Source of the DNA: Ilex aquifolium
Lineage: Eukaryota; Streptophyta; Magnoliopsida; Aquifoliales; Aquifoliaceae
Assembly: GCA_951799425.1 (NCBI GenBank)
Contig: OX637409.1
Coordinates: 11,194,960 to 11,258,959 of the forward strand
Length of the DNA: 64,000 nt
Direction: 5' to 3'
Shown here: positions 1 through 64,000 of the stretch, piece by piece
How positions within the stretch are numbered: the first letter of the stretch is position 1
Layout: every line of letters begins with the position of its first letter
The notes under the pieces: model-generated
Seen by the model: the letters and a program-made list of their open reading frames with translations, nothing else
What the model was told of the DNA's origin: nothing
Database searches by the model: none
Translations under genes and position numbers: made by a program

Positions 1-715
1 CAACAAGGGGATGTTAATCTTTATTTCCTTAAAAAACTCAAAGATTTCAGCATGATTGTTCAATGGTTGAGACTTCTTGACTCATTGAGGAAAAGGTAAA
101 GGAACAGGACTTGATTTTTCTTTTTCATTTGGCAACTGTGTTTCCTTTTCAATCAACGGTTTAGGCTCAATTGGTTCATTTACAGAGATTAACTCAACTA
201 TGGACTCTAGAGTTTTGTCCTTAATGGTCTTGTCAATCACCTTACCACTTCTTAGTTTGGTAATTGCTTGGACCTGGCTATGGGAGTGTTCGGAAGACAT
301 GACATTAGCCTAGTTTTGACCCTGTGGAGGTTTAGGTTGAGATGGAAAATTTTCCTTCTCTGTTGTGCTCAAAGACTGAGACAATTTGGCTAAATGACTC
401 TTGATATCCTCAATATTCTGTCAAGTTTGAGCTTTGAAATCATTAAATGCATGAGTGGTCTGAGTATTGAAACTCATTTGACTCTGAATGAACTACTTCA
501 TGGTGTCCTCTAAACTCCTCTTATGTAGGGGTTGATAAGGCTAATATGGCTGCTGAGTATGGGGTTGTGAAGAAGGTGGACCTGGTGGCTGACTCACAGG
601 CTGTGTATTTTTCCAGTTGAAATTCGTGTGATTCCGCCACCCTAGATTATAGGTTTCAGAGTAGGGGTTGGAATAAGGCTTGTTAAAATTTGAAATGACA
701 TTGGTTTTGTTCTAT
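1..715 (-). pseudogene. Athila-type gag-to-protease linker fragment, inverted
   Basis: Read on the minus strand, this stretch gives the proline/glutamine-rich end of an Athila-like gag polyprotein (a YNLGWRNH-like motif near 650, then Pro-Gln-rich sequence). It continues into a linker with the motif QAITKLRSGK near 250. Elements E and H in this window carry matching linkers. There are several stops, and the fragment runs off the left edge. It is in the opposite orientation to the pol that starts at about 780, so it is either an inverted part of T or a separate relic. No capsid or protease core is visible here. Confidence 0.6.
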
Positions 716-779
716 GAAGCACGGATACTTCGTTGAGGTTGACGTACCCGTATCGGATACCTTATCGGATACGCATTGT
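716..779. other. Junction sequence with repeated TATCGGATAC
   Basis: These roughly 65 bases separate the minus-strand gag fragment from the plus-strand pol and match neither. They contain the motif TATCGGATA twice, about 16 bases apart, and related CGTACCCG/GATACGC pieces. It may be filler DNA at a rearrangement junction or a remnant of another repeat. The origin is unknown. Confidence 0.4.
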
Positions 780-2200
780 ACATACTTCGAAGAAAACTCC
801 AAACCATCATGACAGCCGCAAAGAAGGTTGAATCCACATTTGAAAGAAATATTCTGGGCTGAAGTACTTAAACTATTAGCCAGGGATATTATATATCATA
901 TATCTGGCCCTACATAGGTAGTGCCTAAAAAGTCTGGTGTCACGGTCTTGAAAAACCAAGAGAATGAATTAGTCCCTATACGTACAGTCACTGGTTGGCG
1001 TATGTGTATTGACTATTAGAAGTTGAATTCTCTCACCAGAAAATATCATTTTTTCTTACCATTCTTGGATTTGTCTTAGAAAGAATAGTCGGTCATGCAT
1101 ATTATTGTTTTTTGGATAGATATTCCGGCTATAACCAGATTGAAATAGCAATTGATGATCAAGAGAAAACTACGTTTACATGTCCCTTTGGCACTTTTGC
1201 TTATAAAATAATGTCTTTTGGATTGTGTAATACTCCAGCCACATTTCAGCATTTTATGTTAAGCATTTTTAGTGATATGGTGGAGCGGTTTTTGGAAGTC
1301 TTCATGGATAATGTTTTGGTATATGGTGATTCATTTGAATTATGTTTAGAGAATCTTGAAAAATTCCTTACTCGATGTGAGGAAACAAATCTTGTTTTGT
1401 ATTGGAAAATGTGTCATTTCAAGGTCAAACAGGGCATTGTTTTAGGACATGTAGTTTATGTAGAGAGAATTGCAGTCAACAAGTCCAAAATCAATTTAAT
1501 AGTTATTCTCCCTCCACCTAAACTATAAAAGATGTTCGATTCTTTCTAGGTCATACAGGATTCTATAGAAGATTAATTAAAGATTTTAGTTTAATATCCA
1601 GACCTATGTGTAGTCTTTTATGTCAGGATGTACCATTTGATTAGATTGATGCATATCACTTAGCATTTGATAGACTTAAAATCATGCTTATTTCTGCACC
1701 AATTATGCAACCTCCTGACTGGTTTACCTTTTGAATTAATGTGTGATGCTAGTGACTATGCAGTAGGAGCCATTTTAGGCCAAAGAAAAGATAAAAAATA
1801 CTATGTGATTTATTATGCAAGCAAAACTTTGAATTATGCATAGATGAATTACTCTACTACCTAAAAAGAATTGCTTGATGTAGTATTTGATATAGATAAA
1901 TTTCGATCACATTTAGTTGGATCCTCAATTGTTGTGTTTACTGATCATGCAGCCTTGAAATATTTGCTTACCAAGAAAGATGCAAAACCACGTCTCCTAA
2001 GATGATACTGTTGCTTCAAAAATTCGATATTATCATCAAAGATAAGAAAGGATTTGAACATGTGGTAGCTGATCATTTATCAAGGCTGAATTACGGTATA
2101 AAGGAAGAATCAGTACCAATCAAAGAAACATTTCCAAATGAGCAGCTATTTGCAATAACAGAAGTACCATGGTATGCAAATATAGCCATTTTTTAGCCAC
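780..2200 (+). pseudogene. Element T: reverse transcriptase and RNase H relic (Athila-like)
   Basis: The plus strand encodes, with many stops, the RT entry motif (YFEENSKPS then QPQRRLNP), VVPKKSG, the MCIDY motif, YSGYNQIEIAIDDQEKTTF, and the palm motif FMDN at 1301-1312. RNase H follows at about 1735-2110 ([26 protein letters not shown]). Athila-like elements normally have FMDD, so the second catalytic Asp is changed to Asn and this RT should be dead. Its own gag and protease are absent upstream. It is the oldest and most decayed pol in the window and hosts element H. The Athila assignment rests on motif similarity, not on a tree. Confidence 0.8.
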
Positions 2201-2339
2201 ATGTACTATTTCATTTCATATTACCTGGACCTACAAAAAGAAATTTTTGAAAGAGGTACGCAATTTCTTTTGGGAAGATCCCTATGTGTTTAATTATTGC
2301 AAGGATCAAATAATAAAGAGATGTGTACCCAATCATGAA

Positions 2340-3083
2340 ACATGCTAAGTTATTTCATTTTGTCATTCTGAAGCATGTGGAGGGTATTTTTCTTCAAAGA
2401 AAACCGCTGCTAAAATTTTGCAGTGTTAATTTTATTGGCCCACTCTTTTTAAATATGTACATGTCTTTTGTATAAATTGTGACAGATGTCAAAGAGTGAG
2501 AAATATTTCAAAAAGAAACACCCTATTTTTGTCATTGAAATTTTTGATTGTTGGGACATCAACTTTATGGGACCGTTTCCTCCATCCTTTGGATATCTGT
2601 ATATTTTGGTTGTCGTTGATTATGTTTCCAAATGGGTAGAGACAATTCATTGTGGAATCAATGATCACTGCACAGTGATAAGGTTTTTAAAAGAAAATAG
2701 TTTGTCTAGATTTGGAACTCCTTGAGTCATTATAAGTGATGGATGAACACATTTTAGGAATAAATTTTTTGAAAACCTAATGAAAAAATATTTGATTTCC
2801 CACAAAATATATGCACCTTATCACCCCCAGACAAGTGGACAAGCTGAAATTGACAAATAGGGGGATAAAATATATTTTGGCAAAAATAGTAAATTCGGAT
2901 CTCAAGGATTGGTCTTTGAGACTGACTGATGCCTTTTGGGCTTATTGAACTGCATACAAAACTATTTTGGGAATGTCTCCTTATCAGCTAGTTTACGGTA
3001 AACCATATCACCTGTCTGTGGAATTTGAACATCTAGCATACTGAGCAATCAAAATGATGAACTTTGATATTGACAAAGCAAAT
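2340..3083 (+). pseudogene. Element T: integrase, N-terminal and core part
   Basis: This is a degenerate Ty3/gypsy integrase. The zinc-binding region is visible as CHSEACGGY and NCDRCQR (2360-2500). The core gives WDINFMGPFPPS, VVVDYVSKW, a damaged IISDG segment and the PQTSGQAE segment carrying the catalytic Glu. Several in-frame stops are present. The gene is interrupted at 3083 by LTR 3084-4802. The continuation is found only after a second LTR, at 11237-11583. The stretch 2794-3083 is duplicated at 9232-9520. Confidence 0.8.
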
Positions 3084-4802
3084 TGATTAGCACAAAATAT
3101 TGCATATTTTATATGTTTGTTATGCCCTTTTATACTTGCGTTTGTTGTGAATTTGGGGAGAAATGCGTTTAATCTAATCTTTAATGAAATATTGTGTGAA
3201 TGTAGGTGAAGAATTGCAAATTGCTTGAGTTAAGCCCCTATTGAAGTGCTTAAAGACAATGGAGTTGAAGGATTAGCTTAAAGGAAGGATTGGAAGGTAA
3301 AGAAACCAAGAAATAGACAAATTGGATGAAAACCTTCCGGAAGGATGGGTTACAAACCTTCCGGAAGGTTTGCACTTTGAACTGCCTAATGCCCTGCCAA
3401 AACCTTCCGAAAGGTTTTGCCTTCTGGAATAAACCTTGCGGAAGGTTTATATCGACCTTCCAGAAGACTTGGGCCACTGGACAACTTACTTCTTTGTTCC
3501 TGCATAAACCTTTTAGAAGGTTTCCATCGACCTTCCCGAAGGTTTTGCCTAGAAATGCCTAACAACCTGCAACTCAAGCTCTGTCACTTGGGGGTCTTAG
3601 TTATCATTTTCCCACTTGTCCCCTGACATCCCTTACACATCTACATGCCTCCCCACACCCAAGTTGTACTTTGGAGGCTCAAGCATTAATGAGGAAGAGA
3701 GAGAAGAATGAATGTGGGGAAGTTGCAGGTGAGGCTTGTCCTAGCTTGCCCAAGCCATCAACTCAGCCTCCTATGGATGGGAAGCCTGTCACACACCAGA
3801 GAAGACCTCCATGGATGAAAATGCAAGCAACAATTCACAATATTGAGCATTATAGAGCATTACAGAGAGAGAAGCTCAAGGTGGAAGACATAGTTTTAGA
3901 GAAAGAAGTTAGATTTTTACATTTCTTTTACCCATTTCACTTATAATCTTCTATAAGCTTCATTTATTGTACTTAATGTCATTTATTTCAAGTGCATTAC
4001 AAGTTTAGTCAAGTATCTTACAACCTACCATTGTTACATTCAAGTTTTACATTTCAAGCTTTTCATTTGGGTATTAAATGCACTTATTTCTATAGTTTCA
4101 CTTCTCTTCACTTTAATGCAAGTTTAACTTCCATTTCAATACCATGTCTCTTTACAAATTGTATGTTCTTGCATTAAATATGAGTAGCTATGCTTTAAGT
4201 TGGCTAATCCAAGGGAGAAATCCTTTTGGGTATGCTAAATCAACTCTTTTTCATTCCTCCTTGTAGTGTAAGATGGTTTGGTTTGACTAGGTTGAGTGTG
4301 GAAGTGGTTGTGAGTTCTTCATACACCGTAGACTTGTCACGGGGTATGCTTGAATCCTCACCTCTATTTTAGTCCCGCGCTTCCTACAAATCAATCGAAC
4401 GTCTAGGCACCACTGGAAGAATGTCTTGAGTTGATTTGACATTCCTATTGGAATGACCTCTTTGGATTAGCCAACACTTGTTTCCATTGCATTTTCTATC
4501 ACAAACTTCACTCACCAAAACAAATATTCAAAAGATTTTTACACTTTTTCCTTTTTCACCAAAATCACCTTCAAAACAATTCACCTTGCTTCCCTGAGGA
4601 GACGACATTGGAATACAAATTCCAAGTAAAATACGACACTCAAAAGTCTCTCTGCGCTTGGGGAGCACTTTTGTTCATACACACACGTTTATCCTATTTC
4701 TTGCATCATTCCGAGGGAGAGTGATACTCACCTATTTGTATAAGTCATACACATATTACAGGATAATGTTCGGAGATTAGGTTCAATAGAAGAAGTCAAG
4801 CA
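3084..4802 (+). repeat. 5' LTR of element H (TGATTAGCAC family)
   Basis: The LTR starts TGATTAGCAC and ends CAAGCA directly before an Asp-tRNA-type primer site. It is 1719 bp and is clearly homologous to the solo LTR at 9521-11236 (visually about 90 percent or more). It contains a palindrome array at 3331-3555. It belongs to the same broad family as the TGATGAGCAC LTRs at 13002, 29993 and 57937, sharing a block that mentions ACACCGTAGACTTGTCAC near 4323. Confidence 0.8.
3331..3555. repeat. Palindrome array AAACCTTCCGGAAGGTTT in LTR H
   Basis: About seven copies of a palindrome with a TTCCGGAA core lie within 225 bp. The copy at 3354-3371 is a perfect 18-bp palindrome and the others carry one to three changes. 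The same array is present at 9770-9990 in the sister LTR. Its position in the first third of the LTR suggests U3. Function is unknown. Confidence 0.85.
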
Positions 4803-4959
4803 TTTTTTGCTCCGTTGCCGTGAAAGGCAAAGCGTTGAATTAAGAAGGTGATTTTCGGACAACAGAGGTAAGTCCCGTGATTCTCATCACGGGCTGAGGT
4901 ACGTTGCTCCTTGTATATACTTTTGTTTACTTATTTTTCAATTGTAGATATTGTTTTGT
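4803..4959 (+). promoter_or_regulatory. Primer-binding site and leader hairpin of element H
   Basis: Immediately after the LTR comes TTTTGCTCCGTTGCCG, a mutated form of the Asp-tRNA primer site (TGGCGCCGTTGCC) usual in Athila-like elements. About 60 bases downstream is a perfect inverted repeat, CCCGTGAT-tctc-ATCACGGG (4873-4892). The same hairpin follows the primer site of F and, mutated, of E. A GGTAAG motif just before it resembles a splice donor. Confidence 0.7.
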
Positions 4960-6449
4960 ATGTGGGGACGGGACGACCAAAATAGATTGGTTAGGCAACC
5001 CTTAGGCCCTAACATGAATATTGACCAAGACCCACCCGAGGATGCCCGTGATAATTTTTAGAATGAGGAGGCTAATGTCCCAAGGGGTGGGAGAATGCCA
5101 AACCCTATAATGCATTTCCCTCATAGGAATGGAGGGAACAATATCCCCATTGATCCTCCGGGGAGGTCAATGCGGGATTATCTCCAACCCACATGTAGCA
5201 CCACTCCCTCATGCATTCTCTTACCGGTCCAAGCTCATGACTTCCTAGTTAAGTCCGGAATGTTACAACTACTTCCACAATTCCAAAGAATTGAAAGAGA
5301 GAATCCTTATTTGCATATTAAGGGATTCGAGAATATAGTTGCAACCTTCCTCACTAATCATGCTATGGAAGACATATCTCACTTGAAATTGTTTCCCTTT
5401 TCCCTTAAGGATAAAGCCAAAAATTGGTTGAATTCCTTGAGGCCTCAATCCATAACCTCTTGGGCACAAATGTTTCCGAGTTTTTGAACAAATTTTTTCC
5501 GGTGCCTAAAATCACCGCTCTTAAAAAGAAAATCCAAAACTTTTTGAAAAAGCCCACTGAGCAATTTTATCACTATTAGGATCGCTACAAGGAATTGCTA
5601 CATTCCATTCCACATCATGGTTTTGAATCATGGCAATTGGTGAGTTTCTTTCACGAAGGGATTGCACCGGGCCATTGACAATTCATTGACATGATGTGCA
5701 ATTGGGAGTTCTTAAACAAGGATCCCGATGAGGCCCTAGATTACTTTAGTACATTGGCACAAAATGCACAATCTTGGGATATTACGGATCCCACAGATGT
5801 ACCGAGGTCTTCTCCGGGTAGTAGTCAACCAAGTGGGGGAGGGATGTATGATTTAAGGGACCGGGAAGATTTGCTTTCCAAAATTGCCAAGCTATCTCGA
5901 AAAGTGGAGAGTCTAGAGGTAAATAGGAGACACGAGGTTTCCAATGTCTCAAAGAACGAGGAGTTTTGCTCTATATGTGAGAGTGTTGAACATTCCATAT
6001 CGGAGTGCCCTAACATTCTGGCACTTAAGGAAGTCTACCATGAGCAAGTCAATGCCTTCAACCAAAGTAGGTAATCATTCTCCCCGCATTTTAACACTTA
6101 CAATTTGGGTTGGAGTAATCACCTAAACTTTAGTTGGAAGAATGAGAATCCCACTTCTCACGGGTCTAATGCATATTCACCTACCATGCCTCCTAAGCAA
6201 AACCAATATCATGGCCAAGGGAAAACGTCTACCTCTCAATACCCTCGGTCGAATCCGCAAGGGTATCCACCGAACCCACCTCCACAAATTTGTTCCCAAA
6301 GTCCACCTCCACAGAGTTATGGTCAACAAGGACCATCGAATCCTCCCACCTACCAACCTCCCCATAAGAGGAATTTGGAGGATGTGGTTCATTCATCCAA
6401 AGCCAAACCGCCTTTAACAATGACATTCGGACTTAACTCACAAAACTAA
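4960..6449 (+). pseudogene. Element H: gag
   Basis: The start ATG at 4960 opens a protein beginning MWGRD, matching the gag of E. The capsid core (RSMRDYLQPT, ILLPVQAHDFLVKSGMLQLL, LFPFSLKDKAKNWLNSL) lies at 5095-5487. A frameshift near 5490 and a stop near 5680 follow. The C-terminal part (5691-6074) has a coiled-coil-like KIAKLSRKVESLEVNRR stretch and a CCHC-like CSICESVEHSISECP knuckle. A proline/glutamine-rich tail with NLGWSNHLNFSWKN runs to 6449. Gag would form the virus-like particle. This copy is broken. Confidence 0.8.
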
Positions 6450-6689
6450 CCAATGCCATAGGGATATCACAACAAGAGAAGGGGAAGTTCCCCGCTCAAC
6501 CCCAAGAGAACTCTAGAGGCCAACATGTGATTGAGTCATCCGAACCCATAAAGGAGAGTTGTGAGCAACTCAAGGCGGTCTCCACCCTTCAAAGTGGCAA
6601 ACAATTTGATAAGACTATCGTGCCAAAAGTCTCACCCAAGATCACATTGACCAAAGAAAATGAGACTTAGAGTGATTCCGAGGGGGGTG

Positions 6690-7560
6690 AGGTGAGTGAG
6701 AAAGAAAAATTGGTTGATGAAAGTGTGCATGCATCCCCCATTCCGGCCCCTTTTCCCAATCGTTTGAAGCAACCCATGAAGGTGGCTAACTATTTTGATA
6801 TTATTGAGATGTTCAAGCAGGTTAAGATCAACATCCCACTCCTCGATGCCATAAAACAAATCCTTTCATATGCTAAGATTTTGTAGGATTTATGTACCGT
6901 GAAGAGGAAGCTAAATGTGCACAAGAAGACATTCATCACCGATCAAGTGAGCTCAATCTTGAGGACAAACACACCTCCAAAGTTCAAAGACCCCGGATGC
7001 CCTACCATTGCCATCAAAATAGGGAATTGTCGGGTGGAGCAAACTCTTCTTAATTTGGGGCAAGTGTCAACCTCATACCCTACTTGGTGTATCAACAACT
7101 TCAACATAAAGAGTTGAAACCAAAACCAATCACACTTCAATTGGTAGACCAAAGCATTCGAACACCAAGGGGAGTAGTTGAGGATGTCTTAGTCCAAGTG
7201 GATAATTTTTATTTCCCTGTTGATTTTATTGCGCCTGAAACTCATCCGGTTGCTAACCATAGCTCACAAACTCCTGTCCTACTAGGTAGACTGTTCCTTG
7301 CTACTTCTAATGTTGTTATTAATTGCAGGAATGGATTGATGAAGCTTACTCTCTGGAACATGACAATGGACTTCAACGTGTTCAATTTGTGTAAGCAACC
7401 GGGGGATGATGAGGAAGTACATGAAGTCAATAGGATTGACACATTGGTGGAGGATCACTTAGAGCTTTTGAGCACATTGGAGCTTAGGGAGGAAGAGGTT
7501 GATGATCAATGGGAGCCAGAGAGCTTGAAAGGGGTAGAAAAATGGACCCCTACATTTGAG
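6690..7560 (+). pseudogene. Element H: aspartic protease and linker
   Basis: A lysine/glutamate-rich linker (VKRKLNVHKKTF) leads to the retropepsin-like domain. The active-site segment reads LLNLG where E has LLDFGAS, so the catalytic Asp is lost, and a frameshift follows at about 7065. The fold continues as VDQSIRTPRGVVEDVLVQVD, then FPVDFI and LLGRLFLATSN, which match the flap and C-terminal region of Ty3/gypsy proteases. The domain passes directly into RT. Confidence 0.75.
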
Positions 7561-8790
7561 AAGCTTCCACATCAAGAGAAAAAGATATTTCCATCGACTG
7601 TGAAAAATCCCACCTTGGAGTTCAAGCCATTACCATCCAACCTCAAATATGCATTTTTGGGGGAGCATGAGACCTTCCCGATGGTAATTAGCTCAACTTT
7701 GGAGGCAAAACAAGAAGAAGAGCTATTGAAAGTGTTAAGGAGGCACAAGGGAGCAATTGTTTGGACAATTGCCGACATCAAGGGGTTAAGCCCCTTCATT
7801 TGCACACACCGCATCTACTTGAAGAAGACTCCAAGCCATCCCGACAACCACAAAGAAGGTTGAATCCGATCATGAAGGAAGTGGTGAGGGATGAGGTACT
7901 CAAGCTACTTGATGTCGGCATCATCTTCTCGATTATCGACAGTAAATGGGTGAGTCCCACTCAAGTAGTGCCAAAGAAATCGGGAGTCATAGTGGTTGCA
8001 AATGAGGACAATGAGTTGATTTCGACAAGGGTGATCACCGAATGGAAAATGTGTATTGATTACCGAAAGCTCAACTTGTGCACGAGAAAAGACCACTTCC
8101 CATTGCCATTCCTCGACCAAGTGTTGAAAAGAGTAGCTGGGCATCTATTTTACTGCTTCTTGGATGGCTACTCTGGATACAATCAGATTGAAATCGCATT
8201 GGAGGATCAAGAAAAGACCACCTTCACTTGCCCCTACGGTACCTTTGCCTATCGATGCATGCCATTTGGGTTTTGAAATGCCCCAGGGAATTTTCAAAGA
8301 TGCGTGATGGGAATTTTCAGTGATATGGTGGAGAAGATCGTGAAAGTTTTTATGGATGACTTCTCAGTGTTCGTGGATTCATTTGGAGGATGTTTGGAGA
8401 ACTTAGAGAGAGTACTTGAGAGATGTGAGGAGAAGAACTTGGTCCTCAACTGGGAGAAGTGCCACTTCATGGTAACATAGGGAATTGTGCTCGGGCACAT
8501 TGTTTCGGCAAAGGGGATTGAAGTCGGTAAGTCAAAGGTGGATGCAATTTCTAACCTCCCCACGCCAAAGGTCGTCAAGGATATCATGTCGTTTCTTGGC
8601 CATGCTGGTTTTTATTGTCACTTTATAAAGGACTTTAGTGCATTGACTAGACCCTTGACCAACTTACTTTCCAAAGATGTCCCATTCATGTGGTCAGATA
8701 ATTGTGAGGCATCATTTAAAAAACTCAAAAACATGCTCACTATACCTCCGATTATGCGACCACCTAAGTGAGACTTACCTTTTGAGCTTA
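7560..8790 (+). pseudogene. Element H: reverse transcriptase (FMDD)
   Basis: In order the sequence shows the N-terminal LLKVLRRHKGAIVWTIADIKG, ICTHRIYL, RRLNPIMKEVVRDEVLKLLD, VVPKKSG, MCIDYRKLN, FLDGYSGYNQIEIALEDQEKT, CPYGTFAYRCMPFGF, the catalytic FMDD at 8349-8360, and the thumb region LGHIVSAKGIEVGKSKV. There is a frameshift near 7860, a stop at about 8275 and a TAG near 8478. All catalytic motifs are present, so decay here is by stops rather than loss of the active site. FMDD instead of the more common YVDD/FIDD supports Athila affinity. Confidence 0.85.
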
Positions 8791-9231
8791 TATGCGACCC
8801 GACTGATTACGCGGTCAGCACTGTGCTCGGTCAAAGGGAAGACAAGAGACCTTATGTAATATACTATGCTAGTAAAACTCTTAATGATGCACAAATGAAT
8901 TACACCACCACTGAAAAAGAGTTGCTAGCCGTAGTATTTGCATTGGATAAATTTCGGTCTTATATCATTGGTTCACCTATAGTAGTCTATACCGATCACT
9001 CTACTTTGAATTATCTTTTCTCTAAGCAGGATTCAAAACCAAGACTCATTGGGTGGATGCTCCTCCTACAAGAATTCAACTTGACGATAAAAAAAAAAAA
9101 AAAAAGGGAGTTGAGAACGTGGTGGCGGACTATTTATCCTGACTTGTGGTGCAAGATGTCGATGAGAACATTCCTATCCTAGATTCTTTCCTTGATGAAC
9201 ATTTATTTTATATTCATTCTGTTTGTCCTTG
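8790..9231 (+). pseudogene. Element H: RNase H, interrupted
   Basis: RNase H motifs are [47 protein letters not shown], and [21 protein letters not shown] run of 17 A (9089-9105) replaces the lysine/aspartate-rich region upstream of the expected VVADHLSRL motif and shifts the frame. The following connection region ([25 protein letters not shown]) is readable. Homology to H then stops at about 9231, where T-type integrase begins. Confidence 0.8.
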
Positions 9232-9520
9232 GATTTCCCACAAAATATATGCACCTTATGACCCCCAGACAAGTGGACAAGCTGAATTGACCAATAGAGA
9301 GATAAAATATATTTTGGCAAAAATAGTAAATTCGGACCTCAAGGATTGGTCTTTGAGACTGAATGATGCGTTTTGGGGTTACTGAACTGCATACAAAACT
9401 ATTTTGGAAATGTCTCCTTATCAGCTAGTTTACGGTAAACCATATCACTTGTCTGTGGAATTTGAACATCTAGCATACTGAGCAATCAAAATGATGAACT
9501 TTGATATTGACAAAGCAAAT
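9232..9520 (+). pseudogene. Duplicated piece of element T integrase
   Basis: 289 bp nearly identical to 2794-3083, ending at the same base before the same LTR family. It encodes [21 protein letters not shown] and the region up to NFDIDKAN, with two stops at the same places as the first copy. Shared stops show that it was copied after T had begun to decay. It continues, across the solo LTR, into 11237. Confidence 0.85.
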
Positions 9521-11236
9521 TGATTAGCACAAAATATTGCATAGTTTATATGTTTGTTATGCCCTTTTATACTTGCGTTTGTTGTGAATTTGGGGAGAAA
9601 TGCGTTTAATCTACTCTTTAATGAAATCTTATGTGAATGTAGGTGAAGAATTGCAAATGGCTTGTGTTAAGCCCCCATTGAAGTGCTTAAAGACAATGGA
9701 GTTAAAGGATTAGCTTAAAGGAAGTATTGGAAGGTGACGAAGCCAAGAAAAAGATAAATTGGATGAAAACCTTCCGGAAGGTTGGGTCACAAACCTTCCG
9801 GAAGGTCTTCACTTTGAACTACCTAATGCCCTGCCAAAACCTTTCGGAAGGTTTTGCCTTCTGGAATAAACCTTCCGAAATGTTTACATCGACCTTCCAG
9901 AAGGTTTGGGTAATTGGACAGCTTTCTTCTCTATTCCTGCAAAAACCTTCCGGAAGTTTTCCATCGACCTTTCGGAAGGTTTTGCCTAGAAATGCCTGAC
10001 AGCCTGCAACTCAAGCTCTACCACTTTTCCTTTGACATCCCTTACACATCTACATGCCTCCTCACACCTAAGGTTTTACTTTGGAGGCTCAAGAATTAAT
10101 GAGGAAGAGAGAGAAAAGGGAATGGAGGGAAGTTGTAGGTAAGGCTTGTCCTAGCCTGCCCAAGCCATCAACTCAACCTTCTATGGATGGGAAGCCTGTC
10201 ACCCACCAGAGAAGACCTCCATGGACGAAAATGCAAGCAAAAATTCACAATATTGAGCATTGTAGAGCATTATAGAGAGAGAAGCTCAAGGAGGAAGACA
10301 GTTTTAGGGAGAGAGAAGTTAGATTTTTGCATTTCCTTTACCCTTTTCACTTGTAATCTTTTGTAAGACTCTTGTAAGCTTCATTTGTTGTACTTAATGT
10401 CATTTATTTCAAGTGAATTACAAGTTTAGTCAAGTATCTTTCAACCTACCATTGTTACATTCAACTTTTACATTTCAAGCTTTTTATTTGGGTAATAAAT
10501 GCACTTATTTCTATAGTTTCACTTATCTTCACTTTAATGCAAGTTTAACTTCCATTTCAATACCATGTCTCTTTACACATTGTATGTTCTTACATTAAAT
10601 ATGAGTAGCTAAGCTTTAAGTTGGCTAATCCAAGGGAGAATTCCTCTTGGGTATGCTAAATCAACTCTTTTTCATTCTTCCTCGCAGTGTAAGACAATTT
10701 GGTTTGACTAGGTTGAGTGTGGACGCGGTTGTGAGTTTTTGATACACCGTAGACTTGTCACGGGGTATGCTTGAATCCTCCCCTCTATTGTAGTCTCGTA
10801 CTTCCTACGAATCAATCGAACGTCTAGGCACTATTGGAAGAATGTCTTTAGTTGATTTGGCATTCCTATTGGAATGACCTCTTTGGATTAGCCAACACTT
10901 GTTTTCATTGCATTTTCTATCACAAACTTCACTCACCAAAACAAATATTCAAAAAAAATTTACGCTTTTCATTTTTCACCAAAATCACCTTCAAAAAAAT
11001 TCAGCTTCCTTCCCTGAGGAGACGGCCTTGGAATACAAATTCCAAGTAAAACATGATACTCGAAAGTCTCTTTGCGCTTGGGGAGCACTTTTATTCATAC
11101 ACACACACACACACACATACATTTACCCCATTTATTGTATCATTCCAAGGGAGAGTGACACTCACCTATCCGTATAAGCCATACACATATTATGAGATAA
11201 TGTTCGGAGATTAGGGTCAATGGAAGAAGTCAAGAA
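9521..11236 (+). mobile_element. Solo LTR of element H family, TSD caaat
   Basis: A single LTR starting TGATTAGCAC with no internal region attached. It is flanked by perfect caaat duplications (9516-9520 and 11237-11241). Removing it and one duplication makes the integrase reading continuous. It contains the TTCCGGAA palindrome array (9770-9990) and a CA-dinucleotide tract near 11097-11117 that is longer than in the LTR at 3084. Solo LTRs arise by recombination between the two LTRs of one element. Confidence 0.85.
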
Positions 11237-11583
11237 CAAATGCATCCCACAAACTTCAGATTAATGAATTGGAAGAATTGAGAAATGAAGCATATGAAAA
11301 TACAAAGATTGCTAAGTCCAGAATGAAAAATTTTCATGATAAGAATATTGTGTGGAAGTCCTTTGTGCCCTCTCAAAAAGTCCTATTATACAATTCAAGG
11401 CTCTGCCTATTTCCTGGAAAGTTAAGGTCAAGATTGACAGCCCCCTACATTGTTAAACAAGTTTTTAAACATGGGGCAATTAAGGTTCAGAATCCATTAA
11501 CTGGAAATGTTTTCAAAGTGAATAGCAAAAGCTTAAGCCATATCATGATGAAGTTGTTCAAAATATGGATTCCATTCAGTTAA
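11237..11583 (+). pseudogene. Element T: integrase C-terminal part
   Basis: An open frame from about 11240 encodes [24 protein letters not shown], then a region ending [24 protein letters not shown]. This is the C-terminal end typical of Athila-like integrases, where the helical [10 protein letters not shown] segment is followed by a small beta domain. It is exactly the sequence missing after 9520. There is no chromodomain, as expected outside chromoviruses. The stop after IPFS at about 11581 is probably the natural pol end. Confidence 0.85.
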
Positions 11584-12262
11584 TGGAACCTGTATATGTG
11601 CCTTGAAAAAGTCTTTATAAGTGTTTGATTGTAAATAGTAGTACTAACTCTTTTTTGTTTGCTTTACAGATTAGAGTTTAGCACTATGGATTTGTCTTGC
11701 CTCCAGATCTTATAAGCAATTGTCTGTAATTTTACTTCATAATGTTATACATTGAGGACAATGTTAAATTTAGGTTGGGGGGATGGAACAATCCATATTC
11801 ATCTTTGTGATCGGCAGACGTTAAAGAACTAGATAGTGAGTCTTTCCTAAATTCTTAGAAATTTTTAAAAAATGGATGAAAAAATTTTTTGGTTTAGTTT
11901 GGGTACGTTACGTACTTTTCCAAAAGATATATATTCTTTGATCATAGCAAAAACAAAGGTGAGAAAATTATAAATTTTTGACAATCAAGAAAAACCTTTG
12001 TATGAAAAAAGTTCATTTTCCAAACGCCAATGAGCAAATCGACTTGGTGGATATGTAAAGTGTGATCGATTAATGCATATGAGAGAATATAATCAGTGTG
12101 CTGAACTAATTTCAGGTCGAACATTAGATCGTCTTAACTGGATTAAGTATGGGCAGAGTAAGGATTACCCTAAGACGCTATCTTATTCGAGTCCCATGCT
12201 TTCAAGATATGTGTGACAGGAGATTAATTGGTTCACTGATGTTCTCGATTTAGAAGAGTCTG
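11584..12262 (+). other. Element T non-coding region after pol, with PPT-like motif
   Basis: AT-rich sequence with no open frame. At 11750-11763 is the inverted repeat CATTGAGGACAATG, followed by TTTAGGTTGGGGGGATGG (11770-11787), a polypurine-like tract. The same pair occurs in F at about 33353-33395. Athila-like elements are known to carry such a tract after pol. Nothing else is recognisable. Confidence 0.6.
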
Positions 12263-12748
12263 ATTAAAAATAATTATGATCAAAGTATATAATCTTAGGA
12301 TGTGTATGAATGTATATAACTATAATTTGATTTTATGTGTTAATGTAGAATTTAATGTTAAATGTGTAAATATTTGAATTTAAATTGAGTTTCTATAACT
12401 GCAAGCTGTAAAACAAAAGTTGGAAACCAGGAGGAGATCAAGGGTCAGCAGTCTGCAAGCCCAAGGGAAATCCAAAGGAATAGCACCGTTAGGACATTGG
12501 TGATGGCGTTTGGACGATACTAGCCAGTATAAAAACTCATGTTCGTGCAGAAACTAGTCCCGCATCTCCCTCGCAGCAAGAATTCGAAAAAAACTATAGA
12601 ACCTTTCATCTTCTCTCTTCAGATTTACTTCACCCATTAGTTTTTCTTGAATTCTACTCCGATTAAACACTTACCCATAACCTTTTACAGGTTTTCACAG
12701 ATTAAAAAATCTTTGAAATAGCTTAGGTATCAAGAAATTCAAGAATTC
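12263..12748 (+). promoter_or_regulatory. LTR-like promoter segment upstream of the extra ORF of T
   Basis: The segment opens with TGATTA and contains a TATA-like box TATAAAAA at 12528-12535. It shows patchy similarity to the beginning of T's 3' LTR: CAGGAGGA near 12429 and 27220, CCAAAG followed by a GGTGATGG block near 12470-12510 and 27322-27355. It is followed by a pyrimidine-rich leader and the ATG of the extra ORF. It may be an internal promoter derived from the LTR, or a relic of another LTR. Homology needs alignment. Confidence 0.4.
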
Positions 12749-13001
12749 ATGGATCCAAGAGCTAGAACAAGAGCTTCGTCGAGCCGAGCAAGGCGAGGGG
12801 CCTCGTTATTGCCTGAAGCAGCGCCACAGTAGCAAGAACAACCCCAGGGTCAGAATCTATTCGAAAATGCTATGTTTGAAAATATTGATCAGCAAGTTTG
12901 GTATGATAGTTATTTTTATTCTAAGCCTATTATTGTTGAACGACCTATCATATATGAAGATTTTAGACAAATTGGAGTTAGGAAAAATCTAGAAGCACGG
13001 G
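12749..13001 (+). pseudogene. Extra ORF of element T, 5' part
   Basis: The ATG at 12749 opens MDPRARTRASSSRARRGASL, a basic serine/arginine-rich start, with a stop at about 12831. After it come a glutamine-rich stretch and DFRQIGVRKNLEAR. The frame is cut by the minus-strand solo LTR and continues, in the same frame after allowing for the acggg duplication, at 14837. The following part identifies the family. Confidence 0.6.
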
Positions 13002-14836
13002 CTTGATGAAAAACGTTGTTGTTTCCTAACCCCTAAAAACCATCACTTAGAATGTGTAGTGTATGTGTGAAAGCAGTGTCACTCTCCCTCGGAATGATGT
13101 AGGAGATAGGGCAACGGAATGGTGGTAATGAAAATGTATGAAATGGAATGTGCGAAATGAACAAAAGTGCTCCCCAAGCGCAAGGAGTCTTTTGCTTGTC
13201 GTGTTTTACTTGGAATGAGTATTCCAAGGTCGTCTCCTCAGGGAAGGAAATGTCAAGTTGTGTGAAAGTGATTTTGGTGAACAAAAAGGAAAAAGTGTAA
13301 AATCTTTTGTTTGAGTTTTGGTGTTTGAAGTTTGTGAATGAAAATACAATAAAAACAAGTTTTGGCTAATCCAAAAGGTTCACTCCAATGGGAATGCCCA
13401 ATCAACTTGAAACCTTCCTCCGAGGGTTTATAGATGAACGATTGATTCGTGGGAAGCTAGGGATAAGATGGGTCACTATCTAAGCATAAACTGTGACTAG
13501 GCCTACGGAATATCAAAGACTCACCAACTTATCCACCCTCAACCCAGTCAAACCGAACCATCGTACACCGAGAGAGGAAAGAAAATGAGTTGAATTGGAA
13601 AACCCAAGAGGAGGTCTCCCTTTGAATTAGCCAACTAAAAATCTAGCTACTCATGAAAGCAAGAAAGGAATGTATAATGTAAAGAGACATAATGAAGAAA
13701 TAAAACATGAAACTTAACTCAATGCAAGAAAACTTGAACTATGGAGAAAAATATTCAAAACCCATTCCAAAGCAAGAAATTGAAGAACTAGCTACAACAA
13801 TGGTGCAATCTAAAATGTAGCATTAAACTTGAAATGTACTTGAAGTAAATGAAATTAAAGATAATAAATGAAGGTTGCAAGAGTCTTACAATAAACTACA
13901 AACGAAATGATGGAAGAAAAATGCAAAACCATAAATTTCTATTCTACTATTCATCTTCTTCTTCCTAGGAACTATCTAAGCTTAGGTAGCCACCCTCTCC
14001 ATGTCTTGTGAATGCTGAATATATGGTGAAAGAGCCTTCCAATTTCGTCCATGAGGCTCCCCTTAGCCTGTGTGCAGGCCTCCCATCAATAGGAGTCTGA
14101 GTTGAAGCTTGGACATGCTAGGAGAAGGTTAGCCTGCAACTCCCCTGGCAGCCCCCTTCTCTCCCATCCTCATTAATGACATTGCCTCCAAATGTCTTCA
14201 AGTAGGGTGTAGGAGGCATGGTTGTAGGGATAAAATGTCGGGCTAGGTGTGGGAAAAGTGTAGGTGGGACCCACAAGCAAGTGGAGCATGATTGCAAGCG
14301 ATTCTGGGCTGTCAGGCAGGGCGTACCGGTACGGTAAAGCTACTGGAGTTCGTCGTACCGGTACGCGTACCGGTACGCTTTTTCTACTCCGGACCAGTCT
14401 TCGTAGAATTAGCATAATTGTTTATCCAACCGTCAGATTGAGCTGAAATTTTGACACAATACATAAAACATCCAGATCTACAACTTTCATGTTTTGAATG
14501 TTTTCAGATTCGAAGCGGATCATGGTAAAAATGGAGGAATACCGAGGCTCTGTTTCCAGATGGTGTGGTTGCTGGTGCTTTTGTTCCCAAACACCAATAC
14601 CTTCTTGATTTCTTCACTTTTAAGCCTCCAAATCTTCATGTAATGTGTCCATGCCCTCAACACACATCCATCATAGTTGCAAGGTCCTAAAATCAATCAT
14701 TTAAGCTATAAAAACTTGCAACATTGAAAATTCAACATTATTCATAAAATTGGCTAACACTAAGTACTTATATGCAAAAGTTGAGTTAAAATGAATGTAA
14801 TGAGGCCTTCAAATATACAATAATTTGTGCTCATCA
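13002..14836 (-). mobile_element. Solo LTR, TGATGAGCAC family, TSD acggg
   Basis: On the minus strand it begins TGATGAGCAC (14836) and ends TTTTTCATCAAG (13002), so its termini are partly complementary. It is flanked by acggg at 12997-13001 and 14837-14841. It is homologous along its length to the LTR at 57937-59774 and less closely to 29993-32040. It carries the CGTACCGGTACG palindrome module at 14322-14377. The insertion splits the extra ORF of T. Confidence 0.85.
14322..14377 (-). repeat. CGTACCGGTACG palindrome module in solo LTR
   Basis: One single palindromic 12-mer (14322-14333) and one tandem pair (14354-14377) are separated by a spacer whose minus strand reads ACGAACTCCAGTAGC. Compared with 58395-58462, the second unit has lost one 12-mer. 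The same module occurs in the LTRs of chromovirus B. Confidence 0.9.
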
Positions 14837-15706
14837 ACGGGGTTGGCTTAATTATGTGAAATTGGTAGGTCCTGCATATGAATGTTTAGTCCAGGAATTT
14901 TATAGTAATGCAGAAGAAACCGGGGCAAGACAATTTCATGTTTACATTAGGGGAGTTGTGTTTCAAGTTACACCGGCTACTATTGCTAATTTTCTAAATC
15001 CGATACCAAGGTATCAGCATCCACAATACCCCTACGCCACATTGCCTGATATGACTGTCATTGGGATTGAGTTAACTGGGAATCACGAGTATGTCTGGGG
15101 TAGACCAAATAAGTACATTAAGGAAGGGGACTTAATAGATAAATACAGAATCTTGAACCTGATTACTATGAATAATCTGTTGCCTCAGTCCCAGAAAAAT
15201 CAAATCTACACTAAGAGAGCCTATTTTCTGTATGCCTTTGGAATGGGACACACCATTGATCTGCCAACGTTGATAATGAACCAAATGATGGTGACTGTTA
15301 AGGTTAAGAAGCCCTCACTCTCATTTGTTGTGTTAATATCTGAGTTATGCTGGGAAAAAGGAGTCATTGCACATCCCACATGGCCAATGGTGGAGCATTT
15401 TGCACTATTGGACAAAACCTCGTTAAAGAAGAGCCATGGAGGGCAACCAGAAGAGCAACAGGAAGCACCACCAGAACCGCAAGCAGATCCATTCCGGAAG
15501 GTGCATACTTTCAACCACCAAAGGAGCCTCAGGAATAAGAAGAGCAACCTTATATTCCAGTTGATGACATGACTAACCGCTAGATTCTGTTAGGGTTAGA
15601 GACTAGCATCACCCAATTGCATCAAAGGATGGCTAGTTATGAGGAGAATCAAAATGAGATCCCAAGGCTACTTCGAAGACAATATGGTGGAGGCCCATCA
15701 GCTTAG
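14837..15706 (+). pseudogene. Extra ORF of element T, 3' part (plant transposon-protein domain)
   Basis: An open frame encodes GWLNYVKLVGPAYECLVQEF, then YIRGVVFQVTPATIANFLN and a 150-residue domain ending near KSLKK. This matches what I know as the putative plant transposon protein domain found in extra ORFs of Athila/Tat-type elements. Element E has a homologue (VRGKVIEVTPAVIAKAL). A frameshift or stop occurs at about 15570, and a glutamine/proline-rich tail with a possible coiled coil (LETSITQLHQRMASYEEN) ends at TAG 15704-15706. The biochemical role of this domain is not known. An env-like role has been proposed for ORFs in this position, but I see no membrane segment here. Confidence 0.7.
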
Positions 15707-16880
15707 CGACCAGAGATTCTAAAGTTTCTATGCTCTTGCTACCTTTATTGAACATTTATGCACTTTATTTCAGTTTTACGTTTTCAATAGTTATTTGGAT
15801 TTGGTTTTAAGTAATTTCTTTAGTTGATGATTTTGCTTAAATTTTGTTGTGTTAGGATACTTATTTCATGTGATTCACGATAGAAAATTATGTTATCATT
15901 ATGATGCTTTGTAGGTATAACCCTAACTAGGTTGCACAGGATTTTCATACATTGATTGTGCATTATCTTAATATGTTCATAAGAACTCAGCATTTTGAGC
16001 ACGTAAAAATTCCTTAATTTGAAAGCCTTCTGAAATACTAAAATCCCTTATTAAGCTTACATATATAGTTGAGATGTAAACCTTATTCAGATTTCGAGCC
16101 AATCCTATTTGGAGAGATTTTTCACATTTCTCAAGTAAGAATTTTCGGTTCAGCGGTAATACTTCTTTGAATAGTCTCATTAACTTTGTTTTGGTTAGCA
16201 CTCAGTGAATAACATGATTAGCATTTTCCTTTAAACTGTAACTGGAAGATATGCAGGTGTATGATTTCTAGAAAATGATCTTAGGCCATTTGTGATTTTA
16301 TTTTGAGCCTCATCCATTTCTTTTGCAAAACTATATCCCTAGTAAGCCGTGATAAAGCTTAAATGAAAATTTCTTTTTCTTAAACCCATTAGTTAACCGA
16401 GCCATAGAAAAATATATTGACTAACCCTTGCTATCTAATTTTCTTGCACCCTCTCCTAAGGAAAGCATTATAAAGAAAAGGAAGAAAAGAAAATGGTGAC
16501 TACGATTCATGAAAGAAAAGAAAAAGGACAAAGAAAATAATCTGTGAAGGAAAGCAAAAAGAAAAAGCAAAGAAAGGAGATGGCAAAAATATGATTGAAA
16601 AAAGTAATGAGAAATACGATATGTGAACATTTTAGAAAAATGGGAGAGATGTGTGCTACACTAATAAAAAAGGATAGCTTTTTGAAAACCTCTGGCGTCG
16701 TTTCTTTAAACCTAATATCCTTGGCCACGTTATAACCTTGGTAAAGTCCTTTTTGATTTCAGAAAGCATGCACATGTATAATTTCCACATATTCATCGAA
16801 AAAGGGAGGATGTTGATGATGTTATTTGATGCACTGTTAATATTCTTTCATGAGATTATGCCAATTTCCAATTTTATTCA
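15707..16880 (+). other. Element T 3' non-coding region, first part
   Basis: AT-rich DNA without a credible gene. A purine-rich stretch of AAAG/GGAAAG repeats lies at 16465-16610 and a TGAGATTATGCCAA motif at 16851. Both features recur in the 3' non-coding region of F (34090-34260 and 34475), which indicates that this is conserved Athila-type 3' untranslated DNA. It resumes at 26556 after two later insertions. Confidence 0.6.
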
Positions 16881-17178
16881 TGTAACAACCCGCATTTTCT
16901 TTTATATATGTATATAGATATATAGTAAATATTTTTTGTAAAAATGTGGATATGTGTAGTGATGTGTGTTTGAATTTGGTAGATTGGAAAAGTAAAGATT
17001 TAAAATGTTAGTAGAAATAATAGTTGAAATTTAGTTTTAATAAGTGAAAATATGAAATTTTAGGTCCTAGAACTTGTATTAAATAGGTTTGGTGTAGAAA
17101 TATGTGTTGGAGAGATTTGGGATGGATTTGGTTGGCTTAGGAATGGATTGGAAATGGAAAAAGGGATGAAACAGCTGT

Positions 17179-17588
17179 GAACAGTGCACTGGCTGCAACT
17201 TCAAGCTCGATTTCGACCTTGATGCAGTCAATATCTCTCAAAACTCAAATCATGCAAGTTGTAGAGATATTTCTTAACATTCCATAGCATCTTGAATCAT
17301 CTCAATCGGAGCTCGGATGACAAAGTTATGCCCAGATAACGAAGCGATGTCAAAACAGTCCATTTAGCTTGAACAGTGCACGTGAACAGTGCACTGGCTG
17401 CAACTTCAAGCTCGATTTAGACCTTGATGCAGTCAATATCTCTCAAAACTAAAAACATGAAATTTGTAGAGCTCTTTCTCAGAATTCCATAGCATCTTAA
17501 ATCATCTCAATCGGAGCTCGAATGAGAGAGTTATGCTCAGATAACGAAACGATGTCGAAAGAGTCCAATTAGCTTCGTTTTGCATTTA
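17179..17588 (+). repeat. 205-bp tandem duplication with GAACAGTGCAC in LTR A
   Basis: Two consecutive copies of about 205 bp begin at 17179 and 17384. Each starts GAACAGTGCACTGGCTGCAA and ends near AGTCCA(T/A)TTAGCTT. The boundary carries an additional GAACAGTGCAC, and another GAACAGTG occurs at about 17930. The copies differ at roughly a dozen positions. They lie upstream of the TATA-like box at 17653. Confidence 0.85.
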
Positions 17589-18548
17589 ATGTCTCCATTT
17601 GCATCATAAATCAAAATATAAGAATAATGAATACTTTTAGGCTTCAAATAAGTATAAAAGGCTTTAAGAAGCACCCTTCATCACCTTTTATTTACAAACA
17701 TCGCAAAACTTCATTAATAGCTGGTTCGGATGGATAAAAATAGAAACTTTAGTGTTTCGGGTGTACGTTGACTTTGGTTTTGAGATAAATCATAAAAATA
17801 AATGTTTTTAGGTTAAAATAACATTAAAAATGAATCCGGAACGTCGAAAAACTTTAGGGTAGTCATATGGATCAAATTGGAGATTTTTAGTGGCAAAACC
17901 GTAAATTTGGAGAAACCCAAAACAGCTTGTGAACAGTGTTTTTCGGGGCTGCTATGTTTAAACTCATTTTTATCTCATTTTCCCTCATTTCTTTCACTCC
18001 CCTCACACCCCCACACCTCTTGGAACCCTAGAGAGCATTAGAGAGGAAGAAAGGAAGGGAAAAAACAAGAGATTCAAGGGTGATTCAAGATCAAATATTC
18101 TTGTTCTTCACACCAAAGCTAAGGATTCAATGTAGGGGTTTTCTCTCATTCACTTACATTGAGGCTAGGGTATATATATATATGTGTGTTTTGGCTATCA
18201 ATGGTATATATATGCTATGGAATCATCATCTCTTAGGCTTTTTGCAAAGATTACATGTTTTGAACAAAGTTAGGGTTTAATACCCATGAAATCTCTTTTC
18301 TAGTTTTAAAATCCTAATTTTTGGAGAGTGATGTATTTCCTTCTCAAATGCTTTCTTTATTATGAATTTCGAAACCGTAGTGCTTTGTGTTGGGTAGAAA
18401 AATGATGTTATTGTGATCTCATGTATTTTTCTTAGTTGGTTGTGGAATTGTTAGATGATATATTTTGGGGATTTTGGATAGATGCTTGTAAATTGAGATA
18501 AATGTTGGAATTGTATGCTTGGTTGGGTTGTTTGTGATGCACATGAGT

Positions 18549-18775
18549 GAGAGGTTCCATGTAAGGATGCTCACCCCTTCTCAAGAGGTTCCCGGTAAGG
18601 ATGCTTGAGAAATAAGTCCGTTATAGTGAGAGGTTCCTTGTAAGATGCTCACCCCCTTCCCAAGAGGTTCCCGGTAAGGATGCTTGGGAAACAATGTAGT
18701 GATTGGTGAGAGGTTCCATGTAAGGATGCTCATCCATTCTCAAGAGGTTCCCGGTAAGGATGCTTAAGAATCAAA
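18549..18775 (+). repeat. Three tandem 80-bp repeats in LTR A
   Basis: Units start with GAGAGGTTCC at 18549, 18628 and 18708. Each unit is itself two half-copies of AGAGGTTCC-N2-GTAAGGATGCT, one with CAT/CTT and one with CGG in the variable part. Such minisatellites inside LTRs commonly arise by slippage during reverse transcription. Confidence 0.85.
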
Positions 18776-19973
18776 GGTGACCTAAAAGGGGGTGGAGGTT
18801 ACCACAAAGTATGCCACCTATCGAAAGAATTGTTGGGAATTTTTTATGGCTATTAATGATTATTAATTGTATGTGGTGCTCGTTTATTCATTTAAGTAAT
18901 GTTTTTTTAAAAATAAACTTGAGATCCTTTTTTTAATGTCACTGTTTTATTTCAAATTATGTATCTATGTTATGTTAAAAATGAGACCGACCGTTTTAAA
19001 TATTTTTCTAAACCTTGTATAAGTTTGGGATAATTTTTCTACAGAGCTTCGTGCTCACCCCCTACCGCTAACATTTTTCAGATTACCCGCTTGAGGAGGA
19101 CGTAAGGGTCGAGGAGCCCGCTACTTGGGAGACTCCACTTGACGGGAGTGTGGATCCCGAGGTGGACGCATAGAGTGACCTCCTTTCCTTTTGTACTAGA
19201 CTAGGACATTCTTTTGGAACATTGTGTAGACTAGCTTCTTTTGTTTATTCCGTTGCGCTTCTTTAATTAATTTTTGAGATGTAATAGCCATGACTTGGGC
19301 TTATTCTTTTAGATAATGTTGTAAATATTTGTAGATGACAAATGAAGTCTTGTTTCTTAAGGGATTATATTAGTGCTCTCATGATATGAATGGTTTTAGA
19401 ATGTAATGTCGTCCAAGGTGTGTTTTGGGGTGTTACAATTCAAATAACCATCATTTGGGATTGTAACACCCCGAATTTTCTTTTATATATTTATAGAGAT
19501 ATATATATAGTAAATAATATTTGTAAAGATGTAGATATATGTAGTGACATAAGAATAAACCGTAGGAATAAATGCTATGGAGACAATTTGATTGGGAAGT
19601 TACGTGTCGAAGATGTTTAAACTTGGAAAGGGTGATTAGACAAGTTTCTAAAAGTTTGTGGGTCAAAATAATGATTCCATTGAATCCGGAAGGTCGAAAA
19701 ACATTGGGAGTGGTAATATGGATGTATTGGAAGTTAGGAAGTGTCTCGGAGTTAAAATACACTTTAGCGAGAATTTGGGTAAAAATGGGTATTGAACACT
19801 ACTTAGTGTTTTGGCCATAACTTTTTATCCTTAAGTCCAATTGATCTGCAATTTTTACGGTAGATAGTAGACATCTAGGGCTACAAAAGTATGTCTCATA
19901 CAAATTTTCCAATTCGACCTCTAAATGGGTCAAAACTGCATTGAAAGTTGAAACAAAAATCTGGAAGTCAAAT

Positions 19974-20085
19974 CGTACCGGTACGCGTACCGGTACGCTG
20001 AACTCCAGAAGCTAGATCGTAACGGTACGCGTACCGGTACGCTGGACTCCAGAAGCTCAATCGTACCGGTACGCGTACCGGTACG
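19974..20085 (+). repeat. 44-bp palindromic module array in 5' LTR of B
   Basis: Three units start at 19974, 20018 and 20062, an exact 44-bp period. Each unit has two tandem copies of the perfect 12-bp palindrome CGTACCGGTACG. Between units lies a 20-bp spacer containing ACTCCAGAAGC. One 12-mer has a C-to-A change (CGTAACGGTACG). The array ends 52 bp before the TATA box, an enhancer-like position. The same module with the same period is in the LTR at 57937. Confidence 0.95.
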
Positions 20086-20137
20086 CCCGATAGAAACCAG
20101 CCCGATCCGACTGCGGGTCTTTCTCCATTTCTTCCAC

Positions 20138-20145
20138 TATAAATA
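20138..20145 (+). promoter_or_regulatory. TATA box of element B 5' LTR
   Basis: TATAAATA directly downstream of the palindrome array. The identical box is at 24992-24999 in the 3' LTR. Transcription start is inferred to be about 30 bases further on. Confidence 0.7.
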
Positions 20146-21700
20146 CTTAAGGCCGACTATTTGAGCCTCATTTCACCCATCCAAACCCTAGGCACCCTTA
20201 GAGAGCAAAAGGGGGAGAGAAAAACACAAAAATTGGGAGAGATTTACAAGATCAAAGCCCTAGTTTTCAAGATTTCACTTCTCCATCCATTCCCTCTTCT
20301 ATAATTTCACTTCACCCTCACTCAAACCTCTTAGAACCAAAAGAGAAAGTAGCAAGGGAGCAAGAAAAAGGGGAAAAAGGGAGTCTTTAAAGCTTGGGTT
20401 GCTAGAGATACTTGGTTGAGGTAGGGGATTTCTTCCTATTCTCTTACATTGAGGCTAGGGTTAAACTATATGTATTTTTTTGGTTCAAAATCATATATAC
20501 TTGCTATTATTTACTTGATTCGTGATCCTCTTGCATTTATTACCATGTTTTAAACATTGTAGTAGTTGGGTAACCATTAAAGGTCCCTTTTTCATTCTCA
20601 AACCCTAGTTTTAAGAAAAATGAATCTTTCCTCTTTACATTTTCCTTGTTCTCACCATCACAACCTTAGTGTTTGATATTGTATAACAAAATAATGTTTA
20701 TGGTGATCTCTTGCTCTTTTTCTTCCATTTTGCTATAGTACACATTGTGAAAATTGGGGACTTGTGTAATTGTTGTTTATGAGAGATATTTGTTGGTATT
20801 TTATCTCTTGGGTGGTTGTACGATACAAACATGGATTACTATGGACCGGGGATCATGTAGTGGGTATACGTCTTTATAGGCCACGCGGGTATGAACTTTT
20901 CCTACCACATGGAGTGGGGTCTGCCTTTGTATGCCGTGTGGGTATAAACTTTTCATATCGCTAATGATCACGGTTTAGTAACGTGGGTGGTATCGGGCAC
21001 ACCGTGTGGGTCATCGTGCATTGTACCAAATACGATTTCTGCAAGAGTTTTGGGGTAGTATGGGATGCCACAAGAACTTGTGGAAATGGTGTATGGTGGG
21101 ATGGATTATGTTTTGAGAATTGATTCTTATTGGTATCTTGTGTTCATTTATTCTTTTAATTACCGTGGTTCCTTAAACTTGAGATCTATTTAAAATGTCC
21201 TGCTTTTCCTTCAAAATGTTATATATGCTATTTGTGAAAATGAGACCAACCGTTTTATATACTTTCCTAAACCTTGTTTGAGTTTGGGAAGATTTTGCTA
21301 CAGAGCTTCGTGCTCATCCCCTACAATTAACATTTTTCAGATTATGCTATAGAGGAGGAGCTTGGCGCTAATGAGCAGGGCCTCGGGGAAGCCTCATTAG
21401 AGGGGTACCTGGATCCCGAGTGGGACATTTAGAGATGCCCTTTTACTTTTGTACTAGACTAGGAACCAATATGTACAAACCTTGTAAAGTTTAGTTTTCT
21501 TTTGTAATTCCGCTGCGCTACATTATTAAATTTTTGAGATGTAAATGTCATGGTTGGGCATATTCTTTTGGATAATGATGTAAATATTTTATGGATGATG
21601 AATGAAGTTTAATTTATTTATGGATGATATTAGTGCTCTCATGATGTGAATGTTTTAGAATGTAATGCCGTCCAGGGTGGTATTTGGGGCGTTAAAGATT

Positions 21701-21712
21701 TGGTATCAGAGC
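21701..21712 (+). promoter_or_regulatory. Primer-binding site of element B (Met-tRNA)
   Basis: TGGTATCAGAGC begins four bases after the 5' LTR. It is complementary to the 3' end of initiator methionine tRNA, the usual primer for chromoviruses and Ty1/copia elements. Confidence 0.9.
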
Positions 21713-21869
21713 TTAGGCTTTAGGTCTTACATGGGAGCTGTAGGTTATGGATTACCACTGGAAAGGTAGGACTAGGTTGAAGGAACTGTAGGCTTGCATT
21801 TGTTTGGAGTTATGTGCTTATCAGATAGGTTAGATTTATTGTATATTTAGGTTAAGGGTTAATTAGTTG

Positions 21870-22230
21870 TTCGGATTCGATGAGTTGTCTCGCTACAAGT
21901 TTGTGGTCACTGAGGCAAGGAGAGCTAAACGCTTTGAACAAGATTTGAGGCCTTCCATCCGCGAGAAGCTGGTTACACTCTTAATTCGAGAATACAAGAT
22001 CTCGTGAACGTGGACGTGTACGTGGACGTGGACGTGTACGGGGACGTGGACGTGTTCGGGGACGTGAACGCGATTGAACAAAGGCTTCAGACAGTGGAGA
22101 AGATGGAGTTACTTAGACGAGAGTAGGCATGGACCCGCGCCCATGCTTTGCATGCGGAGAGTATGGGCACTTCAAACATAGATGCCCCTCGTTTCCCCCA
22201 AGAACCAAGCAAGCAACTGGGCGAGTGAAT
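21870..22230 (+). pseudogene. Element B: gag fragment with CCHC knuckle
   Basis: Only the C-terminal end of gag remains. A RRAKRFEQDLRPSIREKLVTL segment matches the FEDGLKLSIRGKI region of gag in C. It is followed by a GGACGT minisatellite (about 22002-22070) encoding Arg-Gly repeats, then a stop, then the zinc knuckle CFACGEYGHFKHRCP at about 22150. The main capsid domain is deleted. Arg-Gly repeats would favour RNA binding. Confidence 0.75.
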
Positions 22231-22239
22231 GCAAACAGG

Positions 22240-22545
22240 CCACCGCTACGACAACTACTACCACCACGGAGACCGTTACAAGCTCATGCCCCCGGCGGCG
22301 CCAATCAAGGAAGGGTTTTTGCTTTGACCCAACCGGAGGAAGATGCCTCCAATGCCGTTGTGGATGGTATCGTTCTTCTCTACCATGCTTGGGACCGAAT
22401 TCTATTGGATTCCTATGCGACTCATTCTTCTATACGTATTGCAGACGCTGTGGAATTGGGATTGGGTTCCAAGAAGCTAGAACTTACGGTATATGTTGAC
22501 GGGCCTACGGGAAAACAAGGGGATACCAGTAGGGTTTATTTATAT
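22240..22545 (+). pseudogene. Element B: aspartic protease fragment
   Basis: The frame that carries the knuckle continues into GRVFALTQPEEDASNAVVDG and a retropepsin-like start. The expected FDSGASHSFI active site reads LDSYATHSSI, so Gly is replaced by Tyr and the site is probably inactive. Homology ends at about 22530, where unrelated repeat sequence begins. Confidence 0.7.
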
Positions 22546-23600
22546 GTAATCTTTGACTCTAATTTCTATCTACTTGCTATGGAATCATCATGTCTTGCCA
22601 TTTTGGATAATACTACCTTGTCCCAAAATATATTATGGTGGGGTAAACCCTAAATCTTTTCTTATGCCTTCAAACCCTAGTTTACAAAGGAGATGTGTTT
22701 TTCTCTTGATTTCTCCTTTGTTCTTGATTCCCGAACTTAAATATTATTTGTTCTAAGCTATGTTATGGGTGGGTGACCACCAAATCCTTTTGGTATGCCC
22801 TTGAAATCCTAGTTTTCAAGGGAGATGTGTTTTCTTTTTATCTTGCCTTTGTCATTGATTTCAAACCTTGATAGTTGTTTGTTATCGATTCCAATACATG
22901 ATTATTTCGTTAAATCTTAATTTCTCCTTTGTTCATGACTTTCAAGCTTAATATGCATTTGCTCTTGATAGCCAAATTTAATATTCATTTGATTGATTCT
23001 AACTATTGTAATTCATGTATTCTTGATATTCAATATTTGACATCCTTTGGTTCTTAATTTCAAGACTTGGTTGTTCCTTTGTTTTTTTTTAATTTCCCCA
23101 GGCTTGATGATCCATTGGTTCTTGATAGCCAAATTTAATATTCATTTGTTATTGATTCTAACCCTTGTGATTCATTTATTCTTGACATCCAATTGCTCTT
23201 GATTTCAATACTTGATTTCGTCTTGTCCTTGAGTTCAAAACTTGATACTCTTTAGTTCTTGGTTACAAAGCTTGATATGCATCTGTTATTGACTCCAAGA
23301 CTCGATTGTTACTTTGTTCTTGATTTCAAGCTTTGATTGTTTCTTATTTTGATTCCAAAGCTTGATATGGGTTTGTTATGGAATTCGAGACTTGATTGTT
23401 CCTTTATTTTGGATTCCAAAAACTTGAGATTCGTTTGTTATTAATTTCAAACCTTGCTTGTTCTTTTGTTCTTGATTTCCAAGCTTGATAGCCATTTATT
23501 CTCGATTCCAAAGCTTGATTATTTATTTGTTCTTTAATTCAAAATTCTAAAGATTGGTATTGACCAATAAAATGGTATTTTCGATGATATTATGTTAATT
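22546..23600 (+). repeat. Spacer of element B: LTR-like fragment plus TTGTTCTTGATTTCAA minisatellite
   Basis: This replaces the missing RT and integrase core. The first 280 bp resemble the leader part of LTR A (a CTATGGAATCATCATGTCTT block at about 22580 against 18218) and include two diverged copies of a GGAGATGTGTTTT-ending unit (about 22690 and 22825). From about 22830 to 23560 there are about 20 degenerate units built on TTTGTTCTTGATTTCAAGCTTGAT, roughly 40 bp each. No coding potential is seen. Confidence 0.75.
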
Positions 23601-23737
23601 TTTCTTAAATTATTTCGTTGGAAAAATGTAAATGGATTTGGAAGTTAAGATGGGAGGACAAGTCTGGTTAGGTTTCAACTGTAACCTTTGGTGGATTGTA
23701 ATTTATATCAGAGTGCGCAGCGAACTAACGGAGTAAT

Positions 23738-24274
23738 GACTACAATGGGAAAACTACGGAGAAGATTCAACTCATCCGAGAGAGGCTACGCACAGCGCAA
23801 AGTAGACAGAAGAGCTATGCGGACCACAGACGAAGACCCTTAGAATTCAAGGTGGGAGACTACGTATACCTTAAGGTGTCACCCAAGAAAGGCGTGTTTC
23901 GATTCGGCAAGAAGGGGAAGTTAGCGCCAAGATATACCGGACCGTTTGAGATAATCAAAGTGGTAGGCAAGGCGGCATATCAACTTCGACTACCAGCCCA
24001 GCTACCCGGAGTACATGACGTGTTCCACGTGTCGATGTTGAGAAAGTGTCAATCGGATGCAACTCCAGTCGTGGATTTGGAGGATATTGAAATTCAGGAT
24101 GGAGCAACATATGAAGAACAACCGGTGGAGATTCTTGATGCCAAGGAAAAGGTGCTCCGCAACAAAGTCATCCGACTAGTGAAGGTTTTGTGGCAACACC
24201 ATGGAGTGGAAGAAGCTACTTGGGAACCGGAGCAAGAAATGCGGGAGAAGTATCCACGTTTATTCGCTACTTGA
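23738..24274 (+). CDS. Element B: integrase C-terminus with chromodomain
   Basis: An open frame from 23852 (readable with frameshifts from about 23738) encodes VGDYVYLKVSPKKGVFRFGK, then the GPFEII GPY/F-type motif and VFHVSMLRK. The chromodomain region is VEILDAKEKVLRNKVIRLVK followed by VLWQHHGVEEATWEPE. The frame ends naturally at TGA 24272-24274, shortly before the polypurine tract. In chromoviruses this domain guides integration toward heterochromatin. Upstream integrase catalytic parts are absent. An intact chromodomain in an element without a catalytic core is unusual; it may be retained passively because the insertion is young. Confidence 0.85.
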   Translation, partial: DYNGKTTEKIQLIRERLRTAQSRQKSYADHRRRPLEFKVGDYVYLKVSPKKGVFRFGKKGKLAPRYTGPFEIIKVVGKAAYQLRLPAQLPGVHDVFHVSMLRKCQSDATPVVDLEDIEIQDGATYEEQPVEILDAKEKVLRNKVIRLVKVLWQHHGVEEATWEPEQEMREKYPRLFAT

Positions 24275-24296
24275 GGTAAGTTTCGAGGATGAAACT

Positions 24297-24315
24297 TTCT
24301 TTAAGGGGGGTGGAT
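24297..24315 (+). promoter_or_regulatory. Polypurine tract of element B
   Basis: TTTAAGGGGGGTGGAT lies directly before the 3' LTR. It follows the GAGGATGAAACTTTCT motif usual in Tekay/Del-like elements. It would prime plus-strand DNA synthesis. Confidence 0.85.
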
Positions 24316-26550
24316 TGTAACACCCCGAATTTTCTTTTATATATTTATAGAGATATATATATAGTAAATAATATTTGTAAAGATGTAGATATATGTAGTG
24401 ACATAAGAATAAACCGTAGGAATAAATGCTATGGAGACAATTTGATTGGGAAGTTACGTGTCGAAGATGTTTAAACTTGGAAAGGGTGATTAGACAAGTT
24501 TCTAAAAGTTTGTGGGTCAAAATAATGATTCCATTGAATCCGGAAGGTCGAAAAACATTGGGAGTGGTAATATGGATGTATTGGAAGTTAGGAAGTGTCT
24601 CGGAGTTAAAATACACTTTAGCGAGAATTTGGGTAAAAATGGGTATTGAACACTACTTAGTGTTTTGGCCATAATTTTTTATCCTTAAGTCCAATTGATC
24701 TTCAATTTTTACAGTAGATAGTAGACATCTAGGGCTACAAAAGTATGTCTCATACAAATTTTCCAATTCGACCTCTAAATGGGTCAAAACTGCATTGAAA
24801 GTTGAAACAAAAATCTGGAAGTCAAATCGTACCGGTACGCGTACCGGTACGCTGAACTCCAGAAGCTAGATCGTAACGGTACGCTTACCGGTACGCTGGA
24901 CTCCAGAAGCTCAATCGTACCGGTACGCGTACCGGTACGCCCGATAGAAACCAGCCCGATCCGACTGCGGGTCTTTCTCCATTTCTTCCACTATAAATAC
25001 TTAAGGCCGACTATTTGAGCCTCATTTCACCCATCCAAACCCTAGGCACCCTTAGAGAGCAAAAGGGGGAGAGAAAAACACAAAAATTGGGAGATATTTA
25101 CAAGATCAAAGCCCTAGTTTTCAAGATTTCACTTCTCCATCCATTCCCTCTTCTATAATTTCACTTCACCCTCACTCAAACCTCTTAGAACCAAAAGAGA
25201 AAGTAGCAAGGGAGCAAGAAAAAGGGGAAAAAGGGAGTCTTTAAAGCTTGGGTTGCTAGAGATACTTGGTTGAGGTAGGGGATTTCTTCCTATTCTCTTA
25301 CATTGAGGCTAGGGTTAAACTATATGTATTTTTTTGGTTCACAATCATATATACTTGCTATTATTTACTTGATTCGTGATCCTCTTGCATTTATTACCAT
25401 GTTTTAAACATTGTAGTAGTTGGGTAACCATTAAAGGTCCCTTTTTCATTCTCAAACCCTAGTTTTAAGAAAAATGAATCTTTCCTCTTTACATTTTCCT
25501 TGTTCTCACCATCACAACCTTAGTGTTTGATATTGTATAACAAAATAATGTTTATGGTGATCTCTTGCTCTTTTTCTTCCATTTTGCTATAGTACACATT
25601 GTGAAAATTGGGGACTTGTGTAATTGTTGTTTATGAGAGATATTTGTTGGTATTTTATCTCTTGGGTGGTTGTACGATACAAACATGGATTACTATGGAC
25701 CGGGGATCATGTAGTGGGTATACGTCTTTATAGGCCACGCGGGTATGAACTTTTCCTACCACATGGAGTGGGGTCTGCCTTTGTATGCCGTGTGGGTATA
25801 AACTTTTCATATCGCTAATGATCACGGTTTAGTAACGTGGGTGGTATCGGGCACACCGTGTGGGTCATCGTGCATTGTACCAAATACGATTTCTGCAAGA
25901 GTTTTGGGGTAGTATGGGATGCCACAAGAACTTGTGGAAATGGTGTATGGTGGGATGGATTATGTTTTGAGAATTGATTCTTATTGGTATCTTGTGTTCA
26001 TTTATTCTTTTAATTACCGTGGTTCCTTAAACTTGAGATCTATTTAAAATGTCCTGCTTTTCCTTCAAAATGTTATATATGCTATTTGTGAAAATGAGAC
26101 CAACCGTTTTATATACTTTCCTAAACCTTGTTTGAGTTTGGGAAGATTTTGCTACAGAGCTTCGTGCTCATCCCCTACAATTAACATTTTTCAGATTATG
26201 CTATAGAGGAGGAGCTTGGCGCTAATGAGCAGGGCCTCGGGGAAGCCTCATTAGAGGGGTACCTGGATCCCGAGTGGGACATTTAGAGATGCCCTTTTAC
26301 TTTTGTACTAGACTAGGAACCAATATGTACAAACCTTGTAAAGTTTAGTTTTCTTTTGTAATTCCGCTGCGCTACATTATTAAATTTTTGAGATGTAAAT
26401 GTCATGGTTGGGCATATTCTTTTGGATAATGATGTAAATATTTTATGGATGATGAATGAAGTTTAATTTATTTATGGATGATATTAGTGCTCTCATGATG
26501 TGAATGTTTTAGAATGTAATGCCGTCCAGGGTGGTATTTGGGGCGTTACA
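24316..26550 (+). repeat. 3' LTR of element B
   Basis: 2235 bp, the same length as the 5' LTR. Substitutions noticed by eye include a G-to-T in the second palindrome unit (near 24886), C/T near 24676, G/T near 24703, G/A near 24713, G/T near 25096, A/C near 25342, and A/C at the end. The palindrome array is at 24828-24939 and TATAAATA at 24992-24999. Confidence 0.92.
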
Positions 26551-26555
26551 GGGAT

Positions 26556-27078
26556 ATTACATGTGCTATTACTTTGTCTTGATAACAATATTCTTATCAC
26601 ATGTAATTTTTGAGTGATAGTCACTAAAACTTGAGTGTATTCTTTGCTGGATGATTTCCAGGAAATGATTGACATCGAGGCTAATCCTTGTGCAGTAGAA
26701 TAAAGAATTGTGATATTTCTTAAGAGTTTTTGAAATAAAGGAATCCCTAACGACACATACGATTTTTTTTGAAAATATATGGAATAGTCTCACAAATAAT
26801 GTGTGTTACGCTACAATGATCGAGGAAGGGAAGTATCCTAGCAGTAAAGAGGAATGGTGATTTAATTTTATCCGTGAAAAATATGAAATGTGGAATCCTA
26901 ACCATTGAAATTTGTAGGTATCTTCACTGAAATTTTCACGAGACAAAACTCGTCCACAAGGGATCATCTAGGGTTTTAACAACATGTTGCATATGCTAAA
27001 TGCAATCGTGGAATCTACGAAAATGATTTTGTTTTGTTTATTTATTACTAGGGACTAGTAATTTTTGGTTGGGGGGTG
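26556..27078 (+). other. Element T 3' non-coding region, second part, and polypurine tract
   Basis: AT-rich non-coding DNA resuming T after the insertion of B. It ends in GGTTGGGGGGTG (27067-27078), a polypurine tract immediately followed by TGATTAGCCC, the start of an LTR. No gene is seen. Confidence 0.65.
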
Positions 27079-28582
27079 TGATTAGCCCTAAATAATGCGT
27101 AAATGAATTACGTTTTAAAGTTAATTGTGTGCGTAAATTAGGTTAAAACGATTAAATTATAAAGCATTAGGGTTAATGCGTAATTTATACATTTTGCAGG
27201 GTTTCATGAGAAAATATGAAAATTCAGGAGGATCAAAGTGTAAAGGCTACATAAAGAAGAGGAGGCAAGTGCAATTACCAAGTCAACAAGTCAAACAAGG
27301 AGGCTGTCAAGGCTAAAAAACCAAAGAATGCTACCGTCTGGACGGTGGTGATGGTGTCCTGATGGTGCTCCAATAGCCTCAAGTCTCTCTCCTTTCCTAT
27401 TGGTCCATTTTAGCAACAAGATGATATGACTGGATGGTCTGGGTGTCTACTACGTTAAAGCTTCCTATCAGTGCCTATAAATAGCCATCCTCAACTATTT
27501 TTTTAGGGAATGCCAAGAGAGTTCAGTCCAGTGCAAGAGAGAAGAAAGGAGAGAAAGAAAAAAAAAGCGAAGCCCTGCCAGAATAACTTCTCAGCCATAA
27601 ATTTCTCTACTTCTACATTTCTATTCATCCTTTCTACTTGGAGGGTTGAACCTCTCTCACTTTTGTGCCTAGCTAGTAATAAGAGTGGTAGTCTGTCAGT
27701 TATTCCTCGAGGAAGGACGTGTTGTATTTTGTTTTCGGTTATAATGGGATCATCTCACTCCTTTTGCTCGTCTATATCAATGAGGCGTGAGTAGTCCGTT
27801 TATATTCTTCGGTGATGGGTGAATGCATGTGTAATACTGTTTAAGTTGTGGAAATACCGATATTTTATTTTTGCGTTAATGTTTATACCTCCCTTAATTG
27901 ATAGATGATTACATTTATAATATGCTCACGGTTATGAACATGGAGCAAAGCCTATTGATATATACCATTCTATCTATTATTATTACGTACTTCATGCATG
28001 ATACGGTGAAACATGTAGTTGGGCTTTATGTAACAGTTGGGAGATTGGTTATAGACGAGTTAAATCTCGCCATAGCCAATACTTTTGATTCAATGCATAA
28101 ACTGGAACTCTGTCATTATTGAATCATCAACCTGTCGATTGAATAGCTAGAGTAAACCTTTTGAATGGTTCACCTTTGGGTTTACTAGACTTATTTGATT
28201 GATGCATAGTACATAGACCTTGTAGCTAACCTAATCAGTTGTTGTATTATAGTTCAATATACATCAAACCTACCGGTTGACTTTTCAGTAAAATGGGAGT
28301 TAATTGTGGTAAGGTGGCATTTTCATAAATATACAATATAAAGCATGTTGGATCCTCGCACAAAAGAGTACCTTTTGTCATTGTGTCTCAAAGTTTTAAT
28401 TAAGTGTTTATTTGACAATTCTAAGCTCACACCACAAGATGTTATATTGCACATTACATACATGACAATTTTACCATTTCTGTTTCGAATACCGACAGTT
28501 AGCTCCCTGTGCATTCAACCTCGGACTTAACCAAGAAATATTATAATTTGACCACTTATACTTGGGTGTATGGCATAAATCA
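27079..28582 (+). repeat. 3' LTR of element T (Athila-like)
   Basis: The LTR starts TGATTAGCCC after the polypurine tract and has TATAAATA at 27476-27483. Near 28503 is a CCTGTGCATTCAACCTCGG block, which resembles the conserved late part of Athila LTRs, followed by CTTGGGTGTATGGCATAAAT. The end at ATCA 28582 is an estimate, giving about 1.5 kb. No matching 5' LTR is in the window, so no target-site duplication can be checked. Confidence 0.6.
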
Positions 28583-29268
28583 GGTTAGATCAGGCTACCT
28601 CCTGAACTTTCTTGTGTGGTAGGAGATTCATCTGGAATGTCAAAATCGACCCAACTACATCTTTCACCGACATGAATGCCATGTTAACACTTGTTGCTAA
28701 TGAGGTCACTTCAGCAACTCTCCAATAGAGATCTCAATATTTTCCATTTAATTATTGCATCATCGATCTTGGTACCTAATGCAATTGAAGAATTAATAAT
28801 ATCGCACAACTTAGCATAAAATTCGCTAAATGTTCCTTCCTCTTGCATCCTCAACTCTTTGAATTGTGAGGTATACCTTAGGAGATGAGACATCTTGATC
28901 ATTGAAGTTCCCTTATGGGATACCACAAGAATGTCCTATGCCTCCTTGGAGGTTTCTCAATAAGTTATCCTCTGGAACTCATTTGGTGACATGACATTGA
29001 ATACTGCATTCAAGCCTTTAGAGTTCCACACCCCTTGCTCGATATCGACTTTCATCCAAGTCTTTGGGGATTTCAATTCAAACACCACTTCACCATCTTC
29101 AATCTGAGTCATAGCGATGGGAGGGCCCCAACCCTCTTCCACACAAATCCAATCTCTATCATCGATAGATTTTAGAAACACTCTCATGCGAGCTTTCTAA
29201 TATGCAAAGTTCGAACCGTCAAAGAGAGGTGTTCATGCAATTGAACCTCCTTCCTTTTGAGACTCCAT
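28583..29268 (-). pseudogene. Element G: Ty1/copia gag fragment
   Basis: The minus-strand ATG at 29268 (MESQKEGG) opens a copia gag: PLFDGSNFAY, KARMRVFLKSIDDRDW, then HLLRYTSQFKELRMQEEGTF, FYAKLCDIINSS and KILRSLLES. This is the retrotransposon gag type (UBN2/DUF4219-like) of Ty1/copia. Stops occur at about 29200, 28955 and 28710. Pol is missing and the fragment abuts the 3' LTR of T. Confidence 0.75.
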
Positions 29269-29376
29269 TTGATACTAACTAGTATTATCAACAGATCTCT
29301 AGGAAGCAACCAAACTAGGATGTAAGTAAAAACATGGTGTGCCCACATCATTTCTAATGCAATTCTGGGTAACCAA

Positions 29377-29838
29377 GCTTTGATAACAATTGTTGTGGAA
29401 TACCATAGTTAGACGTTCCTTTCCTTTAGTAAACCTTTCCATCGAATCTCGGTATGCACAATTTCCAATGGTTTTAGTTCAACCAAGCAAGGTCTTCTTC
29501 TCCAAGGAGTAAGTTTGGATATAAATCACTAGATGGTAGCCTTTGGATTCAGTGATCTAGGGTTGTGGCTCAAGCTCTCAAGGTATAAGATAGGTTGAAT
29601 TTACCAAAAACAGGTTTCCCTAGGCTGGTAAGGTACCCCTTATTTGTAGGCTCAGAATAGGGTTTGTCTTGGGGACCAAGAAAACATAAATTTGTGAATG
29701 ATCACTCAATCAATGGGAGGGCGATTAGAGGATGATGGTCATTGGAATGAAATAGGAATCCAAACCATTCCTAGGAAAACTAGGACCGTTCTAGTGACCA
29801 TGAGACTACTTGACCTATCTCTGAGACCTCTCGAGCAA
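29377..29838 (-). repeat. Element G: primer site and 3' end of its 5' LTR
   Basis: On the minus strand, GTTATCAAAGCTT (29389-29377) is a mutated Met-tRNA primer site (TGGTATCAGAGC). It is preceded by an LTR end reading TTCCACAACA (29400-29391). The LTR continues rightward to 29838, where element E interrupts it, and resumes at about 46325. Similar sequence occurs at 59775-60660, for example a GGCGATTAGAG block near 29729 and 60071. Confidence 0.6.
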
Positions 29839-29992
29839 TGCTTGAATCTTTTTCCCCAAATTCCAGCTCGAACCTGATTGTGTGCATATGGCTTATAGAG
29901 ATTAGTAAGTGTCACTCTCCCTCGAGGTCAATGCAAGAAGTGAAAAAATTGTGTGTGGATGAACAAAAACGTTGGTGTGTGCAAAAGTGCTT
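29839..29992 (-). repeat. 3' LTR of element E, terminal 154 bp
   Basis: Matches the end of E's 5' LTR (42290-42430) in reverse: both run from TGCTT to the GTGCAAAAGTGCT block. It is cut there by F. The rest of this LTR continues at 34862. Confidence 0.85.
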
Positions 29993-32040
29993 TGATGAGC
30001 ACGTAATATTGCATATTTAATGGACTCATTACATGCATTTAACTCAACTTTGCATTTAATTACTTAGAGTTAGTCTAATTTATGAATAATGTGGAAATTT
30101 TGATGTTGTAGGTAATCATAGGGTAAATGATTGCTTTTGGAACCCTGCAACTAAGTATGGATGAGTGGTGAAGAGATGGACACATTACATGAGGATTAGA
30201 AGGCTTTAAAGTGAAAGAAATCAAGTAGGTAGGGGAACTTGGTATAGTATGTACTGGTATCTAAACCTACTGGAATTTTGGTTCGGCACCCTTACCAATT
30301 GGTAGTAGTACCTCGGTATTTTGCATCTTCGACCATGATCTACTTTGAATCTGAAAAAGTTAAAAACATGAAATTTGTATATTTGGATGTCCTCTATTTT
30401 TTTTTGGAAAATTTCAGCTCAATCGGATGGTGGGATCAAAATTTATGACAAATTTACAAAAACTGGTACTGAGCTACCGGTAACAGACCACTAACTACCT
30501 ACCAGTAGCACCCCCCCCCCCCCTTACGACCTACCAGTAGAACCTTAAAACTTACCTGTAGAAGACCCTAATGGAAGTTATCTACGAGTAGAAGTCCCAG
30601 GATCTACTCGTAGAACTTGCCCAGAAAGCCCAGACACTTCCCCACATGAATCCACCAACCATGGGGGCCCACCTTTTGTTCTCTAAACCATGCCCTGACA
30701 TTTTTAACACTCCATGATAATATCTTAACCCCTATATTTAGATTTGAAGCATGAGAGAGTGGGTGGCCAAGGAAGAGAGAGGGAATGGTTGGAAAAGGAA
30801 AGAGTCCATGCCTTTTGACTGACTTTGGAAGCTTTTTTGGACAACCTCTGCCCACAAGCAACCTATCTCAGCACACTCAAGGGTAGAGAGAGGGGGATGG
30901 ACGAAAATATAAGTCTTCCTATATATATTTTCAGATATCAAGCTTTTAGGGGAGAAAGCTTTTAGAGAGAGAGGCTATCTAAGCTTAGCAGTAGTATAGA
31001 GAGAAAAAGCTGGGTTTTCCATTTTTCCTTCACCATTTCATTCTTGTAAGCTTCAATCTTAAAGTAATCTTTCTTTCTAACAGATTAATCTTGTTTATTT
31101 CAAGTTGTATTGATCTTAGCTAGGGTTTGCTAGTTCTATTGTTTGCATTTGGCTATTTTCTCTTTAAGCTTTTCATTTTGTCTACGAATGCTATTTGTTT
31201 TGTAGTTTAAACTTCTTCTTACATTAATGCAAGTCTATGTTTGATTTCATTACCATGTTTTTCTCTTTAATGTTGTTCTTGCCTTTATCATGCATAGCTA
31301 AACCTTTAGTTGGCTAATCCAAGAGGGATTTCCTGTTGGGTATGTGAAATCGACTCTCTTTCATTCTTCCTCATAGTGTAAAGTGTTTGGTTTGACTAGG
31401 TTCAGTGCGGACGTAGTTGTGGGATTTTGATACACCATAGACTTCTCACAAGGTATGTTTTTTCCCAACACAACTACATTAGTCCCTCACTTCCTACAAA
31501 TCAATCAAACACTAAGACACCATTGGTTTCATGAAATGAATCGATTTGACATACCCATTGGAATGAACTCTATGGATTAGCCAACCCTATTTTTACTTGC
31601 ATATTTCTCAAAACAAAAATCACCAAACTTTAAATCAAAATAATTTTCATTTTTTCCTTTCACAAATTACTTTTGAAAACAGGGTTCATTCCAATGGGTA
31701 TGTCAAGTAAAAATAGACAACCTTGTCAGGGAAGGATAAGCGTCAAAAATATTTTCGAAGGTGAATGGGTCGTTTTGGTCAAAAATACTTCCCTGACAAA
31801 TTACCTTTCCTTCCCTGAGGAGACAACCTTGGAATACTCATTCCAAGTAAAACACGACATTGCAAGACTCTCTCTACGCTTGTGGAGCACTTTTGCACAC
31901 ACACACTTTTGTTCATCCGCACATAATTTTTCCCACTTCTTGCATTGAAACCGATGGTGAGTGACACTCACCAACCTCTATAAGCCATATATACACAAAA
32001 TCCGTGTTCGTGTTTGGAGATTACGAAAAACGACCAAGCA
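29993..32040 (+). repeat. 5' LTR of element F (TGATGAGCAC family)
   Basis: Starts TGATGAGCACGTAATATTG and ends GACCAAGCA, 2048 bp. It aligns with LTR 57937-59774 over most of its length, but its palindrome array uses CTAC(C/G)(G/A)GTAG units (30472-30615) instead of CGTACCGGTACG. It includes 13 consecutive C at 30511-30523 and an AT-rich TATA-like stretch TATATATA near 30920. Confidence 0.85.
30472..30615 (+). repeat. CTACCGGTAG-type palindrome array in LTR F
   Basis: CTACCGGTAA, CTACCAGTAG (twice), CTACGAGTAG and CTACTCGTAG occur within 145 bp, separated by 20-50 bases, with a run of 13 C inside. It lies at the position corresponding to the CGTACCGGTACG module of the related LTR at 57937. 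Confidence 0.8.
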
Positions 32041-32145
32041 TTTTTGACACCATTGTCAGGGAAGGCTAAGCGTCATGTTTTCGAAGGTGATTTGGGGTAG
32101 CATAGGTAAGTCCCGTGATTTTCATCACGGGCCAAGGTATGTCGT
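32041..32145 (+). promoter_or_regulatory. Primer-binding site and leader hairpin of F
   Basis: TTTGACACCATTGTCAGG is a mutated Asp-tRNA-type primer site. Near 32112-32131 is the perfect hairpin CCCGTGAT-tttc-ATCACGGG, the same stem as in H with a different loop base. Confidence 0.7.
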
Positions 32146-32185
32146 CTCGATTGTAAATATTTTGTTGTAGTTTGTGTTTTATGTA

Positions 32186-32794
32186 ATGTTTCCAAATTTT
32201 TATGAAAATGTGTTAGAAGCCCCAAATTTTCAAAGTGTGCGCGAGTTTTGTGATGAGTATGAGCATATCTCTAGTGAGTGTCCATTAAATTATACGATTC
32301 AAAACTTTTAATGTGAAAGATCAATTTCAATATTGGCCGCCAAAAGTTTTTACCCCGACCATTATGTTGCAACAAGTTATCTGAGTTATGGCTGGGAGAA
32401 GGAACCTTATAATTTTTCATTCGATCTCACACCACCAAATGAATTTTGCCACTATCCAACATATGAGGACTCAACCGAACAAGAATTGGAAAATACTCTT
32501 TACGCGTTTATGCAATACCAAATGGAAGTCAATGCCCAAGTAGCCCAACAATTTTCTGAAATTAGAGATGACCTTATTACATTGACCAATCTCATAAATA
32601 CTATGATTGAAGAACAACATCTTGAGCATAGTCAATATATTTAGGATGATCATTCTTATGGAATGAAAATTGATGTTGAAGCTCTCACGACTCTTGATTA
32701 TGAAAAAATTAATGAAGCTATTATCTCACATAAAGCTAATAAGCACAAGGTCATTTTGCCATCAAAGAGTGGTGTTGAGGTTCACAATTTTTAA
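32186..32794 (+). pseudogene. Element F: small gag-like ORF
   Basis: One 203-codon frame from ATG 32186 to TAA 32794, with in-frame stops at 32309 and about 32642. Near the start is CDEYEHISSECP, a zinc-knuckle-like motif in which the second Cys is Tyr. After it come an aromatic-rich YPDHY/SYGWEKEPYNFSF stretch and a helical QVAQQFSEIRDDLITLTNLI segment that could form a coiled coil. The end (INEAIISHKANKHKVILPS) is lysine-rich. I do not recognise a defined domain. Position after the leader suggests a gag derivative. Confidence 0.6.
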
Positions 32795-32797
32795 CTT

Positions 32798-32812
32798 GGG
32801 GGGGGGGGGGGG
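32798..32812 (+). repeat. Run of 15 G
   Basis: A homopolymer of 15 G begins four bases after the stop of the F ORF, in the context AACTT-G15-CATTG. It may be an expanded polypurine tract; E and T have GGGGGG in comparable TTGGGGGGTG tracts. Confidence 0.8.
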
Positions 32813-34805
32813 CATTGAAATGTAGTTAAGTGTGGAAATTTATAAAGATAAATTGCATACTCCATTCTTGGAATTGCAAAAACTTGTGTGCACCACTGTT
32901 TGGTTGAGAATTTTTACTGATTATCTTTTGTATTATTGGATAGATTGGTTAGGAAAGGCATTTATACACCAAAAAAATCAATGGGCTCAAGTTCATATCC
33001 GAATTGAAGCCGGATTGACATGAGTCATTTTTGTTTTGTTTTCATGTATATAGCAGCTAGATTTCTTTTATTGTCATATTTTTATTTTCATGATGTTGTA
33101 GTGTAGATTTTAGCATGAAGTTGTTTACCTCTTCCTAATTTGGACTCAATTCATTTTGAGCATCATTGTAACATATCTTATACAGTATCATGTTCGAGTC
33201 TAAGTTGGGGGGTGTAAACAAGCTTTTTTGTGTTTCATTTTCCCTTTAATGTGTATACTAAAAAAAGAAAAAAAAAGGAGAACAAGAAAAAAAAAATGAG
33301 TATCTTATTTCCCATGTCACTTTCGTTTTTCTCATTGCATGATTCCTTGTGCATTGAGGACAATGCATGGTTCAAGTTAGGGGGTGAGGTACACCATTTA
33401 CATGTTCTACCACTTTTTGTATAGAAAAGTTTGAAATGTGAAAATTTTGAAAATTTTGGACATTTTTTGTGGAAAATATCTAATATTGAACTATATTCCC
33501 CTATCCTAAGTACACCTGAGTATATCTAATATAGTTCAAAATTAGACATTGCTTGATCTTCATTTTGAACTTTGAACACATGAGTACACCATAGAAGTTT
33601 ATCCTATGCCGGAGTATCACATATGTGTTTTCTTTCAAACTCAACAATAGTGCACCTTGAATGTGTAATTTCGATAATTTATTGATTGGATCCACATTTT
33701 AGAGCTTGACATACATAGTGGAGATAAAGTAAGTACCCATGTGAGCTTTAGTGTCAATCCTTGTTGGAGGGAACTTACGTTTGCTCAAAGGAACAATTTT
33801 TTAAATTCAAAATATGTTCAATAATCTCATTATGCTTGCTTTGGTTAGAGTGCATGTGGATAGTTGATTGACTTTGTCGTGAAATGCCAATATGCCTCCC
33901 CATGCTTATCTAGAGAGGATCTTACACCATCTTAAAATTGCATTGAGCCTTAGCCTTTTTTTTGTGAAAAATTTATCCCTAGTGTTGTAATTGAGCCTTA
34001 ATTGAAAATTTGTTTCCATGCCACATGTTTTACTAAGCCAGTGCAAAATAATTACAATTACCACACCTTGGTTGTTTCGAGACTCACTGTGATTAATCGT
34101 GAAAAAAGGGAAATGTGGTGAAAAAACCCAAAAAATGGATGAATGGCATTGAATGAAAAAGAAGAGAAGAATCCAAGAAAAAGGAGAAAAGAGGGTTGAA
34201 CAAGAAAAGAAAAGAAAAGAAAAAAGAGAAAAAAGTGACGTGAAGGTGTAATGCTGAAAATTCCACAGAAAGGAGATTTTTTATAATAAAGGTCATGCCC
34301 TCGGAATAACCCTTTTTGTCTCCCTCTACCCTTCGTTCACTTACCCTAAATATCACCCCAAGGCCTCATTACAACCCACGAAAGCCCTAAATGATCTAGA
34401 GAAAGCATGGTGAGAGCACACTTTAATTGAAAATAAAAGTAGGCTTTGCTATCTAGTGCCCTAACATTCCATTCATGAGATTATGCCAAGGTCATTCCAA
34501 TTGTTATGCATGCACATCACTTTTGGATTATATGTGAGCATTTTGGTTTGTGCACAATATTCTATCTCACATATACACATGGAGAGCATGTCAGGATAAT
34601 CATAGAGTTATTCATTGAGAGAAACCCTTGGTGAGAATTGCATCAAAGCTGAATTTGGATAGCTAAATGAATGTAGATTCTGTTGAGTAAAGGTTTAAAT
34701 TACATATTCATTTCACACACACGAGTTTTGAAAGGAAATGTGTAGCTGGATACTCTAGAATAACATTTAAGGCTATGATGTGATTCATGTGTGATTAGTT
34801 CGGGT
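32813..34805 (+). other. Element F 3' non-coding region
   Basis: AT-rich sequence without a credible gene. Noted motifs are AAGTTGGGGGGTGTAA near 33202-33217, GCATTGAGGACAATGCATGG (33351-33370) followed by AAGTTAGGGGGTGAGG, and a purine-rich AAAAGAAAAG stretch at 34150-34240. TGAGATTATGCCAAGG lies near 34475. The same elements in the same order occur in T (11750, 16465-16610, 16851). It ends where the 3' LTR remnant begins. Confidence 0.55.
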
Positions 34806-34861
34806 GCATATATACACACAATCTGGGTTCGTATTTGGAGATTAGGGAAAATGACCAAGCA
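34806..34861 (+). repeat. 3' LTR remnant of element F
   Basis: 56 bp corresponding to the end of the 5' LTR (31987-32040), ending GACCAAGCA. About 2 kb of LTR has been deleted, with the junction near 34805. Confidence 0.75.
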
Positions 34862-36518
34862 TGCTCCCCAAGCATAGAGAGACTTGCAATGTCGTGTTTT
34901 ACATGGAATGAGTATTCCAATGTCATCTCCTCAAGGAAGACAAGATCGGGTGTTTTTTTAAGAGTGATTTGTGAAAAAATGAAAATTGGAAAATCTTGTG
35001 ATTTGAAATTTGGTGAGTTGTGAGTTAAAAAATATGCAAGGAAGCCTGGTTGGCGAATCCATAGAGTTCATTCCAATAGGAATGCCAAATCAACTCATTT
35101 CATTCAATCAATGGTGTCTCGATGTTTGATTGATTTGTAGGACTTGAGGGACTAATGTGGATATGTTGGACAAGAGCATACCCCGTGACAAGTCTGTGGT
35201 GTATCAAAATCCCACAACCACGTCCGCACTCAACCTAGTCCAACCAAACATGTTACACTACGAGAAGAATGAAAGAGATTAGATTTCACATACCCAAGAA
35301 GAAATCCCTCTTGGATTAGCTAGCTAAAAGTTTAGCTATGCATGGTAAAGACAAGAGCAAACATTAAGTAGAGAAATATAGTACTGAAATCGAACACAGA
35401 CTTGTATTAATTTAAAAGAAAGTTTAAACCACAAAAGAAAAGCTATTCATTTCCAAAATGTAAAGCGTAAAGGAAATAGGACCCAAATGTGGAAATGAGC
35501 CACAAGAAACTTACCTGAGCCTAATTACAACTTGAATAAAAGAGATTAAAGTGCTAAAGGGAAATATTACATGTGAAATGGAGCTTACTACAATGAAAAT
35601 GGTGAAGGAAAATGTAAAACCCAACTTTCTCTCTAGAACTTCATCTTCTTCCTTGGACATTCTCTCTCTAAAACTTTTATAATTTGAAAATGTATATAGG
35701 AGGTCCCTATTTTCATCCATCCCCCTCTCCCTTAGCATGAGTGGCTGACTTGGAGTGATTGCAGAGAGGTTTTCCACAAAAGATTCCAAAATCAGTCAAG
35801 GTATGGTCTTCCCATGCTTTTCCAACTACTCCCTCTCTCTACACTGGCCACCCTCTCTCTCATGCTTAAAATCTAAATATAGGGGATAGGAGATCATCAT
35901 GGAGTGTTAGAACTATGAGAGCATGGATAAAGTGACCAAAGGTGGGCCCCTGTAGTTGGTCGAGTCGTTTGGAGAACGATCTGGATTTTCTGGGCATCTT
36001 CTACCAGTAGCTTGTAAGGCTCCTACCGGTAGCTCATTTACAGTAGGGTCTTCTACCGGTAGCTCGTAAGGATCCTACCAGTAGGTCTTTGCAGGGAAGC
36101 ACTGGAAGCTACTTTCCAGTAGGCGCTTCTACCGGTGGGTCTTGCAGGTCTTCTACCGATATCTCATTTCCAATAGGGTCTTCTACGGGTAGCTTGTAAG
36201 GTTCCTACCAGTAGGTCTTGTAGGGAGGCATTGGAAGCTGTTTTCCAGCAGGCTCTTCTATCGGTAGCTCAGATAGGTCTTCTACTAGTAGCTCATCTCC
36301 TTATCTTGAAATTCTTGGTTCCTTGAGGTTTCGCATCATCCGTCATAAGATCCTTTCTTCCCCATTGACCTTAATCACTTGATGGGGTGCTTTATGCTTG
36401 CCCTTTTCAGCCTATCACCTACAATCAAATCAATCTCCATTTTCCCAAAAATTAACTACAAAACAAGTTAAATTAGATGCAATGAAGATGCTTAATATGA
36501 AATGTTCCACACTCATCA
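34862..36518 (-). repeat. 3' LTR of element E, main part
   Basis: Read on the minus strand it starts TGATGAGTGTGGAACATT at 36518. It contains the CTACCGGTAG array (36003-36290), a TATATA box near 35692, and the GACTTGTCACGG block near 35187. It breaks at the insertion of F. Confidence 0.85.
36003..36290 (-). repeat. CTACCGGTAG palindrome array in LTR E
   Basis: Perfect CTACCGGTAG occurs at 36023-36032 and 36053-36062. There are at least seven variants (CTACCAGTAG, CTACCGGTGG, CTACGGGTAG, CTATCGGTAG, CTACTAGTAG and others), spaced about 30 bp by AGCTC(G/A)TAAGG or AGCTCATTT-CAGTAGG spacers. The 5' LTR has the corresponding array at 45933-46072. On the minus strand the array lies about 300 bp upstream of a TATATA box. 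Confidence 0.85.
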
Positions 36519-36530
36519 CACCCCCCAACT
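36519..36530 (-). promoter_or_regulatory. Polypurine tract of element E
   Basis: The minus strand reads AGTTGGGGGGTG directly before TGATGAGTG. It is the same type of tract as that of T at 27067-27078. Confidence 0.8.
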
Positions 36531-36850
36531 TGAGCTTTGCTATTCCCTAGCAAACCATATTTCAAAACTATGTATTGCACGTTTAATAATTTCATTTATG
36601 TTAGATAATTCATGGACCAACAAACTACTCAAATCACATTGCAATTATGTAAATGAAATTGGGGCACAATGAAACAAAAAGTGTAGTTCTTTCATTTAGA
36701 GAAATTTGCAAGAAGTACAAAGAACTCAAGACAAAATAGCCTATTATCCTAGGAACTCTTCTACTAGGCCGTAGATTCCTACACTCCTATCCAATTATAT
36801 ACAACCAACAAAAATAACAACAAAAACAAGACTAGACTCTCTCTAATCCT

Positions 36851-37742
36851 CTATTCCTTGTCGTCATCATCATCATACTCATCCTCATCGTCCTCCTCGT
36901 CTTCATCTTCGTTGTCCTCATCATGGTGCTCGACTTACCTATAGGGCCGGACTCAAACAGGAGTGTCACATTAGTAGGGATGCCCTTGACCTTGTTCTGT
37001 CGGTAGATCTTGGTGACAAGGTAGCCTGGGCGTAGATGGCTTGGCTTCGTAGCTTGGGCGTAGTCCTTCATAACCTCTTAGATCATCAATGCGATGTCCA
37101 TCCTGGTGCTAGCCATGAACTCATAGAGGAGAGCCATTTTCTCCTCCCCCTGTGTCTTATCCGCTCCCCGAGGCAAAACATTATAGTGGAGGACTTTATT
37201 CATCACCCCATAGGAATGCTTGAGTCCCCCGGCTTGAATTTTCCCTTTGAATTGTGAAGGGTCCTCATACATCAAGAACGCGTACTCTTGGATTGATTTC
37301 CTCCCTCGGGTGTTATGGGGAAAGAAGAGGGTGCTGGCAGAGGCCTCTGATACTCCAATGCCTTGGCGATGACTGCCGGAGTGACTTCAATCACTTTTCC
37401 CCTCACATTCGTCTTTAGCAAACACAAGTCCTCATCCACTACCGCCAATCTCTGATAAAATTCCCGACAGTAGGGAAGCACATATTTGCTCACTACTTGG
37501 AACCAAAAGTGAAGCCCATGGCCCTCAGTTGCCCGGACAATGATATCGTGTGGCCCAAGGGTGGGCCTATCCACTTGCCACTCTCACGTAACATTTTTGG
37601 CTCCAATGCTCTCCGTGTGAGGGTCATGCCTCTTCTTCTTCCTTTGCTCCCCACCACTGGGGGTCGCCTCCTCTACCCTCTCGTGGGACCCGGTGCCTGC
37701 TTGTTTCAATGTGAAAGGGCCCGCTTGTTTGGTGTGGGCCAT
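36851..37742 (-). pseudogene. Extra ORF of element E (plant transposon-protein domain)
   Basis: The minus-strand ATG at 37742 starts MAHTKQAGPFTLKQAG, with a basic EQRKKKRHD stretch and a TGA near 37590. The conserved domain follows: DIIVRATEGHGLHFWFQVVS, LPYCREFYQRL, VRGKVIEVTPAVIAKALEY. After a frameshift near 37275 the protein continues MMYEDPSQFKGKIQAGGLKH to LRPGYLVTKIYRQN. It ends in an Asp/Glu-rich tail (36854-36925) and TAG at 36851-36853. An upstream ATG at 37844 adds a hydrophobic stretch (FFAIGSFFFL); a GTAAGT donor at about 37831 suggests it may instead be exon 1 and intron. It is homologous to T's 12749-15706. Function unknown. Confidence 0.7.
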
Positions 37743-38118
37743 CAAAAAAAAAAATGACCCTATGGCGAAGAATGGGAATACATATCCCCAAAATAACTCA
37801 AAAACACCCAAAGATGAAGGTGGAGACTTACACATTCTAGCCATCGTCTAAAAATCCGAGCTTTGAGTGAAGTGTTTCGAGGCTTTGATGGATTTGGGGG
37901 TGTTTTATGGAGAGGAAAGTTTTTTTGAGAGAAATCAAGGGAAATCAAAGCTTAAAGGAGAAGATCAATGAAGATGGAGGATGCCCATGGTTTCTTTGAA
38001 GATTTGGATGGTTTTAAGAGAGGAGATAGTGTTTTTGAGAGGGTGGGAAATGAGGGAAATGAAAGGTTTTTCCGAAAAAATGGGTTTAAAACCCTTGATT
38101 TTACGAATCTGGGCACAT
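37743..38118 (-). other. Leader of the extra ORF of E and deletion junction
   Basis: Non-coding, pyrimidine-rich DNA. At about 38118 the RNase H frame (FALDKFR) breaks off and joins this sequence with AAATTTAGGTATGTG, so the rest of RNase H, the integrase and the pol 3' end are deleted. Confidence 0.65.
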
Positions 38119-39435
38119 ACCTAAATTTATCCAATGCAAACACTATGATTAACAACTCTTTTTCAGTAGTGGTGTAGTTCATTTGTGCTTCATTTAGAGT
38201 TTTGCTAGCATAGTATATGACATAAGATTTTTTATCTTCCCTTTGACCTAGCACTGCGTTGACCGTGTAATCACTCCCATTGGACATGAGCTCAAATGGG
38301 AGTTCCCACTTAGGTGGTCGCATGATTGGAGGTCAAGTAAGCATATCTTTAAGTTTTTGGAAAGATTCCTCACAACCATTTGACCACACGAATGGGACAT
38401 CCTTTGCTAGCAAATTTGTCAAAGGTCTTGCCAATGCACAAAAATCCTTAATGAAACAGTGATAAAACCCTGTATAGCTAAGAAATGACCTGATGTCCTT
38501 AACTACCCTTGGAGTGGGTAAATTGGAAATTTCTTCCACTTTGGATTTGTCCACTTCGATTCCCTTTGCAGACACAATGTGTCCAAGCACAATCCCTTGA
38601 GTTACCGTGAACTGACACTTCTCCTAGTTAAGCACCAAATTCGTTTCTTCGCATCTCTCTAACACTTTCTCCAAAGTCTCCAAATAGCCTTCAAAAAAGT
38701 CCCCAAACACTGAAAAGTCATCCATGAACACTTCCACAATCTTTTCCACCATATTGCTGAATAACCCCATCATACATCTTTGAAAATTTCCCGAGGCATT
38801 GTACAAGCCGAATGACATTCGACGATAGGCATATGTTCCAAAGGGGCATGTGAATGTGGTCATCTCTTGATCTTCCAGGATGATCTCCCTCTGAATGTAG
38901 CCTGAGTAGTCATCTAAGAAGGAATAGAAGAGATGTCCAGCTACCCTCTCCAACACTTGATCAAGGAATGGTAGGGGAAAGTGATCCTTTCGAGTGCATG
39001 AGTTAAGCTTTTGGTAATCAATGCAAACTCTCTAACCGGTGATCACCCTCGTCGGAATCAACTCATTGTCCTCATTTTCCACTATAGTTAACCCCGACTT
39101 CTTTGGTACCACTTGCATGAGACTAACCCATTTACTGTCGGCAATTGCAAAGATAATGCCCACGTCAAGTTGATTGAGCACTTCATCTCTAACCACATCC
39201 TTCATGATGGGATTGAGTCTTTTTTTTTTTGGTTTTCGGGATGCCTTGGTGTCTTCTTCAAGATAGATTCTATGAGTGCAAATGAGAGGACTAATTTCCT
39301 TGACGTCGGTTATGGTCCAACCGATAGCTCCTTTATGTTTTCTCAAAACTCGCAACAATTCCTCCTCTTGCTTTGGCTCCAATGAAGAGCTTATCACCAC
39401 TGGAAATTTTTGGTGCTCCCCTAAGAATGCATATT
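38118..39435 (-). pseudogene. Element E: reverse transcriptase and truncated RNase H
   Basis: On the minus strand: LRVLRKHKGAIGWTITDVKE, ICTHRIYLEEDTKASRKPKK, VVPKKSG, FLDDYSGYIQREIILEDQE, CPFGTYAYRRMSFGL, the catalytic FMDD at 38728-38717, LGHIVSAKGIEVDKSKV, FLSYTGFYHCFIKDF, then RNase [21 protein letters not shown] up to FALDKFR. Stops occur near 39030, 38625 and 38330. FMDD is intact. The sequence is closely related to H, which is probably the same lineage. Confidence 0.85.
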
Positions 39436-40182
39436 TCAGTGTGGATGGTAATGCTTCAACTCTGAAGTAGGTGGTTGTACTGTGGATGGAAAAATCTTTT
39501 TTTCTTGTGGCGGTAATTTTTCAAATGTTGGGGTCCAAGTCCCCACCCCTTGCACAGTCTTCGGTTCTTCATCCTCAATAAGCTTCTCCTCTCCCAATTT
39601 GGTATGAAATCGAAAATTCATGTGATGCTCCACCAAAGTATCAATCCTATTGACTTCATGCACCACCTTATCATCCCCCAGTTGATTGCCAAGGTTGAAC
39701 ACATTGAGATCCATTCTCATATTTTCAAACGCAAGCTTCATTAGACCATTCCTAAAATTGATCACGACATTAGAAGTTGTAAGGAAAGGTCTGCCTAATA
39801 TGACAGGAATCTGTGAATTAGGGTTAGCAACGAAGTGATTACCAAGCACAATAAAATCAACGGGAAAATAGAATTTGTCCACTTGGACCAAAACATCCTC
39901 AACAACTCCCCTTGGTGTTCTCACGCTCTGATCTGCTAGTTAAAGAGTGATGAGGGTTGGCTTCAACTCCTCAAGCTATAGTTGTTGATACAACAAGAAG
40001 GTTAAGAGGTTGACACTTGCCCCAAAGTCTAGCAATGCTTGCTCCACTCGAAAATTCCCAATAGTGATGGCAATGCTAGGGCAGCAGGGATCCTTGAACA
40101 TGGGTAGAGTATTTATCCTCAAGATGGAACTCACTTGCTCTGTGAGAAAGCCTTTCTTGTGCACATTCAACTTCCTTTTCAC
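39436..40182 (-). pseudogene. Element E: aspartic protease
   Basis: The minus strand encodes KRKLNVHKKGFLTEQVSSIL, then the retropepsin active site ALLDFGASVNLL, with Asp and Gly retained, followed by a stop at about 39976. It resumes as MRTPRGVVEDVLVQVDKFYF, FPVDFI, VILGRPFLTTSNVVINFRNG and a linker PPQEKKIFPSTV into RT. It would process gag-pol. Only the frame is broken. Confidence 0.8.
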
Positions 40183-42134
40183 GGTATATAAGTCCTTTAA
40201 TATTTTTGCACAAGAGGGAATTTGCTTGATGGCATCAAGGAGAGAATGTTGATCTGTACCTGCTTAAAAAATTCAAGGATATCATAATAGTTAGCAATTT
40301 TAGTAGGTAACTTCAAACAAGGGAAGGGAGCCGGGATAGGACAATCATGTACATTCAAATCAACAATCTTTGGCTTCTAAAGTGTTTCACCCTCTTCAGA
40401 GTTACCCTTGGTCTCTTTTTCAGTTTTCAAAGTGGCTTTGGGTGAGACTTCAGGTAAAATGATTTTATCTATTTCCTTCCCACTCCTAAGGGTGGTGATA
40501 GCCTTGAGTTGTTCAAAACTCTCTTTAATGGCATCGGACAATTCAATCACATGTTGATCTTTTGGGTTTTCTTGGGGTTAAGTGAGAAATTTCCCTTTTT
40601 CTTGTTGGAAAGACCCCATAGCATTAGTCAACTTAGTGATTTGTGTCCAAATGTCATTAAAAGCGGTAGCATTTTGATTGTTGACTGTGGTTTGACTCTG
40701 AATTAATTGATGCATGACATCCTCCAAATTTCACTAGTGTGCGGGTTGGTATGTGGGCGGATTGGATGGTCCTTGTTGACCAAACCCTTGTTAAGGTGGG
40801 TTTTACGAAAATCCTTATGGATTGGACTCTGGGCATTGGGAGCTAGATGACGGACTATGGCCATAATATGATTGATTTTGCTTGTGTGGAATGGGAGGTG
40901 ACAATGAGGTGGACCCATGAAGAATAGGGTTTTCATTCTTTAAACTAAAGTTCTGGTGGGAGCTCCATACCACATTCTATGTGTTAGAGTGTGGAGAGTG
41001 TGACTGCCTACTTTTTTTAAATGCATTTACTTACTCATGAGATACTTCTTTGAGTGCCGGAATGTTTGAGCACTCCACAATAGAGTGCTCAACACTCTCA
41101 CATATTGAGCAAGAGTCCTTGACTTTTGTGACATTCGACACCTCATGCCTCCTATTCACCTCTAAGCTCTGCACCTTACGAGACAATTTTGTTATCTTAG
41201 CAATTAAGTCTTCTTGGTCATGCAAGTTATACATCCCCCCCTCCACTTGGTTGACTTCCCTAAGAGGACCTTGACACATCGGTGGGATCTGTGACATCCC
41301 AAGATTAGGCATTCACCGCCAATGTGTTAAAGTACTCGAGGGCCTAATTGGGATCCTTGCTCAAAAACTCTATGTTGTACATCATGTCAATAAATTTTCG
41401 GTGGCCCGGTGTAATTTCTTCGTAGAAGAAACTAACCAATTGTCATGGCTCGAATCCATGATGTGGAACGGAGTGCGACAAGTCCTTGTATCTATCCTAA
41501 CACTGATAGAACTGCTCATTTGGTTTTTGTGAAAAGTTTTGAATTTGTTTCTTTAGAGCAGTTGTCTTAGGCATCGGGAAAAATTTGTTTAGAAATTCAG
41601 ATAACATTTGTGCCCAAGAACTTATCAAGCGGGGTTTCAATGAGTTCAACCAAGTTTTTGCCTTGTCTTTGAGGGAGAAGGAGAATAATTTCATGCGTGT
41701 CATGTCTTCCATGGCGTGATTTGAAATGAATATTCCAACAATTTCCCAAACTCGTTTATGTATAAGTAAGGATTTTCTCGTTCCACTCTATGGAATTGAG
41801 GAAGTAATTGCAACAGGCCCAGTTTAACAAGGAAGCCATGTACTTGCACAGGTAGAAGTATGCATGAGGGGGTGGTGCTTCGGGTAGGTTGGAGATAATC
41901 TCTCATTGATCTCGCCGGAAGATCAATAGGGCGATTATTTTCTTCATTTCTTGGAGGGGGGAATTGCATTTGGAGGTTTGGCACTCGAGGATTTTGCATT
42001 CCCCCACCCCTCGGATTGTTAGCACCATCATCTCCAAAATTGTCTCCTACATCCTCGGGTGGGTCTTGATCTATATTCATATTTGGTCCTAGAGCACATC
42101 TCACCAGTCTATTTTGATTGTCACGTCCCCACAT
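40183..42134 (-). pseudogene. Element E: gag and gag-protease linker
   Basis: The minus-strand ATG at 42134 (MWGRDNQNRLVR) matches H. The capsid region has ARSMRDYLQPTRSTTPSC, LVKLGLLQLLPQFHRVE, a frameshift at about 41705, then LKDKAKTWLNSLKPRLISSW and FFPMPKTTALKKQIQNF. The C-terminal part has LSRKVQSLEVNRRHEVSNV and the knuckle CSICESVEHSIVEC (41100 region). A proline-rich tail and the AITTLRSGK-type linker (near 40495) follow, with several stops. Confidence 0.8.
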
Positions 42135-42289
42135 GTAAAAACACTAACTACAATTGAAAATTTATACACAAACATATACAAAGGAGCAATATACCTCAGC
42201 CAGTGATAAGAATCACGAGACTTACCTCTGTTGTCTCCAAATCACCTTCAAATTCGATGCTTAGCTTTTCCGGCAACGGTGCCAAAAAA
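42135..42289 (-). promoter_or_regulatory. Primer-binding site and leader of E
   Basis: Reading down the minus strand from 42289: TTTTTTGGCACCGTTGCCGG, close to the Asp-tRNA site TGGCGCCGTTGCC. Next come a GGTAAG motif and a mutated form of the CCCGTGAT/ATCACGGG hairpin (42200-42225). Confidence 0.75.
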
Positions 42290-43301
42290 TGCTTAACTTC
42301 CAACTCGAACTTGATTGTATGTATATGACTTATAGAGATTGGTGAGTGTCACTCTCCCTTGATTTCAATGCAAGAAGTGGGGAAATTGTGTGTGGATCAA
42401 AAAAAATGTGTGTGTGTGCAAAAGTGCTCCCCAAGTGTAGAGAGACTTGCAATGTCGTGTTTTACTTAGAATGAGTATTCCAAGGTCGTCGGGTGTTTTT
42501 TTGAAGAGTGATTTGTGAAAAAGTAAAATTGAAAATCTTGTGATTTAAAATTAGGTGAGTTGTGAGTTAAGAAATATGCAAGAAAGCAAGTTTGATTGAT
42601 TCGTAGGAAGTGAGGTACCGATGTGGATGCGTTGGACAAGAGCATACCTCGTGACAAGTCACAACCACGTCCGCACTCAATCTAGTCAAACCAAACACTT
42701 TACACAACGAGGAAGAATGAAAAAGAGTCGATTTCACATATCCAAGAGGAAATCCCTCTTGGATTAGCCAACAAAAAGTTTAGCTATGCATGGTAAAGGC
42801 AAGAGCAAACATTAAGTAGAGAAACATTGTAGTGAAATCAAACATAGACTTGTATTAATGTAAAAGAAAGTTTAAACTACAAAAGAAAAGCTATTCATTT
42901 CCAAAATGTAAAGCTTAAAGGAAATAGTACCCAAATGTAGAAATGAACCACAAGAAACTTAGCTAAGCTTAATTACAACTTAAATGAAAGAGATTAATGT
43001 GCTAAAGGGAAAGATTGCATGTGAAATGGAGCTTGCTACAATTAAAATGATGAAGGAAAAAGTAATATCCAGCTTTCTCTCTCTAGAACTTCATCTTCTT
43101 CCTTGGACCTTCTCTCTCTAAAAATTTTATAATCTGAAAATGTATGTAGGAGGTCCCTATTTTCATCCATCCCCCTCTCCCTTAGCATGAGTGGCTGACT
43201 TGGATTGATTGGAGAGAGGTTATCCACAAAAGCTTCCAAAATCAATCAAGGCATGGTCCTCCGATGCTTTTCCAACCACTCCCTCTCTCTACATTGGCCA
43301 C
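42290..43301 (-). repeat. 5' LTR of element E, 3' part
   Basis: On the minus strand it ends GTTAAGCA at 42290. It aligns with 29839-29992 and 34862-35870. It is interrupted at 43301/43302 by solo LTR D and resumes at 45783. Relative to the 3' LTR it lacks short segments. Confidence 0.85.
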
Positions 43302-45777
43302 TATAAAAATTCGGCTAAATTTGAATTTTAGTGAAACAGGGCAAAACGACAAATTGTCACTTCGGTACGAGTTAAAAACTCAAATTTTTCTAGAGCTTGG
43401 ATGACGAAACAGACCTCACTCTTGGATTCGTCTCGCAAAATCTAGTTACGTAGTAAATTTTCATCGAATTCTGAGACTATCGAATTTTTCCTACTTTACG
43501 AGGCTACTGGGTGTTGGGTGACCTCATAACCGAACCCGAGAATAAAATTTTGAAAATTGTATAATAATTTAAAGCTAGTTGAAAACGTACCCGGGAATAG
43601 AGGACATGTGGCGCGACATGGACCAAGCATTTAAATGGTATAAATAGGGGAAAAAAATCTGATTTGCTCCCCATTTTCAGCTGGGTCTTCACGTTGGAGA
43701 GGGAAGAGGGGAAAATAGAGAATTCCAAACTTCTCTCTACGACTTATGCCTCCCCGTCGCTCAAATCAACACGAGCCAATAACAAAAGTCGATCTCCTTG
43801 TCGTGGGCTATGCAACCAAATAGGACGGATTTCACCGAAGTTTAAAAAATGAGATTTTGGGGAAAGCTTGGATTAGAGCTTGTTTTTGGGTTCTTGAAGC
43901 TTCCTACGGTTAATTTACTCTTCAAGATATAGGGTTTTCATCCTAATTAGTTTTATTTCCAACCTAGGGTGATTATGAGATGCGTAGGTTGTTAGATAAA
44001 TTTAACACTTGCCTATTGTTGTAAATTGATGAAATGGGTAGAATAAATTCTATCTTAAATTGGGTATGTAGAAATTACTTAATGTAGTTTCTTGAGTTAT
44101 GTGATAAAATTGGACATTTTATGTGATTACATGATTTGGTTCATTGAATGTGTTTGATTTAATGCCTAGTGAAATTAAGTGTGTTTTGTATAGATTATTT
44201 ATAACATGCTTGGGAAATTGTTGTTGAATATAGATGTTGATATACGCTAGATGATATATTGACATTATGAGGATTTATGAAAATTATATGCTTATGATAT
44301 AATTAACCATGGTGTATGTTGAAATGTGGTTGAGATTATTCATATGGCACTCATACATATTGGACATGATATAGTACGACAATCATACATTACATTGCAT
44401 ATGCACGGAGACATCTCATTCATGAGCATTAGGCATGAGTGTGGGTGTGTGTGCATGGTTGTCATCAAACACCACACTTGGTGAATGATGTGTGGGCATG
44501 GAAAAGTTGGGCCAAGGTTCAGCTGAGTCGCACAGTTTGCATTGAAAATTGGGTCGAGGTTAGCAAGAAGGGCTAGACTATCCCTCGGGTGAGAGACCTG
44601 GTGATTAGGATACGCACTCCATTGGTTTGGTCCATAAAGTGTGTCGGTGTATGCGGAATCGTTAGTGGAAGTCCATAAATTTCGTGTCGGTTGGGTGCTC
44701 ATTTGTGTAAGTCCATAAATACCCACCGCAAGAAAGACCCAGAGATTTTAAATGGTCATTGGATGTGTAACATCAATGGCGGGGGCTTGGAATGCCTGGG
44801 TTTGCACACATGGCATTTGCATGTGTTCAGGGAGTTGGTGAGGGCTCGGGTTGAAATGCATGAGTGAGTCTCATCTCATTTCTTGGCATAGCATGGTGAT
44901 TTCCAACATTGAATTGCATATTCTTGATTGGAATGCTTTGTGGCTTGTTGAAATTGCATGTGACATTTCATATGCATCTAAGTTGAGGAGTAACCTCTTT
45001 AGGAGATACCCTATTGAGCGTGGCTCACCCTTTATGAGAACATATTTTAGGTGCAGGTTATACACCGATGGAAGGCTCTCATTTGGGGCCTCAATGATGA
45101 AGGAAAACCGATTTGTGGCTTTTAAACCATGTTTTGTAAAATTTTGATGTAATTCGGTTTTGGACATGTAATATTGGAAAGAATTGTAATGTGGACTTAT
45201 AGAAACTGTATTTTTTTTAAACTTGATGTTACTTGAGTTTGGTATGAGGTTGTATAAGTTTGGAATGGATTAGAATTGAAAAATGAATGAATCGTAGGAA
45301 AATTGGTAAAACCTACCGGTAGAACGTCGAGTACTTCTACCGGTAGAACTTTTCCAGTAAGCAAAACCAATCGGTAGAACTTTAAGTCTTGCGGTAGAAA
45401 TTTTCCAGTAGGCAAAACCTACTAGTATAACGATGACAAATCTATTGGTAGGTTTTCCAAAAATCAAAATTTTCAAAAGTGTTTTGTCATGCTTTCGTAC
45501 TTTGTGTCCTTTTATTCAAATGATGTAAATGGGCAAGAATGGAGTATAAATTGTGATATATTGGACCTCGTATGGGTCATGTGGTTGAATGGAAAACAAG
45601 TTGTACGTTTGGGAGAGCCTGGTGCAGGGGAGACTCTGCCCAAACTCTGTGTTTTGTGATCCTGATAAAGGAGATGTTGTGCCGTGGTGTCGGATTATGC
45701 GGCATTCACGTGTATTTTCGGGGGTTGACGGTTAGTCAACTGGTTGACAAAGGACCGCCGGTTTTAGGGGCGTTGCA
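43302..45777 (+). mobile_element. Solo LTR D, chromovirus type, in LTR of E
   Basis: Begins TATAAAAATTCGGCTAAATT (TG mutated to TA) and ends GGGGCGTTGCA. Flanks gccac (43297-43301) and gtcac (45778-45782) differ by one C/T. It resembles the LTR of C: an early block on GGGCAAAA-TTGTCAC, the TATAAATAGGGG box (43639-43646), the GTCCATAAAT repeats near 44670-44720, GAGC-gtg-GCTC (45016-45026), and an end block with GTTGAC-GGTTAGTCAAC. 2476 bp, no internal region. Confidence 0.85.
45313..45435 (+). repeat. CTACCGGTAG palindromes in solo LTR D
   Basis: Perfect CTACCGGTAG at 45313-45322 and 45337-45346, with variants CAATCGGTAG, TTGCGGTAG, CTACTAGTA and CTATTGGTAG up to 45450. Spacers contain TTTTCCAGTA(A/G)GCAAAACC. 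Unlike the arrays in E, F, H and B, this one lies near the 3' end of the LTR. Confidence 0.85.
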
Positions 45778-45782
45778 GTCAC

Positions 45783-46319
45783 CCACTCTCTCATGCTTAA
45801 AATTTGAATATAGGGGATAAGAGATCATCATCGATAGTTAGAAAATGTACGAGCATGGATTAGGTGACAAAAGGTGGGCCCCCATAGTTGGTGGATTCGT
45901 TTGAAGAAGGATCTGGGTTTTTTGAGCATGTTCTACCGGTAGCTCATAAGGCTCCTACTGATAGCTCATTTCCAGTAGGATCTTCTACCAGTAGGTCATG
46001 CAAGTAGGCATTGGAATCTAATTTCCAGTAGGCTCTTCTACCGGTAGCTCAGACAGGTCTTCTACCGGTAGCTCATCTCCTTGTCTTGAAATTCTTGGTT
46101 CCTTGAGCTCCCGAGCCATCCATCATGAGATCCTTTCTTCCCCATTGACCTCGATCACTTGATGGGGTGCTTTATGCTTGCCCTTTTCAACCTATCACCT
46201 GCAATCAAACCAATCTCCATTAATTATCACTTTGAATCCATTTCCCCAAAAATTCAGTACAAAACAAGTCAAATTGGATGCAATGAAGATGATTAACCTG
46301 CAATGTTCCACACTCATGA
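45783..46319 (-). repeat. 5' LTR of element E, 5' part
   Basis: Homologous to 35870-36518. It ends (minus-strand start) at 46319 as TCATGAGTGTGG, where the 3' LTR has TGATGAGTGTGG. The palindrome array lies at 45933-46072 (CTACCGGTAG three times). The usual polypurine-tract counterpart is absent here, as expected for a 5' LTR. Confidence 0.85.
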
Positions 46320-46324
46320 AACAA

Positions 46325-47242
46325 CCCACAGGGCAAGCTCTACTATTCCTCTGTTTAGCCTTTGCCCGAAATTTTCCTAATTCTTAGAGACCACTACAAC
46401 ATAGGCTAGCAACTATAGGGCAGTCCCTATTGGTTTTTTAAGCCTAAAATAAAGCAAAATATTTGTCCTCTTGAACACTAAAGGGTGTTATTCAAGATTG
46501 GTCTCTATCCATTGGACAACTTTTGTAGTGAGGGAACTCCACTTTTTTTAGGTTGACGAGCAACTTTCGTTTCCAAAAAAATGCATAAACCCCAGGATTC
46601 TCATAAAAGAGGGACGAGTGGTAGGAGCTGAAAACGTGTAGTATCGGTTCAGTGAAGTCAAGTCTTTACATTTATAGGGTATTGCTCAAGAGGGGTTTGC
46701 TAACATCTCAAGCTATATTTTCATAACACAAAAGTGATTTTGAAAAACTTTTCTCTGAAGAATACCTAGGAGCCATACATGGATCAGTTACCAATTATAT
46801 TTTAACACTAATCATCCTATGTCTAATAAATTAAACCAAGGGTTCTTACGTGTCTAAGGTCATTATCTTTTGTCCTAAGGATAAAGGTGCATACGGAGAG
46901 TTCATTTGATGTTGCTTGGAGCATGATCTCCTCCATTCCATTTGATGCTTTTGGATCTTCATCATTGTAGCATCACGACCATGGAATAAATTGAGATTTG
47001 CAAGGACTTCACAAAATTAGCTAATTACAAAGCATGATCCAAAAAATTAAATGTATGATTTTGGATTTTGGAGTATATTATGATCTTGTACATAATGTAT
47101 ATGATTTATTCTCTTGGAAATTCTTGAGTTTCTTTGAAAAAACAAATCTTGATATTATATGCCTACTACATGTTTGATCAAATACCAAGATGAGTTTTGG
47201 GAATTGAATGCTTGATATAGATAAACAAAGGCTTACTAGACA
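46325..47242 (-). repeat. Element G: remaining part of its 5' LTR or flank
   Basis: Continues the sequence interrupted at 29838. Blocks such as CACTAAAGGGTGTT near 46480 and AAACCAAGGGTTCTTA near 46835 recur at 60317 and 60470. In inverted form, AACACCCTTTAGTGCTCAAG lies at 62942-62961. The left end of this LTR is not clear. There is no ORF of note. Confidence 0.5.
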
Positions 47243-47247
47243 GTTGG

Positions 47248-49433
47248 TGTAAAACCCGGGTAAATTTGAACTTTTTCTGAAAAAGGGCAAAATGGTAATT
47301 TGCCACTATAACACGTATTTAAAATACTCATGTTTCTAGAGTTCGGATGACACAACAGACTTCTCCATTGGACTCGTATCGCGGAAACTAGTTACCCTGT
47401 CAAATTTCATCGAAATCCGAGATAGTCGGATTTTGCACGTATTTCGAGACGATTAGGCGGCGGCTGACCTCACAAAGGTCCTCACAAATAAATTTTATAA
47501 AATTTCCTTATAATTGAATTAAAGTTCAAATAAAATTAATTTGAACTTAAACCGGGATGAAATTAATCGTTTCGGGGCAGAAACGGACCTGGGAAAGAGG
47601 GGAGCGTGTGGCGCGATCTGAACCAAGTCTTTAAAATTATAAATAAGGCAAAATATCTAAATTTTGCAGAGAATTTTCTGCTGGTTGTGCTAGTTTTAGA
47701 GTGTGGGAGAAAGAGGGAGAGAAAAGTGAGTTTTCAAGTTTTCTTTCGGCGATTCTCGGAGTTCCGTTGGTCGGAATCCGTCGAGCCAAGAATTAAACTT
47801 CATCTTCTCGACAAGGGCTACGCATACGTACCAAGAACGAGGAATTTCACCGAAGATCCAAATGAGGAGATTTGGAGAAATCAAGTTTTGGGGAGCTTGG
47901 GAGGTGTTCTTGGAAGCTCTACCTTTCAATTTACGCACCAAGAGGTAGGGGTCTTCCTACTTAGGTTTTATTCCTACTTTAGTGGCTGTTTTGTGCACTA
48001 CCATGGGGTTGAATTTGTGCACTGTTATGGGCTGTTTTGGGGATGAATTTGAGGCCTGATTTGGGACTGTTTTTGTGGCCTGTTTGAGACTGTTTATGGC
48101 CTGTTTAGGGGGCTGTTTGTGGCCTGTTTTGTGGCTTGATTTGGGACTATTTTGGTGGCCTGTTTGTGGCCTGTTTTGTGGCCTGATTTGAGACTGTTTA
48201 TGGCATGTTTAGGGGGCTGTTTGTGGCCTGTTTAAGGGGCTATTTTGTGATTCTTTTCGGGGCTGTTTTATGGACTGTTTTTGGGCCGTTAGGTGGGCTG
48301 TTATGTGGGCTATAACATGGGTTGTTATGTGTTATTTTGTGTCATTGTGATTATGTGTTATTGGCATAAAAATTGTGATAACATGCTCGGAATTGTGTTA
48401 TGAAAATTGTCAATGTATATGCATGCTTGTGTTATATTGACATTGTGGAGAATTATGGGAATTATATGCTTATGATATAATTTTGTCATAGCATATAATA
48501 TGTTTTCTTTGTGCAATGGGACATCATATTGCATATGCACGGTGACATCGCATCATGTGGGTGTGTGCATGGTTGTCGTCAACATCACACTTGGTGGATG
48601 ACGAGTGGGCTCGATTAAGATTGGTCGAAGACCTGGCCGAGTCACACAGGTTGCATGGTGATTAGGGTTGGGGTTAGAAAGAAGGGATTAGAAGATCCCT
48701 CGGGTGCAAGGCCCGGTGGTTGGGATACGCACTCCCTTGGCTTGGTCCATCAAATGTGTGGGTGTACGCTGAACCCTTGGTGGAAGTCCATAAATTCCGA
48801 GTAGGTTGGAGACCCTTGGTGTAAGCCCATGAACATCCACCCCACACAAAGACCCTAGATTGGTAAAAGTCATTTGATGTGCAACATAAATGACGGTTCC
48901 ATACACTTTGGCACTTGCATGTGTTAAGGATCTGGGAATGGCTCGGGTTGATTTGCATGAGTGAGTCTCATCTCATTTAATGGCATGATACGATAAATTT
49001 CAACATTGAATGCATATCCTTGCTTGGAATGTTATGGATTGTTGTTTGTTGCATGTGAGCATTACACGCGCATCTAGGGTGGTGAGTAGCCTCTGTAGGA
49101 GATACTCTATTGAGCGTTGCTCACCCTATACGGGAAAAGATTTCAGGTGCGGGTTTTACGCCGACGGACAGCACTCACTTGGGCACTTGAGGAGGAAGAA
49201 AAGCCGGTGTGGTCATTGTTTTAAATTGGGTCTCGGATGGGTCATGTGAATGTATATTGCACAGGTTGGGTTTTAGGTAGAGCTCCCCGTACAAAGGAGA
49301 CTCTGCCCGATTTTTGTTCAATTATGGACCCCGATAAATGGGCATAACGGTGCGATATCGAGTTACTCGGTAGCCACGGGTATTCCGCAGGTTGATGGAT
49401 AATCAACGGACCCCTGGATTTTGGGGCGTCATA
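47248..49433 (+). repeat. 5' LTR of element C
   Basis: Starts TGTAAAACCCGGGTAAATTT and ends GGGGCGTCATA. TATA box TATAAATA at 47638-47645. A GAGC-gtt-GCTC hairpin lies at 49112-49122. It lacks a segment of about 170 bp near 49205 and one of about 50 bp near 48490, both present in the 3' LTR. Confidence 0.92.
47985..48330 (+). repeat. GGCCTGTTT minisatellite in 5' LTR of C
   Basis: More than 20 degenerate copies of a 10-20 bp unit based on (G/T)GGCCTGTTT(T/G)GTGG and TTTGGGACTGTTT. It consists almost only of G and T plus CC. The matching block in the 3' LTR is 55185-55540, with different unit numbers. Confidence 0.85.
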
Positions 49434-49436
49434 GTT

Positions 49437-49448
49437 TGGTATCAGAGC
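49437..49448 (+). promoter_or_regulatory. Primer-binding site of element C (Met-tRNA)
   Basis: TGGTATCAGAGC three bases after the 5' LTR, identical to the site in B. Confidence 0.92.
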
Positions 49449-49796
49449 TTAGGTATACGATTACCTAGGGCTTTATGGGCATGAGTCTAGACCATTGCAT
49501 TCATTGTGCATTTCATGTTTTGTGCTGTAATATGCTACATGATTATGTGCTATGTGTTATGTGAATTATATACATGGTAAAATGTATATAGAAAAATAGG
49601 AACACTAGGGTTAGAAAACATAACATTGGGGGTTTGGAAAAAGAATGAACGAGATGGTTCGGGATGTTGATGTTTATTAGTGGTTGGCACATGCGCTACT
49701 AGTTAGACAAGGAGAGAAATCTTAAAGTTTAAACTTGATCCCCATTTTTGGGATACTATGTAAGACTCTATTGCTATCTGACATATATAGATAGCT

Positions 49797-50570
49797 AATC
49801 GAGGAAGAGGACACCGAGGCGGTGGGCGGAACAACAACGAACCACCACCAGCCTTTGACCAACAAGCCTTCATAGAGGCTATCGGTGCTGCGACTGCTAC
49901 CATTGCACATGCGAGTGCTACGGCTGCCACCATTGCACAGGCTAGTGCAACTGTGAGCCAAGGAGGGTCAAGTAACCTCCAGAGGTTCAAGGCACACCAT
50001 CCTCCAACCTTCATGGGAGGAGGGGACCCGATGGTAGCTGATCATTGGTTCCGACAAGTCGGCAAGATCTTGGAGGCTATGGAGATCACCTCCGATGCAA
50101 CTAGGATAAAGCTAGCTGCATTCCAGCTAGAGGGCGAATCCCAAGTGTGGTGGGATTGGGTCAAAGCCTCAAGGGACTTGGAGGCAACAACTTGGGAAGA
50201 GTTTCGTGAGCTCTTCATGGGCAAATACTTCCCGGCGTCTGCCCGACATGTAAAAGCTCGGGAGTTCCTAGACCTGAAACAAGAGGCGATGACAGTGCTC
50301 GAATACATGGCTAAGTTCACTGAATTAGCCCGTTTCGCTGATGATTATGTGGCCACAGACATGGCCAAAGTGAGGAAGTTTGAGGATGGTCTGAAATTGT
50401 CCATCCGGGGTAAAATTATGGGACTTCTCCTCCAAGACTTGGAATTGATGGTCGAGACAGCTATGGCCATTGAGAGAGAAGTTGATGACGCACGGAACAT
50501 CCGGGAAGCGGGTGTTAAAGATAAGAAGAAGGAGGGTCAATCCTCTTCTTCTAGTGCGGGGAAGAAGTAG
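49797..50570 (+). pseudogene. Element C: gag capsid
   Basis: An open frame from about 49797 (a likely ATG lies further upstream in disrupted sequence) encodes NRGRGHRGGGRNNNEPPPAF, an alanine-rich helix, then the retrotransposon gag domain: FKAHHPPTFMGGGDPMVADH, EGESQVWWDW, WEEFRELFMGKYFP, FLDLKQEAMTVLEYMAKF and FEDGLKLSIRGKI. It ends at TAG 50568-50570 after a lysine-rich stretch. The capsid domain itself is uninterrupted over 200 residues. Confidence 0.88.
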
Positions 50571-51425
50571 AGGACTTCTGCTCCGCAGGGGCATCAAGGG
50601 CAGGGTCGCGGCTATCAAGGCGAAGGCCAAGGTCGGTCCTCCCAAGGCGGGAGAAACTTTAGGACTACCTATCAGGCAGGTCAGAAGACTTGCTATCATT
50701 GTCATCAGCCGGGTCACGTGAGGAAAGATTGTCCTCAGCGACAGGGATCCCAGTTCGAGTCTTCAGTGGGGTACTCACAGACGCACTTTATTCCTCCCTA
50801 CCCCACCATGGGCCAGGGAAGCCAGTACCAGTTCCAGGGCGCTGCACAGGGCCCTACTACTTCACGTGCGGGGATCCCGTAATCAGGCCAGATTCGCCAG
50901 GGCATAGGTCGAGGTCGAGGTCAGGGCTAACAAGCCGGGACTTCAGGGACCCAGGGGCGTGTCTACGCCATCATACCTCAGACTGAGCCTGCAAATCAGT
51001 CGATTATTCAGGGTACATTTCTACTCTCTCGCTTATGGGCAAGGGTATTATTTGATTCTGGTGCATCTCATTCCTTAATTGCTGCATCATGTGTGGAAGA
51101 TTTGGGCTTAGAAGTTGAAACCTTGGAAGAGCCACTGCATGTGAGTTCTCCCCTAGGAGCTAGGGTGAGCGTTTATCAGATATGTCGGGGATGTTAGTTA
51201 GAGATCTTGGGGATTCTACTCACCGTGAACTTTAGGGTCATGGACATGTCGGAGTTTGATGTCATCCTTGAGATGGACTGGTTGATGGCACACCGAGTCG
51301 TCATTGATTGTGATCGTAAGAGGGTCACTGCCTACATACCAGACGGTATTTGTTTTACGTTTCAGGGGGATAAGCACGATGTTTTACCCCGAGCCGTGTA
51401 CGACTCTAAATGCACGGGCAGTTAA
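50571..51425 (+). pseudogene. Element C: gag nucleocapsid and aspartic protease
   Basis: Beyond the TAG the frame gives a Gly/Gln/Arg-rich region and the CCHC knuckle CYHCHQPGHVRKDC (about 50690-50732). After a TAA near 50881 and a TAA/TAG further on, the protease follows: RVYAIIPQTEPANQSIIQG, then LFDSGASHSLI (active-site Asp at about 51055). It ends with FDVILEMDWLMAHRVVIDC, where the usual GMDWL is EMDWL. Product end at about 51425. Confidence 0.85.
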
Positions 51426-52310
51426 TGGGTTGGCTAGCAAGCCTTACCCTGGAGGACGAGGCGAGACAGGAGTTGGGTCTACCTCGGGTGGTTTGTGAGT
51501 ATGAGGATGTTTTTTCCGGATGAACTACTGGGATTACCTCCACATAGGGATGTAGACTTCACTATTGAGTTGCACCCTAGTACATCTACTATTTCTATGA
51601 CTCCGCATAGAATGGCGTATGCTGAGTTACAAGAACTCAAAGTCCAATTACAGGAACTGTTGGACAAGGGCTTTATTAGGCCCAGCACCTCACCTTGGGG
51701 CGCTCCGGTGTTGTTTGCCAAGAAGAAGGACAAGACCCTTCGACTATGCATTGATTACCGACAGTTAAATAGGGTTACTATCAAGAATAGGTACCCTTTG
51801 CCAAGAATTGATGATTTGTTTGATCAGCTGAAAGGGGCGCGGGTCTACTCCAAGATAGATCTCCTTACCGGTTACCATCAGTTGAGGGTTAGGGAGGCAG
51901 ATATCCCTAAGACGGCGTTTAGGACGCGATATGGGCATTTTGAGTTCACAGTGATGCCATTCGGATTGACGAATACTCCAGCGACATTCATGGATCTCAT
52001 GCATAGGGTGTTCCAACCCTACCTAGATCAGTTTGTTGTGGTCTTCGTTGACGACATCTTGATTTATTCCAAGTCTCAGGATGAGCGTGAGGGTCACTTG
52101 AGGATTGTTCTCCGGGCCTTGAGAGACCATCAGTTGTATGCCAAATTTAGTAAGTGTGAATTTTGGCTTACTGAAGTGAAATTCTTGGGGCATGTGGTGT
52201 CGGCTTCGGGTGTATCCGTGGACCCGGAGAAGGCTGAGACAGTTATGAGTTGGGACAGATCGAAGTCAGTCTTCGAGATACGCAGTTTCTTGGGATTGTC
52301 AGGGTATTAA
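51426..52310 (+). pseudogene. Element C: reverse transcriptase (FVDD)
   Basis: From 51495 a 271-residue open frame: [88 protein letters not shown], catalytic FVDD at 52044-52055, and [17 protein letters not shown]. The codons upstream ([20 protein letters not shown]) are in another frame because of one extra T near 51510. The frame ends at TAA 52308-52310 within GYYRRF. Catalytic residues are intact. Confidence 0.92.
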
Positions 52311-52976
52311 AGGAGGTTCATTGAGGACTTCTCTCGATTAACTGCACCTATGACGAGATTGACTCGGAAGGAGGTCAAGTTTGAGTGGAATGACTCGCGT
52401 GAGAAGGCATTCCAGGAGTTGAAGAGGAGGCTTACTTCAGCTCCAATCTTGATAGTCCTAGAAAGGGGACAGAGGTACACGGTGTTTTGTGATGCCTCGA
52501 AGGACGGACTTGGTTGCGTTTTGATGCAGTCCGGGAGGGTGGTGGCTTATGGTTCTCGGCAGTTAAAAAACCACGAGCAGAACTATCCCACACATGACAT
52601 GGAGTTGGCGGTCATTGTCTTTGCCTTGAAGGCTTGGCGTCACTATCTATACGGTGAGCAGTTCGAGGTGTTTTCGGACTACAAGAGTCTGAAGTATATT
52701 TTTACATAGCGGGACCTCAACATGAGGCAACGCAGGTGGATGGAGTATCTGGAAGACTATGACTTCACTTTGCATTACCACCCCGGTAAGGCAAATGTGG
52801 TGGCTGATGCACTCAGCCAGAAGTCACGGGGAGTGTTGGCTAGTGTGGCTTCCCGGGAGTGGCAGATGCTCGAGACTGTGGGATAGTTCGGGCTACACTA
52901 CAGAGGTCAGGCTCAGGGTACTTTTGAGAGTTTAGTGGCTACGCCTTCCCTACTGAGCAGAGTGATCGAGTCCCAA
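52311..52976 (+). pseudogene. Element C: RNase H
   Basis: Contains [72 protein letters not shown] and the closing YHPGKANVVADALSQK. The catalytic acidic residues FCDAS, HDMEL, SDYKS and VVADALS are present. TAG stops at 52707-52709 and 52884-52886 sit where Gln codons are expected. It removes the RNA strand during reverse transcription. Confidence 0.88.
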
Positions 52977-53790
52977 TGACAGGACACGGAGATATTGTCC
53001 ATCAGGGACCGGGTACGATCGGGTACAGGTGACGAAGGCTGGGCCATTCACACGGATGGTAATCTTTGGTATAGGGGAAAGGTTGTGGTTCCCCAGTTGG
53101 CGGATCTGAGAGAGCAGATCCTCAGGGAGTTCCATTGCTCCCGTTTTGCTGTGCATCTAGGTGGCACGAAGATGTACCATGATCTTCGTTGCCAGTATTA
53201 CTGGAGTGGGATGAAGAAACACGTTGGGGATTTTGTTCGTCGATGTCTCACGTGTCAGCAAGTAAAGGCTGAGCACCAGAGACCAGCGGGATTACTCCAG
53301 CCTTTGCAGGTAGCTGAGTGGAAGTGGGAGCATGTCACGATGGATTTTGTGACTCACTTGCCATGAACATCGCGAGGGCATGACGCGGTGTGGGTGATAG
53401 TGGACCGGCTTACTAAGTCGGCACAATTTTTGGTTGTGCGGATGACCTTTACTCTGGAAGAATTCTGCAGGTTGTACATACGGGAGATTGTCCGGTTGCA
53501 TGGGGTGCCCATATCTATAGTATCGGATCAGGATCCCAGGTTTACGGCTCATTTTTGGGAGAGTTTCCAGCGAGCCATAGGGACACAGTTGATGATGAAC
53601 ACTGTTTTTCATCCCCAAACGGACGGTCAGTCGGAGAGGACCATCTAGACTTTAGAGGACATGCTACGAGCATGCGTCCTAGATCTAAAGGGTAACTGGG
53701 ATGAGCACTTACCCTTAGTGGAGTTCGCCTACAACAACAATTATCAGGCGAGCATATATATGGCACCCTATGAGGCACTATAAGGAAGTC
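52977..53790 (+). pseudogene. Element C: integrase zinc and core domains
   Basis: After a TGA at 52977-52979 the frame includes the HHCC zinc domain (FHCSRFAVHLGGTKMYHDL, then CLTCQQVK) and the catalytic core: WEHVTMDFVTHLP, VDRLTKSAQFL, SDQDPRFTAHFWESF and HPQTDGQSERTI. The three catalytic acidic residues (D in MDF, D in SDQDPRF, E in QSERT) are present. Stops at TGA 53364-53366 and TAG 53646-53648, and a TAA near 53781. Confidence 0.9.
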
Positions 53791-54381
53791 CTTGTCGATC
53801 TCCGGTTTGTTGGACGGAGGTAGGAGAGAGACCCTCTACGGGTCCGGATTTGGTTAGGGACACCTCTAAGAAGGTGGATTTGATACGAAAACGTCTTCTC
53901 ACGGCTCAGAGCCGGCAGAAGAGCTACGCCGACAGACGGCGGTGACCTCTAGAGTTTGAGGTGGGGGATCATGTCTTCTTGAAGGTGATGCCTAAGAGAG
54001 GAGTGGTCAGGTTCGACAAGCGGGGAAAGCTGTCGCCGAGGTATATCGGGCCCTTCGAGGTACTCGAGAGGGTAGGTACAGTTGCTTACCGGTTGGCGTT
54101 ACCACCAAATCTATCGGGTGTTCATGCGGTATTCCATGTCTCTATGCTCCGGAAGTATACTCCAGATCCGACTCATGTGGTGGATTGGGGTGAGCTTGTC
54201 GTTGATGCGGATGGAACCTTCGAGGAGGGACCGGTACGTATCATGGATAGCCGGGACCAGGTTTGCGAGGCAAGACCATGAGGCTAGTGAAGATGCTGTG
54301 GCAGCACCGAGGAGTGGAGGTGGCAACATGGGAACACGAAGACACTATACGTACCAATTATCCTTTCTTATTTGAGGATGA
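53791..54381 (+). pseudogene. Element C: integrase C-terminus with chromodomain
   Basis: After a TGA at 53943-53945 an open frame encodes [40 protein letters not shown] and [10 protein letters not shown]. The chromodomain starts [13 protein letters not shown] frameshift near 54265 then moves its second half ([20 protein letters not shown], then YPFLFEDEG) to another frame. It is homologous to the intact chromodomain in B. Confidence 0.88.
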
Positions 54382-54464
54382 AGGTACTTTCTTATAGTCA
54401 TTTAATATTAAATGACTGTTGCATATGCATGTGATTGTATGTGTAAATTTCGGGGACGAAATTC

Positions 54465-54480
54465 TTTTAAGGGGGGAAGA
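54465..54480 (+). promoter_or_regulatory. Polypurine tract of element C
   Basis: TTTTAAGGGGGGAAGA follows TTTCGGGGACGAAATTC and directly precedes the 3' LTR, the standard arrangement for Tekay/Del-like elements. Confidence 0.9.
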
Positions 54481-54481
54481 A

Positions 54482-56850
54482 TGTAAAATCCGGGTAAATT
54501 TGAACTTTTTCTAAAAAAGGGCAAAATGGTAATTTGTCACTATAACGCGTATTTAAAATACTCATGTTTCTAGAGTTCGGATGAAACAACAGACTTCTCC
54601 ATTGGACTCGGATCGCGGAAACTAGTTACCCTGTCAAATTTCATCGAAATCTGAGATAGTCGAATTTTGCACGTATTTCGAGGCGATTAGGTGGCGGCTG
54701 ACCACACAAAGGTCCCCACAAATAAATTTTATAAAATTTCCTTATAATTGAATTAAAGTTCAAATAAAATTAATTTGAACTTAAACCGGAAAAGAGGGGG
54801 CGTGTGGCGCGATCTGAGCCAAGTTTTTAAAATTATAAATAGGGCAAAATATCTAAATTTTGCAGAGAATTTTCTGCTGGTTGTGCTGGTTTTAACGTGT
54901 GGGAGAAAGAGGGAGAGAAAATTGAGTTTTCAAGTTTTCTTTCGGCGATTCTCGGAGTTCCGTCGGTCGGAATCCGTCGAGCCAAGAATTAAATTTCATC
55001 TCCTCGACGAGGGCTACGCGTACGTACCAAGAACGATGAATTTCACCGAAGATCCAAATGAGGAGATTTGGGGAAATCAAGTTGTGGGAGCTTGGGAGGT
55101 GTTCTTGGAAGCTCTACCTTTCAATTTACGCACCAAGAGGTAGGGGTCTTCCTACTTGGGTTTTATTCCTACTTTAGGGGTTGTTTTGTGCACTGTTATG
55201 GGCTGTTTTGGGGCTGAATTTGTGGCCTGATTTGGGACTGTTTTTGTGGTCTGTTTTATGGCCTGTTTTGTGGCTTGATTTGGGACTGTTTATGGCCTGT
55301 TTAGGGGGTTGTTTGTGGCCTGTTTTGTGGCCTGATTTGGGACTGTTTTGTGGCCTGATTTGGGACTGTTTTGGGACTGTTTTTGTGGCCTGTTTTATGG
55401 CATGTTTGTGGCCTGATTTGGGACTGTTTATGGCCTATTTAGGGGGCTGTTTGTGGCCTGTTTTATGGCCTGTTTAAGGGGCTATTTTGGGACTATTTTC
55501 GGGGCTGTTTTATAGACTGTTTTTGGGCCGTTAGGTGGGCTGTTATGTGGGCTATAACATGGACTGTTATGTATTATTTTGTGCCTTTGTGATTATGTGT
55601 GTTATTGGCATAAAAATTGTGATAACATGCTTGGAATTGTGTTATGAAAATTGTCAATGTATATGCATGCTTGTGTTATATTGACATTGTGGAGAATTAT
55701 GGGAATTATATGCTTATGATATAATTTTTCCATGGCATATATGAAATGTATTGATATTGTTTATATGTTTTTCATAGCATATAATATGTTATCTTTGTGC
55801 AATGGGACATCATATTGCATATGCACGGTGACATCGCATCATGTGGGTGTGTGCATGGTTGTCGTCAACATCATACTTGGTGGATGACGAGTGCGCTCGA
55901 TTAAGCTTGGTCGAAGACCTGGCCGAGTCGCATAGGTTGCATGGTGATTAGGGTTGGGGTTAGCAAAAAGGGATTAGAAGATCCCTCGGGTGCAAGGCCC
56001 TTTGGTTGGGATACCCACTCCCTTGGCTTGGTCCATCAAGTGTGTGGGTGTACGCGGAACCCTTGGTGGAAGTCCATAAATTCCGAGTAGGTTGGAGACC
56101 CTTGGTGTAAGCCCATGAACATCCACCCCACACAAAGACCCTAGATTGGTAAAAGTCATTTGATGTGCAACATAAATGACGGTTCCATACACTTTGGCAC
56201 TTGCGTGTGTTGAGGAGCTGGGAATGGCTCGGATTGATTTGCATGAGTGAGTCTCATCTCATTTCATGGCATGATACGATAAATTCCAACATTGAATGCA
56301 CATCCTTGCTTGGAATGTTATGCATTGTTGTTTGTTGCATGTGATTGCATGCGCATCTAGGGTGGTGAGTAGCCTCTGTAGGAGATACTCTATTGAGCGT
56401 TGCTCACCCTATACGGGAAAACATTTCAGGTGCGGGTTTTACGCCGACGGACGTCACTCACTCGGGCACTTGAGGAGGAAGAAAAGCCGACTTGTGGCTT
56501 TCAATCCATTTTTTTGTAAAATGAGACTTGTGATTAAATTTGGGCATGTAATATATGAAAAAGAATTGTAATCAAACTTATATGGACTATTCTAATATAA
56601 CATGGCATGTTATTTTATGAGTATGGATAAATGACCCGGTGCGGTCATTGTTTTAAATTGGGCCTCGGATGGTTCATGTGAATGTATATTGGGTAGAGCT
56701 CCCCGTACAAATGATACTCTGCCCGATTTTTGTTCAATTATGGACCCCGATAAATGGGGCATAACGGCGCGATATCGAGTTACTCGGTAGCCACGGGTAT
56801 TCCGCAGGTTGATGGGTAATCAACGGACCCCCGGATTTTGGGGCGTCACA
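54482..56850 (+). repeat. 3' LTR of element C
   Basis: Starts TGTAAAATCCGGGTAAATTT and ends GGGGCGTCACA, 2369 bp. TATA box TATAAATA at 54834-54841; hairpin GAGC-gtt-GCTC at 56395-56405. It is longer than the 5' LTR because of the 56490-56650 and 55735-55780 segments. It differs from the 5' LTR by many single substitutions, so C is older than B. Confidence 0.92.
55185..55540 (+). repeat. GGCCTGTTT minisatellite in 3' LTR of C
   Basis: Counterpart of 47985-48330. It translates as a Trp/Leu/Cys-rich pseudo-repeat, which is an artefact of the GGCCTGTTT units rather than a protein. Confidence 0.85.
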
Positions 56851-56855
56851 GTTGG

Positions 56856-57249
56856 GGCACTATGAATGGGTTACCAAGGTGGCTACTAATTCTATAGGGG
56901 ATTGGTGATTTGTAACTTTGGTATATAGATATATTTGAATGAATCCTACTTTGGGAGGACTTTGTGGGCTTGCAATTGCCACCGCGGTCGGCTTTAGTTA
57001 GATTATATTATGATGGATGGATTTTTTGGATGTTTAGTTAGTTTGAATTATGTTATGCTCTCATAGGGATGCTCTTACTAGCTTGTTGAAAGTTCGATTT
57101 TCAAATGAAATACTATCATATTTTTCTTAAAAGTATATTTATATTGAATCAAATATTTAATTTAATTTGATTAATATTGTAAACTGGCAACATGTTTTTA
57201 GATAAATATTTTTTTTATTAAATCAGGCTTTAATGAAAATTGAGGCATG
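56856..57249 (+). other. Unassigned LTR-like tail
   Basis: The target into which C inserted. It is AT-rich and has no ORF. It ends AAAATTGAGGCATGACA at 57251, which looks like the end of a Ty3/gypsy LTR (compare GGGGCGTCACA). The matching start was not found. Confidence 0.35.
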
Positions 57250-57310
57250 ACAGATGAAGAAAGGGAGGGGGAGAGACTCGAACTGTATCTTTCCTAATGA
57301 TTATACATGT
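57250..57310 (-). other. Possible SINE-like B box
   Basis: On the minus strand GTTCGAGTCTCT (57283-57272), followed by CCCCCTCCCTTTC, resembles the tRNA-type internal promoter box B found in plant SINEs. No box A was identified at the proper distance, so this is weak. Confidence 0.25.
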
Positions 57311-57936
57311 GGAATTACTACACACAACCTAGAGGGGGTGAATAGGTTAATTAAAAATTAAGGCTCAGACAATGACCAATTTAAACCTAATCGACCATAA
57401 TTACCAATTAGTTAATTAGCTCTTCGAACCATTTTTTACCCACAAGAACCCAACATATGACTAAATGGATGATTAATATATGAAATCAATTAATTCACCG
57501 ATCCAATCACCCAACCCTTATATCCCACAAATAAGCAAACAATCCACAAAACCCAATCGATGAATATGTCAAATAGAGACTTTAAACAATCCCTCCATCG
57601 AACACATTATGAGTGTGAGCGTGCGCGCATTATTGTAAGTGTGTATGAAAAATAAAGGAATAAAAGTCATCGACAATGCAAGAAATTTGTTGATATGGAA
57701 ACACTTTTCGAGAAAAATCACAGAATCGACCGTTGGTCACCTAAAGCCTAATCCACTAAACTCAAGGTCAATTTACAAGTACTCTAGTCTTATACCTCAA
57801 CCAATTCACATGGTTACATGCTCCTTTTTGTTGTAAATCTCCCCTATGGATTTACCACCGAAGTATTGAGTAGCTTCAATTGGAAACGCTTACCGTAATG
57901 AACTATCAAGTCCCCTTGAGCAATCTTCTAGGATGC
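57311..57936. other. Copia-LTR-like sequence with TAGAGGGGGTGAATAGG
   Basis: At 57329-57350 the sequence reads CCTAGAGGGGGTGAATAGG, a motif I associate with abundant plant Ty1/copia LTRs. The rest is AT-rich with no gene. It probably continues beyond the solo LTR at 59775. Orientation is uncertain. Confidence 0.4.
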
Positions 57937-59774
57937 TGATGAGCACAAAATATTGTATATTTCAAGGCCTCATTACATGCATTTTAACTCAACTTGGTAT
58001 TTAAGTACTTAGAGTTAGCCGAAATTATGAATAATGTTGAATTTTCGATTTTACAGGTAATTATAGCGTAAATGATGGATTTTATAACCTTGCAACTAAG
58101 GATGAATGAGCGGTAAAGAGATGGACACATTCAATGAGGATTTGGAGGCTTAACGGTGAAGAAACCAAGAAAAATGAAATTTGGAAGGTTTAGCCCACTG
58201 GTTTCCCAAAGTTTTGACACAGTACCGCTGTGTTTCTCATTTTTGACCATGATACACTTCGAATCTGAAAAAGTGCAAAACATGAAAGTTGTAGATCTGG
58301 ACGTCTTCTGTATTGTGCCAAAATTTTAGCTCAATCGTACAGTTGGATAAAAAGTTATGATAATTCTACGAAAACTGGTCCAGAGCAGGCAAACCGTACC
58401 GGTACGCGTACCGGTACGCCGAACTCCAGTAGCCAAACCGTGCCGGTACGCATACCGGTACGCCGTGCCCAGAATGCCCAGAACAGCCCAGACGCCTGCA
58501 AATCATATCCCACTTGCTTGGGGGTCCCACCTACACTTCTCCCACACCTATCCCAACATGTTCTACCTACAACCATGCCTCCCTTACACAAATTGAAGAC
58601 TTTGGAGGCTTGGCATTTAAGGAGGATGGGACAGAAGAGGGCAGCCATGATGGTTGCAGGCTAGGCTTGTCTTAGCCTGTCAAGGGCCATCAACTCACCT
58701 ACCATTGATGGGAGGCCTGCACACAGACCCTGGGGACCCTCATGGACGAAAATGAAGTCTCTACACACCATATATTCAGCATTACACAAGACATTGAGGG
58801 GTGGCTACCTAAGCTTAGAATAGTTAGGAAGAAGATGAATAGTAGAAATGTTTATGTTTTTGCATTTTATTCCATCTTTTCACTTGTAGTTTAATGTAAG
58901 GATCTTGTAAGCTTCATTTATTGTCTTTAATGTCATTTATTTCAAGTTTAGTTCTACATTTTACATTTCACCATTGTTATGTCAAGCTTTCTTCATTTCT
59001 TAGTTTTAAAGTGGGTATTGTATTTCTCTCTTTGTAGTTAAGTTTTCTTGCATTAAACTAAGTTCAAATCTTCATTTCTCTACAATGTCTTTCCAATATA
59101 TCATTGTCTTTCCTTCAAGTATGATTAGCTAGAGTTTTAGTTGGTTAATCCAAGGGAGACCTCCCCGTGAGGATTCCATTTCAACTCTTTTTTTTTCCTC
59201 CACTCGGTGTATGGTGGTTCGGTTTGACTGGGTTGAGAGTGGATGCGGTTGTGAGTCTTTGATATCCCGTAGGCCTGGTCACGGGTTACGCTTGGATCCT
59301 CACCTCCATTTCGTCCCTAGCTTCCCACGAATCAATCGTTCATCTATGCATCATTGGAGGAAGGCATTGAGTTGGATTGGCATCCTCATTGGAGTGAACT
59401 CTTTGGATTAGCCAACACTTGTTTTCATTTCATTTTCATTCAAAACATCACTCACAAAACTCAAACAAAAGATTTTACACTTTTCCTTTTTGACAAAATC
59501 ACCTTCACACACTTGAACTTTCCTTCCCTGAGGAGACGACCTTGGAATACTCTTCCAAGTAAAACACGACACGCAAAAGACTCCTTGCGCTTGGGGAGCA
59601 CTTTTGTTCATTTCGCACATTTCCTATTTCATACATTTCATTTCCACCACCATTCCGTTGCCTTTCTTTTGACATCATCCCAATGGAGAGTGACACTCCC
59701 TTCGCACCTACATCATATACACATTAAGGGATGGTTTTTAGAGGTTAGGAAACAACAATGTTTTTCATCAAGCA
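57937..59774 (+). mobile_element. Solo LTR, TGATGAGCAC family
   Basis: Starts TGATGAGCACAAAATATTG and ends TTTTTCATCAAGCA. Flanks gatgc (57932-57936) and aatgc (59775-59779) differ by one G/A. It is homologous along its length to the minus-strand solo LTR 13002-14836. It carries two 44-bp palindromic modules (58395-58462) and a TATATT box near 58769. No internal region. Confidence 0.82.
58395..58462 (+). repeat. 44-bp palindromic module array in TGATGAGCAC LTR
   Basis: Two units start at 58395 and 58439, period 44 bp. The first has two perfect CGTACCGGTACG 12-mers. The second has CGTGCCGGTACG and CATACCGGTACG. The spacer contains GAACTCCAGTAGCC. Unit structure, period and spacer match the array in the LTRs of chromovirus B. 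Confidence 0.95.
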
Positions 59775-60660
59775 AATGCACCCAACATTCTCGATATGAA
59801 CACTCTGATGTGTGTTTTTGTTGATCACCAAGCTAGATCTTCTTTTCCAATGTGTGAAGTTGAATAGGAAGGGTCAAGATGGTTTTTTATTCTAGATTTT
59901 AAGCATCTAGGGTAGTTCTTGAAGCTCTCTATAGTGGTTTTTGTCTATTCTGGCTCATAAAGGCTTACCCTAGGTAAAAAGTATAGCCCTTATATATAGG
60001 CCTAAAAAATAGAGTTTAATTGCAACCCAAACAAACTCTGATTCGTGATCGAACGCTCAAGTCTTGAGAAGGCGATTAGAGAGAGGTGGTTTCTTGAGTG
60101 AAAAATAAGTCACTGTAGACCTCCATGGAACAAAATCTCAACCCATCTCCCAGAGTGCTCAAGCTGCCAGAGAGCCGTTTCCACTGATTCCCTAGTCCAG
60201 ACTCCCTAAGTATTCAAAGATTGATCTAGAAGAAAGCGAGCAACCATAAGGCAGTCCTTACTAGTGTTTATGCTAGAAAGCTAACAAAAACTTGGCCTAT
60301 TGAGAACTAAAGGGTGTTGCTCAAATAGGGTCCAATACATGACTTGTTCTATATTTCCAAAACACCTGTTAGGTTTAGAAAATATTTTTTGATGAACAGC
60401 CTAAGAGTCATTTACGAATATTCCAAATTCTAATTTCATTGTCCTAATTAGCCTAGGTCTATAAATAAACCAAGGGTTCTTAGGTGTCTAGGTCATTATC
60501 TTTTTTCTAAGCATTGAAGTGCATTAAAGATCTCTTGATTTGGGATTGTAGCTTGAACTATGTCCTTCCTTGTTGTTTTCAGAACTTGATCTTTGAATCA
60601 TCTTGACCATTGAATTAGGTTGAGATTGACATCAAGACTTTTTATCCAATTACAATCAAT
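59775..60660. repeat. Second copy of the copia-like LTR sequence of G
   Basis: Similar in order to 29391-29838 plus 46325-47040: GGCGATTAGAG near 60071, AAGGCAGTCC near 60249, AACTAAAGGGTGTTGCTCAA near 60317 and AACCAAGGGTTCTTAGGTGTC near 60470. Diverged, with no ORF of note. Confidence 0.5.
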
Positions 60661-61500
60661 TTCCTAAAAATCTCCCATTTTTTCAATTTCGTAACAAAAT
60701 ACAAGAGTAAAAATTAACATTACGACTTGAAAACCACAAAGAACAAAACGAGTAGTAAAGAAATATCAACACTCATTGAACAAGCCTCACAATCTAAAAA
60801 ATTAGGTACAAAACTATCTTCAAATGAATGTTTTGAAGTTCATAGTCATGCACACAACAACTGAACCAATACCTCGTCAATCATAGGTTTGTAAAATTAC
60901 CAAGATAAACATATGGCATGTTTGTATTAGCATCATGCAAGTGCAAGACATGCAACATATATTAGAAATTCTAGCCCAATATGTTTGAGAACCTATAGAT
61001 TTAACAAAGACAATGCAAGACAAGTTCTCCCCCTTAGTTGGTATTCACACAAGCAAATAACAAGTGCAAAATAACAAACAAAAATGAGTGACTTCATGCC
61101 AAATATGTAAATGCACTCCCCCTAAGTATTTTCAACAAACTCCCACTTACTTCATTCTCATGCAACTAATCCACAGATAGAAATAAGAATTTCTTCCAAA
61201 ATTCTCCTTTTGTCACAAAGTGCCAAATACACAAACATAACAAGTACAGTAGAAAAACATGATATCACAAAGAGATATCAGGACAAGGCATCTAGCAAGA
61301 ACATGCATAATAGAATGAAGAAGGGAAAACATGGCATATAACTACATAGTGAAAGTGAAGTATCCAAATCAAAGCATAAGTCCAAGAGTATGTCACATAA
61401 CAAACTAAAAATCAAAACAAATAAAAATAGAGTACTTAATCATGGGAAATGATCTGATAGAAAAGCTCTTAAGCTCTCATAATTTACTAGATCTAAGTCT
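60661..61500 (-). other. Probable Ty1/copia 3' non-coding sequence
   Basis: Minus-strand reading gives AAGGGGGAGAACTTG (61040-61026) and TTAGGGGGAGTGC (61127-61115) with long AT-rich, T-poor stretches around them. Such AGGGGGAGA tracts are typical of the 3' region of SIRE-like copia elements. No coding sequence is present. Family assignment is tentative. Confidence 0.35.
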
Positions 61501-62599
61501 CCAAAATCAATAGCTCGTGTAGCTGCATGATCTCCACAGTCAACAAAATGAGGAACCTCAAGCCATCATCCATAGCCTTTGGCTAAACCTTCTTACCAAA
61601 TAGGATAGTTTCATCTTCTTCTCTTAAGAATATGTGATGGACAATGTTATGAAGAATTTTGGCTCATATTAGAAGGAAGATGCCCCAAAAATTAAAGTGT
61701 TAAGTCCTATTGCCTATACTACTGGGAGACAGCTTGAGCCAAGTGTAGTCACTCGAGCGGTCCCTAAAGCATGTTTGTCGAACTTATGGATCAGTCATCA
61801 GTTCATTACCGAACCACTACGACTCCTGTTATTCACCTATCAATTCCTTGAGCATTCAAATCATACATTAAAGTATGTACATATTAAAATGAAACTAAAT
61901 TCACAAGCATGGATGAAGTTATGATCTAAAATGAAATGCAATTTGTACATTCAAAGTAAATGCACAAAGTCATTAAGTATGAAAATCACATTTATTCATC
62001 AAATAGCAGATCCACCCTTATTTCATCATTTCCACACATTACTCTAAGGCATATTAAAGTAGGTAGAATTCAGTTTTCATGCATCGTAGAGAAATTTCTT
62101 CTCACTTAGTCCAATTTCAGATCAATTAATGTGTAGCGTTTGTGAAACCAAACTCCGACACAATTAGGAATACATCTAGATCAAATCATTAATAAAGATA
62201 TACACGAATTTCTAATGCATCATCTAAGTGAATATATAACCAATTAGAGAGTGTCCTATATGTATTTTTTTCTATTATTTTTAAAAACTCTCCCTTCTTT
62301 TAACTCCCTTCTACTCTTAGTGGTTTATATTAGCACGATTGTGAATTTCGGACTTCACAAATTATGCTTCTAAACGTGTGTGGATGAGCTCTTTGAGCTT
62401 TACATGTAAACAATGACATTAAGCACATAGTAGTATCAAATTTTTAAATGCAATTGACTCTAGCCATTCATTTTTGTGCCTCACATTTTTTTTATATTTG
62501 TACACTTTGGGCTCTTTTCTCACATTTGGAACTTTGGCATCGTTTAAGGGATTTGGGACTTTTCTAACCTTTATATATGTGTTTGTTAGGATCATGTTT
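61501..62599. other. No recognisable feature
   Basis: AT-rich sequence; the longest open frame (61697-61924, 75 codons) has no recognisable motif. It may be part of the same copia relic as the flanking sequence. I see nothing I can name. Confidence 0.4.
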
Positions 62600-63160
62600 G
62601 TAATTACCTAATTTTGGTAAGTCTTCTTGTAAATCTCAACCTATTCCATGGTCAGGATGCTACAACTTTGAAGATCCAAAATCATCAATAAAAGGAAAGA
62701 GATTGTGTTTCAAGCTACATCAACAAACTCTCTGTATGCACCTTCTTGCTGAGGACAAACATAATGACCTAGAGACCTTAGCACCCTTGATTTAATTCAG
62801 TAGACTTAGGTTGATTAGGTAAAATGGAATCAGTGATTGTTCCATTAATGGTTCCAAGGTGCTTTTCAAGAAAATTTTTTATAAACCTTAAATGTATTTT
62901 GAAAACATAGATTTGAGTCATTAATCAAACCCACCTTGAGCAACACCCTTTAGTGCTCAAGGGGACAAGTTTTTGCTTGGTTTCTAGCTTAGCAACTAAT
63001 AGGGACCACCCTATATTCTCTAGCTTTCACTAGAGAGATCTCTATTCACTAAGTGATAAAATTAGGAAAGTCTAAACGGGTAAGCAGTGAAGACGGCCCT
63101 CTAGGTCGCTCCTATGCTACTCAAGCGGTCTTGAGACATCTCAAGTGGTCATGAGGCCGC
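62600..63160. repeat. Inverted copy of the copia-like LTR sequence
   Basis: The reverse complement resembles 60130-60660: ATTCCATGGTCAGGATGCTA near 62643 corresponds to a CATCACGACCATGGAAT block at 46972-46988. AACACCCTTTAGTGCTCAAG near 62942 corresponds to the CTAAAGGGTGTT block near 60317. It forms a large imperfect inverted repeat with 59775-60660. Confidence 0.5.
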
Positions 63161-63275
63161 TCAAGTAGTCCCTAATTTATTGCCTTGGTTTGAATTCTTT
63201 TTTCATTCCAGCAACCACCACCCTCCCACCATGCTCCCACTGCTTGAGCGATCATTTGTGAATTTCTTTTTTCTT

Positions 63276-64000
63276 CACTACAAGAAAAGGGGTTTTTTGC
63301 ATCAGCAATTTGTCGACTCAAAAGATCACGTTGCCGTCGTAAATAGTATTTGCGACGGCAAAATGATCTTTTGAGTTGGCAAATTGGGGGTGGCAAGCAA
63401 TAGGCGATGCAAAAGATTTTGCATCGGCAATTAACCGTCACAAAAGCTATTGCATCAGCAAAACCGTTGCAAATGCGCCGTCGCAAAAAAATCATAGATC
63501 CGACATTTTTTATATACATCAACAATTTTCCGTCGCCAAAAAACCCATTTGCGATGGTTTTAATCCGTCGCAAAATGTATTATTAGCCACAGTTGGGAAC
63601 CGTCACAAAAAACCACGTTTGCAACGGTCAAAATCTATCACAAAAGATACTTTTAGCCATAGTAGGAAACCGTCGCAGCAAACCCATTTACAACGGTTTT
63701 ATTCCGTCGGAAAAGATATTATTAGCCACAATAGGGGACAGTCTCAACAAACCCATTTACGATGGTTTGTAACCGTCGCAAAATATATTATTTGCCACGG
63801 TAGAAGGCCGACGCAAAAAAAAATGATATTACTCTTTTGATGTTATTTGCGTCAACAACTTGCTTTCATAAATAATTTTTTTTAAAGCCTAATTCTCTCT
63901 TTCACATTTTTCTCTACACCTGTTTACATATCTAATAATTACCCATAACATCATTTGATTAAAATAATAAGGCATATCTCTCAAAACAAAAGCATCTAAA
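63276..64000. mobile_element. CACTA (En/Spm-type) transposon end with subterminal repeats
   Basis: CACTACAAGAAAA at 63276-63288 is the hallmark terminal inverted repeat of plant CACTA elements. The three bases before it (ctt, 63273-63275) would be one copy of the 3-bp target duplication. From about 63300 to 63820 many direct and inverted copies of a (A/C)CCGTCGCAAAA-type motif occur, as in CACTA subterminal regions, where transposase binds. The element runs off the right edge and no transposase gene is visible. Confidence 0.85.
63318..63376. repeat. Subterminal hairpin in CACTA end
   Basis: CTCAAAAGATCACGTTGCCGTCG is matched about 13 bases later by CGACGGCAAAATGATCTTTTGAG, a stem of about 23 bp with two mismatches. 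It is the most regular inverted repeat in the subterminal zone. Confidence 0.8.

Follow-up and report, generated by a model that had tools for sequence, protein, structure and literature searches.

LTR promoters are usually treated as a property of the lineage that carries them, and a stretch of Ilex aquifolium DNA raises the question of how retrotransposons of different lineages come to hold the same palindromic array in their LTRs. The window, meaning the whole stretch analysed, comprises 64,000 nt of contig OX637409.1 (GCA_951799425.1; 11,194,960-11,258,959, forward strand). A sequence-only reading had described one 44-bp palindromic module in two otherwise unrelated LTR families, a chromovirus (element B) and Athila-like LTRs. 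The cassette is real and larger than first described: rather than a single module present in two families, it is one of several words in a system found at the same slot of several Ty3 LTR types.

Arrays in the Window

Exact copies of the word CGTACCGGTACG, which by inspection has three CpG, number 14 in the window, and none lies outside the four arrays that had been said to have the cassette in common. These arrays and their host elements are given below, with P for one palindrome and 20 for a spacer length in bp.

13001..14836, minus strand: Athila/Tat-type LTR D (from alignment with C, which also sets the inner limit)
14322..14377, minus strand: array PP-20-P in LTR D (exact matches)
19462..21696, plus strand: 5' LTR of B (TGTAACACCCC...), holding the array (LTR pair 99.7% identical; ends and GGGAT duplication read)
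19974..20085, plus strand: array PP-20-PP-20-PP of the 5' LTR of B, with word CGTACCGGTACG and TCCAG as spacer core (exact matches and Tandem Repeats Finder)
20138..20143, plus strand: TATAAA, 52 bp past the array end in the 5' LTR of B
21701..21712, plus strand: primer binding site TGGTATCAGAGC of B (read from sequence)
23729..24274, plus strand: last ORF of B, with SH3_Tf2-1 and a weak chromodomain match (Pfam)
24316..26550, plus strand: 3' LTR of B, ending TTACA and followed by GGGAT (LTR pair alignment; ends read)
24828..24939, plus strand: array in the 3' LTR of B, identical in make-up to that of the 5' LTR (exact matches and Tandem Repeats Finder)
57937..59773, plus strand: Athila/Tat-type LTR C (80% to 14836-13001; its 3' boundary is set by where the alignment with D stops, rather than by a mapped LTR terminus)
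58395..58462, plus strand: array PP-20-PP, word CGTACCGGTACG, in LTR C (exact matches)

Most of the palindromes are perfect, as had been stated of all of them, but those at 20018, 24872, 24884, 58439 and 58451 have one mismatch each. The 44-bp period holds in B (2.7 copies by Tandem Repeats Finder), where it equals PP plus spacer, but the minus-strand array is PP-spacer-P. The constant feature of B-type copies is the spacer, 20 bp in every parsed case among flank-picked copies, and not 44 bp, since one or two palindromes flank each spacer. The reported 52 bp from array end to TATA was recovered in both B LTRs and was 51-52 bp in nine more B-type copies (11 of 11 examined); no TATAA was found within 260 bp in the five copies of gamma, the Athila/Tat-type LTRs to which C and D belong, nor in 6 of 19 alpha copies.

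Element B is flanked by GGGAT as its target-site duplication, and its ORFs, like those of the alpha element L007/L008, match Ty3-type RVT_1, RVP_2, Retrotrans_gag and SH3_Tf2-1. The last ORF has a strong SH3_Tf2-1 match (PF24626, 7.4e-26) and a weak chromodomain match (PF00385, 5.4e-4, 20.3 bits vs a cut-off of 25.1), and is 64% identical to the pol of L022 over 171 aa. We take TGGTATCAGAGC to be an initiator Met primer site, which is not exclusive to chromoviruses because other Ty elements have one too. On the Athila/Tat side, the (Asp-type) primer site TGGCGCCGTTGCC is intact in L023 and L014 and mutated in the gamma copy L020, whose gag is 39% identical to the L023 gag-pol. The L023 RT is 32-40% identical to chromovirus RT; the RT of the Athila type was read from L023 and from the I/J element rather than from a gamma copy.

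A Second Shared Segment

The statement that the LTRs show no other similarity did not hold. A 71-bp segment is common to both but inverted in one relative to the other: the copy that precedes the array in the Athila-type LTR matches the reverse complement of the B LTR at 50 of 71 positions, with an alignment score reached by 0 of 500 shuffles. This segment, M2, was placed as follows.

14413..14494, minus strand: M2 in LTR D (profile seed)
17249..17535, plus strand: two M2-like copies, 17249-17330 and 17453-17535, next to CAGTGCACTG palindromes in LTR A (TGTAACAACCC...), a third LTR type
19816..19888, minus strand: M2 in the 5' LTR of B, inverted, upstream of its array (alignment; also profile seed)
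24670..24742, minus strand: M2 inverted, in the 3' LTR of B
58278..58359, plus strand: M2 in LTR C, sense, upstream of its array

The copies in LTR A are not an independent find, as they were spotted by eye and then used as profile seeds. Because M2 is common to both, the B and Athila-type LTRs are not wholly unrelated; because its orientation is opposite in the two, their flanks are not colinear.

A Common Unit Across the Genome

Two families also proved too few, as further Ty3 LTR types hold the cassette. A genome search for the 24-mer double palindrome (at most 2 mismatches) found it at 6,044 places and its mirrored control at none, so its occurrence is not due to chance. The arrays have in common a unit, CCGG - 9/10 nt - TCCAG - 13 nt - CCGG, in which no fewer than three palindrome words occur, GTACCGGTAC, CTACCGGTAG and CTTCCGGAAG; as a generic pattern it matched 13,393 places (6,812 + 6,581), against 27 (15 + 12) for the mirrored control. 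Around a 7-nt core, gaps of 9 or 10 and 11 occurred in 34 of 39 distinct strings among the generic-pattern matches listed. Gaps of 9 or 10 and 13 were found in 86 of 87 units in fetched DNA, a set in which the core was TCCAG or TCTAG/ACCAG/GCCAG, gaps of 7-12 and 10-15 were searched, 68 units were class a and the loci had been chosen via searches for such units. An earlier, wider look, with CCGG within 20 nt on both sides, gave one gap pair in 50 of 52 cases and a single case with the mirrored core.

The unit is not universal, given CTACCGGTAG pairs without TCCAG. Among the matches listed there are 26 distinct CTACCGGTAG pairs: 18 have a step of 20-24 bp and lack TCCAG, seven have a step of 30-32 bp and contain it, and one has a step of 32 bp and lacks it. 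One unit joins two different words (c/b, in L053). The suggestion of a cis-element mobilised on its own was not supported: tool results put 45 of 47 first-sample arrays in an LTR type, and of the other two, L031 was put in one by eye and L024:503 is unplaced.

Word Replacement at One Slot

Both GTACCGGTAC and CTACCGGTAG are present in each lineage, in a homologous slot. CCGG palindromes of three kinds lie directly upstream of all ten independent Athila-type anchor places (12 hits), and 37 of 38 copies chosen by the downstream anchor have such palindromes. Among 36 parsed copies the slot held the GTACCGGTAC kind in 25, CTACCGGTAG in nine and CTTCCGGAAG in two. Other words occur in further Athila-type LTRs of the window.

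3333..3372, plus strand: LTR I, CTTCCGGAAG word
9768..9806, plus strand: LTR J, partner of I, CTTCCGGAAG word
30475..30616, plus strand: LTR E, homologous slot, degenerate CTACCGGTAG word
35998..36300, minus strand: LTR F, homologous slot, CTACCGGTAG word
45930..46075, minus strand: LTR H, homologous slot, CTACCGGTAG word

Close B-type copies were uniform, with class a in 40 of 40; B-type flanks that are 83-86% identical have other words, CTACCGGTAG in L054 and GGTACCGGTACT in L063. Words cluster on the flank tree (three changes, against a shuffled mean of 11.1), which indicates that swaps are rare. The slot also changes in copy number and orientation: two LTRs of one element (98.4% identical) differ by one 12-bp palindrome, and the flank tree requires at least five orientation changes within one slot, including one that separates the sisters L113 and L118 (98/97).

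Low Divergence of the Palindromes

At non-CpG columns, 5 of 972 cells differed in the palindromes of 40 flank-picked B-type copies, leaving out those with more than three mismatches or an indel (one each in L069 and L105). In the 52-bp flank to the TATA of 38 copies, 88 of 1,657 cells differed, with one majority taken over several subfamilies. The palindromes are thus about tenfold less mutated than the adjacent flank (Fisher P 6e-13 if cells are independent). CpG sites were not significantly better kept in palindromes (463/486) than in the flank (139/152; P 0.10).

This low divergence could result from homogenisation. Another explanation is that the palindromes maintain themselves by hairpin-templated correction and slippage, and that the sequence itself has no function. 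A compensated change, CGTATCGATACG in L089, was found in one of three palindromes with at least two changes; ten of 32 imperfect double palindromes have two or more changes, three of these ten having a change mirrored across the 24-mer, one of them (L025) at its centre. The P vs PP difference between LTRs of one element and the CTACCGGTAG arrays without a core also fit. Self-maintenance nevertheless leaves unexplained a TCCAG core at a set distance from different palindromes, and the B-type placement just upstream of TATA, and we consider it unlikely.

Support for Exchange Between Lineages

The spacers bear on whether the cassette followed its lineage. In class-a (CGTACCGGTACG) arrays, B-type and gamma (Athila-type) spacers differ on average at 4.1 of 15 variable positions and in the closest pair at 0; for B-type against alpha, its chromovirus relative, the average is 9.3 and the minimum 5; lineage labels were assigned by the analyst and many cells represent one or two spacers. 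RT identity points the other way: B-type is 80% identical to alpha and about 32% identical to the Athila-type pol. Because B-type spacers match the Athila type more closely, contrary to RT similarity, the earlier proposal of exchange between lineages gains support, and the data suggest that families have exchanged the cassette as if it were a swappable part. When every pair is included in the average, the signal is weaker (8.0 vs 9.5). The closest of 27 B-gamma pairs (L011 and window C) has 0 of 15 differences, with a one-base difference in the core itself, and column-wise random pairs reach one or fewer at a frequency of 5e-5.

An alternative is common descent, in which the module was inherited by LTR families that share ancestry around it, with flanks that have diverged past recognition. 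M2 in both types and the clustering of words on the flank tree speak for it, but the opposite M2 orientation in non-colinear flanks, B-type spacers nearer to gamma than to alpha and three word kinds in homologous Athila-type slots all argue against it, and it seems quite unlikely.

As to direction, three word kinds in the Athila-type slot, against class a in all 40 close B-type copies, weakly favour transfer from the Athila type to the chromovirus, although the more distant B-type relatives L054 and L063 hold other words as well.

Proposed Mechanism

From what was observed (a common unit, palindromes of low divergence, words shared between lineages, spacer incongruence, changes in copy number and inversion), we infer protein binding, a transcriptional role and a route of transfer. 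The array would be a putative upstream promoter cassette of LTR retrotransposons. Its typical unit has two CCGG-centred palindromes, each a predicted site for a probably homodimeric DNA-binding factor. Between them lies a TCCAG core, 9-10 nt from one CCGG and 13 nt from the other, which places palindrome centres 31-32 bp, about three helical turns, apart; in CTACCGGTAG arrays that lack the core, steps of 20-22 bp, or roughly two turns, also occur. The palindrome sequence would act as a replaceable word, and cassettes may gain or lose whole palindromes and palindrome-spacer units and move between Ty3 lineages, most likely via recombination of co-packaged or nested copies. Their most plausible role would be to drive or protect LTR transcription. 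We regard this reading, a promoter cassette of dyads and TCCAG core with replaceable words that passes between Ty3 lineages, as probable but far from secure.

An RNA-level explanation is very unlikely. It holds that adjacent palindromes pair in RNA, leaving TCCAG in the loop of the resulting stem, with effects on the stability or dimerisation of the RNA or on the production of siRNA. A stem-loop would account for self-complementary arms that vary while the loop core stays constant, and Bousios and colleagues reportedly tied maize Sirevirus palindromic LTR regions to siRNAs (Genome Research, 2016). A stem needs complementary arms, however, not arms that are each palindromic, and L053 pairs two different words in one unit. 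Being upstream of TATA, the array in B should also be missing from the predicted transcript 5' end. Convergence, the independent gain of identical factor sites by unrelated LTRs, has a precedent in the recurrent heat-response elements of COPIA LTRs (PMC5059998) but is highly improbable, since B-gamma identity reaches spacer positions that vary in other families.

The promoter-cassette reading may extend to a broader model, which we offer tentatively and hold to be rather doubtful. The Ty3 retrotransposons of this genome would share a transferable promoter code, a dyad - TCCAG - dyad frame of about three helical turns with a two-turn variant, whose interchangeable words are read by dimeric factors; words and cassettes would be traded between chromovirus and Athila/Tat-type elements, so that promoters evolve by exchange and word replacement in an arms race with host silencing. 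With a readable frame and changing words, two questions become accessible to testing: how control sequences come to be common to unrelated retrotransposons, and whether the rapid change of the dyads tracks a host factor or evades silencing. The second motif, TCCAG, offers a handle for finding putative bound proteins.

Comparison With Known Systems

Several known systems resemble these arrays in part. COPIA LTRs of several families have gained host-factor sites in the form of heat-response elements, for which the available portion of the source describes no palindrome array or between-family exchange, unlike the Ilex cassettes (PMC5059998). Word c (CTTCCGGAAG) fits the heat-response TTCnnGAA, and words a and b do not: by inspection, adjacent nGAAn / nTTCn units are absent from both, and TTCCGGAA occurs in word c alone. 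VANC target motifs of VANDAL transposons, like the Ilex words, form short tandem arrays in non-coding parts, and they change quickly between related copies and families. Those elements encode their own anti-silencing protein, and the motif described, YAGTATTAY, is not palindromic, was rare in other transposons and is not common to several lineages, unlike the Ilex words (PMC5735166). The LTRs of Del chromoviruses, like those here, have a CpG-rich stretch, a 5' CpG island variable in length and sequence that has been suggested to be a moving silencing target; the part of that account at hand describes the islands without mention of palindromes, whereas the stretch in Ilex is a structured palindrome cassette, and it gives eudicot Del elements no CpG island (PMC4029996).

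The closest known system is the palindromic RM boxes of Sirevirus LTRs. These occur in many copies per LTR, upstream of TATA and in CpG islands, are near-identical in elements otherwise of low similarity, have a proposed regulatory role, nearly all carry a CGG-CCG signature, belong to Ty1/copia elements and are reported to be absent from the classic elements compared (PMC2829016). The Ilex arrays are likewise multiple palindromic boxes in the LTR upstream of the promoter, a placement seen as a TATA distance in the B type and part of alpha, with single-palindrome copies also occurring. They differ in that CGTACCGGTACG, CTACCGGTAG and CTTCCGGAAG are CCGG-centred where RM boxes have the CGG-CCG dyad, and in that the hosts are Ty3 chromovirus and Athila/Tat-type LTRs. 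Palindromic LTR boxes, known from Sireviruses, are thus extended to Ty3 lineages, and the Ilex arrays go beyond RM boxes in having a TCCAG spacer core at a set distance and evidence of between-lineage exchange within one genome.

Distribution and hosts of the palindrome cassette

The cassette comprises CCGG-centred palindromes (P; PP for the double palindrome, a 24-mer) with a 20-bp spacer and a TCCAG core, and all four arrays named in the sequence-only reading were found where it had placed them:

14322-14377, minus strand: array in an Athila-like LTR
19974-20085: array in an LTR of the chromovirus element B
24828-24939: array in the other LTR of B
58395-58462: array in an Athila-like LTR

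The genome searched was an 800-Mb assembly of 103 contigs, in which the window is C19:11194960-11258959. The 24-mer occurred at 6,044 places with up to 2 mismatches, and its backward control at 0; the pattern, being its own reverse complement, gives equal counts for the two strands. Mirrored controls (24-mer, CTACCGGTAG pairs and the generic unit described below) ruled out a chance origin of the palindrome patterns, and a satellite or simple repeat was ruled out by B-type arrays that hold just 1-6 palindromes. The 24-mer had 0 matches in IMG/VR contigs, a source uninformative for plants.

Our first sample, 40 loci taken from the top of the 24-mer match list, all on contig C1, contained 43 arrays, which with the 4 of the window made 47. 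Tabulated by LTR type from their flanks, 22 belonged to alpha and 12 to B-type (beta) chromovirus LTRs, 5 to gamma (C/D type) and 4 to delta, both taken as Athila/Tat-type, and 2 to a further type, epsilon (L028 by anchor, L031 by eye); the remaining two were L013:953, with another word, and L024:503, without LTR placement. Seven extra loci from the 24-mer list were alpha-like or B-type. The idea that a cis-element had been mobilised on its own was unsupported, as flank, LTR pair or anchor assigned 45/47 arrays to LTR types, with L031 and L024:503 the exceptions to tool-based placement.

The LTR pair of B is 99.7% identical, with termini TGTAACACC...TTACA, GGGAT flanks on both sides and the primer site TGGTATCAGAGC. 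Its last ORF (23729-24274) gave a strong SH3_Tf2-1 match, a weak chromodomain match (E 5.4e-4, below the Pfam cut-off) and 64% identity to the pol of L022, and from these domain matches and this identity we take B to be a chromovirus. Over 170 aa, B-type and alpha reverse transcriptases (RTs) share 80% identity. In the window, LTRs C (57937) and D (14836, minus strand), which are 80% alike, have relatives in LTRs E, F, H, I and J. The pol of the internal region between I and J resembles an ORF of L023 whose RT has 32% identity to that of L017, which we call B-type because it lies behind a B-type LTR; with two alpha-like chromovirus pols the identity of this RT is 37-40%. The name Athila follows the sequence-only reading, and Athila/Tat-type is the safer label. 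L023 and L014 retain an intact primer site, TGGCGCCGTTGCC; that of the gamma copy L020 is mutated. The LTR status of delta was shown by a 99.0% repeat pair, and its start, TGATTAGCAC, resembles those of C and I, a likeness from which we take delta to be Athila/Tat-type.

Other repeats of the window include low-complexity arrays at 48048-48331 and 55182-55550, with an 11-12-bp unit rich in TGTGGCC, which lie within two stretches 88% alike (47248-49206 and 54482-56489), and a tandem repeat at 63530-63803 (69-bp unit with CCGTCGCAAA, 3.9 copies).

Palindrome words at homologous slots

In Athila-type LTRs, CCGG-centred palindromes were found directly upstream of a conserved downstream box at 10/10 independent places (12 matches, two places having been matched twice), where the words were CGTACCGGTACG (5), CTACCGGTAG-like (4) and CTTCCGGAAG (1). 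Copies were then chosen by the box, not the palindrome: the box has 2,017 places (control 0), and of 40 stretches sampled, all on C1, two were 26-base slips, leaving 38. Palindromes were present in 37/38, some with a single palindrome; L114 was without them upstream of the box. Majority words in the 36 copies parsed, L114 and L119 being excluded, were of the GTACCGGTAC kind in 25 (19 CGTACCGGTACG-like, 6 AGTACCGGTACT-like, with both often present in a single array), CTACCGGTAG in 9 and CTTCCGGAAG in 2.

Among chromoviruses, L054 carries the word CTACCGGTAG and is 85.5% identical to B LTR positions 160-502, nearly reaching the array, and L063 carries GGTACCGGTACT, with B-type flanks of 83% and 84% on its two sides. 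An upstream 20-mer used to choose B-type copies had 1,202 places at up to 1 mismatch (control 1). The word CGTACCGGTACG occurred in 40/40 exact 20-mer copies sampled from C2 and C3, a count that includes possible LTR pairs of the same element and, the anchor being close to B itself, is uninformative on distant B-type relatives.

A different word, CGTCCGGACG with TTCCAG nearby, was observed in L014 (1154-2233 and 7508-8587) and L010 (3862-3953). The LTR that bears it adjoins an Asp-type primer site, the LTR pair in L014 is 99.8% identical, and CGTCCGGACG is possibly a further word of the cassette code. L067 (G000 C1:610150-610950) has odd-centred dyads, AACCGG-T-CCGGTT, plus TCCAG in steps of about 31 bp.

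Evidence on exchange versus descent

Spacers of class-a arrays (one of at least three classes of palindrome words) were compared at 15 positions, excluding the 5-nt core. B-type and gamma spacers (9 and 3 distinct, 27 pairs) had a minimum of 0 differences and a mean of 4.1, the closest pair differing by one base within the core, whereas B-type and alpha spacers (9 and 18 distinct) had a minimum of 5 and a mean of 9.3; thus the B spacer is common to the far lineage and not to the near one. Minima and means were 6 and 7.3 for gamma and delta, 3 and 4.7 for epsilon and gamma, and 4 and 6.6 for epsilon and B-type, and random column-wise pairs averaged 8.3, with one difference or none at a frequency of 5e-5. 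Over all pairs the effect was weaker, with a mean of 8.0 for the same word in different superlineages (n=303) and 9.5 for different words in the same superlineage (n=310). In our reading, the B-type and gamma pools exchanged sequence one or more times, and apart from that words were passed down within subfamilies, since the Athila-type flank tree (43 rows, 136 columns, 9/40 inner branches starred) needs 3 word changes versus a shuffled mean of 11.1. Among the open-licence papers that our searches listed, none described the words or an exchange of cassettes by chromovirus and Athila-type LTRs, an absence that is weak evidence; the papers listed for four palindrome word strings were unrelated by title.

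The sequence-only reading had seen no other similarity between the B and Athila-like LTRs, which did not hold: a 71-bp segment (M2) is common to both in inverted orientation, the gamma flank matching the reverse complement of the B flank at 50/71 positions, and at 70-75% across several copies. Local alignment scores of 45 and 55 exceeded all 500 shuffles each (maxima 34 and 37). An M2 profile, which matches its seeds (C, D, B and two by-eye copies in LTR type A) by construction, also matched LTR E and single places in L016, L018 and L021. The inversion of M2 favours mosaic LTRs over colinear descent. LTR type A (TGTAACAACCC) also has a 205-bp tandem repeat at 17177-17575, and an M2-like segment and a CAGTGCACTG palindrome recur in every copy of it.

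The CCGG-TCCAG-CCGG unit

TCCAG sits between CCGG centres at a fixed distance. Where TCCAG[AT][AG] had CCGG within 20 nt on both sides, 50/52 units had gaps of 10 and 11 flanking the 7-nt core, and in a larger fetched set with one-letter core variants allowed, 86/87 had gaps of 9 or 10 and 13, measured from the 5-nt core. Both sets are biased toward class a, and independent evidence came from the pattern CCGGN{8,13}TCCAGWAN{8,14}CCGG, with 6,812 + 6,581 places genome-wide (control 15 + 12). This pattern permitted 42 gap combinations, and 34/39 distinct strings among the matches listed, which cover the first part of C1 and are rich in one CTTCCGGAAG cluster, had gaps of 9 or 10 and 11. Inner halves of these listed matches mostly agreed across the unit (AAGG/CCTT 12, TACG/CGTA 4, TACT/AGTA 3, and others). 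Also among them, eleven places in G000 C1:60681-192013 carry an identical CTTCCGGAAG unit set on both strands, spaced about 6 to 29 kb within 131 kb, which may be either clustered LTR pairs or duplicated local sequence.

The unit is not universal, as it is not the rule in CTACCGGTAG pairs, which number 2,044 and 2,002 genome-wide (control 0). Among 26 distinct listed pairs, 18 had a 20-24 bp step and no TCCAG, 7 had TCCAG at a 30-32 bp step, and one had a 32-bp step without it; the two step lengths approximate two and three helical turns. This non-universality, with a chromodomain match in B below cut-off, slightly lowers the odds of our best explanation and of the code reading. A stem extending into the spacer, inspected by eye, was not consistent from class to class.

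Turnover, constraint and promoter position

Constraint was measured on flank-chosen copies because palindrome-chosen copies bias the estimate. Forty such B-type copies showed 13 array forms, from P up to PP-20-PP-20-PP, with a 20-bp spacer wherever parsed; one palindrome with an additional base in each of L069 and L105 was excluded from the count. Perfect palindromes made up 137/162 (up to 3 mismatches). Non-CpG differences affected 5/972 palindrome cells versus 88/1,657 cells of the 52-bp flank (38 copies, without L094 and L107), where scoring against a single majority spanning subfamilies inflates flank divergence. CpG pairs were intact in 463/486 in palindromes and 139/152 in the flank, a difference that was not significant (P 0.10). 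One of three palindromes with at least 2 changes was compensated (CGTATCGATACG in L089), and among palindrome-chosen copies a change was mirrored across the 24-mer in 3/10 multiply changed double palindromes. One alpha element, with LTRs of 98.4% identity, has one palindrome more in one LTR than in the other, and the unit inverts in place, the 36 labelled tree rows requiring no fewer than 5 changes of orientation.

The B-type array lay 51-52 bp upstream of TATA in 11/11 copies examined, and the alpha array 73-82 bp upstream in 10/19, with three others farther; TATAA was absent within 260 bp in 6/19 alpha and 5/5 gamma copies. The TATA-proximal position, low divergence and helical spacing suggest that the dyads may be bound by a protein, with a partner at TCCAG. 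Factors of SPL-type GTAC, CAMTA-type CGCG and LBD-type CCGG motifs are conceivable candidates, none of which is claimed.

The nearest published case is that of Sirevirus LTRs, in which palindromic RM boxes lie upstream of TATA (PMC2829016). The cassette is set apart from these boxes by its element type, dyad core, spacer motif and exchange.
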